From positions 1 to 43,289 of IMG/VR virus record IMGVR_UViG_3300009149_000075: DNA of 43,289 nt, one strand, 5' to 3'. The stretch comes from a virus. Position 1 is the stretch's first letter. Each line of letters opens with the position of its first letter. Both the position numbers and the translations under genes were made by a program. Below are positions 1 through 43,289 of this stretch, one piece after another. The notes under the pieces are model-generated. The model did no database searches, was not told the DNA's origin, and saw only the letters and a program-made list of their open reading frames with translations.

Positions 1-569
1 AATTCGGAAGGTTTACCGGATTCATCCCTATCAACAACATCTTTTTCAGCTTCTGAAATAACAGCCATTAGAAGAGCATTTCTATAAGACCCTTTATATT
101 GGGATTCACCCTTTTCAAGATTTGGGTTATGATAAATGAATTTTGACCAATCTAAACTTGGTGTAAGCATAAAGTCTACCTGAGCTACGTCTTCTGTTCC
201 TGGAATTTTAATACCGGTAGATATTTCTCTTAAACCAACCATTTTATATGTTTGAATTCCCAATCCTTCTATAACTTCTTCCATAAAGTCTAATAGAGCT
301 CTTGGTTCATTCTCTATATTGTTTACATCGGAAAGAACATTTGAATCCACCACTATATCCAGATCCCCGTGATCCTCCCCAGCTTTTTTCTTTCCAAATG
401 ATCCAATTAATGTCACGTCTTCCGATGTAACACCTAATTTAGGAAGTACGTTTTGCTTAACCCAATCAAAAATTGCATTTCCTTCCTCTACTGTTATTCT
501 TTTTGAAGTAGGAATAGCAGCTCCCCCTTCATAAAGTTTGGACCATTCATTTAAACTTTGAAATCTCAT
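1..569 (-). CDS. Nucleotidyltransferase-fold protein (partial, cut by window edge)
   Basis: This frame is open from an ATG at 567-569 to the window edge, giving about 189 codons without a stop; the C-terminus is missing. Residues near 57-76 read GSFGKKKAGEDHGDLDIVVD, the GS...GDxDIxVD signature of the polymerase-beta-like nucleotidyltransferase superfamily. A later QVDFML fits the third metal-binding Asp. The family transfers a nucleotidyl group to a protein, RNA or small molecule; the substrate here cannot be told. The N-terminus (MRFQSLNEWSKLYEGG) has an L-N-E step near residue 8, reminiscent of the tag seen on neighbouring proteins but without the F-x-R-G-x-D-P part. It is last in a three-gene minus-strand set behind the phosphoesterase (14-nt gap). 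Fold call is firm, function open. Confidence 0.7.
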   Translation of the reverse strand, partial: MRFQSLNEWSKLYEGGAAIPTSKRITVEEGNAIFDWVKQNVLPKLGVTSEDVTLIGSFGKKKAGEDHGDLDIVVDSNVLSDVNNIENEPRALLDFMEEVIEGLGIQTYKMVGLREISTGIKIPGTEDVAQVDFMLTPSLDWSKFIYHNPNLEKGESQYKGSYRNALLMAVISEAEKDVVDRDESGKPSE

Positions 570-583
570 ATAGTGTTTTATTT

Positions 584-1486
584 TTACTCGTTAAATATAT
601 CATTCCAATATTCTCTAAAATGATCAAATCCAAGCTCGCTAGGCCTTTCAATGCCAAATTCATCTATTATTACTTCTGTCCAAGTTTCTAACTCCTGTCT
701 TAATTCCTCTCCTATTACTTTCTCAGTGAAAAGGGGATTATTTTTAACTTTAGGCCAGATCTTTTCTATAATAGCATTTCTTAATTCTAGTTTGGGAAGT
801 TTTCGGTCCATTCCAATATCAAGTCCTTTAATGGGGTCTTGACCTCTTTCGAAATTTACATCTTCTTTTATAGATTTTGTTCCATAGTCTTTTTCTAAAT
901 CAATTTGTTTTCTTGTAAAATTCTCTGGGTCTCCCTCCGGATGATCAGAATAAGTTCCTTTAGTAAAAGTTACTTGGAAAGGCTCTCTTAGTTTTCTCTT
1001 ATATTTCTTTCCCATTCCAGGCTTAACATAAGCTATAGTCATATGAGGCTTATATTCCGGAAATGTTTGGGTATTGGGAAACTTTGAAAATAATTCTCTA
1101 TACTTTAATAATTCGTCGGTAACTGGTACATTATACTTCACCACATCATATTCTTCTCCAGGAAAAAAATCTACCTCATCAATATCAACAGTAACAGGTT
1201 TCATATTATGCTTAATTACTTCCTTTATTGTTTCCGAGTCTACTTGGTCCTCGTGAATTCCAAATAATACAGTTATATGAGGGTCCTTCTCCAGCCCATA
1301 TGAATCATCCAATGGTTTTATATGAACATCATCCTCATCGATTCCTGCTAGATGTTGTTCCTCCCAATCATCAATTTTGGTATCCATCATTACACATCCA
1401 TAATAGTCTCTTTTGCCATTATCAATGAACTTCTTACCTTTTACGGTTTGTTCCATCAACCAGTCTTTTAGTGATACAAATCCCAT
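584..1486 (-). CDS. 2H phosphoesterase (LigT/2'-5' ligase-like) fused to an internal packaging-like tag domain
   Basis: The 300-residue product has two H-x-T motifs, PHITVLFG (His70, Thr72) and PHMTIAYV (His148, Thr150), which define the 2H phosphoesterase superfamily. Members open or ligate 2',3'- or 2',5'-phosphodiester bonds; phage members include the anti-CBASS enzyme Acb1, but nothing here proves that substrate. After the catalytic domain, residues 206-225 read IKEDVNFERGQDPIKGLDIG. This matches, position for position, the N-terminal tag of five other proteins in the window. A helical tail of about 75 residues follows. The gene looks like a 2H enzyme fused in front of a tagged protein that lost its start. 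It starts 2 nt after the ankyrin gene ends, so the two are co-transcribed. Enzyme class is firm; substrate unknown. Confidence 0.78.
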   Translation of the reverse strand: MGFVSLKDWLMEQTVKGKKFIDNGKRDYYGCVMMDTKIDDWEEQHLAGIDEDDVHIKPLDDSYGLEKDPHITVLFGIHEDQVDSETIKEVIKHNMKPVTVDIDEVDFFPGEEYDVVKYNVPVTDELLKYRELFSKFPNTQTFPEYKPHMTIAYVKPGMGKKYKRKLREPFQVTFTKGTYSDHPEGDPENFTRKQIDLEKDYGTKSIKEDVNFERGQDPIKGLDIGMDRKLPKLELRNAIIEKIWPKVKNNPLFTEKVIGEELRQELETWTEVIIDEFGIERPSELGFDHFREYWNDIFNE

Positions 1487-1488
1487 AA

Positions 1489-2481
1489 TTAGTTATTTTG
1501 TTTGGCCAATTCCCGAGCTCTCACCCTAGCTTGCTTCTTATAATCTTTTATCAGCTCTAGAGTTTCGGTTCTTCGATTTTTTCTTGCTACCTTATGAGCT
1601 TTATCATTTAAGATATGAATATCCGCTCCAGCATCCAATAGAGTTCTCACTATTTCAGTCCTACCCATTTCTGCAGCCTTGGTTAAAGCACTATAGCGTT
1701 CTACATAATAGGTTCTATCTTCTCCTGTTATATTTAGATCCGCTCCTGCATCTATCAATATTTTTACAACCTCTAGGTTGCCTGGACTACCATCGCCAGC
1801 AGCACTGATTAAGGTCTCGCCGCCAATTGTTCCGCTTCCTGAAAATCCGTTATCCAATAATATTCTGACCGCTTCAGGGTCCCCGTTTCTAGCAGCTGAC
1901 TTTAAAATTTTATTATCTTTATTATCGAGCTTAAGTCCATTCTTCAAAAATACCTTTAACATTTCTGCTGTAACTTTATAAGATAATGATCCTTGAGTAC
2001 TCTTATGATTTTTTATTTTAGCCCCTTTAGAAAATAAATATTGTACGGTATCTGGATTTCCTCTCCAAATGAATGCATCTAATACTTCATCCGTAGCTTT
2101 TGCTCCGGCGTTTATGAGCATTTTAACCGCTTCCAAAGGAAGATTCCTGGCATTTTCCAAAACATTGGTTAGGGATTTCTTTTTCATTCGGCCGGAATCC
2201 ATTATCATCTTAGCAATTTCATTATGACCTGATTCCATAGCATTTCCAAGAGGGGTTCCGTCTTCATAATTGGGATCTGCCTGATGCATTAACAAAAATT
2301 CAGCAATTTCAGTTAATCCTTTTGTACAAGCCCATTTTAAAGCCTCATCTGGTGAATACTCTCTATACCAATCTTTATTAAATTCTTCTTCAATCTGTGC
2401 CCATCTTCCAATAGCCATTGATTTTTTAGGATCCGTACCTCTTGTAAATTTAATAGCCTCAAATACGTATCTTGCTCTCAT
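1489..2481 (-). CDS. Ankyrin-repeat protein with N-terminal (V-x-E)/RGxDPK tag
   Basis: After residue about 45 this 330-residue protein is a run of ankyrin repeats, with recurring units such as GxTEIAEFLLMHQADPN, AVRILLDNG, VVKILIDAGADLN and IVRTLLDAGADIH. Ankyrin arrays are protein-binding scaffolds. Residues 1-25 carry V-F-E at 6-8, then F12-T-R-G-T-D-P-K19 and M-A-I-G at 22-25, the same spacing as four other proteins here. It is the first gene of a minus-strand unit with the 2H phosphoesterase and nucleotidyltransferase. It diverges from the radical-SAM gene across a 53-nt AT-rich spacer. No enzymatic domain is visible. A host-directed binding role is inference from the ankyrin repeats and the proposed packaging tag. 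Confidence 0.82.
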   Translation of the reverse strand: MRARYVFEAIKFTRGTDPKKSMAIGRWAQIEEEFNKDWYREYSPDEALKWACTKGLTEIAEFLLMHQADPNYEDGTPLGNAMESGHNEIAKMIMDSGRMKKKSLTNVLENARNLPLEAVKMLINAGAKATDEVLDAFIWRGNPDTVQYLFSKGAKIKNHKSTQGSLSYKVTAEMLKVFLKNGLKLDNKDNKILKSAARNGDPEAVRILLDNGFSGSGTIGGETLISAAGDGSPGNLEVVKILIDAGADLNITGEDRTYYVERYSALTKAAEMGRTEIVRTLLDAGADIHILNDKAHKVARKNRRTETLELIKDYKKQARVRARELAKQNN

Positions 2482-2534
2482 TTCAACGATTATTTTTTTA
2501 TAAATATATAGTTTGTCTATATATCTAAGCTAAT
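2482..2534. promoter_or_regulatory. Divergent AT-rich promoter spacer
   Basis: This 53-nt spacer separates the divergent ankyrin and radical-SAM genes. On the plus strand it holds TATAAATATA near 2499. On the minus strand it reads GATATATAGACAAAC, a variant of the late-promoter-like motif found before many genes here. The same GTTTGTCTATATATC string recurs near 21,497. Promoter activity is inferred from position and resemblance only. Confidence 0.45.
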
Positions 2535-3353
2535 ATGAACGAAATAAGATATCCCCTTACTTTTTCTAATGAACCAATAAAATACAGCTATTGTACCTGT
2601 AATTTTTACACGGGATGTAATAATGCTTGCGAGTATTGTTGTTGTATTAATATTCTTAGAGAGTCATGGAAAGATAATGTAAGATTACTATACAAAAGTA
2701 AAAAAGAGGCTCTTCAAAGATTCAAAGAACAGGTTGGTGAAAATCTGGAAAAATTACAGGAATATGGGGTATTCTTTTCCTTAATTACAGATCCATTATT
2801 AAAATCCACAAAAGACCTAACTTATCAAGCCATAAATTATTGTATAAAACATGATATTCCATTTAAGATTTTAACAAAACGTGCAGACTGGGGAACCGAT
2901 GAATTTTTAAAAACATATCCGGAAGATAAGAAACACTTAGCTCATTTTGGATTTTCATTAACCGGGGAGGACCAGTTTGAAACCAGAGCATCATCTAATC
3001 AACAAAGAATAGATCTGATGAAAAGCCTATATCTTGATGGATTTAAGACCTGGGTTAGTGCAGAACCAATTATTGATGTGAATTCCACAATAAAAGTATT
3101 ACAAGCTTCTAAAGACTTTTGCTATATGGTAAGGTTTGAGGTGCTATCAATGGGACACTATAAATCAAGGGAATTATCATGTGTTTATAATATTAGGGAC
3201 TTGATGGATTTATACAAATGGGTTGAACATAATTTAAGGGGAAAATTAGTCTATTGGGGGGATGGATTTCTGAAAAATATGGGATTGGATAGAGGACAGA
3301 CAAATAGTACTGGAACCGGGGATTTAATTATAGAATTGGATGAAGGCCATTAG
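2535..3353 (+). CDS. Radical SAM superfamily protein (SplB/DUF5131-like)
   Basis: Residues 28-35 form C-x3-C-x2-C (GCNNACEYC), the [4Fe-4S] cluster motif of radical SAM enzymes, and further cysteines (20, 22, 36, 37) flank it. The later FSLITDPLLKST, FKILTKR and WVSAEPIID segments match the layout of spore-photoproduct-lyase-like and phage DUF5131 proteins. The 272-residue length suits that group. Such enzymes make a 5'-deoxyadenosyl radical from SAM; the substrate is unknown, and DNA repair or modification is only one possibility. The next ORF starts inside its last codons (ATG at 3340), so the two are translationally coupled. It diverges from the ankyrin gene. Superfamily confidence is good; subfamily is tentative. 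Confidence 0.68.
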   Translation: MNEIRYPLTFSNEPIKYSYCTCNFYTGCNNACEYCCCINILRESWKDNVRLLYKSKKEALQRFKEQVGENLEKLQEYGVFFSLITDPLLKSTKDLTYQAINYCIKHDIPFKILTKRADWGTDEFLKTYPEDKKHLAHFGFSLTGEDQFETRASSNQQRIDLMKSLYLDGFKTWVSAEPIIDVNSTIKVLQASKDFCYMVRFEVLSMGHYKSRELSCVYNIRDLMDLYKWVEHNLRGKLVYWGDGFLKNMGLDRGQTNSTGTGDLIIELDEGH

Positions 3354-3888
3354 GGATTACATAGAAAAATTATGGGATCTAGAAATATTCGCATCTCTTG
3401 CAAAATTTGACTGGGAGGAGGGATATAAAAAGAGATATAGTAATTTGACGGAAGTCACCAATGATAACCTGAATTCCATTGATTTTGGTATTTATGATTT
3501 TCTGATCATAAACTTAATGAGATCAAATTTAATCTGTTTGGATATTGAGGGGCATCATAATTCCGTAAATGAATTCTATCAATTTCTGGAAAAAGAGAGA
3601 ATTGATATAAAGTCTTTATCGGCGGAAAGGACGATGAATAATGGATTACACATTTACTTTAGAAATACTCCATATATCAAATCTGAACATTGGAATGGAT
3701 TTGGGAATATACATTATGATATCTTAAATAAAAGGGCTTTTACCTCCCCATCTGTATTTAATGGAAAGGGCTATGAATGGATGTATAATTCATTTGAAAG
3801 CATAAAAAAGAGGGATGATATACCTACCACCCCTCTTTGGATTTCTTATATGCTTAGTCAAAGCACTAAATATTTTACACCAGACTAG
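3340..3888 (+). CDS. Primase-polymerase (PrimPol/AEP)-like domain protein
   Basis: The 182-residue protein contains LICLDIEGHH (Asp68, Glu70) followed about 35 residues later by GLHIYFR (His104). This resembles the catalytic D-x-D/E ... H-x-Y-F pattern of bifunctional DNA primase/polymerase N-terminal domains. A GYEWMY segment follows. Those domains start or extend DNA/RNA strands on a template. This copy is short and has no helicase domain, so it may be a stand-alone primase-like enzyme or a nucleotide-binding relative. It overlaps the radical-SAM gene by 14 nt and its 3' end overlaps the convergent amidase gene by 14 nt. The assignment rests on motif pattern only. Confidence 0.5.
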   Translation: MKAIRDYIEKLWDLEIFASLAKFDWEEGYKKRYSNLTEVTNDNLNSIDFGIYDFLIINLMRSNLICLDIEGHHNSVNEFYQFLEKERIDIKSLSAERTMNNGLHIYFRNTPYIKSEHWNGFGNIHYDILNKRAFTSPSVFNGKGYEWMYNSFESIKKRDDIPTTPLWISYMLSQSTKYFTPD

Positions 3889-4561
3889 AAACTGTTCTTA
3901 ACATTGATATTAAATTAGGATCTGGATGAACATCAAATTTTTGAGGTGCTGGCCTATAAGAAACGTGAGCCCATACTCCAGGATCCCCTGCTAATGCCTT
4001 ATCAGATACATCCCACATTTCTTCTTGATATGTTAATGGAATATTATAATGTTTGTTCCATAGTAGCAATAGTTCTCCAAGAGATCTTAATTGTGCTTCT
4101 GGATATGCTTCATAAATTTGAAACCCTCTAAATCCTTTTGCATAATGTGCTATTTCTACATCAACTACGGAATCATAAACAGTATAGAGTTTTCCATTCT
4201 TTTCTGTTAATTGACCCCAGTTATCTAATTCTATTCCGATGGAATGTTTATCTAATGATGATTTACCGGCTCCAAGATGATAGGCCCAATATTTAGAGGA
4301 GAATAGTTGGTTAATGGTTCCATCTCTATCAATTACAATACAGGTTCCAATATTGGATTTATATTTTTTCCAAGTTTGTAAATCACCTCGAATACCGGGA
4401 CCAGAAACAGTATGGTGTAATACTATTTGTTTTTTATCAAATTCTTCTTTATAGTATCGATCCCAATCTACCATTTGTAGATCCTTGTCATCTAATTCTA
4501 ATGGTTTTAGATCACTCCACTTATTGGATCCATAAACCGTTACTTCTTTAATATCAGCCAT
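3875..4561 (-). CDS. N-acetylmuramoyl-L-alanine amidase (Amidase_2 endolysin)
   Basis: The 228-residue protein has the Amidase_2/T7-lysozyme pattern. It contains IVLHHTVSG (His49/50), then YWAYHLGAGKSSLDKHSIGIEL around 91-111, then VWAHVSYR (His198) and FDVHPDP (His211, Asp213). These supply the expected zinc ligands and the D-P turn. The enzyme would cut the amide bond between N-acetylmuramic acid and L-alanine, breaking the wall at the end of infection. No signal peptide is seen, so it needs a holin or other release route. It is monocistronic on the minus strand, converging with the primase-like gene and preceded by ATATAAAATAAA. An alternative is a tail-associated lysin, but the compact single domain favours endolysin. 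Confidence 0.85.
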   Translation of the reverse strand: MADIKEVTVYGSNKWSDLKPLELDDKDLQMVDWDRYYKEEFDKKQIVLHHTVSGPGIRGDLQTWKKYKSNIGTCIVIDRDGTINQLFSSKYWAYHLGAGKSSLDKHSIGIELDNWGQLTEKNGKLYTVYDSVVDVEIAHYAKGFRGFQIYEAYPEAQLRSLGELLLLWNKHYNIPLTYQEEMWDVSDKALAGDPGVWAHVSYRPAPQKFDVHPDPNLISMLRTVSSLV

Positions 4562-4701
4562 GAGATATATTTTATTTTATATATTCCACAAAAAAAAGAG
4601 TTAATTAAATTAACTTCTTTTTGTAACGTTTTTCTGACGGAAAATTGACCATTACGAAATACCCATTTATTTAATAGATACTAAGAATATAAAAAGAAAT
4701 T
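4562..4701. promoter_or_regulatory. Divergent promoter region with AT-rich hairpin
   Basis: The 140-nt spacer lies between the divergent amidase and small membrane-protein genes. On the minus strand ATATAAAATAAA (4570-4585) resembles the late-promoter motif used elsewhere. At about 4589-4622 an inverted repeat (A-run, AGTTAAT, ATTAACT, T-run) could act as a terminator or attenuator in either direction. Its role is unclear because no gene ends here. Confidence 0.4.
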
Positions 4702-4905
4702 ATGAAAAAGTGGTTAATTATTTTAGGTATTTTAATCGTGGCTTTAGTTGGATTATCTTTGGAATCATCATCCCATCATAAAGAAAAAAATCCTCCAAAA
4801 ACTCATGAGGAGAATTGGGAGGATTCAATATCAGATCTTCAAGAAACTTTTGATCTTTCCAATGAAGAAACAGGTGAAATTAAGAAATTAGTTTTGTCGC
4901 ACTGA
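4702..4905 (+). CDS. Small N-terminally anchored membrane protein
   Basis: The 67-residue product begins MKKWLIILGILIVALVGLSL, a single hydrophobic anchor or uncleaved signal, then a charged, acidic tail. The layout fits a small phage membrane protein, possibly a lysis accessory because it is divergent from the endolysin gene. There is no lipobox cysteine and no recognised domain. Its last codons overlap the convergent 108-residue gene by 26 nt. A holin usually needs more than this one helix plus tail, so that name is not given. Confidence 0.5.
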   Translation: MKKWLIILGILIVALVGLSLESSSHHKEKNPPKTHEENWEDSISDLQETFDLSNEETGEIKKLVLSH

Positions 4906-5206
4906 TAACCTTAGTCCATTTTTCAGAAAGCCCATATCCTGTGGCCGTTTCTTCCATAATTCCGATCTTAATAAATGCTGCAACTGTCTGAGCTGCGCTT
5001 TCTCTGACATCCCCAACTATTTCATATAATTCGGCATCTGAAAAAACTGGGGTTGTATTTGTTTCCAACTTTTTTTTCATTTGATCCTCTATATTAAGCT
5101 TCATTAATTTGCGGGAGGCAAATGGAATAGATAGATGCTCGTCAAATTCCCCATTATCAACTCTCTGAAGAGTTCTGTCTAAAAATATTTTTGCTGCTTG
5201 ATCCAT
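4880..5206 (-). CDS. Hypothetical protein, 108 residues
   Basis: I do not recognise this protein. It is mostly helical and soluble with mixed charge, and no cysteine or obvious catalytic motif is seen. The C-terminal part (FIKIGIMEETATGYGLSEKW) could be a winged-helix-like wing, but this is weak. It stands alone on the minus strand. It is preceded by CATATAAATAATAAAAC at 5214-5230, a good late-promoter-like match 8 nt before the ATG, so it is probably a real gene expressed late. Confidence 0.55.
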   Translation of the reverse strand: MDQAAKIFLDRTLQRVDNGEFDEHLSIPFASRKLMKLNIEDQMKKKLETNTTPVFSDAELYEIVGDVRESAAQTVAAFIKIGIMEETATGYGLSEKWTKVISATKLIS

Positions 5207-5397
5207 AGTGTTTGTTTTATTATTTATATGGACCGGTGGAGTAAAAACCCTGCATAATTGGATCTTTAACGTGGCTTTAACGATAATATTTTAGGAATTT
5301 TTTAACAAAAAAATAAAAACTTTTCTTCTTGCGGTCATAGAATTAGAGCAAAGCAACTCAGGAAAGAAAGTCTTCTTAGTATCTAGTAAGAAAAGCT
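5207..5397. other. Intergenic spacer with no confident gene
   Basis: This spacer lies between divergent genes. Apart from the promoter-like motifs at its ends it shows nothing clear. One plus-strand frame from about 5295 to 5451 is open and reads like protein, but it lacks a usual start codon and its end overlaps the tagged gene at 5422. It may be a gene remnant. Confidence 0.3.
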
Positions 5398-5413
5398 GGA
5401 TAAATAAAGAAAA
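5398..5413 (+). promoter_or_regulatory. Late-promoter-like motif GGATAAATAAAG
   Basis: GGATAAATAAAG occurs 12 nt before the ATG of the tagged protein at 5422. The identical 12-mer occurs with identical 12-nt spacing before the gene at 9571. It contains ATAAATA, the core of the T4 late promoter TATAAATA. Function is inferred. Confidence 0.5.
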
Positions 5414-5421
5414 CCCGACAA

Positions 5422-5919
5422 ATGAAGTTAGTTTCCCAAACATTAAATGAATATCAAAGGGGTCAAGACCCAAAAAGATCTTTACGTATAGGTCAAAAAC
5501 ATATCATTCAAGATATTACTAGTAATGATTTAGAAGACCTCGAACCACTTTATGATGGCAAAGGTGGGATTGGATCTTTTGAAGACTTTAAAAAATATGT
5601 AGATGAAGCAAGTTATGGATATGACTATTCTAATGATGATGAATTGATGAAAGACTATGATCGTCTAGATAAAATTGCTGTAGCTCTAGGAGATAGTTTA
5701 GAGTATGGTGAATTTTTTGACCACCACGAATTTGATCAGATGGGGCCATATATTGATAAATACAAGCCAAAAGGAAAGGATTATATCTATAATGCCTATC
5801 CAGGAGGAGATGGGATCCAATTAGTTTTCTCTGATATATTTCTTCCAGCAGCAGAAGAAGTCGACGTAGATGATATAGATGATGAGGGAGGAATAAATTT
5901 TGGAGAGTTTGATATTTAA
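5422..5919 (+). CDS. Acidic 165-residue protein with N-terminal (L-x-E)/RGQDPK tag
   Basis: Residues 8-10 are L-N-E, followed by Y-Q-R-G-Q-D-P-K-R-S-L-R-I-G to residue 24. This is the tag shared with five other proteins, here with the spacer between Glu and the aromatic residue shortened by three. The body is very acidic and rich in D, Y and G (EVDVDDIDDEGG near the end). No domain is recognised. The strong acidity resembles DNA-mimic proteins that block nucleases, but composition alone does not prove that. It is a single-gene plus-strand unit with its own promoter-like motif, meeting the convergent GIY-YIG gene by a 4-nt overlap. Confidence 0.7.
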   Translation: MKLVSQTLNEYQRGQDPKRSLRIGQKHIIQDITSNDLEDLEPLYDGKGGIGSFEDFKKYVDEASYGYDYSNDDELMKDYDRLDKIAVALGDSLEYGEFFDHHEFDQMGPYIDKYKPKGKDYIYNAYPGGDGIQLVFSDIFLPAAEEVDVDDIDDEGGINFGEFDI

Positions 5920-6659
5920 TTCTTCTCTATATAGGTGTGAACAGCCTTTTTATATTTAGGAGAAGATTGATGAATTTTTAAATTTCCTGGATCATAATAC
6001 CTTCCACAATGTTCACATAATATTTTTTTCCTTTTTAAAGCGGATTCTTTTTGCATATTCCTGGTTTTATCAGATCTTTTTATTCCAGATATACTAATAG
6101 ATAATTTTTTATTTTTTATTTCATTCAATTTCAGCGCTTCATCTTCCCCAAATTTTTTTACCCAGACTTTAAAAGCGGAGTTTTTAAACATAGGATTTTT
6201 ATTTCCTGCTCTTTTTCCGACATATTTTAATTTGGTTTCTTCCGACTGATAACTTCCTGCTCTAATTTTTCTAATTTTTTCTCGAGCCTTAGTAGAGTGG
6301 GTTTTGCCATACATCCCATTTCTTTTTCCTGTGTTTGAAATTCTTATTTTTTTCTTTGTTCCTTCTGTAAGTTTTGATAGATTAACACCATATCCACCAT
6401 CAGGACTAATATTATATCCTTTAGGAGATAGGGTTTTATAATTTTCTATTAATGGTTTTTGAGCATAGTATGCCTCATCTTTAGCATTAAAAAATTCAAA
6501 AATCTCTTTTTTAAAATTTTTCCTTCCGTACTTCTTTAAAGCTTTTTTTATTAATACCCCACTTCCCATATATCCATCATCCAAGTTATCTGTTGAATGA
6601 TCCCCGATATATTGTTTGCCATTAATTAAATTAGTAATGATATAAGTATAAAAATACAT
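5916..6659 (-). CDS. GIY-YIG homing endonuclease with NUMOD-type DNA-binding repeats
   Basis: The N-terminus (MYFYTYIITNLINGKQYIGDHS) is the Y-x-Y ... Q-Y-I-G core of the GIY-YIG nuclease fold, followed by YMGSGVLIKKALKKYG, typical of the Seg/I-Tev group. The middle has NUMOD3-like basic motifs (GKRNGMYGKTHS, GKRAGNKNPMF). The C-terminus has a C-x2-C ... H ... H zinc-finger-like element (CEHCGRYY). Such enzymes cut intronless or intron-lacking relatives and spread their own gene. It sits 2 nt downstream of the RuvC-like gene with no visible intron. It is a free-standing homing endonuclease of 247 residues, intact and AT-rich. Confidence 0.88.
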   Translation of the reverse strand: MYFYTYIITNLINGKQYIGDHSTDNLDDGYMGSGVLIKKALKKYGRKNFKKEIFEFFNAKDEAYYAQKPLIENYKTLSPKGYNISPDGGYGVNLSKLTEGTKKKIRISNTGKRNGMYGKTHSTKAREKIRKIRAGSYQSEETKLKYVGKRAGNKNPMFKNSAFKVWVKKFGEDEALKLNEIKNKKLSISISGIKRSDKTRNMQKESALKRKKILCEHCGRYYDPGNLKIHQSSPKYKKAVHTYIEKN

Positions 6660-6661
6660 TA

Positions 6662-7285
6662 TTATATTCCATTTTTTTCTTTAAAAGTAGCAACACAAAA
6701 ATATGCATCAACCAAATCATCAAGATGGTCAATCCAAGTTCCGGTTTTCTTTTTAAATAAATCGGGGTTCTTATTAATTGTTTTGGACAGATAATTATCA
6801 TTCTTTAGAATAAAAGAATCAATCATTTCTTTTTTGCCCATTCCTTTCTTAGATGCTCCAGCAGTCTTCTTTAATGTAATTGGAGCATAAGTAGTCATAT
6901 TATCCCATGGAACAGTTTCATTAAAAAAAGCTTCCATAAGAACATATTTATAACCGCCTAATTGAATAGCCATATTCCCAGAAGAAGCATATGAAATTCC
7001 TTCAAATATTACTTGCCATTCCTTTGGATCACCATCTGGAAGACTAGTAATAATTAAATCAGTTAAATACATGGCATTTTCTACTTCCCACCTCATTTTT
7101 ATGGATGAATCTTTGCCTTTATACTTTTCGTCCTCCCTATCAATGACAGTTACGCCTGCTTCCTTAAATATGTCTTTGATTCTTTCGCTTAGACCGAATG
7201 GCCAAGACATGAAATCGTACTTCCCATTATCATAGATACAAGCTGCTGGCTTGTTAATGGAAAAATCTAACCCTATTATTTTCAT
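6662..7285 (-). CDS. RuvC-like Holliday-junction resolvase / RNase H-fold nuclease
   Basis: The start MKIIGLDFSINKPA supplies the first catalytic Asp (7). VIFEGISYAS supplies a Glu (95), and HLDDLVDAYF near 187-196 supplies the closing acidic pair (Asp190/Asp193). This is the D...E...D-x2-D layout of RuvC-family nucleases. In phages these resolve branched DNA before packaging, replacing T4 gp49. The 207-residue length fits. It is followed by the homing endonuclease and preceded by three tagged or small genes in the same direction. It is also possible that it is a distinct RNase H-like nuclease. Confidence 0.68.
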   Translation of the reverse strand: MKIIGLDFSINKPAACIYDNGKYDFMSWPFGLSERIKDIFKEAGVTVIDREDEKYKGKDSSIKMRWEVENAMYLTDLIITSLPDGDPKEWQVIFEGISYASSGNMAIQLGGYKYVLMEAFFNETVPWDNMTTYAPITLKKTAGASKKGMGKKEMIDSFILKNDNYLSKTINKNPDLFKKKTGTWIDHLDDLVDAYFCVATFKEKNGI

Positions 7286-7296
7286 TTAATTTATTT

Positions 7297-7548
7297 TTAA
7301 CCTAATAATTCTCTTAGTGCATCTCTAACCTCTTTAGCAGCATAAAGTCCTACCCGAAATTCTTTGCCATTAGAAAGATTGACTATTATTTGTGAAGGGC
7401 TTTCATCCGGATTGTTTCTGTAGACAAATCCATCCACAATATCCATATCCCCAGGCTGTCTAAACCTATCCCTGCCAATCGACATTCCTTTTTTAGGATC
7501 CCCGGTTTTTTCAAACCACACATTTTCATTGACAGTTTTGGCTTTCAT
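7297..7548 (-). CDS. Small tagged protein, 83 residues
   Basis: Residues 1-25 carry the shared tag: V-N-E at 6-8, F12-E-K-T-G-D-P-K19, and M-S-I-G at 22-25. This is identical in spacing to the ankyrin protein and the two copies at 13,611 and 13,961. The remaining 58 residues look like a small beta-rich domain (IIVNLSNGKEFRVGLYAAKEVRDALREL). No family is recognised. It lies 1 nt downstream of the 73-residue gene and 11 nt upstream of the RuvC-like gene, so it is part of a minus-strand operon. Confidence 0.7.
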   Translation of the reverse strand: MKAKTVNENVWFEKTGDPKKGMSIGRDRFRQPGDMDIVDGFVYRNNPDESPSQIIVNLSNGKEFRVGLYAAKEVRDALRELLG

Positions 7549-7549
7549 C

Positions 7550-7771
7550 CTAATATCCTCTTCTACGATATTCTCTTCCCTCTACATCATCAAATTCGCC
7601 CTCTTCTTCATACCATCTTTGGTATTCTCTGGAGTTTTTATTAACCCATCTTCCATTCAACATGGTGTAATCGGGATCGTTTTCTGGAGAATCATAATCC
7701 CCATCGTAATATTCATTAATGAACTTGTCTACGGATTCATTTACTAGTTTTGTCCTCATATCTTTATTCAT
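7550..7771 (-). CDS. Small acidic/tyrosine-rich protein, 73 residues
   Basis: The product is hydrophilic, rich in D, E, Y and R, and unrecognised. The N-terminus has L-V-N-E-S near residue 10 and F-I-N-E near 18. These resemble the (L/V)-x-E step of the tag and the F-I-x-E of T4 capsid-targeting sequences, but the R-G-x-D-P-K part is missing. It is tightly packed between the glycine-zipper gene (1-nt gap) and the 83-residue tagged gene (1-nt gap), which supports a real operon member. Confidence 0.55.
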   Translation of the reverse strand: MNKDMRTKLVNESVDKFINEYYDGDYDSPENDPDYTMLNGRWVNKNSREYQRWYEEEGEFDDVEGREYRRRGY

Positions 7772-7772
7772 A

Positions 7773-8147
7773 TTATTTTCCTTTACCTACAGCATATCCA
7801 AGTGCAGTAGTTACAAGCCTGGATGTTAATAATCTACCTAAACTTCCCTTTTCATCTACACCTAATACTTTACAAATTGCTCTTCCAATTGCTGGTCCCG
7901 CTAAAGCCCCAACAGTGGCTCCGGCCAATCCTCCTATGAACCCCTCATCTACATCCTCCCCCGCTTCTATTCTTCTTATAAGTTCCTCATACATTGCTTC
8001 GGCTTCCTGAATCTGGTCCGGAGTAGCGTCTTTAATTTCTTCGGCTTCGAATATTCTAGAAGATTGGGAATACTTAATGTCAAAATAAGTAGGAAATTCT
8101 TCAACCTCATCTAGAGGTAATCTGCTATGTGTTTCTCTTGGTTTCAT
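7773..8147 (-). CDS. Glycine-zipper membrane-active protein
   Basis: Residues about 68-90 (GFIGGLAGATVGALAGPAIG) form a G-x3-G-x3-G glycine zipper. This is a membrane-inserting or helix-packing motif found in pore-forming and outer-membrane-associated proteins. A second hydrophobic run closes the protein (LVTTALGYAVGKGK). The N-terminal 65 residues are acidic and helical, ending in G-E-D-V-D-E just before the zipper; V-D-E would be a gp21-type cleavage site. A plausible role is an ejected pore or an envelope protein. It is the first of four minus-strand genes ending with RuvC-like. No family name is certain. Confidence 0.6.
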   Translation of the reverse strand: MKPRETHSRLPLDEVEEFPTYFDIKYSQSSRIFEAEEIKDATPDQIQEAEAMYEELIRRIEAGEDVDEGFIGGLAGATVGALAGPAIGRAICKVLGVDEKGSLGRLLTSRLVTTALGYAVGKGK

Positions 8148-8164
8148 GAATGGCTTTTATTTAT

Positions 8165-8743
8165 TTATCTTCTTGGAGTTCCAACATTATAATTTTCATC
8201 ATCAATCCTTCTTAAAATATTATATCGATTATATCTTAGATTCATGGTAAATGTATTAAATTGGGCTGCGGATTGTGCATATGAAATCTCAAACTGCGAT
8301 ATATTTGTAGGAATAATATATTCATATGAAAATACTACCAATTCGAATCCCTTATGATCTAGAAAAGAAACATACATTGGAGGCCAAAATGGGACGGTGT
8401 CCCCATAATCTAAAAACTTTTCAATTTGTTCAAAGAGAATCCAATAAGATATGAAGCTCTCAGTTAGTTTAAATGTAAGTGTTAAATTTTTATCCAATAG
8501 TGGCTCCATTTCTTTTCCTGGCCTATATTGAATATTGAATTGACCTTGCTGTTGGGAAACATTGTTTAATTCAACGCTTGGAAAGGTTATACTCTGAACA
8601 CAAGCATTTATAAAATCCTCCAAATTTTCATATGGAAGTTTCATTCTTTGCACAATAGGATCCCATCTATTTCTGATTTCGGGATAGAAAAATCCCTTAG
8701 GAAACCTTACTACAAATTGGTTACTTAAATTATTGAGAATCAT
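8165..8743 (-). CDS. Tail-tube-fold / baseplate structural protein
   Basis: The 192-residue protein is beta-rich with the signature of phage tail-tube-like proteins: a long strand (LDKNLTLTFKLTESFISYWILFEQI), F-W-P-P-M-Y-V-S-F-L-D, then FELVVFSYEYIIPTNI and a closing FNTFTMNLRYNRY strand. It could be the tail tube initiator (T4 gp54-like), a tube terminator or a second tube protein; the main tube protein is at 21,596-22,192. Its start is preceded by AAAGGAG, one of the few Shine-Dalgarno-like sites here, and by GATATATAAAGAAAAGG. It heads the minus-strand set 8743 to 6662. Confidence 0.5.
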   Translation of the reverse strand: MILNNLSNQFVVRFPKGFFYPEIRNRWDPIVQRMKLPYENLEDFINACVQSITFPSVELNNVSQQQGQFNIQYRPGKEMEPLLDKNLTLTFKLTESFISYWILFEQIEKFLDYGDTVPFWPPMYVSFLDHKGFELVVFSYEYIIPTNISQFEISYAQSAAQFNTFTMNLRYNRYNILRRIDDENYNVGTPRR

Positions 8744-8750
8744 GGAAACT

Positions 8751-8767
8751 CCTTTTCTTTATATATC
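8751..8767 (-). promoter_or_regulatory. Late-promoter-like motif GATATATAAAGAAAAGG with overlapping SD
   Basis: On the minus strand this motif precedes the tail-tube-fold gene. It combines the recurrent GATATATAAA core with a purine-rich AAAAGGAG that could be a Shine-Dalgarno sequence. Confidence 0.45.
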
Positions 8768-8820
8768 GAAACTATTTATGTCCGATCCGCTATAAAAATA
8801 AATTAAAATAAGATATTAAT

Positions 8821-9459
8821 ATGTCCGAAGAAAAGAAAACTGAAAACACTACAGGAACATTAGAAATTAGCAATCCGGATGAGCTAAATGAAAAACTCAC
8901 TGCCGCAATTGAAAACAATGAAAATAAACCTACGGAAGAAGAAGTTGAAGCAAAAAAACTAGAGGTTGAAGAATCTTCTAAGAATTTTTCTGTTAAATCA
9001 TGGGATATAGGAGACGGGGAAAAGGCCCAGTCCTATATAGATTACATTGCCCATTTTATGAGAAATAGAATTTTCTGGACTAAAAATGGATGGATGGGAG
9101 TTCTTAAAATGAATGAAGAGCTTAAAGATGCAGAAAAGTTTATAAAAGAGAATCCAGGACAACCATTAAAATTAGGTTATCAGGCTATGGAATTTCTTTT
9201 TTATTCTTTCCAAAATCCGGGGGGAATTGGTTTACAAGCTGCTCAGGATTTTGAATCAGAAAATGATACTTATGCCGAAGTATTTAATGATCTAGGCGAG
9301 CAATTAGCTGCTGCAAGAAAGGAATTAAAAGATATTCAATTTATGCAGGAACAATATGTCGCTATGCAACAAGGTTTTTTCCTAGAAGTAGAGGAAGAGA
9401 CTGAGGAAGCCCCGGTGCCAGAGGAAACTCCAGCACAAGAGGAGGTGGCTGACAAATAA
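8821..9459 (+). CDS. Acidic-ended hypothetical protein, 212 residues
   Basis: I do not recognise this protein. Both termini are Glu/Pro/Thr-rich and probably disordered. The centre (about 55-180) is folded and helical, with aromatic residues (FMRNRIFWTKNGWMGVLKMNEELKDAEKFI; YQAMEFLFYSFQNPGGIGL) and then a coiled-coil-like segment (LGEQLAAARKELKDIQFM). There are no catalytic motifs. It is a single-gene plus-strand unit preceded by CTATAAAAATAAATTAAAA and closed by a strong terminator at 9484-9514, so it is probably well expressed. A structural, chaperone or internal role is possible but not shown. Confidence 0.6.
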   Translation: MSEEKKTENTTGTLEISNPDELNEKLTAAIENNENKPTEEEVEAKKLEVEESSKNFSVKSWDIGDGEKAQSYIDYIAHFMRNRIFWTKNGWMGVLKMNEELKDAEKFIKENPGQPLKLGYQAMEFLFYSFQNPGGIGLQAAQDFESENDTYAEVFNDLGEQLAAARKELKDIQFMQEQYVAMQQGFFLEVEEETEEAPVPEETPAQEEVADK

Positions 9460-9483
9460 ATAATTATTCCTTTATATTTCAGA

Positions 9484-9514
9484 GGGGATCCTAAAACTAG
9501 GGTTCCCTTTTTTT
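9484..9514 (+). terminator. Rho-independent terminator
   Basis: GGGGATCCT (9484-9492) pairs with AGGGTTCCC (9499-9507), including two G-U pairs, with a short A-rich loop and a seven-T run after it. It lies just downstream of the 212-residue gene. Confidence 0.75.
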
Positions 9515-9546
9515 GTATAATATAAGTAGACCTGATGAATAAATAC

Positions 9547-9563
9547 GGATAAATAAAGTAAAC
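9547..9563 (+). promoter_or_regulatory. Late-promoter-like motif GGATAAATAAAG
   Basis: The same GGATAAATAAAG string as at 5398, again exactly 12 nt before the ATG. It starts the unit 9571-11382. Confidence 0.5.
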
Positions 9564-9570
9564 AGAAACT

Positions 9571-9957
9571 ATGGAAAAATGGTTAAAAAAGAATCTTAAG
9601 TATATCACACTTATATTCTTAGCCCTATTTTTAATAAAAAACACGCAAAGCTGTAACAGAAAAATGTCTCTAAGGATATTAGAAAAAGACCTATCAGAAC
9701 AATGCGATTCCTTATTAACAATTAAGGATGAAATAATCTCTAAAAAGACTTTGGAAATTACAAATCTGCAAAAAAATCAAGTTGTTCAGGATTATTACAT
9801 TAAGGATTTGGAAAATGAATTAAAAATAGCTGGGGTTAAGGTTGATGCTGCAGAAAGGAGAGCAAATGCTGTACAACAAACTGCAGAAAAAATTCGAGCA
9901 AACACTACTATACAAATAAAAGGTGCTGAACAAGATACTTTAAAAATAACGGAATAA
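9571..9957 (+). CDS. Membrane-anchored coiled-coil protein (inner-spanin-like)
   Basis: The 128-residue product has one N-terminal hydrophobic helix (ITLIFLALFLI, about 11-23), then a cysteine and a long heptad-like coiled coil (LEKDLSEQCDSLLTIKDEI ... VDAAERRANAVQQTAEKI). A single inner-membrane helix with a periplasmic coiled coil is the layout of an i-spanin, but the layout is not unique to spanins and no partner o-spanin lipoprotein is obvious. Its stop overlaps the ATG of the next gene (TAATG at 9955-9959), so they are coupled. The name is tentative. Confidence 0.5.
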   Translation: MEKWLKKNLKYITLIFLALFLIKNTQSCNRKMSLRILEKDLSEQCDSLLTIKDEIISKKTLEITNLQKNQVVQDYYIKDLENELKIAGVKVDAAERRANAVQQTAEKIRANTTIQIKGAEQDTLKITE

Positions 9958-10970
9958 TGAAAAAATTTTTACAAAGGGGAAAGAAGTTATATTGGTGGTT
10001 AATAGGAACTTTTGCTGTTCTTTATTTAGCAGTGGCATTTGTATCTACTCTTCACGCAATAACTTTCTTTCAATTAGCTAACACCATGGGATTAGCTATA
10101 TTATTAGGGGCTGCTTATGAAATAGGTCAAGCAACAGTATTATTTTCGATACTAATGTCCCAGAATAGACAAAAGCTTCTTGCATGGGCTATGATGTTTT
10201 TGCTTACCGCATTACAGGTCACCGCGAATGTCTATGCCTCGTTTAAATATATGGATATGAGCCAATCTACAGATTGGACATACTGGCAGCGAGCTATATT
10301 ATTCGGGGTTCAAGCTGAATCCGCTGAAATGTATAAAGTGATCATTTCCTGGATTTCAGGGGCATTACTCCCGTTAGTAGCATTGGGCATGACAGCATTG
10401 GTTGCTGATAATATTAAAATGGCTACAGAAGAGGGCGAAAGGGATCCATTAGCTCCAGATAGGGCGGAGGAGATAATTGAGAATGAAGTAAAGAAAAGAC
10501 TTGAAGAGAAGGGAGGGGATGAGCCATTATTTGGGAATTTATTTAAAAGAAAGAAAAAAGATCAAGTAGAAATCAATCCAATAACCCCAGATACTTTAGA
10601 ATTTATTGATGATGAGAGTCTGGATGAGGAATTTCCTTGGGAAAAAGAAGATAGAGCTGAAGAGGATATCGAAGAATTAAAAGATATTATAAAGGAGGTA
10701 AAAGCCCCTGAACCAACGATTGAAGATGTAGCAGAAGCTGCAGAGGAAGAAATTCCTGAAATTACTTTAGAAACTACAACTAAAACTGTAGATGCACATC
10801 CTGCAAAATACGAAGAAAAAGGTGACGGGAAATTCTATCCTGCACCAATGAATAAGATGAGAGGATGGCATCTGATGAATGAATATGTTGATGATGATCA
10901 TAATGTATTTGAAAAGGGCAAATTCATAAAACACGATTTGGATAAAATTCCAACCTCAAAAAAAGCATAG
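9957..10970 (+). CDS. Four-helix membrane protein with acidic cytoplasmic tail (0-frame product)
   Basis: The 337-residue 0-frame product has four hydrophobic helices at about 12-35, 41-66, 70-92 and 123-148. A long acidic tail follows (DPLAPDRAEEIIENEVKKRLEEK; EFPWEKEDRAEEDIEELKDIIKEV) and then a folded-looking segment (GDGKFYPAPMNKMRGWHLMNEY). I do not recognise the family. The gene ends at a -1 frameshift signal (10958-11007), so a longer form is probably also made. It is coupled to the preceding spanin-like gene by TAATG. A role at the host membrane is likely from topology alone. Confidence 0.65.
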   Translation: MKKFLQRGKKLYWWLIGTFAVLYLAVAFVSTLHAITFFQLANTMGLAILLGAAYEIGQATVLFSILMSQNRQKLLAWAMMFLLTALQVTANVYASFKYMDMSQSTDWTYWQRAILFGVQAESAEMYKVIISWISGALLPLVALGMTALVADNIKMATEEGERDPLAPDRAEEIIENEVKKRLEEKGGDEPLFGNLFKRKKKDQVEINPITPDTLEFIDDESLDEEFPWEKEDRAEEDIEELKDIIKEVKAPEPTIEDVAEAAEEEIPEITLETTTKTVDAHPAKYEEKGDGKFYPAPMNKMRGWHLMNEYVDDDHNVFEKGKFIKHDLDKIPTSKKA

Positions 10971-11007
10971 GGGCGAGCGAAGATACAGGGGTTAAGGAGC
11001 TCGTCCC
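10958..11007 (+). promoter_or_regulatory. -1 programmed ribosomal frameshift signal
   Basis: In the 0 frame the last codons are TCA AAA AAA GCA TAG, so 10958-10964 is a classic A_AAA_AAA slippery heptamer. After a 5-nt spacer (10965-10969) comes a stem: GGGGCGAGC (10970-10978) pairs with GCTCGTCCC (10999-11007) through 9 bp with one G-U, around a 20-nt loop. A GTTAAGGAG purine run lies in the loop and 3' arm. The -1 frame is open for 90 codons beyond the site. All three parts of a -1 frameshift signal are present in the correct order and spacing. Confidence 0.8.
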
Positions 11008-11236
11008 AGAAATAAAGGACCCAATAAAGGAACTTAATAAACCCACTCCAGGGACAGAATTGTTGGAAAGACTAAAAAAACAGGAAGAGGTGAGGCCTAA
11101 AGTTGAGAAAAAGGATGATTTTGTTGGCACTATAATAGATGGGGTTGAAGTAGTTGATGTCAAAGCTATACCAACAAAAAAAGATGAAACCAAATTAGCT
11201 GTATCAGAAGAAAGAAAAACATGGGACAAACCTTAA
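10964..11236 (+). CDS. -1 frame extension of the membrane protein (frameshift product C-terminus)
   Basis: After a -1 slip on A_AAA_AAA, reading continues from AGC at 10964 for 90 codons to TAA at 11234-11236. The full frameshift product would be 426 residues. The extension is charged and Pro/Lys/Glu-rich (VKELVPEIKDPIKELNK; TPGTELLERLKKQEEVRPK; FVGTIIDGVEVVDVKAIPT), similar in composition to the tail that precedes it. It has no ATG near its beginning. The alternative is an indel in the A-run splitting one gene, but the downstream stem argues for programmed recoding. Confidence 0.7.
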   Translation, partial: SIGASEDTGVKELVPEIKDPIKELNKPTPGTELLERLKKQEEVRPKVEKKDDFVGTIIDGVEVVDVKAIPTKKDETKLAVSEERKTWDKP

Positions 11237-11382
11237 GAAATATCGAGGAAGTTAGGAGAATCATTCAAGAGGAGATGGGACAGATTGCTAAAACCAATAA
11301 TCTAGATCTCCAGGACGTCAGCATAAATTTGGATGAAAGAAAAATGAATGTCACTTTTGGTTTAGGTCTTTATTTTGTCTAA
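11221..11382 (+). CDS. Small hypothetical protein, 53 residues
   Basis: The ATG lies inside the end of the -1 extension. The product has a helical first half (LRNIEEVRRIIQEEMGQI) and a beta-like second half (VSINLDERKMNVTFGLGLYFV). No family is recognised. It closes the unit 9571-11382 and is followed directly by a terminator, which supports its being a real last cistron. It is short enough that its coding status is moderate. Confidence 0.5.
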   Translation: MGQTLRNIEEVRRIIQEEMGQIAKTNNLDLQDVSINLDERKMNVTFGLGLYFV

Positions 11383-11407
11383 ATCACACTTACATATCGC
11401 ATTAATT

Positions 11408-11432
11408 AAAGAGGGCTAGAACCTCTTTTTTT
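11408..11432 (+). terminator. Rho-independent terminator
   Basis: AAAGAGG (11408-11414) and CCTCTTT (11422-11428) form a stem around a 7-nt loop, followed by a T-run. It ends the membrane-protein unit. Confidence 0.75.
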
Positions 11433-11466
11433 ATTTGAATAAATAGATAAAATAAATGCGTTTACA

Positions 11467-13611
11467 ATGGCAACCACAGACTTATTCAATAACCCTAATA
11501 ATGATTACGTAAATCCTGGTCTTTCCCCATGTCAAGGATCAAGTGATGATGCCTATTTTGGCATTGGGAATGGAAATGCGGAAATAACCTCTGGTTCCCA
11601 AATATTAGCTTCCCTAGATTTTTCAAATGTAAAAATTGGGGTTTCCGCATGGAGTGTGGAAACCAAGATAATTGGTGAAAGAGAGGTAGTTTATATTCCG
11701 GGATTAACAAAAGGCTTGCAAAAAAGACAGCAGGGATTTATCATACCCAATCTTGTAAGTGATGATTATGATCTAAATCCATATTTTTTACAAGTAGATC
11801 TTTCTATTAATTATTATCAGAATTTCAGATACACATATACTAGTATAGATGCATCTGCGAATTATGACCAAAATTTAACTATTGCGGACGCATTAAATAT
11901 AGCTTTAGGAACTGCCGGAATTAGTGCTACCGCAACCTATGATCCTAGCGCATTAACATTTACTGGTACGATAGATGGATACGATTTTACTATTTCTAAT
12001 GTAGTTCTATCCTTAATTGATGCTTCTGAAAATTCTTCATCTCCATTCGCATATCAATCAAACGCAGATTCATATGATCTAGTGGAAAATCCAGATCTAA
12101 AATATTTATATGCAAAATATCCAAATGGTGCTGTACAGGGAATTGTTATGAAAGGTATTTATCCGACAACAACTCCAATGACCCCATATGATAAATGGCT
12201 TAACATATTTCACGTTAGTGATATGATAACTCTTTATACCGAAATAGAAATTGATAATTTCATAACAGATATACAAAAAACAACAACAATAACATTTGAT
12301 CCAGACGTTACATTTGGACCATTTGTAGATGACGTAGATGTTAATGTTAAAGATATATCATGTGTTTCTACTGGATATACCTATGATCCTAGTTATGGAT
12401 TACCAACTTATAATGCAACTGTAGATAATTCAGTTTTATTATATGCTTCTTATTCATTTTCCACAATAACAAATTCTATAATTGAATATAGCGGGATTTC
12501 AGATTTTAGAGTTGCAGATCCATCTGGATGGCATATTTCGGATTCTTCAGTTTATGGATCAGATCTATATGATAATAATGTTGGAGCAAATGATCCAGAT
12601 TCTTTCATTGAAAATTCATTTATATCAGAATCTTCTATTAATACAGTAGATGTTTCTGGATGTTTAATCCAAAACTCCTATGTCAAATATGGTTTAATCA
12701 GAAATTCCGATATCGCTTGTTTATGGTTGCTAGAAGATACATCAATTCTTACTTCCACAATTAGCAATTTTGATGCTGAGGGTAATGATTTTTATAATTC
12801 TGGCATTTCAAACATGGTTTTAACTTCTGGCGGAATTTACGATTCTTCAATCTTAGATTCTTCGATAGTTTCTTCTACTGTATCCGGATCTTTAGCAGAA
12901 AATTTAGATGTTAGTTTAGGAACTATTTCCGATACCTATATTAAGGATTCATTCTTTTTCGAATCGGATATCGAGGATTCGTCCATATTAAATTCTGTAG
13001 TTAATAATGCATCTTCGATAACAAACTCCGTATTTGAAGGAGGATATACAAATGCTTATAAATTAACAATAAATGCGAGTTTAGGACTTTATGAATGGGT
13101 TATAGATGATCCTACGTTAAGTATTGATGATTCATCAAGTAGAGTTGGAATTCAAACCACCACTATTCATGATTCCTCAATAAACAATGCCACCATTTAT
13201 GATTCATCGATTTATACATCATACCTTCAAGATGCTTCTTTAATAAGATGTACTCTTTATAATGTTGAGGTGGACTCATCCTCCGTAACATATGAAGATT
13301 GCCGAATCGTTCAAATAAACATGACTGAGGATTGTTCTATTACATGGGACGTGGATTCATCAACATATTATCAAAAATCAATAAAAAATGTTGAGGTTGG
13401 TATGAATGGATGTTCTACCGATGAAGCTATCAGTGCTGGAGATTATCTAGATTGGATTAATACAAATAATTACTGGAATAAATTCGGGGATATGTATGTT
13501 TGGACTACGGCTCCAGATGGATGTTCGGATTGTCATAATCTAATTGATGGTTTCTATGTTTATAATCCACATACATTCAGTGTTAAAATAGAATATATGT
13601 TATTTATCTAA
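11467..13611 (+). CDS. Beta-helical appendage / tail-fibre-like structural protein
   Basis: The 714-residue protein is rich in Ser, Asp, Ile and Tyr. Residues about 320-620 form an irregular array of short I/V-x-(D/N)-S-S-I steps (ENSFISESSINTVDVSG; IYDSSILDSSIVSSTVSG; IHDSSINNATIYDSSIYTS). This is the kind of five-to-six-residue rung expected for a beta-helix or pentapeptide-like solenoid. The N-terminal 200 residues look globular. A cysteine-containing C-terminal domain follows (CSITWDVDSS; CSDCHNLIDGFYVYNPHTF). A phage surface or fibre role is likely from composition; no family is recognised. Its stop overlaps the next ATG (TAATG, 13609-13613), coupling it to two tagged proteins. Confidence 0.6.
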   Translation: MATTDLFNNPNNDYVNPGLSPCQGSSDDAYFGIGNGNAEITSGSQILASLDFSNVKIGVSAWSVETKIIGEREVVYIPGLTKGLQKRQQGFIIPNLVSDDYDLNPYFLQVDLSINYYQNFRYTYTSIDASANYDQNLTIADALNIALGTAGISATATYDPSALTFTGTIDGYDFTISNVVLSLIDASENSSSPFAYQSNADSYDLVENPDLKYLYAKYPNGAVQGIVMKGIYPTTTPMTPYDKWLNIFHVSDMITLYTEIEIDNFITDIQKTTTITFDPDVTFGPFVDDVDVNVKDISCVSTGYTYDPSYGLPTYNATVDNSVLLYASYSFSTITNSIIEYSGISDFRVADPSGWHISDSSVYGSDLYDNNVGANDPDSFIENSFISESSINTVDVSGCLIQNSYVKYGLIRNSDIACLWLLEDTSILTSTISNFDAEGNDFYNSGISNMVLTSGGIYDSSILDSSIVSSTVSGSLAENLDVSLGTISDTYIKDSFFFESDIEDSSILNSVVNNASSITNSVFEGGYTNAYKLTINASLGLYEWVIDDPTLSIDDSSSRVGIQTTTIHDSSINNATIYDSSIYTSYLQDASLIRCTLYNVEVDSSSVTYEDCRIVQINMTEDCSITWDVDSSTYYQKSIKNVEVGMNGCSTDEAISAGDYLDWINTNNYWNKFGDMYVWTTAPDGCSDCHNLIDGFYVYNPHTFSVKIEYMLFI

Positions 13612-13685
13612 TGAAAGCTCAATTCGTAAATGAAAATATCCGCTTCGAAAGAGGACAGGATCCTAAACATTCCATGGGGATTGGA
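13611..13685 (+). repeat. Direct repeat of tag-coding DNA, copy 1
   Basis: About the first 57 nt differ from the copy at 13,961 at only three sites, all silent. After a short variable stretch the next 11 nt are again identical, then similarity stops. This marks tag-level duplication, not whole-gene duplication. Confidence 0.85.
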
Positions 13686-13964
13686 ATGAGGGATGAAATA
13701 GTTTCAAAATTCGAAGAGGAGATGATGGAAAAATGGCCGGATCTGGATGAGGAGGAAATCATGAAAATACATCCATCTTATATTGAATTTGATATGTTTC
13801 CCCTCTCTACCCATGGAATGAATAGCTTGGATAGAACTATTAAAAAAGTCCTTCGTCAAAAAGAATATAGACCATTTCTTAAATATGTTAATGATGATAA
13901 TTATGAAGAATTGGAGATGGAAGATGTTTACGATGAAGAGACTATTTATGTTAAAATCCTATGA
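13611..13964 (+). CDS. Tagged protein, 117 residues (first of a tandem tagged pair)
   Basis: Residues 1-25 are the clearest form of the shared tag: V-N-E at 6-8, F12-E-R-G-Q-D-P-K19, and M-G-I-G at 22-25. The rest is acidic and helical (IVSKFEEEMMEKWPDLDEEEIMKI) and unrecognised. It is coupled on both sides: TAATG with the beta-helical gene before, and ATGA (13961-13964) with the second tagged gene after. The first 57 nt are nearly identical to those of the next gene although the bodies differ, so the tag was recently duplicated. Confidence 0.72.
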   Translation: MKAQFVNENIRFERGQDPKHSMGIGMRDEIVSKFEEEMMEKWPDLDEEEIMKIHPSYIEFDMFPLSTHGMNSLDRTIKKVLRQKEYRPFLKYVNDDNYEELEMEDVYDEETIYVKIL

Positions 13965-14035
13965 AAGCTCAATTTGTAAATGAAAATATCCGCTTCGAAA
14001 GAGGGCAAGATCCTAAAAGAACTATGGGGATTGGT
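13961..14035 (+). repeat. Direct repeat of tag-coding DNA, copy 2
   Basis: Second copy of the tag-coding segment, 350 bp from the first. The boundary of similarity coincides with the end of the M-x-I-G motif. Confidence 0.85.
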
Positions 14036-14416
14036 GATTGGAGTATTAAACGGGCTCTTTTAGATCAAAAAGATCTTCAACCTGGAAGTATGGAATACGA
14101 TGCTCAAAAAGATTGGTGGGATAATGGAGGAATACCCGATGAATTCAAGAAAGAAATAGGATATTCTGGCGATCCCAATGAAATTGTAGGATTTGACCTC
14201 GATTACTACGTAGAAAATGAATTGCCTGAATCTATAGATTATGATGATTTTAAAAACACCTTTACTGATCTAGATATAGTCAAAAGATTGCCCAATAAAA
14301 ATGGTTGGGGAACATTTATATGGAGAAAGGGAAAACTGGATGATGGATCTCCAGCATATTACTATGTAGATGGAATGGGCACTGGATTTTTATCAAGAAA
14401 GGAATGGTTAAAATAG
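13961..14416 (+). CDS. Tagged protein, 151 residues (second of a tandem tagged pair)
   Basis: Residues 1-25 repeat the tag of the preceding protein almost exactly (V-N-E; F-E-R-G-Q-D-P-K-R-T-M-G-I-G). The body differs: it has a YSGDPNEIVGFDLDYYVENELPES region and a C-terminal beta-rich end (GTFIWRKGKLDDGSPAYYYVDGMG). No family is recognised. The start overlaps the previous stop by ATGA. Twelve nucleotides separate it from the glycine-rich gene. Shared tag with unrelated bodies implies that the tag, not the body, decides where these proteins go. Confidence 0.72.
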   Translation: MKAQFVNENIRFERGQDPKRTMGIGDWSIKRALLDQKDLQPGSMEYDAQKDWWDNGGIPDEFKKEIGYSGDPNEIVGFDLDYYVENELPESIDYDDFKNTFTDLDIVKRLPNKNGWGTFIWRKGKLDDGSPAYYYVDGMGTGFLSRKEWLK

Positions 14417-14428
14417 CATAAATAGAAT

Positions 14429-15151
14429 ATGAAGAGCGAAAAGATTATAGTCAAAGGAAAGGAGTTTTTTATAGATTCAGCTAGTCTGGAGGATCCCAAT
14501 GTGGTGAAGCTTTTCATCTATGAAGATCCTAACTTGAATAAACCAGTAAAAACAATCACAGGGCACACAAGGATGGTCCATAAACGTGATATAGAGGATG
14601 TGCTTAAGGAAAATGTTGGGGGAGCTGGTGGTGCCGGATACGCAGTCTATGGAGGCGGATGGGGACGTTCTTTCGGTAACCCATCAATGGGGGGTAAGTT
14701 CTATGGAAGAGGTTTTGGATTTGGTAGTGGAGGTTCCGGTTCTTCATCGGGACCCAATTTAATGTATACATATACCATTAAACCTCTAGATCAGATTCTT
14801 CAACAACCCGGTACTCCGCAGGGGGATGAAAGATATATCCATGTCGGAACAGAAATTGTAGGAAAGGAATTAAATACTGATAATGATGTCGAAGGCAAAA
14901 TCATTCAGATAGAGGAGGATGCAGATGGAAATACCCTTTATTATACGGTGATGGTTTTTGATACTGCGGAGAAAAAGAAGGTGGACCCAACATCTGTATC
15001 TATAATAACACACGAGGAACTCCCGAATTCAATGATGGATATTGGAGGAGTAGGCGAAAGTTTTTACCCATCTATTAAGGATTTTTTAAATGAAGGTCAA
15101 ATGGATCCTCTTAGCCAGTTTATAATGGAAAATAAAAAAAATCACCAATAA
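14429..15151 (+). CDS. Glycine-rich hypothetical protein, 240 residues
   Basis: The N-terminal domain (1-65) is a small alpha/beta unit. Residues 66-110 are a Gly/aromatic-rich linker (YAVYGGGWGRSFGNPSMGG; FGFGSGGSGSSSG). Residues about 110-205 look like a small beta-barrel (VGTEIVGKELNTDNDVEGKI; YYTVMVFDTAEKKKVDPTSV). The C-terminus ends SIKDFLNEGQMDPLSQFIMEN, which has L-N-E-G-Q-x-D-P, a possible degenerate tag. L-K-E just before the glycine linker is another possible gp21-type site. Function is unknown. It is the last gene of the plus-strand unit 11,467-15,151, followed by a bidirectional terminator. Confidence 0.6.
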   Translation: MKSEKIIVKGKEFFIDSASLEDPNVVKLFIYEDPNLNKPVKTITGHTRMVHKRDIEDVLKENVGGAGGAGYAVYGGGWGRSFGNPSMGGKFYGRGFGFGSGGSGSSSGPNLMYTYTIKPLDQILQQPGTPQGDERYIHVGTEIVGKELNTDNDVEGKIIQIEEDADGNTLYYTVMVFDTAEKKKVDPTSVSIITHEELPNSMMDIGGVGESFYPSIKDFLNEGQMDPLSQFIMENKKNHQ

Positions 15152-15153
15152 AA

Positions 15154-15173
15154 AAGGAGGCTTAAGCCTCCTT
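15154..15173. terminator. Bidirectional terminator between convergent units
   Basis: AAGGAGGCTTAAGCCTCCTT is a perfect 20-nt palindrome with A-rich sequence on the left and T-rich on the right. It sits where the plus-strand unit and the minus-strand glycosyltransferase gene converge. Its right half overlaps the last codons of the glycosyltransferase. Confidence 0.75.
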
Positions 15174-15992
15174 CTCTGTTTCTACCGTCCAAGGCACATC
15201 AAATTTATGAATTTTCTTTTCTAGTTTTCTGACTTTAACTTTCTTTTCCGGAACATTAAAAAGCATATAAGCCTCATCCCCTTCTTTCCAGTTATTCCAC
15301 CTTTCTACAGCTCTTTCAATATCATCTTTATTAAAGTGATTTTTAGCACTCCAATTAGTTAATTTAGTTCGGATATCTTTTCTTATCCAAGAAGCATGTC
15401 CCATTCGTAATTCTTCATCTTTGAAAATATATGTTCCAAAATTATGAGGATTGTTTATTCTTCTTGTTGGATCTGTTGGACCTGGTGCAGAACCTTGATA
15501 TGTGTATCTCCAGAATGTGCTATGAATAAAAGGAACAAATGGGCGGAATGGATAAACTAAATAATGGGAAAAATCTCTATAATAGTTAACATAGGAGCAG
15601 TAAGTAATAGTATAGCCCTTTTCATTAATCATATCTTTAGCAAATCTGAATTGATCCGCATCATAGAATTCATCTGCATCAATATTTAAAATATGGGATG
15701 ATCCATTTTGTTTCATAAGTTCAATCCCCATATTTCTTTTGTCACATTCTTGTTCTCTAGAATATTTAACAAAATTAGGCTTAAATTCTATTAATTCATC
15801 GACCAAACCCATATCTTTAAGCCTATGAATTTCATCCATATCTTGTTTGCTCATTGGATTTTTCCAATAAGATTTCTTTTGCCATATTGCGGCTACATGA
15901 TCTACTTGGTCCCTTATTTCTGTAATCAGGGGCTCTAATAATTCAGTAGCGTCAAAGGCATTAATTGTGAGAGATAATTTTTTAATTGCCAT
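15162..15992 (-). CDS. Glycosyltransferase, GT-A fold (family 2-like)
   Basis: The 276-residue protein has an N-terminal Rossmann-like start (LTINAFDATELLEPLI) and ILNIDADEFYD near residue 104. The latter is the D-x-D nucleotide-sugar and metal-binding motif of GT-A enzymes. A basic, aromatic acceptor half follows (RPFVPFIHSTFWRYTYQG; RMGHASWIRKDIRTKLTNW). It would transfer a sugar, perhaps to modified phage DNA bases, a virion protein or host glycans; the target is not visible. It follows the small membrane-protein gene with a 1-nt gap and lies downstream of thymidylate synthase in the same direction. Pairing with thyA makes base modification conceivable but unproven. Confidence 0.72.
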   Translation of the reverse strand: MAIKKLSLTINAFDATELLEPLITEIRDQVDHVAAIWQKKSYWKNPMSKQDMDEIHRLKDMGLVDELIEFKPNFVKYSREQECDKRNMGIELMKQNGSSHILNIDADEFYDADQFRFAKDMINEKGYTITYCSYVNYYRDFSHYLVYPFRPFVPFIHSTFWRYTYQGSAPGPTDPTRRINNPHNFGTYIFKDEELRMGHASWIRKDIRTKLTNWSAKNHFNKDDIERAVERWNNWKEGDEAYMLFNVPEKKVKVRKLEKKIHKFDVPWTVETEKEA

Positions 15993-15993
15993 A

Positions 15994-16260
15994 TTACTTT
16001 TTGTTTTCTTCTTTGTTTTTATCAGTTCCAGATAGTAAACCAGTTACTATCGTTTTTTCTATATTTCTTTTAATCTTTTTATTCTCTTTTCTTAATTTGT
16101 AATATTCTATTGCATTCTTAACCATCAGTAGGGTTAAAAGAGATGCCAGAACTACAAAAAAAATCGCAAATAAATCCTGAAAAAGCGGATCCTCTATTTC
16201 CAAGAAAAATGAAAGATCCTCTTTTAAGGATAAATAAGCTGATTTTAAAAGATCTATCAT
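15994..16260 (-). CDS. Small single-pass membrane protein, 88 residues
   Basis: The protein has one strong hydrophobic helix (LFAIFFVVLASLLTLLMV, about 29-46), then a basic C-terminal tail (YYKLRKENKKIKRNIEKTI). The layout is holin-like only in the broadest sense and no family is recognised. It lies between thymidylate synthase (15-nt gap) and the glycosyltransferase (1-nt gap) on the minus strand, so it belongs to that operon. Confidence 0.5.
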   Translation of the reverse strand: MIDLLKSAYLSLKEDLSFFLEIEDPLFQDLFAIFFVVLASLLTLLMVKNAIEYYKLRKENKKIKRNIEKTIVTGLLSGTDKNKEENKK

Positions 16261-16275
16261 TCATGCTGATTCTTT

Positions 16276-17208
16276 TTAAACTGCTATTGGAACCCCCTTC
16301 CAATTAGGATGGGCCTCATAATCTTCTAGAATAAAATCCTCCGGTTCAAAATCCCAAAAACTTTTTGATTCATTTAATAGCATTAGGGGTTCTTGAGCTT
16401 TAGAATCTCTGGCCAGCTGTTTATATATGTATTCTAGATGGTTCTCATATATGTGAACGTCTCCTGCTGAGATGTATAAATTTCCTGGATGCATATCAAC
16501 TTCTTGAGCCATCATCAAAAGGAGGAGAGCATAAGAAGATATATTAAATGGTCCGCCAAGAAAGATATCCCATGACCGAATATTCATTTTAAGATTAAGC
16601 CTTCTTTTGGTTTCTCCAGGATATTGTCTGGATTCCCATTGATATGACCAATGACATGGTGGTAAAGCCATTTGATCTATCTCAGCAACATTCCAAGCTG
16701 AAACTATCAGTCTTCTATCATCAGGATTGGTTTTTAATTTATCAATAATGTTTTGGAGTTGATTAATATAAATAGGAACCTGCATACCTGGACCGCTAAC
16801 AGCTGAAATCCATTTTGTTTTATAATCCCTCCATGCTACCCATTGGTGCCCATAAACTGGTCCGAGTTCTCCTGTTTTGTCGTCACCCCACTCATCCCAA
16901 ATGGTAACACCATACTTATCACGAAGTTCGTGTTTGTTTGTAGATCCTGAGAGAAACCATAATAATTCTCCAATGATCGATTTTAGATGGATTTTCTTTG
17001 TGGTTAATAAAGGAAATGCTTCAGCAACATTAGGAAATTCTACTTGTGGACCAAATATAGAAAGGGTTTTTGTTCCAGTTCGATTTTCTTTCCAAATTCC
17101 TTCTTTTAGAATTTTTACAAGTAAATCATGGTACTCTTTATCTGTTTTATTTAGATTGGTGGCTGGAGCAACCGGAAATTCATCTCCATGAAATATATTT
17201 TTAATCAT
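16276..17208 (-). CDS. thyA: Thymidylate synthase
   Basis: The 310-residue protein matches the folate-dependent ThyA family throughout. It has an N-terminal RTGTKTLSIFG segment, FPLLTTKKIHLKSIIGELLWFLSGSTN, WDEWGDD and GPVYGHQW. The catalytic cysteine is in ALPPCHW (Cys185). The dUMP and folate sites are in FNISSYALLLLMMAQ and GDVHIYENHLEY. It makes dTMP from dUMP with methylene-tetrahydrofolate, supplying dTTP for phage DNA synthesis (T4 td equivalent). No intron is present, unlike T4 td. It sits just after the tape-measure gene in the same direction, an unusual spot for a metabolism gene, followed by the membrane-protein and glycosyltransferase genes. Confidence 0.95.
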   Translation of the reverse strand: MIKNIFHGDEFPVAPATNLNKTDKEYHDLLVKILKEGIWKENRTGTKTLSIFGPQVEFPNVAEAFPLLTTKKIHLKSIIGELLWFLSGSTNKHELRDKYGVTIWDEWGDDKTGELGPVYGHQWVAWRDYKTKWISAVSGPGMQVPIYINQLQNIIDKLKTNPDDRRLIVSAWNVAEIDQMALPPCHWSYQWESRQYPGETKRRLNLKMNIRSWDIFLGGPFNISSYALLLLMMAQEVDMHPGNLYISAGDVHIYENHLEYIYKQLARDSKAQEPLMLLNESKSFWDFEPEDFILEDYEAHPNWKGVPIAV

Positions 17209-17259
17209 ACAACTATCTTTTGAAGTTTATAAGTTATATGATTAAAATTGAGCGTAGTT

Positions 17260-20145
17260 TTATCCCCATTCCATTATTCCTTCTGGCCCTCCCGAGAATA
17301 CAAATTTGACCTGTCCAGCTTTCATTGCTTCAACTACTTGGGAGCCAACAATTTCACCAATATTAGCTGAAATAGCACCCCAATCAATCTGTTGAGCTTT
17401 AGCTTCCTTCCTTGATTGTTTTTTTGTAGACTCTTGTTTTGCCTGTTGTACATCGCCAACAGTTACTGTACCATCAGATCCCGAAGTTTGTTGAGGGGTG
17501 GATATTGTGTTGACCGAATTTCCAAATCCTTCTGTCTTGGTTATATACGCTGACGAAGCTGCAGCTATTCCCTCTAATTTATCTAAAGGCAATTCCGTAA
17601 GGTTCGTCGATAGCATTTTAATGGAATCAGCAAGTTTTATTGTCGAATCAGTCATTTTGGTCATGCTATCTAAATTTTTTGCAATTGCTCCAGTTACAGA
17701 CATAACAGCCTCGAATCGCTGCATATTATTATATGCCTTATTAGTATTTGCAGTCATATCGCTGCCAGCTATCTCTGTTACAAATGTCACTAAGCTTTTT
17801 ACAATATTTTTGGCAATATCCTGTATAGAAATAGAGCCTTTGAGCACCATATTTCCATCTGCATCTGGCTCTAATAATGGCATTTCAAGATTATCACCAA
17901 ACTTACCGTAAATGGATAAAGTCTCTGCAAATGCTGCAATAGGTTGTAATAGACCATATTTTTCTTTGCCTTTTTTCCCCTTTTTGCCCATTAGAACTCC
18001 TGCAAGGTTGGCCATCTTCTTACCTTCCCTCTTATCGATCTGAAATACTTCTGATTTAGATGTTATACCTTCTACAAAAGATGTAAACGAATCAATTATA
18101 TTTCTAGTTACATCTGTTATAAGAACAGATTCCTGCCTCATTATAGGATTTCCATTTCCATCCAGCATAACAGTACCGTCTGCATTAGTCATAGGAACAG
18201 AATATCCAATTTTTCCTTCTTGACCAAACTGAGCATAAGCTTTTAATACCTCAGTAAATTGAATAACCGCAGTAAGAATTCCCCTTCTTCCAGTTAATGC
18301 CCTTCCCATTCTAGCAATTCCTTTAGCCTGATCTTTTGTTAGGCCATCGGTGGATTCTATTAATGCTTTTAAAAAATCTGATATGGTAGTAGATATATTC
18401 TGTCCTACATTTTTGATATTAATCTTTTCACCAAATATAGGGCTTCCGTCTGGATTAGTGCCTATAATAGGCCTCATTTCGGATAGGTTTGCAAATGCAG
18501 TTAACGCTCGAGCAAACATGGAAAGAGATATTGAAGCGGTCATAAGAATACCAGTTACTACAAAGATTTTAGCACTATTCTTTATAATATTTTTAATGCC
18601 TATTAATCCGTCCTTTCCTTCAGATAAAGTCTTAAATCCTATCATCATACCTTCAAATACTCCGCCTATCATAAATCCTAATTTCTGAGGGAAATCAGCC
18701 GGAATATTAGAAGATGTTTCCATTAATTTTTTAACGCTTATTGCAAATAATATCAGGACACCTGATACCATCATTGCTACACCTGCGCCAAGAGCAACTA
18801 GACCAGCCACTACGGGAATCCCTAATAATGCAAATGCACCTACCGCTCCTAAAAATACCATACCAATCATGCCCAAACCTGCAATTGCAGGTGGTACTTC
18901 TATTCCGAATATTTTGGAAGTCTTATTTTCCCCATCCTTTCCGCCAGACATCATACCGCCGATAGCCGCAGCCTGCTTAAATAAGAACCCAATAGCAAAT
19001 CCGATTGCCATTAATCCCCCTGCAACCAACACCGCCACGAGAGTACCCACAGCAACTTCTTTTTTAGCCTTTCCGAGTAGCCAGAATATGCCTACAATAG
19101 CCCCTATTGTTAATGACATGGCTCCAAATGCAAGTGCAATTCCTTTAGTATCTGCTGACATTCCAAGAAGACCTGCTATGGCAACAAGTCCCAGGGTAAA
19201 TAGGAATACCCCTCCAATTAGAATAAACAATCCAAGACCCATTCCAGAAACTGTCTTAACTCCTTTTTCAACTGTCTTACCGGCAAGTCCCAATAATGCA
19301 AACATTCCAACCATTACAAGAATAACTCCAGCCATGACTAACATGGCTTTTCCAATTCCACTTCCTCCTTTTTCCTGACCCATATAGGATGCCATCATTA
19401 CTAAACTTAATGAAAAGGCTATTAGTCCAACCCCAATATAGAAGAAGGCTTTAGCTATTCCCTTGACTGTCTTCATTCCAGGTTTTAATGTGGGCCCTAA
19501 TAATCCTAACCCTATCATAACTAATGAAAGAACTGCCACTGTTCCCAATAATACAACTAATACAGCCTCAGGATCATTCTGGGCTCCCAGTAGTTTAGAT
19601 GATAACACTAAACCTCCAGCAAATATAAGTAACGAAATACCAAGCATTCCCAAGAATTGTCCCAATATCATAAGGGGCTTTCCTATCTTCTTCATAGATC
19701 TTCCCATTCTATCAAATAGGTTCAGGGCTTTGGTAACTTTTCTTGCATGCCTGCCATCACCCAACTCATACATTAAATCATACAGTTTTTGAAGTGTATT
19801 TAAAGCACTATCAACCCTTCTTGGTTTTATTTTGCTTAAATCTGATAATCCACTAACTAAATTAGAAATAGATGTAGATAGACTTACCATACCATCTGCA
19901 AAGATTTTAAAATCTTTACCTTTATTAGATTTTTTAACAATATCTAATATATCTCTGGAAAAATCAAGAAATCTTTGTACCGTTTTAGGCTTGGTCCAAG
20001 CAAATTTGGCAAGAGCAGAAGAAATATTTACGATTTCCTTAACACCGCTTTCCTTAACATTGGATTCCTTTGTCTTTCCCTGTTGTTGTTCGATTTTTCC
20101 GACTACCTGAAGTATTCCTTGTAAAAGTTCTACCGATGTTTGCAT
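17260..20145 (-). CDS. Tape measure protein
   Basis: The 961-residue protein is the longest in the tail block and lies directly after the tail-assembly chaperone pair, where phage tape measures normally sit. It has an N-terminal helical region, then a long stretch (about 150-480) of many Gly/Ala/Val-rich hydrophobic segments (MLGISLLIFAGGLVLSS; AVGTLVAVLVAGGLMAIGFA), as tape measures often have. The second half is more soluble and helical, ending in FVFSGGPEGIMEWG. It would set tail length and leave through the tube to reach the host membrane. A clear GGATATATAAATAAAATCC motif lies 9 nt before the start. It corresponds to T4 gp29 by position, not by visible sequence match. Confidence 0.78.
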   Translation of the reverse strand: MQTSVELLQGILQVVGKIEQQQGKTKESNVKESGVKEIVNISSALAKFAWTKPKTVQRFLDFSRDILDIVKKSNKGKDFKIFADGMVSLSTSISNLVSGLSDLSKIKPRRVDSALNTLQKLYDLMYELGDGRHARKVTKALNLFDRMGRSMKKIGKPLMILGQFLGMLGISLLIFAGGLVLSSKLLGAQNDPEAVLVVLLGTVAVLSLVMIGLGLLGPTLKPGMKTVKGIAKAFFYIGVGLIAFSLSLVMMASYMGQEKGGSGIGKAMLVMAGVILVMVGMFALLGLAGKTVEKGVKTVSGMGLGLFILIGGVFLFTLGLVAIAGLLGMSADTKGIALAFGAMSLTIGAIVGIFWLLGKAKKEVAVGTLVAVLVAGGLMAIGFAIGFLFKQAAAIGGMMSGGKDGENKTSKIFGIEVPPAIAGLGMIGMVFLGAVGAFALLGIPVVAGLVALGAGVAMMVSGVLILFAISVKKLMETSSNIPADFPQKLGFMIGGVFEGMMIGFKTLSEGKDGLIGIKNIIKNSAKIFVVTGILMTASISLSMFARALTAFANLSEMRPIIGTNPDGSPIFGEKINIKNVGQNISTTISDFLKALIESTDGLTKDQAKGIARMGRALTGRRGILTAVIQFTEVLKAYAQFGQEGKIGYSVPMTNADGTVMLDGNGNPIMRQESVLITDVTRNIIDSFTSFVEGITSKSEVFQIDKREGKKMANLAGVLMGKKGKKGKEKYGLLQPIAAFAETLSIYGKFGDNLEMPLLEPDADGNMVLKGSISIQDIAKNIVKSLVTFVTEIAGSDMTANTNKAYNNMQRFEAVMSVTGAIAKNLDSMTKMTDSTIKLADSIKMLSTNLTELPLDKLEGIAAASSAYITKTEGFGNSVNTISTPQQTSGSDGTVTVGDVQQAKQESTKKQSRKEAKAQQIDWGAISANIGEIVGSQVVEAMKAGQVKFVFSGGPEGIMEWG

Positions 20146-20154
20146 CTAGTGAAA

Positions 20155-20173
20155 GGATTTTATTTATATATCC
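20155..20173 (-). promoter_or_regulatory. Late-promoter-like motif GGATATATAAATAAAATCC
   Basis: This is the best match in the window to the recurrent motif. It contains TATAAATA, the T4 late promoter consensus, in front of the tape-measure gene and just after a terminator. Confidence 0.6.
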
Positions 20174-20184
20174 ACGTTAAACAA

Positions 20185-20211
20185 AAAAGGAGTCGTTTTA
20201 AGACTCCTTTT
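20185..20211. terminator. Bidirectional terminator
   Basis: AAAAGGAGTC (20185-20194) and GACTCCTTTT (20202-20211) form a perfect 10-bp stem with a 7-nt loop, and a U-run on either strand. It closes the chaperone genes before the tape-measure promoter. Confidence 0.85.
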
Positions 20212-20215
20212 TATT

Positions 20216-20485
20216 TTAAAATTTGGGCATGTTCATTTTAGGGATATTTACCCTTGGCATATCAAATCCCCTATTTGAACTCGATGGAGGTTTATATTTA
20301 GGAATTTGTTGAGATTTAGACATCTTTTTTTGTTCCTCATCCTGTTTTTTATAATGCTTATTCTCTGCTTCGATCTTTTCTTCAAGATCTTCTAATAAGT
20401 ATTCGAGCATATAAAACTCCAATCTGTCCACTTCTGACGGAGGCATATGAAGCTTATCCGCGAAGTGGAAATAGATTTTACGCAA
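20216..20485 (-). CDS. Tail-assembly chaperone, second ORF (89 residues, TTG start or frameshift)
   Basis: This short ORF sits between the 331-residue gene and the tape measure, as the second chaperone ORF does in many tailed phages. FHFADKLHMPPSEVDRLEFYMLEYLLEDLEEKI is helical and aromatic at its start; the rest is Lys/Gln/Pro-rich. The only upstream start is TTG at 20483-20485, which overlaps the end of the 331-residue gene by 8 nt. The frame stays open back to about 20,540, so a +1 or -2 ribosomal shift could also join the two products. Either way it seems to be co-translated with its neighbour. Confidence 0.6.
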   Translation of the reverse strand: MRKIYFHFADKLHMPPSEVDRLEFYMLEYLLEDLEEKIEAENKHYKKQDEEQKKMSKSQQIPKYKPPSSSNRGFDMPRVNIPKMNMPKF

Positions 20486-21473
20486 GTTCTGAAAACGGAT
20501 CTGAAATAAGGAAAAGAGATTTAATCCCTCCGAGAAATGTTAGCGGCACCTGCCGCTCACCTCCTTGCTCATCCCTATATTTAACAACAGGATTGATCGT
20601 ATCAGCAAATATTTCCCGAACTTTCGTGAGCATAGAAATTTCAGAATTAGACCAATTCATTGATTCATAAACAAATTTTTCATAAGTGCTATCCGTTAAT
20701 CCTCTCCAGTCTGGAATAACTAAAGGAGCAAAATTTATAAAATCCTGATCAAAGGATTCTTGCATTTGTTGTTTCCTGTTAATATAATTCTTAAGCCAGT
20801 TTGTAACTCCGGATGAAGTCATATAGATAGGCATGCTTTTTCCGGTCTTAAATTTCAGAACGATGGTTCTTTTTTCTGGATCATAATATTTCATCAATCT
20901 ATCATCAAAATTGATATAATCGATCATATCTTTTGTAACCGTAACTTTTTCAGTTTCCGATACTTTTACTTGAAGAAGATTCTCTCCTTTTGAAAAAGTT
21001 CTCTCTCTGATTGCAAGTATAACATAAAATCTATCGACCTCCTTGATATCTTTCCATGAAGAAATTCCATCCGGAAATTTGATAGCAGAACACCTTTCAA
21101 CGATATAGTTTAACATATCATCTAATACATAAAGATCATCTTCATTAATTGTAGACCAGTGACGTATTTCAGCCGCTGTTGCAGATCTTATTGCAATTTG
21201 TGTTCCCTCTGGGTAGAATAAACCCTGAGTTGGCAGATCCTTCATATCAATCTGTTGCCATCCAATTCTACTGCCTAGTTCAACTTGTTCAGGATCTTTT
21301 TCCCATGGCATGCTTTTCATGTCTGGCTTAATTATAGGGGATCCTACTGGGATTTTATTTGCAGCATCTTGTACTGGGGTTTTTGTGTTTTCTGGTTGGA
21401 TTGGAGTAATTTTGGCCTCTTTTGGCGCTCCTTCTTGTCCTTCCGCAAATTCTTTTAATTTATCTTCTGACAT
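20478..21473 (-). CDS. Tail-assembly chaperone / T4 gp26-like baseplate family protein
   Basis: The 331-residue protein has a disordered Pro/Glu-rich N-terminus (1-75). Then comes DLPTQGLFYPEGTQIAIRSATAAEIRHWSTINEDD, followed by DDMLNYIVERCSAIKFPDG and a DRFYVILAIRERTF helix. This L-P-x-x-G-x-x-Y-P / E-I-R-H-x-S-T pattern is what I know from T4-like baseplate/tail-assembly proteins of the T4 gp26 group. It lies after the tail tube and before the tape measure, where chaperones belong. Its end overlaps the 89-residue ORF. GATATATAGACAAAC precedes it near 21,500. Family call is moderate. Confidence 0.58.
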   Translation of the reverse strand: MSEDKLKEFAEGQEGAPKEAKITPIQPENTKTPVQDAANKIPVGSPIIKPDMKSMPWEKDPEQVELGSRIGWQQIDMKDLPTQGLFYPEGTQIAIRSATAAEIRHWSTINEDDLYVLDDMLNYIVERCSAIKFPDGISSWKDIKEVDRFYVILAIRERTFSKGENLLQVKVSETEKVTVTKDMIDYINFDDRLMKYYDPEKRTIVLKFKTGKSMPIYMTSSGVTNWLKNYINRKQQMQESFDQDFINFAPLVIPDWRGLTDSTYEKFVYESMNWSNSEISMLTKVREIFADTINPVVKYRDEQGGERQVPLTFLGGIKSLFLISDPFSELA

Positions 21474-21549
21474 CTTAATATATGATTAAAATTATACTGT
21501 TTGTCTATATATCATTATATCCAAAAAAACCTCCATGGTTTTACAAAAA

Positions 21550-21577
21550 AAAGGTCTGAACCGAAATTCAGACCTTT
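21550..21577 (-). terminator. Terminator after tail tube gene
   Basis: AAAGGTCTGAA (21550-21560) pairs with TTCAGACCTTT (21567-21577), a perfect 11-bp stem with a 6-nt loop. On the minus strand a U-run follows. It lies just downstream of the tail-tube gene. Confidence 0.85.
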
Positions 21578-21595
21578 GATGAAAGGAGGGTTGGG

Positions 21596-22192
21596 TTATA
21601 CTATTGTTTCGTCCCATGAATCGCATGCTAATGTATAGCCTTCGATTCTATAGATTTCTTCCGATTGATATGCAAGTTCTGGAGCAGGTAAAGCCGTAAT
21701 TGGAAATACATTGTATAATTGCCATTGCCAATAAGGATTAGCAGCCCTATCATATAGAGTTATTAAAGCCCATGGAGCTGTATATTCCATTTTAAGTCCG
21801 GTTCTACCAGTTAGCGGATCATACACAAGGTCGTTCCATTTTCTTAGGGTTTTAAGAACATAGGCGCTTGGAGTCTCATTTAGGTTAACCTCAAAATTGA
21901 GAGTAACATCCATTGTTGTTTTCTCAGGTTTAGCTCCTGCAAACCTTCTTTCTGCCCACTTATAGAATTGATTCTGAGTTGATCCTGGAAATGAGTTAGA
22001 TTCCAATCCACCAACAGAAATTAAATTCTCTAGCAATAGATTCTGTTCCTCGTCATTACTTCCAAGGGCCGTTGGCAAAGATATCTGAACCGTAAATAGG
22101 TTTAGATAGAGTGGCTCATATTTTTGTACGGCCGCTCTTGAATTCTTATAATGTGGCAAACCGAATGTACCCTTGCTGCTTAATTCAGTCAT
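21596..22192 (-). CDS. Tail tube protein (T4 gp19-like)
   Basis: The 198-residue protein has the T4-like tube features. These are an early beta strand (YEPLYLNLFTVQISLP), a G-G-x-x-S segment, FYKWAERRFAGAKPEKTTMDVTLNFEVNLNE with the central long strand, AYVLKTLRKWNDLVYDPLTGRTG, and a closing VFPITALPAPELAYQSEEIYRIEGYTLACD. It would stack as hexamers inside the sheath. It lies directly after the sheath gene in the same order as T4 genes 18-19 and is followed by a strong terminator. Confidence 0.85.
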   Translation of the reverse strand: MTELSSKGTFGLPHYKNSRAAVQKYEPLYLNLFTVQISLPTALGSNDEEQNLLLENLISVGGLESNSFPGSTQNQFYKWAERRFAGAKPEKTTMDVTLNFEVNLNETPSAYVLKTLRKWNDLVYDPLTGRTGLKMEYTAPWALITLYDRAANPYWQWQLYNVFPITALPAPELAYQSEEIYRIEGYTLACDSWDETIV

Positions 22193-22223
22193 ATCGAGTT
22201 AATTTATTTTATTTATTCAAATT

Positions 22224-24677
22224 TTATACTGTAGTAAATCCTCCAGAGCTTGCTCCCCCAGATTTATTAACAGTTACACGGTTTATAATTTTTTCCATAC
22301 CTTTTGTAATCCAAACTCCAATATCCAAGATTGCATATCCCTCATCTACTATTTCTGGGGTATTATTGCTCTCGTCCATTACGATTTCATAGTTGTAAAG
22401 AGCTCCCGAATCTTTTATTGTTTGAAGAATAGGGGAAACAGAGTTAACAACATTAAGTCTAACTACTGGATTATTATAATCGAAGACGTAGTTCTGAAGA
22501 ACCTCGTCTACTTGTATTTCAATTGTATTAAGTAATTCTCTTACATGTAAGTAATTATAATCACTGTGTACTGCCTGATATGATGTTACGTTTGCATAGA
22601 TAAGAATCTGGCCAGTAGCCGTTCTTTCAATGATAGAGTTATATCCAAATGGTTCTAGATAATCTCTGTCGTAACGATCAATCATATATTCAACACCTGC
22701 TAAATTAGGGTTAGAAATTACCCCATTTTGGTTAGCAACGATTGCATAAGGATCTCCTCCTAAGAATTTTCTAATGTATGAGTTAGATACATCAGCTGCA
22801 GGCGGTACATCAATAGTTTTGTCGCCTTCAGTATATCTTAAGAATGGACCAAATACCCCTGTGTATCTTGCTCCATTATCCTCATCAGGTAAAGTAAATC
22901 TGAAGCTTCTAGGCATATCAGGGTTACCACCTTCTGGGATATATTGAGTTGAGAAGATAGGTTTAGGATCTACTCCTGGAACAAATACGTCGCAGAAATA
23001 AGGATCTTGAGATGTTGCAAATTGCTTAATAGACGGAGCTGAAATAAGAGCGGTTGTCTTACCTCTTTTCTTAGCTAATCTTGATAGATAAACTTTACCG
23101 CCGCAATTGGCTCTTAGACCATATGCCATTGTATCAACTACATATCTATAGTTAATCATATCAGGATTCATAAGACCCCTTAGGATTCCTGTATCTTCCA
23201 GCATTGAATAAATCTTAATAACCCCCTCCTCAATTGAAGGAGCGCCATCCTCATCGTATCCAGGAAGATGGTTAGATGTGATTTTTAATCCTGTAACCTT
23301 TAACATTTTGTAATGCGTAGCTACAGAGGCATCGTCAATTGGCATTTGAGTTAGAACTGTGGTTGCAGTTGTATCATATCCATAAATAGGTTCTGCAGTT
23401 CCAAACTTATAAGTGGATCCATCATATATCTTAGAGGTTACATAAGTCACTCCTGGAGGGATAACTCCATTAGCATCATCTTTTTTAACCATTGTTCCTA
23501 CCGTAATATAATCTGCTGATGCATCAACAGTAAATACTTTACCAGTTGTATCAGATTGAGTTATAGCAAATGTGTTATGAAAAATGTTATCAGATACATC
23601 GATTTGATAACTTAGGAAAGATGTAGAAGTATCACCAGTATTATCAATTAAACCGTGACCCACTAAATCTACGAGAATATTAGAAGCCGTAGTAGAACTT
23701 CCGTCTCCCATTTCCCATTGTCCTTGATCTTCGTCCCAAATAAGTTGGTCTAAAGCGTCTCTGTTGACATCAACCAATACTCCAGTTAACTGAGTAGAAG
23801 CATTAACAATATCTTCAATAAATTGGTTTGCTCCAGTTTGATCTCTGAAATCAGGAATAATAGTTCCATACCAGGATCCAGCTAATCCCACAGTTGGGAG
23901 ATTTATAAAATTCTGAAGTTGATCAGGCTTAATTCCCTCTGTTGTAAAATAATCAGAGAAATAAGGATCTGATGATAATTGGGAATAATTTGTCCAATCT
24001 CCTTGGATAGCAATAATATTAACAAAATAATCGCTCATCTTGTCATATGGTCTGATCCATTCAAAAGGAATATTAGTATCTGAACCGTACCAGTCTCTTG
24101 CGAATACATCGTATCCCTGAAGACCTACCGCTTTTCTTATTATAAATGAAAGAGTAGTTGTTCCAACGTTAGCTACTTGAAGAAGTGAGGTGCTTTCTGC
24201 ATTAGTAGCTCCCTCCTTATTTTGAGCAATGCCCAAAAGATATTCAGCATCAGCTTTCCAGAATCGCTCCCTGTTAAAGAAATTAACATATTTGTCAAGA
24301 TATCCACCAAAGTTTGCGGAGCTACAGTCAACAGATAATGAAATACCTCCAGCGGTATCAGTTGAAGGATCCGATGGGGATTCATTAACCTTTAAAAGGT
24401 TAATAGCAAATACAGGTGACTGTAGTAAAGCCGTATCAATAGATCTGTGGAAAAATGATCCTTTTCTTTCAAGTTTTCTATCTACTTCTCCATAGAATCT
24501 TTGACGATCTCTTGTAGAACGGATAAACACCGGAGCGTTAAAAGGTCCAACCTTTGAGAATCCAGGAAGAAGTCTTAAAGACTGAGTTGTAACTACTATT
24601 CGTTCAGATTGATCAACTTCTACGGTGTAGACCCCTGCTGATTTGAATTGCGATAAATCTAAAGCAAGCTTAGCCAT
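22224..24677 (-). CDS. Contractile tail sheath protein (T4 gp18-like)
   Basis: The 817-residue protein starts with SAGVYTVEVDQSERIVVTTQSLRLLPGFSKVGPFNAPVFI, the usual sheath N-terminus (A-G-V-Y ... P-x-x-V ... F). It closes with the conserved C-terminal sheath domain (LEPFGYNSIIERTATGQILIYANVTSYQAVHSDYNYLHVRELLNTIEIQVDEVLQNYVFDYNN ... WITKGMEKIINRVT region). The middle holds extra surface domains, making it longer than T4 gp18 (about 660). It would contract to drive the tube into the host. It sits between large terminase and tube, as in T4. Confidence 0.93.
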   Translation of the reverse strand: MAKLALDLSQFKSAGVYTVEVDQSERIVVTTQSLRLLPGFSKVGPFNAPVFIRSTRDRQRFYGEVDRKLERKGSFFHRSIDTALLQSPVFAINLLKVNESPSDPSTDTAGGISLSVDCSSANFGGYLDKYVNFFNRERFWKADAEYLLGIAQNKEGATNAESTSLLQVANVGTTTLSFIIRKAVGLQGYDVFARDWYGSDTNIPFEWIRPYDKMSDYFVNIIAIQGDWTNYSQLSSDPYFSDYFTTEGIKPDQLQNFINLPTVGLAGSWYGTIIPDFRDQTGANQFIEDIVNASTQLTGVLVDVNRDALDQLIWDEDQGQWEMGDGSSTTASNILVDLVGHGLIDNTGDTSTSFLSYQIDVSDNIFHNTFAITQSDTTGKVFTVDASADYITVGTMVKKDDANGVIPPGVTYVTSKIYDGSTYKFGTAEPIYGYDTTATTVLTQMPIDDASVATHYKMLKVTGLKITSNHLPGYDEDGAPSIEEGVIKIYSMLEDTGILRGLMNPDMINYRYVVDTMAYGLRANCGGKVYLSRLAKKRGKTTALISAPSIKQFATSQDPYFCDVFVPGVDPKPIFSTQYIPEGGNPDMPRSFRFTLPDEDNGARYTGVFGPFLRYTEGDKTIDVPPAADVSNSYIRKFLGGDPYAIVANQNGVISNPNLAGVEYMIDRYDRDYLEPFGYNSIIERTATGQILIYANVTSYQAVHSDYNYLHVRELLNTIEIQVDEVLQNYVFDYNNPVVRLNVVNSVSPILQTIKDSGALYNYEIVMDESNNTPEIVDEGYAILDIGVWITKGMEKIINRVTVNKSGGASSGGFTTV

Positions 24678-24747
24678 ATTTTATTGTATTATTTTTATTA
24701 TTTATTCGTCTTGATTTCTGTAAAAATCACTTTATATTCTAAAGCGG

Positions 24748-24763
24748 GTTTTATTATATATCC
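24748..24763 (-). promoter_or_regulatory. Late-promoter-like motif GGATATATAATAAAAC
   Basis: On the minus strand, about 70 nt before the sheath ATG. A second AT-rich stretch (GAATAAATAATAAAAA) lies closer to the start. Either could drive the sheath-tube unit. Confidence 0.45.
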
Positions 24764-24791
24764 GAATAACTATAAGCAAAAATCATTACTT

Positions 24792-26729
24792 CTATCTATT
24801 CCATGGAGTAGATGTTCCTGGAGTGTATTGACTTCCAGCATTAAATAATTCTTGAAGCCTTTCTGCTTCTGTTTTTTGATTATTATCATTTAGATACATT
24901 GCAGCAAACATATCATCGGAGGTTTCATTATCATCATATGGTTCTTCTAATAATGTCATTACATATCTTTTTATTGGGGAATCCTCCATATCTTCTAAAA
25001 AATCATAAAGCCAATCTGCATATTCTGGCTCTTCATAGAATCTAGCTACATTTAGGCAGGCCATAGCACAATCATCATGTCTTCCTATCCCCTTCCACTG
25101 GGTTTTTACTTTTCCAAATGAAGCAAATTCCGCTACTGTTTCTTTATCCGTTGGAACCAAAGTTTTTTTGGCTATAAGTTTTTTACCAAGTCTACAGAAA
25201 TAGTCTTTATCACTACGAGTTTTAAATCCTGGCTTCAATCTTGGGGGTTTCTCTCCAGGAATTGGAGCTGTGTGGTATGAATGCATCATAATTCCCTCAT
25301 ACCATCCTTCATGACTTGAAAATGCTCTCATGAAAGATTTTCCATTAAAGTTCATTTCTGTAACTAACTTGCAGAGTTCATCACCAAGCTGATCGTATAC
25401 AAGTATTTGATTGACCCTAGCCATTTCTTCTTCATCATCGACATTGTCTCTATACATACCAACCTGAACAATCTTAAACATATTTTGGATGGCCCTTTCG
25501 TCCTTCCTCAATTTTTTCAATTTTGAAAATGACTTTAATGAAACCTGATATATTGCAGAAACATTATAATCGCTATCTTTTAATTCATCCTCATCCTTTC
25601 CTTCAGCTAAATCATTGGATATTATAAACCTATGCTCTCTATTATTAAAATAAGCATTTGGGTCAAATTTAGGATGCCAATATAATTTATCTCGGTATAT
25701 TAGATCATCCATTTCGGTCCTTACTAATTCCCTATGAACATATTCTTTTTCCAACCTCTTAATCCATTTTAATTGGGATCCAGAAAGTAATCTATTACTC
25801 TTGCTATCAAAAGATAATTCATATTCTTGAGCAAATTCTTCGTCCCCGAAGTCCGCTTTTAAATTATTTGCCCATTCATCATCATGACCTGGTACCTCCC
25901 AATAATCCACTCGCTTATTAGCAAATGAATTTATTCCCTTCATAGACTTATCCCAAATCTCATAGAACAAGTTATCCATACCATTTGGTGTGGATGTTAT
26001 GATACATTGGGAAATTAAGGATGATGATAGTGTAGGATATACAGATCGCCAAAAAGATCTAACAGTTTTTTGGTTAATATGGGCAAATTCATCAATGTAT
26101 AATACATGAATAGTAAAACCAATAGATGCGGTTTTAGTTGTTGCTTGTGAGTGTAATTTACATCCATTATCTAATGAAAGTCCTAAAGCAGCAATTGTTC
26201 TAATACCAGGTTTTAAAAAGAATGGAAGTCCACGAAATACTTGAACAACTTTATCAACAATTTCAGTGGTGGTTTGCTGTTTATTAGCAATAATCAAAAG
26301 ATTTCTATCAGCATGAAAACATAGATACCAAGCAAAGAATGCTGAAATAGTTGTGGTTTTTCCTATCTGACGAGATGCCATTAGAATATAATTTCTAACT
26401 TTTGGACCAAAATCTTCTAAATTTTCTATCCATACCTCCTCTCCAAGCGTATCCAATATATCAGCTTGGAAATCCCTTAATTGGACTGTTTGTCTACCAT
26501 AATCGGTAAGAAATTTACAATATTTCTCTACAAAATATGTTACATCTTGGGAGCATAGTATAAATTCATCTTCTTCCTTTGGAGTTAGCTGAAATAAGAT
26601 ATTTTCCGCCTTCAATTCGGGATCTCCTCTATGAAAGCATGAATCATTAATCTCCTCCCCAATAGATAATCTATCTAAGGCACTTAATACAGAATCTGTA
26701 GTCCAGATTTTTCTACTTTGGGTGGCCAT
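24792..26729 (-). CDS. Terminase large subunit (T4 gp17-like packaging ATPase-nuclease)
   Basis: The 645-residue protein has a Walker A-type motif (SRQIGKTT, 119-126) and Walker B with catalytic Glu (VLYIDEFAHI, Asp213-Glu214). A coupling motif follows (CIITSTPNGMDNLFYEIW). The C-terminal nuclease acids are in IISNDLAEGKDEDE, DELCKLVTEMN and HDDCAMACLN. It pumps DNA into the prohead and cuts concatemers. It starts 1 nt after the small-subunit candidate ends. The sheath gene follows after a 114-nt spacer. Length is close to T4 gp17 (610). All motor and nuclease motifs appear intact. Confidence 0.96.
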   Translation of the reverse strand: MATQSRKIWTTDSVLSALDRLSIGEEINDSCFHRGDPELKAENILFQLTPKEEDEFILCSQDVTYFVEKYCKFLTDYGRQTVQLRDFQADILDTLGEEVWIENLEDFGPKVRNYILMASRQIGKTTTISAFFAWYLCFHADRNLLIIANKQQTTTEIVDKVVQVFRGLPFFLKPGIRTIAALGLSLDNGCKLHSQATTKTASIGFTIHVLYIDEFAHINQKTVRSFWRSVYPTLSSSLISQCIITSTPNGMDNLFYEIWDKSMKGINSFANKRVDYWEVPGHDDEWANNLKADFGDEEFAQEYELSFDSKSNRLLSGSQLKWIKRLEKEYVHRELVRTEMDDLIYRDKLYWHPKFDPNAYFNNREHRFIISNDLAEGKDEDELKDSDYNVSAIYQVSLKSFSKLKKLRKDERAIQNMFKIVQVGMYRDNVDDEEEMARVNQILVYDQLGDELCKLVTEMNFNGKSFMRAFSSHEGWYEGIMMHSYHTAPIPGEKPPRLKPGFKTRSDKDYFCRLGKKLIAKKTLVPTDKETVAEFASFGKVKTQWKGIGRHDDCAMACLNVARFYEEPEYADWLYDFLEDMEDSPIKRYVMTLLEEPYDDNETSDDMFAAMYLNDNNQKTEAERLQELFNAGSQYTPGTSTPWNR

Positions 26730-26730
26730 A

Positions 26731-27384
26731 TTATTCTTTTATTTCCTCTATATCCTGGATATCTCTGTCTTCCTGCATGCTTTCTTTTCTATCCAGCATT
26801 TTAGCTTTTTTAGCTTCCCTTATAAGACCTTTGGTGCCCATGGTAACCATACCATCTTTATTCCTCATCATTCCGCCATCCCCTTGGCCTAGAGCTTGTA
26901 ATTCTTCTTCCTTTTCTCGAATATCTCCTTTGATATCCTTGTATGTAAGTTTTATTGCCTCCACCGTCTGAATAAGCTGTTTATTAAGTTCTCCAATGGT
27001 TTTTGATAAATTACCAAATACCTCAAACATTCTTGGATGTGCAGCTCCTAATCTAACCTCTTCCATAAGGGTTTCTTGCATCATTTCATTGATTTCTAAC
27101 TGATAAAGAAGACCTGTTAAAGATATAATATCCACCTGCATCTTATGTTTCATATAAGGATTTTCTGCTACAGTTTCATCTGAAAGCATTAATCCGGTAG
27201 ATCTTTTAATCATGCTTCTAGCACGTCTTTTACAATTCTTCTTGACCTTTTTAAAGTCCATTGTAAAACTTGGTGCTATTTTTAGGGCTTCTTCAGTTCC
27301 AGGAGGCATTTCTCCTTCTAATGAATCATTGCTACCTTTAACTAATTTTTCCAATTCCTCTCTAGTATCTTTTGCTGATGCCAT
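26731..27384 (-). CDS. Terminase small subunit candidate (T4 gp16 position)
   Basis: The 217-residue protein is helical with a basic region (KVKKNCKRRARSMIKRSTGLML), then a long central coiled coil (FEVFGNLSKTIGELNKQLIQTVEAIKLTYKDIKGDIREKEEELQAL) and a charged tail. Gp16 of T4 is also a small coiled-coil DNA-recognition protein that forms rings and activates gp17. The 1-nt gap to the large subunit gene supports the pairing. The identification rests on position and architecture. GAATATATAGATAAACG precedes it near 27,405. Confidence 0.72.
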   Translation of the reverse strand: MASAKDTREELEKLVKGSNDSLEGEMPPGTEEALKIAPSFTMDFKKVKKNCKRRARSMIKRSTGLMLSDETVAENPYMKHKMQVDIISLTGLLYQLEINEMMQETLMEEVRLGAAHPRMFEVFGNLSKTIGELNKQLIQTVEAIKLTYKDIKGDIREKEEELQALGQGDGGMMRNKDGMVTMGTKGLIREAKKAKMLDRKESMQEDRDIQDIEEIKE

Positions 27385-27449
27385 AATATAAAATTTAGAT
27401 AAGTTTTAACGTTTATCTATATATTCATTGGAAAAAACGAAAAAAGACG

Positions 27450-27475
27450 AAAAAAGACGATCTGGTCCTTTTTCG
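27450..27475 (-). terminator. Terminator after the neck-protein gene
   Basis: On the minus strand AAAAAGGAC, a 6-nt loop and GTCTTTTTT form a stem with a U-run, just after the gp14-like gene. Two GAAAAAAGAC direct repeats follow. Confidence 0.6.
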
Positions 27476-27476
27476 C

Positions 27477-29132
27477 TTATCGTTGAGCTGAAATGTATGG
27501 AGCTTTAAACTTCGGGTCTGCGTTGTCCAGAATCAATCCCTTATCTGCATTTTGAGTAAAGTAAGATAGGAGTTCTGGTACCTGACGCTCTTCTTCAATT
27601 GTGGAGTCGAATAATCTTATATTGGTCATATAAGAGTATGATTTATCAACCGTATATTGATCTACTGTGGTTGGCTCTGCAGTAAATGGAACAGTTTCAT
27701 AGAATAAGCTTTCTAATTTATTCGCAGAATCATTTGGACTAATTCCCCAAACATGGACATTATATTGTTCCCATGTATTTCCAATATTAGCTACAAATCC
27801 ATACCATTTGTTATCTTCTAGTTTTTCTGGGATAACTGCAATATGCTCCTGAGTTCCGTAGACAATCTTTATGTATTGGTTAGCATTAAATGTTACTACA
27901 AAGCCGGTAGTGGTCTCGTTAATGCCATCTATGAGCGTAATAGGATCCTGGATCAAAGCCTTCCATCCTTGCTTAGTCCACCATTGAGATTGAACCGAAT
28001 TAAGATGATTAATAACTGTTTGATCTATTTGACAATAATAAACCCCAGAAGCAGCATGGTTATCATCAATAACTTTTGCATAAAGATTTTGGGCCTTTGA
28101 CCTTTTTAGCGTCATATAATCCCCAATTCCCAATCTTCTTGATCCTCTAATCTTAATTTTATAATTTGCCGGAGGAGTTAAAGTTGAATCCGGGGTAATC
28201 CAAACCACATCATATTCGGCAGAAGATTTTCTTGGATAAGCCCATGCAGTTAATCCGCGATCACAATCTGCAGTAATATAATCAGTTGAATTCTTGTATG
28301 TTATGGCATTATAGGTCGAGGATGTTTCTAAATCATAAACAGATTCTGCAGCAATAATACCATAAATATCCAATCTGTAGTCAAGAACCTTAAGATCCTT
28401 ATCCATTTCCTTATACTTGTCTTCAGATGTAGATGATAATGGTGACATTTGTTTAGGATCTACTATTTTTTCAATATTTTCATCAATAGTTTCCCCAAAT
28501 AATTTTTCTTCAGAAACTGTATATTTATCAATAGTTTCTTTAAGTTTGTCCCCTTCTTTTCTTGACGCCTCTGGCTGGTATTTTTCAAGATTTAGGACCC
28601 AAGTAGTTTCTTGTTCCATAAATCCTCTTTTAAGATAGGATGATACCACTTGAAAAAGTTTGTTTGGCAATGGAAGATAAACAATATCCTTTCTCTGAGG
28701 AGCAGTTCCAAATCCTGCCATTTCTTCCCAGTATCTTTTATCAATTTGGATTTCCGTAGGTATATTGTATTCTAATCCCATTAAATCAAATTGATAATTA
28801 GAATCCGGAAAATTTCCATCGGGAAGTACAACCTTTATACACAATGGGGTATCTTCCACACAGGAAAGAGTATATTCCTGAAATATAACGTCTTTAGATC
28901 TTTGTTGAGGTACAGCACGAAACCATATTGCATCGATCCCAAACATCTTATTTGCAACATTATTAAATGAATTGTATGTTTGGACAGCAGATAAAGCATA
29001 ATTTGGATTAAATATCTCTAATCCATCAGCACTAAGATTTACATTTAATCCGCCAACAGTAGTTTCACTCTGTTCAGCTGGAAATGCTCCGCTTACTGTT
29101 TGATTTACGTGATCTTTTTTTTCTGATGACAT
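27477..29132 (-). CDS. Neck protein, T4 gp14-like N-domain with C-terminal lectin-like extension
   Basis: Residues about 30-200 follow the T4 gp14 layout: LNPNYAL..., GIDAIWFRAVPQQRSKDVIFQEYTL, MGLEYNIPTEIQIDKRYWEEM, and APQRKDIVYLPLPNKLFQVVSSYLKRGFMEQETTWVLNLEKYQPE. In T4, gp14 closes the filled head and receives the tail. T4 gp14 is about 256 residues; this one is 551. The added C-terminal half is beta-rich (FVVTFNANQYIKIVYG; NKWYGFVANIGNTWEQYNVHVWG; YMTNIRLFDSTIEEE), like a LamG/concanavalin-type sandwich. Such a neck decoration could bind host glycans. It lies just upstream of terminase, again in T4-like order. Confidence 0.6.
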   Translation of the reverse strand: MSSEKKDHVNQTVSGAFPAEQSETTVGGLNVNLSADGLEIFNPNYALSAVQTYNSFNNVANKMFGIDAIWFRAVPQQRSKDVIFQEYTLSCVEDTPLCIKVVLPDGNFPDSNYQFDLMGLEYNIPTEIQIDKRYWEEMAGFGTAPQRKDIVYLPLPNKLFQVVSSYLKRGFMEQETTWVLNLEKYQPEASRKEGDKLKETIDKYTVSEEKLFGETIDENIEKIVDPKQMSPLSSTSEDKYKEMDKDLKVLDYRLDIYGIIAAESVYDLETSSTYNAITYKNSTDYITADCDRGLTAWAYPRKSSAEYDVVWITPDSTLTPPANYKIKIRGSRRLGIGDYMTLKRSKAQNLYAKVIDDNHAASGVYYCQIDQTVINHLNSVQSQWWTKQGWKALIQDPITLIDGINETTTGFVVTFNANQYIKIVYGTQEHIAVIPEKLEDNKWYGFVANIGNTWEQYNVHVWGISPNDSANKLESLFYETVPFTAEPTTVDQYTVDKSYSYMTNIRLFDSTIEEERQVPELLSYFTQNADKGLILDNADPKFKAPYISAQR

Positions 29133-29149
29133 TATAAATGTTCTTTTCT

Positions 29150-29935
29150 TTATTTATCTAGATGATCCATTAATATATCCATTCTGGTTTTCAAATCATC
29201 TATTTGTTTTTGTTGTTTATCTATAGTTTTCCGTAATTCTGAGATTTCTACCTCGTGTTCTTTAAATCCTCCCACTAAGAATGGAACGAAATTCTCATTT
29301 CTGATTATTTTGTATTCTTTCTCTTGGTTGTCTTCATCAGCATAGAAAGGGAGTTTATTTTCTGAAATAAAATTAGGGTTTAGTTTTTCAACTTCTTGAG
29401 CAATAAACCCATAATGTTCTCTTTCCCCCCATTCTTCCTCTTCTTTTTTATGTTTCCAATTAAAACTTACTGGATCCAATTTCATTAAAAATTCTTTAGA
29501 ACTTTCTAATGTTTTTATATTATCTTTAAGCCTTCTATCTGAAACAGTTGAAGAATAAGCAATAATATCCCCTTCTGCGTGGAACGTTCCTCCTGTCATT
29601 TGGAATAGGAATTCTAAATCTGTACTCCCAGAAACACCAATGTCATCAGTACTATATCTATAAAATCCCGTGTCCCCGTCATCAGTAAAATATAGTGATG
29701 GAAGAGCAGCAGTACCACTTGGTATTCCAATTCTAACAGCAGAAGTTAATGCAGTAGATGATAATGTCATTCTAGAAGAAGTGCTACCGGCATAGAAATA
29801 TACATTTGTTGCATAATCTGCTCCAGATGCTCTACTACCCAAGAAAACATTACCATGACCAGCTCCACCGGTGAGATAAAGATTCCCAAGAGTAGATCCA
29901 TTTCCTGGTGTTAGAGTAATATCTCCTGCATCAAA
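29150..29935 (-). CDS. Fibre C-terminal fragment with S74 intramolecular chaperone (downstream of in-frame TGA)
   Basis: These 261 codons are in the same frame as the fibre gene upstream and are separated from it only by TGA at 29936-29938. The end is a peptidase S74 chaperone: VSDRRLKDNIKTLE has the catalytic Ser-Lys pair, followed by FIAQEVEKLNPNF and a terminal coiled coil (ELRKTIDKQQKQIDDLKTRM). The domain trimerises fibres and then cuts itself off. No ATG lies near the fragment's beginning; the nearest plausible start is TTG at 29840-29842. Independent translation is therefore unlikely, and read-through, a nonsense mutation or a sequence error must be weighed. Confidence 0.75.
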   Translation of the reverse strand, partial: FDAGDITLTPGNGSTLGNLYLTGGAGHGNVFLGSRASGADYATNVYFYAGSTSSRMTLSSTALTSAVRIGIPSGTAALPSLYFTDDGDTGFYRYSTDDIGVSGSTDLEFLFQMTGGTFHAEGDIIAYSSTVSDRRLKDNIKTLESSKEFLMKLDPVSFNWKHKKEEEEWGEREHYGFIAQEVEKLNPNFISENKLPFYADEDNQEKEYKIIRNENFVPFLVGGFKEHEVEISELRKTIDKQQKQIDDLKTRMDILMDHLDK

Positions 29936-31963
29936 TCAAGATGCGGCTTCTATGTATATGTCTCCGCATACATACCCATCTCCTGAACCTATTGAAACAT
30001 CTCCACCTACACCTCCAGAAGATGCTCCACCATCCCCTGCTTTTAAAGTTAAGTGACCCCCATCTGCTGTTGATCCAGTACTTCCATGACCTCCTCTTAC
30101 TAAGAGATTACTTCCTCCCCCAGACCAATCAGCTCCACTAATATTTAGATCTTGACCAGATGTTCCACTTTTAATGATATTACCATCTATATTGACATAA
30201 TCAACAGTTAGCCAAGTTAATCCAGCAGTACCAGAATAATATCCGGAAAAACTACTGGAATATAATATATTAGTACTATTATCAAAATAAAGAGCAGAAT
30301 CTTCATAAACGGCTTTATATCCAGCTGTAGAGGTTGCTGAAAAAAGAATTGGACAGTTTATATCAACCCCATCATCATTATTAATATATAATTGATCTGC
30401 TTTATCAGCAGTACCCGTTACGTCACCTGTTAAATCCCCAGCAAACTTAGAAGAGGTAAGAGTACTGGTATTAGAGTTATAATTAAAACCAGAAGTCATA
30501 TACATTGTCTTATCCCCTGGAGTAGAGCTTCCAGCCATAGTTGGATACCAGGTTGATGAAGCCGGAATTGCTTCTACAGTTATCGTAGAAGCAACAGAAG
30601 CAACGTCTGCGGTACCAGTTAAGTCCCCATATATAGTGCCAGATATTGAAGCATCTCCCGTAGAAGTTAAACTAGGAGCCTTTACATTAATTGTTGATAA
30701 TAACTGCGTGGATGATAATGTCATCCGTTCTACAGTGGCAGATCCTGCATAGAAATAAATATTGTTAGCATATCCATAAGTAGATCCATTATCCCCTCCA
30801 AAATAAATATTCCCATTATCTGTTCCACCTGTTATAATAACATCTCCAGCGCTGGATGAGCTTCCAACCCCAGAGGCTATAATTACATGGCCTCCTGTGA
30901 ATCCATCCCCACCTTCTAGAATTAAATCGCCCGGGGAATAACAGTTAGAACCTTTAATAGTTACTGCTCCACCCTTCGAAGTAGTAGAATTTCCCTGACC
31001 AGTAATATAAAGATCATTTGGTGTACTGATAGTCGATTCAAGCCATCCAATAGAAGCATCGGATCCGCTACGGAATAGTAAATTTCCAGACAGAATTTTC
31101 GTCGATACACATGGGGTAACCCAACATCCAGGGGAAGTAGAATCATAATAAACAGCCGGAGTCACATACATTGTCTTATCACCTGAAGTAGCAGTAGGTG
31201 ACAATGAAGGATACCAGGTATTCGCCGCTGGGATTGTGGTCAAAGTAAGTTGGGAAGCTATACCTCCAGGAGCTGTACCTCTTTTTAATTTATAATTATC
31301 TGCCGTATCAACAAATAAAATTTGATCGGTATCGGGAGTTCCTGTTGGGAGGCCATTAGTCTGTCCAATATAAATATTCCCACGAACCCCATATCCCGAG
31401 GCACCTCCCCTTTCAATATAAACATCACCACCATCACCAGGTCCAGCCGTATCATTTTTTCCTCCCAGAATATATACATCGCCAGCTTTGCTTGTAGCCA
31501 TATTTCCTTTACCTCCAGACAGATATAAATCCCCGCCAGAGCCATCAGCATATGATTGATAAATAGGTTCTATATAAATATTTCCCGTATAAATACTTCC
31601 ATCTCCTGAATGGATGCTCACATCCCCACCAATATTAGACGCCCCGCTTCCTCCGGAAATTGTAAGCCCATATGATCCAGTCCCTCCTACACTTATGGAT
31701 CTTCCTGCCCCAGAAGCCAATTCAAGATTCCCTGTTATTGAAAGAACATTTCCATCAAATGACAAATTAGATTCAGCTACAATGGATCCATCCCCCGCTG
31801 CAGTAATTATTTGATTATTAGAACCAACATTTCCGCTAGCCCAAGCTACATCACCAGTTCCCCCGCCTCCACCACCGCCGGAGAATAGTTCATTCCATTG
31901 ATATATAGATCCATCAATATTTAATGATCCATCAACTTGTATATGTTCCGTTTGAAAAGCCAT
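29936..31963 (-). CDS. Tail fibre, N-terminal 675 residues (interrupted by in-frame TGA)
   Basis: The protein is Gly/Ser/Thr-rich with fibre repeats of the form GGDxYIxGG (GGDLYLSGGKGN; AGDVYILGGKND; GGDVYIERGGAS; GGHVIIASGVGS) and two GDKTMYVTPAVYY / GDKTMYMTSGFNY modules. It begins MAFQTEHIQVDGSLNIDGSIYQW, typical of fibre N-terminal shafts. It stops at TGA right after GDIYIEAAS, in the middle of a repeat that continues in the same frame beyond the stop. The intact protein would be about 937 residues with an S74 chaperone end. A GATATATAAAATAAAG motif precedes it. Confidence 0.8.
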   Translation of the reverse strand: MAFQTEHIQVDGSLNIDGSIYQWNELFSGGGGGGGTGDVAWASGNVGSNNQIITAAGDGSIVAESNLSFDGNVLSITGNLELASGAGRSISVGGTGSYGLTISGGSGASNIGGDVSIHSGDGSIYTGNIYIEPIYQSYADGSGGDLYLSGGKGNMATSKAGDVYILGGKNDTAGPGDGGDVYIERGGASGYGVRGNIYIGQTNGLPTGTPDTDQILFVDTADNYKLKRGTAPGGIASQLTLTTIPAANTWYPSLSPTATSGDKTMYVTPAVYYDSTSPGCWVTPCVSTKILSGNLLFRSGSDASIGWLESTISTPNDLYITGQGNSTTSKGGAVTIKGSNCYSPGDLILEGGDGFTGGHVIIASGVGSSSSAGDVIITGGTDNGNIYFGGDNGSTYGYANNIYFYAGSATVERMTLSSTQLLSTINVKAPSLTSTGDASISGTIYGDLTGTADVASVASTITVEAIPASSTWYPTMAGSSTPGDKTMYMTSGFNYNSNTSTLTSSKFAGDLTGDVTGTADKADQLYINNDDGVDINCPILFSATSTAGYKAVYEDSALYFDNSTNILYSSSFSGYYSGTAGLTWLTVDYVNIDGNIIKSGTSGQDLNISGADWSGGGSNLLVRGGHGSTGSTADGGHLTLKAGDGGASSGGVGGDVSIGSGDGYVCGDIYIEAAS

Positions 31964-31970
31964 TTTTATT

Positions 31971-31990
31971 CTTTCTTTATTTTATATATC
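31971..31990 (-). promoter_or_regulatory. Late-promoter-like motif GATATATAAAATAAAG
   Basis: A minus-strand copy of the recurrent motif, ending about 11 nt before the fibre ATG. Confidence 0.5.
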
Positions 31991-32035
31991 TCTAGGTGTC
32001 ATTTCTATACTAATGCTCCTGACAATTTTATATAA

Positions 32036-32770
32036 TTATGGGGATATTAATAAAGCACTCCCGGTATTTTGACTCGCGTATGTGACGCTTCTTAGATTAG
32101 GAATTGCTCCCCCACTTGTTTTTATTGAGCAGTCTATACCACCTACTAGATCTACCCAGCCGCTATCTTTATTTCCTTCCGGGCATCCTTTCCAATGATG
32201 AACTCTTGTACTTGTGTCGTCATCTATTACTTCGATATCCCAAATTGTTCCTGTGCTAAAGGCTTTAGTATTAGTACCCGGGTTTCCAAAAAATACCTGT
32301 TCAGGAGCGCTTATAGAGATATTATTAGATAGAACAACAACCGAAACATCATCTATTTTAAAGTATATAGGGGTATATGTCTCTTTTTTAAATTCGCAAG
32401 TTAATTCCTTGTTGTAAATATTTTCGGGAATTTGTCCCACGAAATTCTTTCCACCTTTCAAATAGCCCGTGCTAGAACATATAACATTAAATGTTGTAGG
32501 TGTTGCCCATTGAATTACAAATCCATCAATATCATATGAATTCTGTGATGCATCGCTAAGAAGAAGCAAATAAGTAGTATTGGTATCTTCTGGCTCATCC
32601 AAATACATTTTCCATTTAAGTGTTCGATTCCCCCTTACATCTGGATAAACCTCCGTAGTTCTAGCAGCCCCAACGGATCCATCAAAATCTAATAGTCCTT
32701 CTAAAGTTGTGACCGAACCTATTTTCAGTTTGCTTTCTTCAGCGGGCACTATTTTAAGTTTTAAAGCCAT
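32036..32770 (-). CDS. Lectin-like (beta-sandwich) fibre-associated protein
   Basis: The 244-residue protein is beta-rich and soluble. The second half (FSTGTIWDIEVIDDDTSTRVHHWKGCPEGN, then GWVDLVGGIDCSIKTSGG) fits the tail end of LamG/concanavalin A-like domains found in phage adhesins. The first half has YLDEPEDTNTTYLLLLSDA and GFVIQWATPTTFNVICSSTGYL strands. It would bind a surface glycan or cap a fibre. It lies 9 nt after the 1,895-residue fibre ends and before the S74 fibre, so it belongs to the adhesion cluster. The family call is by pattern only. Confidence 0.5.
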   Translation of the reverse strand: MALKLKIVPAEESKLKIGSVTTLEGLLDFDGSVGAARTTEVYPDVRGNRTLKWKMYLDEPEDTNTTYLLLLSDASQNSYDIDGFVIQWATPTTFNVICSSTGYLKGGKNFVGQIPENIYNKELTCEFKKETYTPIYFKIDDVSVVVLSNNISISAPEQVFFGNPGTNTKAFSTGTIWDIEVIDDDTSTRVHHWKGCPEGNKDSGWVDLVGGIDCSIKTSGGAIPNLRSVTYASQNTGSALLISP

Positions 32771-32779
32771 GATTTTTAA

Positions 32780-35700
32780 TTATGCAGTAAATTTACCTTT
32801 TTCGGTCCAAGTTCCACCTATTCTTTTTTCAAATACTAAGTCTCCATTACTATCTGGATAAAATCTCCAAGATCCGTTTGTGTTAGGATCCCCCATATAT
32901 TGTGCAGTTTCTACAACGAAACCAATCTCTTGTAATTGGCCAGATCCATTAGCTTCCCCATAAACTTTAGCTACAGTTGATCCATCAATATCAAAGGAAT
33001 ATGATTCTTCCGTTCCTGCAGAAGGGGTAGATGTGACACTCATATCTACTAGGGATACCACTCCAGCGTCTTCATCAATCTCAATTTTTCCTAATTTTAC
33101 ATCTACCGTATCATCAACTGGTGAAAGTATTGAGCCGTCTAATTGCCAGTACTGAGCAGTTTGCCCCCCTGTACAAGCATCTGCATAAGTAATTCTATTA
33201 GAAGCAGGATTATAATAAAGTATTTGCCCTGTTGATGCCTCAGTTAATCCATTAATTTCAAATGTAGATATATTAAATCGTAATTTATTATTATCCATTT
33301 CACCATAAATGATAGCATTTGATGGATCACCTTCTCCTATATAAAGTTTATTGCTTTCATATTCTGAATATCCTGCTTGATATCCAATAGCAATATTATA
33401 TGAACCGGTCGAAGAATTATAAAGAGTATTATATCCTAATGCTACATTATGATCCCCTCCTTGTCTATAGATACCAGCGATTCCAGCTCTCATTGAATTT
33501 TCGCCTATAGCAATATTATGAGAACCCGATCCTGAATTATACATTGCATTCTCACCAGCGACGAAGTTATTACTTCCTCCTCCTAATAAGAACATAGAAC
33601 GATAACCCATAGAAATATTATTATCTCCAATTTCTCCAGCATCATTTCCATATAAAGCTTGATATCCAAGACCAATATTATAATCTCCTTCCCCCGAACT
33701 TCCCAGTGCCTGATGTCCTAATCCGGTATTTCCACTACCTGCACCTATATTATAAAGAGCACTTCCCCCAACACCAACATTATAATCCCCGTCATCTAGA
33801 TTATATCCAGCATTTGCTCCAAGCAAGATATTCTGTAAACCAGTTGTATTAGAATATCCTGCCGCATAACCAATTACTGTATTATATAAGGTACCTGTAT
33901 TATCCTGGGAATAAGATGACTGATAACCTATAGCAATTTCCCCATTACCAGAAGGTTTATTATAAAGAGATTGATATCCCATTGCAATATTATGATTAGA
34001 TCCCCCAGATCCAATATAATTGTACATAGATCTATATCCAATCGCAATATTACTAGTAGCATTTGAAGCATCTCTCATAGCTTCCTGCCCCATTGCAATA
34101 TTATGACTTCCTGTATGAAGCTCGAATAATGAATAAAAACCTAATCCTATATTACTACCAATAACTGGTTCAGTTGCCCAAGAAGTGGTGGTGCCAAATG
34201 CAGACTCACCTAAACCAATATTATAATTTCCCGTTCCATGATTTCTCATAGAATATTTTCCAATCGCCACATTACTTAATGCTGTATTTGGCTTTTGTAA
34301 GGTATAAGAACCAATAGCAACGTTTCCGTCTGTTCCCCAAAGCGATCCTTCTAAGCCATCTGACATAGCATCCACCCCTATAGCAATATTATCCCTATCT
34401 TTAGCATCTGTAAATCCTCCTGACGTTCTACCAATTGCGATATTATCTTGACCCCCGCCATTTCTCATTGCATTAAATCCAATTGCTATTGGATAATTAC
34501 CCATAGTATGGGTAATGGTTGAGCCATAAGCTCCTTGTCCTATTGCCACCCCATAATTTGCTGTTGAAGCATTTTGCATTGCAAACACCCCGATAGCAAC
34601 GTTAGCCTGGCCAGAATAATTATACTGATGGGCTCTATATCCAATTGCAATGGCATCACTTCTAGAAGGGGTTAGATCCTCATCCCCTGATCGACCACCT
34701 AATGCTTCATATCCAATGGCAATTGCGCGAGATGCAGTTTTTGCATATTCTCCCGCCCCTCTACCAATAAGTACGGTATAATCTGTGTTATTAAGTATAC
34801 GGCCGGCATTATATCCTAAAACAACGTTATACTGCACACTTGTTGAAGCATCCCTCATGGTCTGATATCCTATCCCAATGTTATGAGAATCATTATAATC
34901 ACTTATTTGTTCCCCCGTTCTATATCCCAGCATGGTATTGTATCCATCTCCTCCACCTTGATAAAGAGAATGATATCCCATCGCAATATTATGGGATGCA
35001 GAAGCCCCTCCTTCATTATACATGGATTCAATTCCCATTGCGATATTACCTCCCCCAGTAGCGCCATTGAATAACGTACTTTGACCTAAGGCAATATTAG
35101 AAGATCCAGTTGGAGAGATATTCATTGTTTGTCTACCGATAGCAATATTATTCTCTCCACTATCGCCATATCTCATAGCACTTTCTCCTATAGCAACAGC
35201 ATAATTTCCTGTACTATTTTCCATTCCAGCGTAGGCTCCTATTGCTACTCCACCATTAGTTGTACTAGCATATCTTCCGGCTTCTCTACCAATAAATGTA
35301 TTATACCACCCATCGTCTATTTCATATCCAGCTTCAAACCCAATAATGGTATTACTTCTGGCATCACCATGAGTCTTACCACCCATTGCTCCCTCACCTA
35401 ATACAGTGGAATTTGTTGCTGATCCAGCAAAATCATATCTTCCGATAACCATATTTGCTCCATCGGAGAACCAATCAGCTTTGGAAGGATCCTGATCAGT
35501 TATCAGATCGTTTATTGTTATATTTGTACATGTATCTAATCGATTAAGACCATCATTCCAAAACATAATTCCATTAACTAAAGGATTGTCTTCTCTTGTA
35601 GCAACTGCCTGAGTTGAACCTGGAAGAGAACCTTCATCAATTTCTGTCCCAATTCTAAATGTATCATCATTTTCTGAAAATATGAAAAAGTAAGGATCGG

Positions 35701-38467
35701 ATGATCCACGATTTACTCTCATACCTGACACCGTAGAAGATGATGGGGTACCTGTTAATCCAGAATTTATTTGAATAATGTTATCAGAAACATCTAAGTT
35801 TGTAGTATTAATGTAGGTAACAGAACCGTCAACTATAAGACTTCCCGTGATATTTAAAGAACCGTCGAGAGTTTGATGACCAGATTTTCCTAGTTTTCCA
35901 TCTATTGCAGTTGAAACATCAGTTTGATCTGAAAGAGTTCCTTCAATATCTCCCCAAGAGACAGAAGCAATTCCTCCACCTCCAACGGAAGCATCTCCAT
36001 AAGAAACTCTATTTGTAGTTTCATCGAAGAAAAGTATTTTATTTGTAGAAGCTTCCGAAATTCCATTAAGCTCCAAAGTCTCTACATTAAATCTAAGCAT
36101 TCCACCAACCCATCCTCCGGAATAAGTCTTGAATTCTCCTGAAATAATAGTAGTTGAAGCATCTTGTCCTTGAGCATTTCCTATTAACAATCTGTTATTT
36201 CCTTCTTGACCAATATAATTACCAAGAAAAATATTATTAGAACCATCGATATTATATCCAGATTGTCTTCCAATAGCAATATTGCCATCTCCTATTTGAG
36301 ATGAGCCCATTGATTGATGGCCTATAGCAATATTATCATCACCTGTTTGTGTTGCTAAAGCATAGTAACCCATACCAATATTTCTATCCCCGGACATCCC
36401 AGTAACCATTGCCGAATCCCCGACAGCAACATTAAAGTTACCAGATGAATTGTACATCCCACTTCTCCCTAATATTGTATTTGATGAAGAGCTGGAATCA
36501 GATTGCTGCATAGCGATAGCTCCTATAACTAAATTATCTGTTCCTATAGTGATCCCATTACCAGCGTTATATCCTATGAATATTTGGTTACCGCTGACGC
36601 TATTTTTTCCTGCATTAAGTCCGATCCCAATTTGCCCGCTTGACACAGATGCATCTCTAAGAGCCTCTGAACCAATAGCAATATTATTAGATCCAGTAGT
36701 TAGATCTCTCATTGCATTAGGACCCAATGCAATATTACTGCCACCGGAGACATAGGATGCGGAATTTCCATACATCGCATTTAATCCAATAGCAATATTA
36801 TTTGAAGTATTACCCATATAATGGCCTGCTTCATATCCAATAGCAATATGATAATCCCCCGAATCCGTCATTTGCAATGCATTGTAACCAATACCTACAT
36901 TGAAATTACCATCACTATTTAGATATCCAGTAGCAGAACCCAGATAAATATTATCGTGTCCAGTTGTGGTAAAACGACCAGCCGTTGGACCAAGCATTAT
37001 GTTTTGATAACCCGCCGTAATATCGCGAGCTGTTTGTCTACCTATTGCTATGTTGTTTTGACCAGTTACACCAGCCGCTGATCCATAAAGAGATTCTTGA
37101 CCCATCGCAATATTATTGGATCCGGTAGATTGATTGAACATAGAATTTCTTCCAATCGCTATATTCTGCCATCCCCCATTATCATTGAAGTATGACTGAT
37201 CACCTATCACAATATTATAGTGGCTACCACCTGTACCTTGATACATAGATGCTCTACCAAGAACGATATTATAGTCACCTGGATTTGAAACTATTAAGGA
37301 GCCCCCTCCAATAGCAATATTGTAATCTGCATCTCCCCCATTGGATAATGCCCCTGATCCTAAAGCAATATTCGATATACCACCATCTAGATTGGCAGCT
37401 GCCGAATTACCAATAACTGTATTATTGTACCCATCCGTGTTATCTTCTAAAGCCCCCTTTCCTATAGCAATGTTTCCGGATAATCCTGTATATGTTTCAG
37501 AATAAGATGCATGGTAACCAATAGCAATACCAGCGTATCCTTCAGTTTTAGAAGCCAAAGCATCGTATCCTATTGCAATCATAGGACCATTATTAGGACT
37601 TATACCTGATTCGTAATTGTTTAAAGCATTATATCCAATAGCAACAATTCCGGATGTATTATATGCATTTTGAAGAGCCCCATATCCTAAAGCTGTATTA
37701 TATTGTCCTGTAGATATATCGTATAAAGTATACGCGCCTACTCCAACATTTCCAATATCCCCACCAGAATACATAGATCTATATCCAAGTGCGACTGATA
37801 ATTCTGGGGCACCTTTGCCCCCATACATAGATTCATAGCCTGCGGCAAGATTATATCGAGTGAAAGAACCACTACCAATATCATACATTGCTTGATAACC
37901 TATTGCTGTATTATATCCCCAAGGACTAGTATTCCTCATAGCATAATAACCAACAGCAGTATTTCTAGAAGAACTACCATTTCCTCCACTTCTCATGGTA
38001 CCATAACCGATAGCCGTATTGTAAGCTCCGGATGATATATCTTTACCTGCGTTTACTCCAAAAAGAGAATTTTCTGTACCAGTAGAAACAAATTCCCCAG
38101 CCCCAGAACCGACAGCAGTGTTAGAACCCCCACTGGCTGCCCGAAGAGCTCTATATCCGATAGCGGTCACATAAATTCCTGAACCATTTTCCAAAGCCGC
38201 TACACCTAATACAGTTGCAAATCTGGCAGGGTCGTCAAATCTTCCTATAAATACAGATTCAGAATCTGAATACCAATCTGCTTTAGATGGATCTTGTTCG
38301 AATGTTGGCACATTTGCCGCATGAAAATCATAGATAGCTTTACCCGTAACTAATATAGAAGAAGCGTCAGTCGTAATTGAAATTGAAGTATCTTTGATTG
38401 AGGTTACTGGTTGGGTAGTCGGGGCTCCCAGTAATAAGCCCGTTTTAATCTTAAACTCGTTGGCCAT
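32780..38467 (-). CDS. Giant tail fibre built of YadA-head-like beta-roll repeats
   Basis: The 1,895-residue protein contains dozens of N-x-A-I-G-Y-x-A-M-x units (YNTAIGYQAMYD; SNNIAMGQESLYG; NVAIGVFAMQN), spaced about 20-28 residues apart. These are the left-handed parallel beta-roll repeats of the heads of YadA-type trimeric adhesins. The gene is an internal duplication. Each half starts with a QDPSKADW(F/Y)SD module, runs through the repeat array, and closes with a LRFN(V/I)xTxExNG(I/L)xEAST module; a shaft module (VSGMRVNRGSSDPYFF) lies between. The C-terminus (WRFYPDSNGDLVFEKRIGG) may be the tip. It probably forms a long trimeric receptor-binding fibre. No S74 domain is present. Confidence 0.88.
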   Translation of the reverse strand: MANEFKIKTGLLLGAPTTQPVTSIKDTSISITTDASSILVTGKAIYDFHAANVPTFEQDPSKADWYSDSESVFIGRFDDPARFATVLGVAALENGSGIYVTAIGYRALRAASGGSNTAVGSGAGEFVSTGTENSLFGVNAGKDISSGAYNTAIGYGTMRSGGNGSSSRNTAVGYYAMRNTSPWGYNTAIGYQAMYDIGSGSFTRYNLAAGYESMYGGKGAPELSVALGYRSMYSGGDIGNVGVGAYTLYDISTGQYNTALGYGALQNAYNTSGIVAIGYNALNNYESGISPNNGPMIAIGYDALASKTEGYAGIAIGYHASYSETYTGLSGNIAIGKGALEDNTDGYNNTVIGNSAAANLDGGISNIALGSGALSNGGDADYNIAIGGGSLIVSNPGDYNIVLGRASMYQGTGGSHYNIVIGDQSYFNDNGGWQNIAIGRNSMFNQSTGSNNIAMGQESLYGSAAGVTGQNNIAIGRQTARDITAGYQNIMLGPTAGRFTTTGHDNIYLGSATGYLNSDGNFNVGIGYNALQMTDSGDYHIAIGYEAGHYMGNTSNNIAIGLNAMYGNSASYVSGGSNIALGPNAMRDLTTGSNNIAIGSEALRDASVSSGQIGIGLNAGKNSVSGNQIFIGYNAGNGITIGTDNLVIGAIAMQQSDSSSSSNTILGRSGMYNSSGNFNVAVGDSAMVTGMSGDRNIGMGYYALATQTGDDNIAIGHQSMGSSQIGDGNIAIGRQSGYNIDGSNNIFLGNYIGQEGNNRLLIGNAQGQDASTTIISGEFKTYSGGWVGGMLRFNVETLELNGISEASTNKILFFDETTNRVSYGDASVGGGGIASVSWGDIEGTLSDQTDVSTAIDGKLGKSGHQTLDGSLNITGSLIVDGSVTYINTTNLDVSDNIIQINSGLTGTPSSSTVSGMRVNRGSSDPYFFIFSENDDTFRIGTEIDEGSLPGSTQAVATREDNPLVNGIMFWNDGLNRLDTCTNITINDLITDQDPSKADWFSDGANMVIGRYDFAGSATNSTVLGEGAMGGKTHGDARSNTIIGFEAGYEIDDGWYNTFIGREAGRYASTTNGGVAIGAYAGMENSTGNYAVAIGESAMRYGDSGENNIAIGRQTMNISPTGSSNIALGQSTLFNGATGGGNIAMGIESMYNEGGASASHNIAMGYHSLYQGGGDGYNTMLGYRTGEQISDYNDSHNIGIGYQTMRDASTSVQYNVVLGYNAGRILNNTDYTVLIGRGAGEYAKTASRAIAIGYEALGGRSGDEDLTPSRSDAIAIGYRAHQYNYSGQANVAIGVFAMQNASTANYGVAIGQGAYGSTITHTMGNYPIAIGFNAMRNGGGQDNIAIGRTSGGFTDAKDRDNIAIGVDAMSDGLEGSLWGTDGNVAIGSYTLQKPNTALSNVAIGKYSMRNHGTGNYNIGLGESAFGTTTSWATEPVIGSNIGLGFYSLFELHTGSHNIAMGQEAMRDASNATSNIAIGYRSMYNYIGSGGSNHNIAMGYQSLYNKPSGNGEIAIGYQSSYSQDNTGTLYNTVIGYAAGYSNTTGLQNILLGANAGYNLDDGDYNVGVGGSALYNIGAGSGNTGLGHQALGSSGEGDYNIGLGYQALYGNDAGEIGDNNISMGYRSMFLLGGGSNNFVAGENAMYNSGSGSHNIAIGENSMRAGIAGIYRQGGDHNVALGYNTLYNSSTGSYNIAIGYQAGYSEYESNKLYIGEGDPSNAIIYGEMDNNKLRFNISTFEINGLTEASTGQILYYNPASNRITYADACTGGQTAQYWQLDGSILSPVDDTVDVKLGKIEIDEDAGVVSLVDMSVTSTPSAGTEESYSFDIDGSTVAKVYGEANGSGQLQEIGFVVETAQYMGDPNTNGSWRFYPDSNGDLVFEKRIGGTWTEKGKFTA
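32780..38467 (-). repeat. YadA-like repeat array in two homologous halves
   Basis: The array occupies two blocks, about 36,190-38,250 and 33,330-35,440 on the minus strand. Each has some thirty to forty short N-x-A-I-G-type units. The blocks and their flanking modules correspond in the same order, so the halves arose by tandem duplication. Confidence 0.75.
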
Positions 38468-38533
38468 GCTTTTTATTATTTTCTTTCACTGTCCAGAAAA
38501 ATCTAGTAGCTAATATGTTTTATAGTTTATATA

Positions 38534-39199
38534 TCATACTGGTCTTGCTTCTATTTCTCCACCAGCACTTATTAAATTATCTTTTAAATCTGAAGGGAAA
38601 TCATTATCCAAATATAAGAATGAATATTTATTCCATTCTATTGTTATTGATTTATTGTGGATATCTATACCTATTGAAGGTGTTGCGTATAATTCTGCTA
38701 AATCATTAGTAATAATCATACATCTTTCATTTCTATCTTCATATTCCCAATCAGTTGGATTCCACGGAATTTTAACTGCATTTTCTTTTTCAAGAAACCA
38801 AGGAGAATATTGTTTAAATACTTGTTCATGTTCCGGCAAGATGAATGAAAGATATACTCCATCAGATTCTGTATCATAATTCTTTACTATGATATCATTT
38901 TCATCAACATAAAGGGCCAAAACGGGATTAGCTACTAACATTTTATTTATATTCTTCTTAGAAAAAGCGTATAATAAAGATGTATCTTGTGGAAAATTAT
39001 AATATCCACCAACAAATTCAGGGAGAATAATATTGATATTATTTTCAATCTGTTGTTCTGAGAGATCATATCCATCAGTGGAAAGCATTGTTGACACGTC
39101 TTGAATTAAAGATGCATTTTCTGTATATTCAACAAGTGAGACACAAGTTTTAATATCTTCATAACATTCCCATTTTGCATATAAATCATGTAAGGTCAT
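38534..39199 (-). CDS. Hypothetical protein, 221 residues, in fibre cluster
   Basis: I do not recognise this protein. It is acidic and mixed alpha/beta with many aromatic residues (GGYYNFPQDTSLLYAFSKKNINKMLVANPVLALYVDEND; YSPWFLEKENAVKIPWNPTDWEYEDRNERC). The lack of repeats or a low-complexity shaft argues against it being a fibre itself; it may be a fibre-assembly chaperone or hinge protein, by context only. It has its own GATATATAAAATAAAC motif. It ends with TGA, showing that TGA is used as a stop in this genome. Confidence 0.55.
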   Translation of the reverse strand: MTLHDLYAKWECYEDIKTCVSLVEYTENASLIQDVSTMLSTDGYDLSEQQIENNINIILPEFVGGYYNFPQDTSLLYAFSKKNINKMLVANPVLALYVDENDIIVKNYDTESDGVYLSFILPEHEQVFKQYSPWFLEKENAVKIPWNPTDWEYEDRNERCMIITNDLAELYATPSIGIDIHNKSITIEWNKYSFLYLDNDFPSDLKDNLISAGGEIEARPV

Positions 39200-39208
39200 A
39201 ATATAATT

Positions 39209-39224
39209 GTTTATTTTATATATC
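39209..39224 (-). promoter_or_regulatory. Late-promoter-like motif GATATATAAAATAAAC
   Basis: A minus-strand copy of the recurrent motif, 9 nt before the ATG of the 221-residue gene and just after the terminator of the preceding gene. Confidence 0.5.
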
Positions 39225-39230
39225 CCATAA

Positions 39231-39260
39231 AAAAAGAGAGACCAAACGATCTCTCTTTTT
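39231..39260 (-). terminator. Terminator after the Lcl-like gene
   Basis: AAAAAGAGAGA (39231-39241) pairs with TCTCTCTTTTT (39250-39260). On the minus strand the U-run follows the stem, directly downstream of the lectin-like gene. Confidence 0.75.
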
Positions 39261-39276
39261 ATTTTTTTTAAAAATA

Positions 39277-39828
39277 TTAAGGAGTATAATTATAGCATAA
39301 TAATGCAGCACTAGAAGCATATCCCTTAGCAACAATAGCTAAAGTGTTAGTAAGTCCATCTCCTATAGCAAAACCTGTACCAACTAACTCAGCAGAATAA
39401 GGATTCATCCATGTATAACTTGCTGATTGGTCAGCAATAGCGGCTTCCATATAAGTTCCACCATTAACATAGAATATTAATCCCCCACCCGGACCAGTAT
39501 CTCTTAATGAATAAGCACCAGGAACGTAAGTAATAGTTCTAGCAGCTCTCATTCGTCTACTAATAAATTTTCCCCAAGAATTGCTATCCCCACTATTCAT
39601 AGAAATTGCAACCCCTGAATTAGAAGATTCTGAAGAAGACCAATAATCATCTGCATCATTAGTAGATGCGGTAAATCCTCCTACCGATTCAAGATAAAGC
39701 TCTGACCTCATTAACTGTACTTCATCTCTAGAAGGCAAATACCAGTTGCTAAGAAGAAGAGGAACCTCCCCAATAAGATATTTACCAGCGGAAAAAATTC
39801 TTTGACCATTATTTATAAGATATGCCAT
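39277..39828 (-). CDS. Lcl/DUF1566-like C-type-lectin-type adhesin, halves in swapped order
   Basis: The first part (WYLPSRDEVQLMRSELYLESVGGF ... DYWSSSESSNSGVAI ... FISRRMRAART) is the W-x-L-P-S-x-x-E-L / Y-W-S-S-S-E / R-x-R-A-x-R core of the Lcl_C (DUF1566) domain, which has a lectin-like fold. The second part (YSLRDTGPGGGLIFYVNGG ... GDGLTNTLAIVAKGYASSAALLCYNYTP) is the segment that normally comes before that core in other proteins. The order here is therefore reversed, as in a circular permutation. The small size (183 residues) and place among fibres suggest a receptor-binding or tip protein. It starts 75 nt after the long fibre ends. Confidence 0.72.
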   Translation of the reverse strand: MAYLINNGQRIFSAGKYLIGEVPLLLSNWYLPSRDEVQLMRSELYLESVGGFTASTNDADDYWSSSESSNSGVAISMNSGDSNSWGKFISRRMRAARTITYVPGAYSLRDTGPGGGLIFYVNGGTYMEAAIADQSASYTWMNPYSAELVGTGFAIGDGLTNTLAIVAKGYASSAALLCYNYTP

Positions 39829-39855
39829 AATTTCTTTATTTTTTAATTAAAAAAA

Positions 39856-39884
39856 GAGGGGTTGATCTAATCAACCAACCCCTC
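39856..39884 (-). terminator. Terminator after the long fibre gene
   Basis: GAGGGGTT (39856-39863) pairs with AACCCCTC (39877-39884). An alternative inner stem GGTTGAT/ATCAACC is also possible. On the minus strand a U-run follows. Confidence 0.75.
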
Positions 39885-39903
39885 ATTGTTAAATGAATAT
39901 TAA

Positions 39904-42900
39904 TTATCCAGTAATAAATACTGAGCAGTCTCCGGTAAGAGATCCAGAACTCCAAGATAAGGTAACGTTACCATTAGCAGGATTCCAATCTACCCCAGTA
40001 TAAACCAATTCACTACCACCTTCATAAACTGATATATTATAAGGACCATTTCCAAGTGTTACTTGGTGTGAACTTAATACTTGTTCAGTGCCTGAAACTG
40101 TGAAGTTATAAGCATACTTAGCAGTAATTCCTTCTGCTCCAGTTACTGAGATAGTTACTGTAGAAGCATCTGTATTTGTAATGGTTGTTCCAGCACCAGC
40201 GACTAAATCTTTAATAATTGCAGTACCTGAAACTTCGGTACCAACTAAAGATACTCCGCTTGCTGCACCTGCAGAAGCTACATCATCAATCTTGTTATTG
40301 AAAGTATTCCAATCGGTTGATGATAATGCACCAGTAGTACTTCCATTAGCAGTATCAATACTGATCGCCATTGCAGAAAGTACTTGACTTGATCCAGATA
40401 CGTTAATTGGACCAGTTCCAGTTGCAGTAACTGCTGGTTCAAATGCATGAGCTGCAAGATCTCTTGAACCAACATTTGTACCATTCCAAACAAGAGCAGT
40501 AGTTTCTGTTGTAAATCCAGCAGTAGGAGCTATAGGTAATCCAAGTCCTGTACCAGGGGTGAATGTAAATCCAGCAGAAGTATCAATTCTGTCCATTGTT
40601 TCGTTCCAGAATCCAATACCCCAATCAGTAGGATTATCTTCTCTTGTTGCAACTGCTTGCGTAGAAGCATCAGAGTATTGACCTAATGATAAATCTGTTA
40701 TACCAATTCTGAAAGTATTGGTATTCTCATCATATACGAATGCATAAGGATCAGCTGAGCCTCTTCCTACAATAATACCAGATTGTAAGGTTGGAGGAGG
40801 TGCTCCGGTTAATCCAGTATTTAAGTGGATATATCCGCTTGATACGTCAATTGTTTCTACATCGGTAAAGTATGCAGAGCCATCGAAATATACATTTCCT
40901 GAGAATCCAACATCACCCGTGAATACGCCTCCAGTAACTGGAACGTAATCTGTAGCTGTTTCCCAAGCCATTGTACCAAGTTCTTTGGTCTTTATTGCGC
41001 TACTAGCAGTTTCAGTTACGTGAACAAAACCTGTACCAGATTGTAAAGTTTGTAATCCAGCAATTGTGAGAGTATTAGTAGAATCTGCTGTAATAGTAGT
41101 AGGATAATCTAACGCGCCACCTAATCCAACTGAACTATCTGTTAATTCAATACCATTCCATACGTCTGTTGTAGCCGCTTCAAGACCGGCAATTGCAACA
41201 GCGTTATTATAGATTGAAGTGTCTTGATTAGCATTTACTGTATCAAGAGTTCCTAACGATGTTTCAATGTTACCAATATCTGTTGTATTAGTATTGATAA
41301 GTCCATTAAGAGTTCCTAAGGATGTTTCTACGTTACCAATATCAGTAGTGTTAGTACTTATATTACCAGTATTGGTATTGATCAGTCCATTTAGAGTTCC
41401 TAATGAAGTCTCTACATTACCAATATCAGTAATATTAGTGTTGATAAGTCCATTAAGGGTTCCTAAGGATGTTTCTACATTACCAATATCAGTAATATTA
41501 GTATTAATAAGTCCATTAAGGGTTCCTAGGGATGTTTCAACATATCCTAATTCTGTCCAGATATTTCCAAGTGAAGTATCTAGATTAGCTTTAGTCTCAT
41601 AATCAGAAGCAGTGGCAAATGCCATTGTTCCAACTTCGGTAGTAATTAATTTACCTAATGAACTTTCAGCATATAGTGTTTGTTCGTTAGCTACATTAGT
41701 TATACCAGCAAATTTAAGAGCGCTAGCATCGGTAGCTGTAATAGTTGTAAGTTCGGATAAAGCACCACCCAATTTAATGTTACCAGCAGGATTTTCCGTT
41801 AAACCGTTACTGGCAGTAACACCAGCAGAAATAGCTGAATCAACTAAGCTCTTAACAGCAGCAGATGTAGGAATATGTGTATCTAAACCAACTCCAAGTC
41901 CTTCTGCTGAAGTATCAATATTTGTTATTGTAACATTATCTAATCTAATACCTGCAGAAGCAAGAGTTAATAGACCAGTTAAAGTACCTCCAGAGAGATT
42001 TAATTTATTGGTGTCTAGCCAAGCTATAGAAGTATCTCTTAATCCAAACGAACCGTCAATATATGATTTGGTATAAAATAAATCAGTAGCTTCAATAACA
42101 TCATTTAATGAAGCATCTATTCTTACAATAGAAGCATCTAATTGAGCAATATCTGCAGTATGAGTTTGCGTTAGCGTATCTAAAGCACCCACTGAAGTTT
42201 CTAAATTACCAATATCAGTTGCATTAGTTTGAGTTAAAGTATCTAATCCGGAGATTGAAGTATCAACACTTCCTAATTTAGTCCAAATGGAATTTAGTGA
42301 TGTATCAACATTACCAAATTTAGTCCAAACAGTTGCTAATGAACCATCAATTCTTGTATAAATTCCAGCTAAAGATGTATCAACATCGGATTTGAGGGCA
42401 TAAACATCCGAACTAAATGCATTAGTTCCAAGCGCCCTTGTTGAAACCACACCACCACCGGTAGCAGGAACCATCAATGCATAAGTTTGTGTAGATGCAT
42501 CCAATCCGCTAAGAGTTAATCCAGCAGAACCAGTAATTCTATCTGAAATTGTAAGTCCTGTTGTAGCATTGAATTTGAAATCTGAAACCGTATCAAATCT
42601 TTTAGCGCTATCATTCCAAAATGGAATTCCTTCACCGTTAGGATTATCCTCTCTTGTTGCTACGGCTTGAGCCTCAGCAGGAAGACCGCCTTCGGAAGCA
42701 TTTATACCAATTCTAAATGTATCATCCGCTTCATTAAAGAAGAAGAAATAAGGATCCGATGAACCTCTATTAACTCTCATACCTGATACCATATTAACCG
42801 GAGGTACCCCAGTTAATCCGGTATTAATATTGATGATATTATCAGATACATCAAGTTCGTTTGTATTTAGGTATGTAATAGAGCCATCAACGGTTAAATC

Positions 42901-43289
42901 CCCAGATATTTGCATAGAACCGGTAATGCCTAATTGCCAATCCCCAGTAGTAATAACTGTATCTTTAGCAAGTGATCCACCTAATCCAACGGAGTTATCG
43001 GTAGTTGTTAAACCGTTCCAAGAATTAGTTGTACCTGCCTCCAGATTTGCAATAGCAACAGCGTTGTTATAAATTGAAGTATCCTGATAGCCATTTACAG
43101 TATCTAAAGTTCCTAATGAAGATTCTATGTTAGATATAGAAGTTGTATGTGTTTGAGTTAAAGTATCTAGTCCTCCAACTGAAGTTTCTAAGTAACCAAT
43201 ATCTGTAGAGTTAGTAGAGATATTACTAGCATTAGTTTGAGTTACTGAATCTAGTCCTCCAACTGAAGTTTCTAAGTAACCAATATCTG
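39904..43289 (-). CDS. Long tail fibre (partial, N-terminus beyond window)
   Basis: The frame is open from the right edge of the window to its stop at 39904, about 1,128 codons. An ATG at 42,913-42,915 is internal: sequence upstream continues in frame with the same repeats. The shaft has repeated D-T-S-L-x-x-I-W-T-K-L and I-G-N-V-E-T-S-L-G-T-L-N-G-L-I-N-T-N units, a trimeric coiled-coil type of 21-residue repeat. Two shaft modules (NIININTGLTGVPPVNMVSG ... AVATREDNP ... FWND) also occur, and similar text appears in the 1,895-residue fibre. The C-terminal domain (YAYNFTVSGTEQVLSSHQV ... TGDCSVFITG) is globular and beta-rich. It is a host-recognition fibre by composition and context. Confidence 0.85.
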   Translation of the reverse strand, partial: DIGYLETSVGGLDSVTQTNASNISTNSTDIGYLETSVGGLDTLTQTHTTSISNIESSLGTLDTVNGYQDTSIYNNAVAIANLEAGTTNSWNGLTTTDNSVGLGGSLAKDTVITTGDWQLGITGSMQISGDLTVDGSITYLNTNELDVSDNIININTGLTGVPPVNMVSGMRVNRGSSDPYFFFFNEADDTFRIGINASEGGLPAEAQAVATREDNPNGEGIPFWNDSAKRFDTVSDFKFNATTGLTISDRITGSAGLTLSGLDASTQTYALMVPATGGGVVSTRALGTNAFSSDVYALKSDVDTSLAGIYTRIDGSLATVWTKFGNVDTSLNSIWTKLGSVDTSISGLDTLTQTNATDIGNLETSVGALDTLTQTHTADIAQLDASIVRIDASLNDVIEATDLFYTKSYIDGSFGLRDTSIAWLDTNKLNLSGGTLTGLLTLASAGIRLDNVTITNIDTSAEGLGVGLDTHIPTSAAVKSLVDSAISAGVTASNGLTENPAGNIKLGGALSELTTITATDASALKFAGITNVANEQTLYAESSLGKLITTEVGTMAFATASDYETKANLDTSLGNIWTELGYVETSLGTLNGLINTNITDIGNVETSLGTLNGLINTNITDIGNVETSLGTLNGLINTNTGNISTNTTDIGNVETSLGTLNGLINTNTTDIGNIETSLGTLDTVNANQDTSIYNNAVAIAGLEAATTDVWNGIELTDSSVGLGGALDYPTTITADSTNTLTIAGLQTLQSGTGFVHVTETASSAIKTKELGTMAWETATDYVPVTGGVFTGDVGFSGNVYFDGSAYFTDVETIDVSSGYIHLNTGLTGAPPPTLQSGIIVGRGSADPYAFVYDENTNTFRIGITDLSLGQYSDASTQAVATREDNPTDWGIGFWNETMDRIDTSAGFTFTPGTGLGLPIAPTAGFTTETTALVWNGTNVGSRDLAAHAFEPAVTATGTGPINVSGSSQVLSAMAISIDTANGSTTGALSSTDWNTFNNKIDDVASAGAASGVSLVGTEVSGTAIIKDLVAGAGTTITNTDASTVTISVTGAEGITAKYAYNFTVSGTEQVLSSHQVTLGNGPYNISVYEGGSELVYTGVDWNPANGNVTLSWSSGSLTGDCSVFITG
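41230..41560 (-). repeat. 63-bp (21-residue) tandem repeats in the fibre gene
   Basis: About five near-identical 63-bp units encode GNVETSLGTLNGLINTN(I/T)TDI-type repeats. One unit boundary carries a shortened copy (TGNISTNTTDIG). The DNA-level similarity points to recent expansion by slippage or recombination. Confidence 0.8.

Follow-up and report, generated by a model that had tools for sequence, protein, structure and literature searches.

The window and its tagged proteins

The window, that is, the whole stretch of DNA analysed here, is a 43-kb virus fragment (IMG/VR record IMGVR_UViG_3300009149_000075, positions 1-43,289). Its terminase gene (24792-26729), together with its tail-tube and sheath genes (the sheath named through its match to annotated relatives and from sequence), assigns it to a T4-type myovirus. 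Among named phages, the Lak megaphages of Prevotella come closest to it (terminase approximately 36% identical; 64.7% DNA match in the sheath region), and two IMG/VR contigs, G012 and G013, are syntenic with it (terminase 67% and 63%, sheath 70% and 69% identical, respectively). Another related IMG/VR contig, G009 (132.8 kb), has head genes, including a capsid protein 48.6% identical to that of Lak-B5. The tag-bearing contigs described below are those of uncultivated T4-like phages.

Six proteins of the window share a short tag, and are found where the initial annotation had placed them: a profile of the tag alignment matches the window exactly six times (E from 2e-18 to 6e-7). On the minus strand, the 2H phosphoesterase at 584-1486 (2H domain at approximately residues 60-174; Pfam 2_5_RNA_ligase2, E=3.2e-8) has an internal tag at 812-877, KSIKE/DVNFERGQDPIKGLDIG (profile E=3.3e-12; the slash, here and below, marks a cut, predicted to follow the Glu), at the head of a C-terminal module; the ankyrin protein at 1489-2481 (Pfam E=2.7e-30) begins with MRARYVFE/AIKFTRGTDPKKSMAIG (2407-2481), and the protein at 7297-7548 with MKAKTVNE/NVWFEKTGDPKKGMSIG (7474-7548; a profile match). 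On the plus strand, the protein at 5422-5919 begins with MKLVSQTLNE/YQRGQDPKRSLRIG (5422-5493) and has a tagged ortholog in G013 (36% identity over 152 amino acids); the proteins at 13611-13964 and 13961-14416 begin with MKAQFVNE/NIRFERGQDPKHSMGIG (13611-13685; a profile match) and MKAQFVNE/NIRFERGQDPKRTMGIG (13961-14035), the body of the latter having a homolog in G012 (33.5% over 155 amino acids). The predicted cut sites are VNE (three times), LNE, VFE and IKE.

The Glu and the aromatic residue are four apart in five of the six tags, as first described; in the exception, 5422-5919 (LNE-YQRG), they are adjacent. The bodies are unrelated, as had also been proposed: they fall into six different sequence clusters, are not homologous along their whole length, and comprise one ankyrin protein, the C-terminal module of the 2H protein and four small families with no Pfam match above cut-off. 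The sixth, internal copy is present in the 2H protein but is no oddity, for this is a two-module protein; its G013 ortholog stops before the position of the tag. Codons at the conserved tag residues vary about as much as those elsewhere in these ORFs, so that it is the peptide, and not the DNA, that is conserved. A DNA-level explanation of the tag as a recombination site was ruled out by the same near-background codon entropy.

(A note on the 2H protein: it is a superfamily-level relative of the anti-CBASS protein Acb1 (Pfam 0.006; 0.0015 for the G013 ortholog), and comparison with solved structures gave no match. The G013 ortholog has an additional GNAT domain, and this GNAT-2H protein is untagged. 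The N-terminus of the window protein, MGFVSLKDWLME/Q (1451-1486, minus strand), resembles the T4 capsid-targeting sequence MKTYQEFIAE/A by eye only, and is the sole such lookalike; G013 has at the matching spot a linker, SFNNWLSE/Q, between GNAT and 2H.)

Spread and anatomy of the tag

Three degenerate DNA scans of IMG/VR yielded loci on more than 20 contigs, which were then read. The degenerate DNA pattern of the core matches 20 of the 20 records searched (the window three times), and a reversed control pattern matches none. That one motif heads many non-homologous genes is borne out: related IMG/VR contigs hold 147 unique copies on approximately 95 body families (143 bodies in 95 clusters, some of them related to one another), a chance-like match in a 732-residue structural ORF of G025 having been left out. 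In INPHARED, tblastn with one tag and with a six-module chain finds no copy of the tag, the 25-residue query being a weak probe; its profile finds no match in Lak-A2, Lak-C1, PAU, PTm1, MaF61 or LR745206; and a scan of parts of Lak-A2, PAU and MaF61 for common N-terminal motifs turned up no FERG-like core and just a handful of prefix-like starts. The bacterial genomes searched gave one match, in an uncultured Bacteroidetes bin, and a literature text search for FERGQDPK, FERGLDPK and FERGxDPK found none.

The tag can be divided into a cut-site element, (V/I/L)-x-E with S or N after it, and a separable core, F-E-R-G-x-D-P-K-x-x-M-x-I-G. Among the 147 copies the commonest core residues are F (146), E (111), R (144), G (135), D (107), P (137), K (109), M (97), I (106) and the final G (141). 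The proposal of a prohead-protease-like site within the tag holds at the level of sequence, cutting itself being a prediction: of the 112 copies whose Glu lies at the standard distance, 100 have V, I or L at P3; at P1' there is S (54) or N (26), followed by a hydrophobic residue or Q and then mostly by N or D.

The prefix also occurs without the core, as a second N-terminal class. Starts of the form (V/I/L)xE(S/N/A/V) head 60 of 721 genes, against 1.0% at control positions, and a subset of them reads LVxESLEEF. The class includes a small protein of the window (7550-7771, minus strand), which starts MRTKLVNE/SVDKFINE. Next to the tagged pair 13611/13961 lies a further gene (14429-15151, plus strand) whose G012 and G013 orthologs have a removable prefix directly before the conserved body, MRANKISDTINE/WGGAGYSIYGG and MRAKTIQETLNE/FGGAGYAVYGG. 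Since the prefix can occur alone, prefix and core may have different jobs, and either may do the targeting.

Chains and the cut-site rule

What could not be seen within the window, and goes beyond the first observation together with the wide distribution of the tag among relatives, is that tagged modules form chains. Eighteen ORFs in relatives consist of 2-7 tagged modules each, the tags mostly 80-150 residues apart; the longest (G026:20432-17112) has 1107 amino acids and seven tags. On a small scale, the window's 2H protein shows the same arrangement. (Single-sequence structure prediction for the six-module chain was unusable, with a pLDDT of 38.)

The Glu obeys a simple rule. Internal copies have it within five residues of the Phe without exception (49/49), and exactly four before it in 48; it is present in 72 of the 98 N-terminal copies (Fisher p=1.3e-5, which is a guide only, because the copies are related and the test overstates their independence). 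The 26 N-terminal copies that lack Glu mostly open directly with the core, as M-N-FERG, M-D-FERG or MRAQ-FIRG. Such core-only proteins (M-N-FERG), which have no prefix, make up about a quarter of the N-terminal copies. The cut-site part can be missing from proteins that begin with the core, and so it does not define the tag. Eight cargo families occur both as chain modules and as lone genes, and in three of them (G003:24382 and G019:10034; G008:3835 and G010:7025; G003:53958 and G003:53191) the internal copy has the Glu and the lone gene does not. The simplest reading is that the Glu would be a cutting site, required only where something must be removed, and that the core would be kept by every product. 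The tag is real; it is conserved at the peptide level, occurs widely, and goes with chains that follow a cut-site rule.

Bodies and their turnover

Few bodies match known families (ankyrin repeats and, weakly, zinc ribbons); a leucine-rich-repeat-like cargo family was recognised by eye. A basic, DNA-binding cargo was considered and rejected, the bodies being no more basic than other proteins (median pI 6.0 versus 6.4). The slots in which tagged genes sit turn over between relatives. In the slot bounded by the endolysin-like gene (3875-4561) and the RuvC-like gene (6662-7285), the window carries a single tagged gene, G013 carries its ortholog, and G012 carries a chain of six modules. The slot from the fibre-like gene (11467-13611) to 14429 contains two tagged genes in the window, three in G012 and none in G013, and the slot beyond the RuvC-like gene also varies among the three.

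Links to the head

A gp21-like protease, which the first reading of the tag had proposed to look for near tagged genes, is present in two relatives, G009 and G006 (Pfam S77, 3.3e-16 and 4.7e-17). In both, a long scaffold-like half forms part of the same protein, and a gene for a gp23-like capsid protein comes next; the G009 assignments are to PHROG 207 (protease, E=1.7e-40) and PHROG 138 (capsid protein, E=1.7e-33). The window contains neither such a protease nor a capsid gene, and G012 and G013 show no such protease; none of these three fragments extends to the head genes, so that the link to protease and capsid rests on G009 and G006. Short S77-like genes of G003 and G019 look inactive and were set aside as probable inactive paralogs. 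Aligned with T4 gp23 (taken from NC_000866), the capsid protein of these relatives matches at the known cut (HALNE/AEMGG versus SFLTE/AEIGG); the specificity of gp21 in T4 is L/I-x-E (PMC9026906). The protease-scaffold protein itself has nine (I/V/L/M/F)-N-E sites, against 1.3 expected from shuffles, and the predicted sites of the window tags are of this same kind.

Other links to the capsid are indirect. The capsid protein itself carries no tag. Tagged protein G009:27380-27838 holds a capsid-protein segment (capsid residues 89-145; blastp E=5e-7), and the PHROG 138 profile independently matches it and its tagged G006 counterpart (E 0.004 and 0.001); only the N-arm segment is shared, and homology does not extend over the capsid fold, so this is no member of the gp23 family. 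At its start, G009:87635-88189 resembles the capsid propeptide (45% over 40 residues), ahead of a different body. In G022, a zinc ribbon of the Lar restriction-alleviation family (TIGR03655, E=6e-7, below the curated threshold), encoded between tagged genes, two of them close by, is joined to the cut region of the capsid protein, YANLTE/NAVGGVSAP (47% over 59 residues, E=1e-7).

Expression is probably of the late type. A motif resembling that of T4 late promoters, TATAAATA (PMC3014915), lies 20-30 bases upstream of the sheath, tube, tape-measure-like and fibre-like genes; the same motif precedes tagged gene 5422 (GATAAATA at 5399-5406, plus strand, 23 bases upstream) and its G012 and G013 counterparts. 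It stands directly upstream of just a minority of tagged genes; 13611 and 13961 lie directly 3' of the fibre-like gene. Several tagged genes sit within late operons, and some tagged genes are far from head genes.

Probable head cargo and rival readings

What is the tag for? The best-supported reading, and one that we consider probable, is that it marks cargo of the phage head, freed by a gp21-like prohead protease and probably injected into the next host. Tagged proteins would be made late and enter the prohead along with the scaffold; the protease would cleave after the Glu of (V/I/L)-x-E; the freed product would retain the core, FERGxDPKxxMxIG, at its new N-terminus; and it would remain in the head beside the DNA, probably for delivery to the next host. 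Several cargoes encoded as one chain would be separated during head maturation. The core is favoured as the sorting signal because it is common to all copies; since it has no match in the T4 internal proteins, a targeting role for it would be without precedent. We advance more tentatively, as something nearly but not quite evenly balanced, the stronger proposition that the chains, with as many as seven modules, are effector polyproteins whose modules enter the prohead together and are set free there by the maturation protease, each still bearing the common sorting tag. The processing of polyproteins would then be a function of the prohead protease, and a sequence search with one motif would reveal which cargoes a phage encodes.

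If these are head proteins, must the core be what brings them there? The prefix (M-K-A/L-x-x-V-x-E) might instead be a removable T4-like capsid-targeting sequence, with the core acting after cutting, for example in DNA binding or in guiding ejection. The tagged proteins would still be head cargo, with another role for the core. The targeting part of T4 is likewise removed (PMC9026906), and the prefix stands without the core on the orthologs of 14429 and on many other genes. But lone core-only genes have no prefix and could not ride on a neighbour, and modules inside chains, though they could do so, have just the short (V/I/L)-x-E; we regard this assignment of roles as unlikely, if far from negligible. 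It is less probable still that the signal is unconnected with the head, and that some other protease cuts the chains within the infected cell and the core directs the products to another site or partner, such as the membrane, the replication compartment or RNA polymerase. The bodies are mostly of unknown function, some tagged genes are distant from head genes, and core-only genes require no head protease; against this stand the prohead-protease form of the site, matching that of the capsid protein of the same phages, the capsid segments on tagged and neighbouring cargo proteins, and the late-type promoters. Least probable is that the tag is no signal, but the first element of an old, diverged family of small domains or a gene-fusion hot spot, for although some of the bodies are related and one chain (G003:21654) has duplicated modules (positions 119 and 264), the same 14 residues stand ahead of ankyrin, zinc-ribbon and numerous unrelated bodies and behind the 2H domain, codons vary freely, which means that DNA identity is not what is kept, and the Glu is invariant just where a cut would be needed.

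To return to head cargo: proteins carried in the head and injected are among the phage's main weapons against host defences, but with small bodies that share no similarity they easily escape detection. A single tag common to them, should that be what the motif is, would allow the cargo of an entire group of phages to be listed from sequence: approximately 95 families here, nearly all without known function, and with them an immediate set of candidates for anti-defence roles. Cutting by the head protease would also make the chains a novel means of supplying many cargo proteins at a set ratio, and the tag could be tried as a loading signal for phage-based protein delivery. The sequences suggest modular loading of many helper proteins into a virus head for delivery into a bacterium.

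Relation to known systems

The polyvalent proteins of phages and conjugative elements (PMC5512222) are also multi-domain polypeptides that are predicted to be packaged and delivered, and some are processed (P1 DdrB). They are defined by recognisable enzyme domains and often have their own metallopeptidase, whereas here a repeated tag and a predicted cut site divide the modules; the tagged chains show no metallopeptidase and, ankyrin repeats excepted, no Pfam or NCBIfam family above cut-off. The head and ejection proteins of giant phages of the phiKZ/SPN3US type likewise have a short x-x-Glu cut by an S77-type protease and form a large internal protein load; theirs is a different phage lineage, for which PMC9026906 describes neither a shared retained core nor chains.

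The closest parallel drawn by the initial annotation was with T4 capsid targeting, and it stands in part. The (V/I/L)-x-E site, the protease and capsid site of the relatives and the indirect capsid links fit; the tag is not the T4 targeting sequence, and its core would be retained. The tag profile has no significant match in T4 ipI, ipII, ipIII, gp22, gp67 or gp68, and thus no homology to MKTYQEFIAE is found. Nor would the whole signal be removed as in T4: the core lies beyond the predicted cut, and core-only proteins have no part ahead of it. Lacking the T4 peptide and having a conserved element that would be retained, the tag system works like the T4 capsid-targeting system but, on the tests made, is not a member of it. 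The likenesses to the T4 internal head proteins (IPI, IPII, IPIII and Alt) are substantial: diverse small bodies behind one N-terminal signal, a predicted cut after hydrophobic-x-Glu, an S77 protease and gp23-like capsid protein in the two relatives G009 and G006, cargo slots that vary between relatives and, probably, late expression. The differences are equally plain. The T4 signal is a 10-residue peptide that is removed, while here a 14-residue core would stay on the product; and the T4 internal proteins are single-cargo genes, where the tagged proteins form chains of up to seven modules.

Capsid-protein segments and N-terminal signatures

Segments resembling those of capsid proteins are also joined to other proteins of these phages. 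In one gene of contig G022 (23356-23982, which is 8356-8982 of locus L115), a Lar-family restriction-alleviation zinc ribbon is fused with the major capsid protein's cut region; the product is a candidate anti-restriction protein carried by the capsid. The protein encoded at G009:87635-88189 has a capsid-propeptide-like start, MKELTQAEITTKWGPML, on an unrelated body, and this start is perhaps a second route into the prohead. A second N-terminal signature, LVxES(L/V)(E/D)(E/Q)F, lacks the FERG core (F-E-R-G-x-D-P-K-x-x-M-x-I-G) and is found in many genes of the same phages, including window 7550-7771, G013:9406-9627, G009:105507-106241 and G020:8182-8745, among others.

A late-promoter-like motif

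The motif [A/G/T]ATAAATA lies on the coding strand, 20-30 bases 5' of start codons, in the window at 5399-5406 and 8162-8169, and also ahead of genes for sheath, tube and fibre-like proteins. It is likely to be the late promoter of this phage group. (A side note: a family resembling GIY-YIG homing endonucleases, a likeness noted by eye, is present in many copies across these phages: at window 5916-6659 and in at least 14 places in relatives.)

Protease-related proteins and comparison with T4

Short S77-like genes adjoin a RecA-like gene in two related contigs (G003:49733-50209; G019:31562-31942); where the head protease has its DHP motif they read GYP, so they are probably inactive paralogs. 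The protease-scaffold protein of huge phage LR756504 (L090:644-2938) has a tandem repeat, YSEYIAExLDxxI, every unit of which contains the T4-type site IAE. In G013:30884-31858, a GNAT acetyltransferase and a 2H phosphoesterase are connected by the linker SFNNWLSE|Q (the bar marks the predicted cut), which by eye resembles both the N-terminus of the window's own 2H protein (584-1486, minus strand), MGFVSLKDWLME|Q, and the T4 capsid-targeting sequence.
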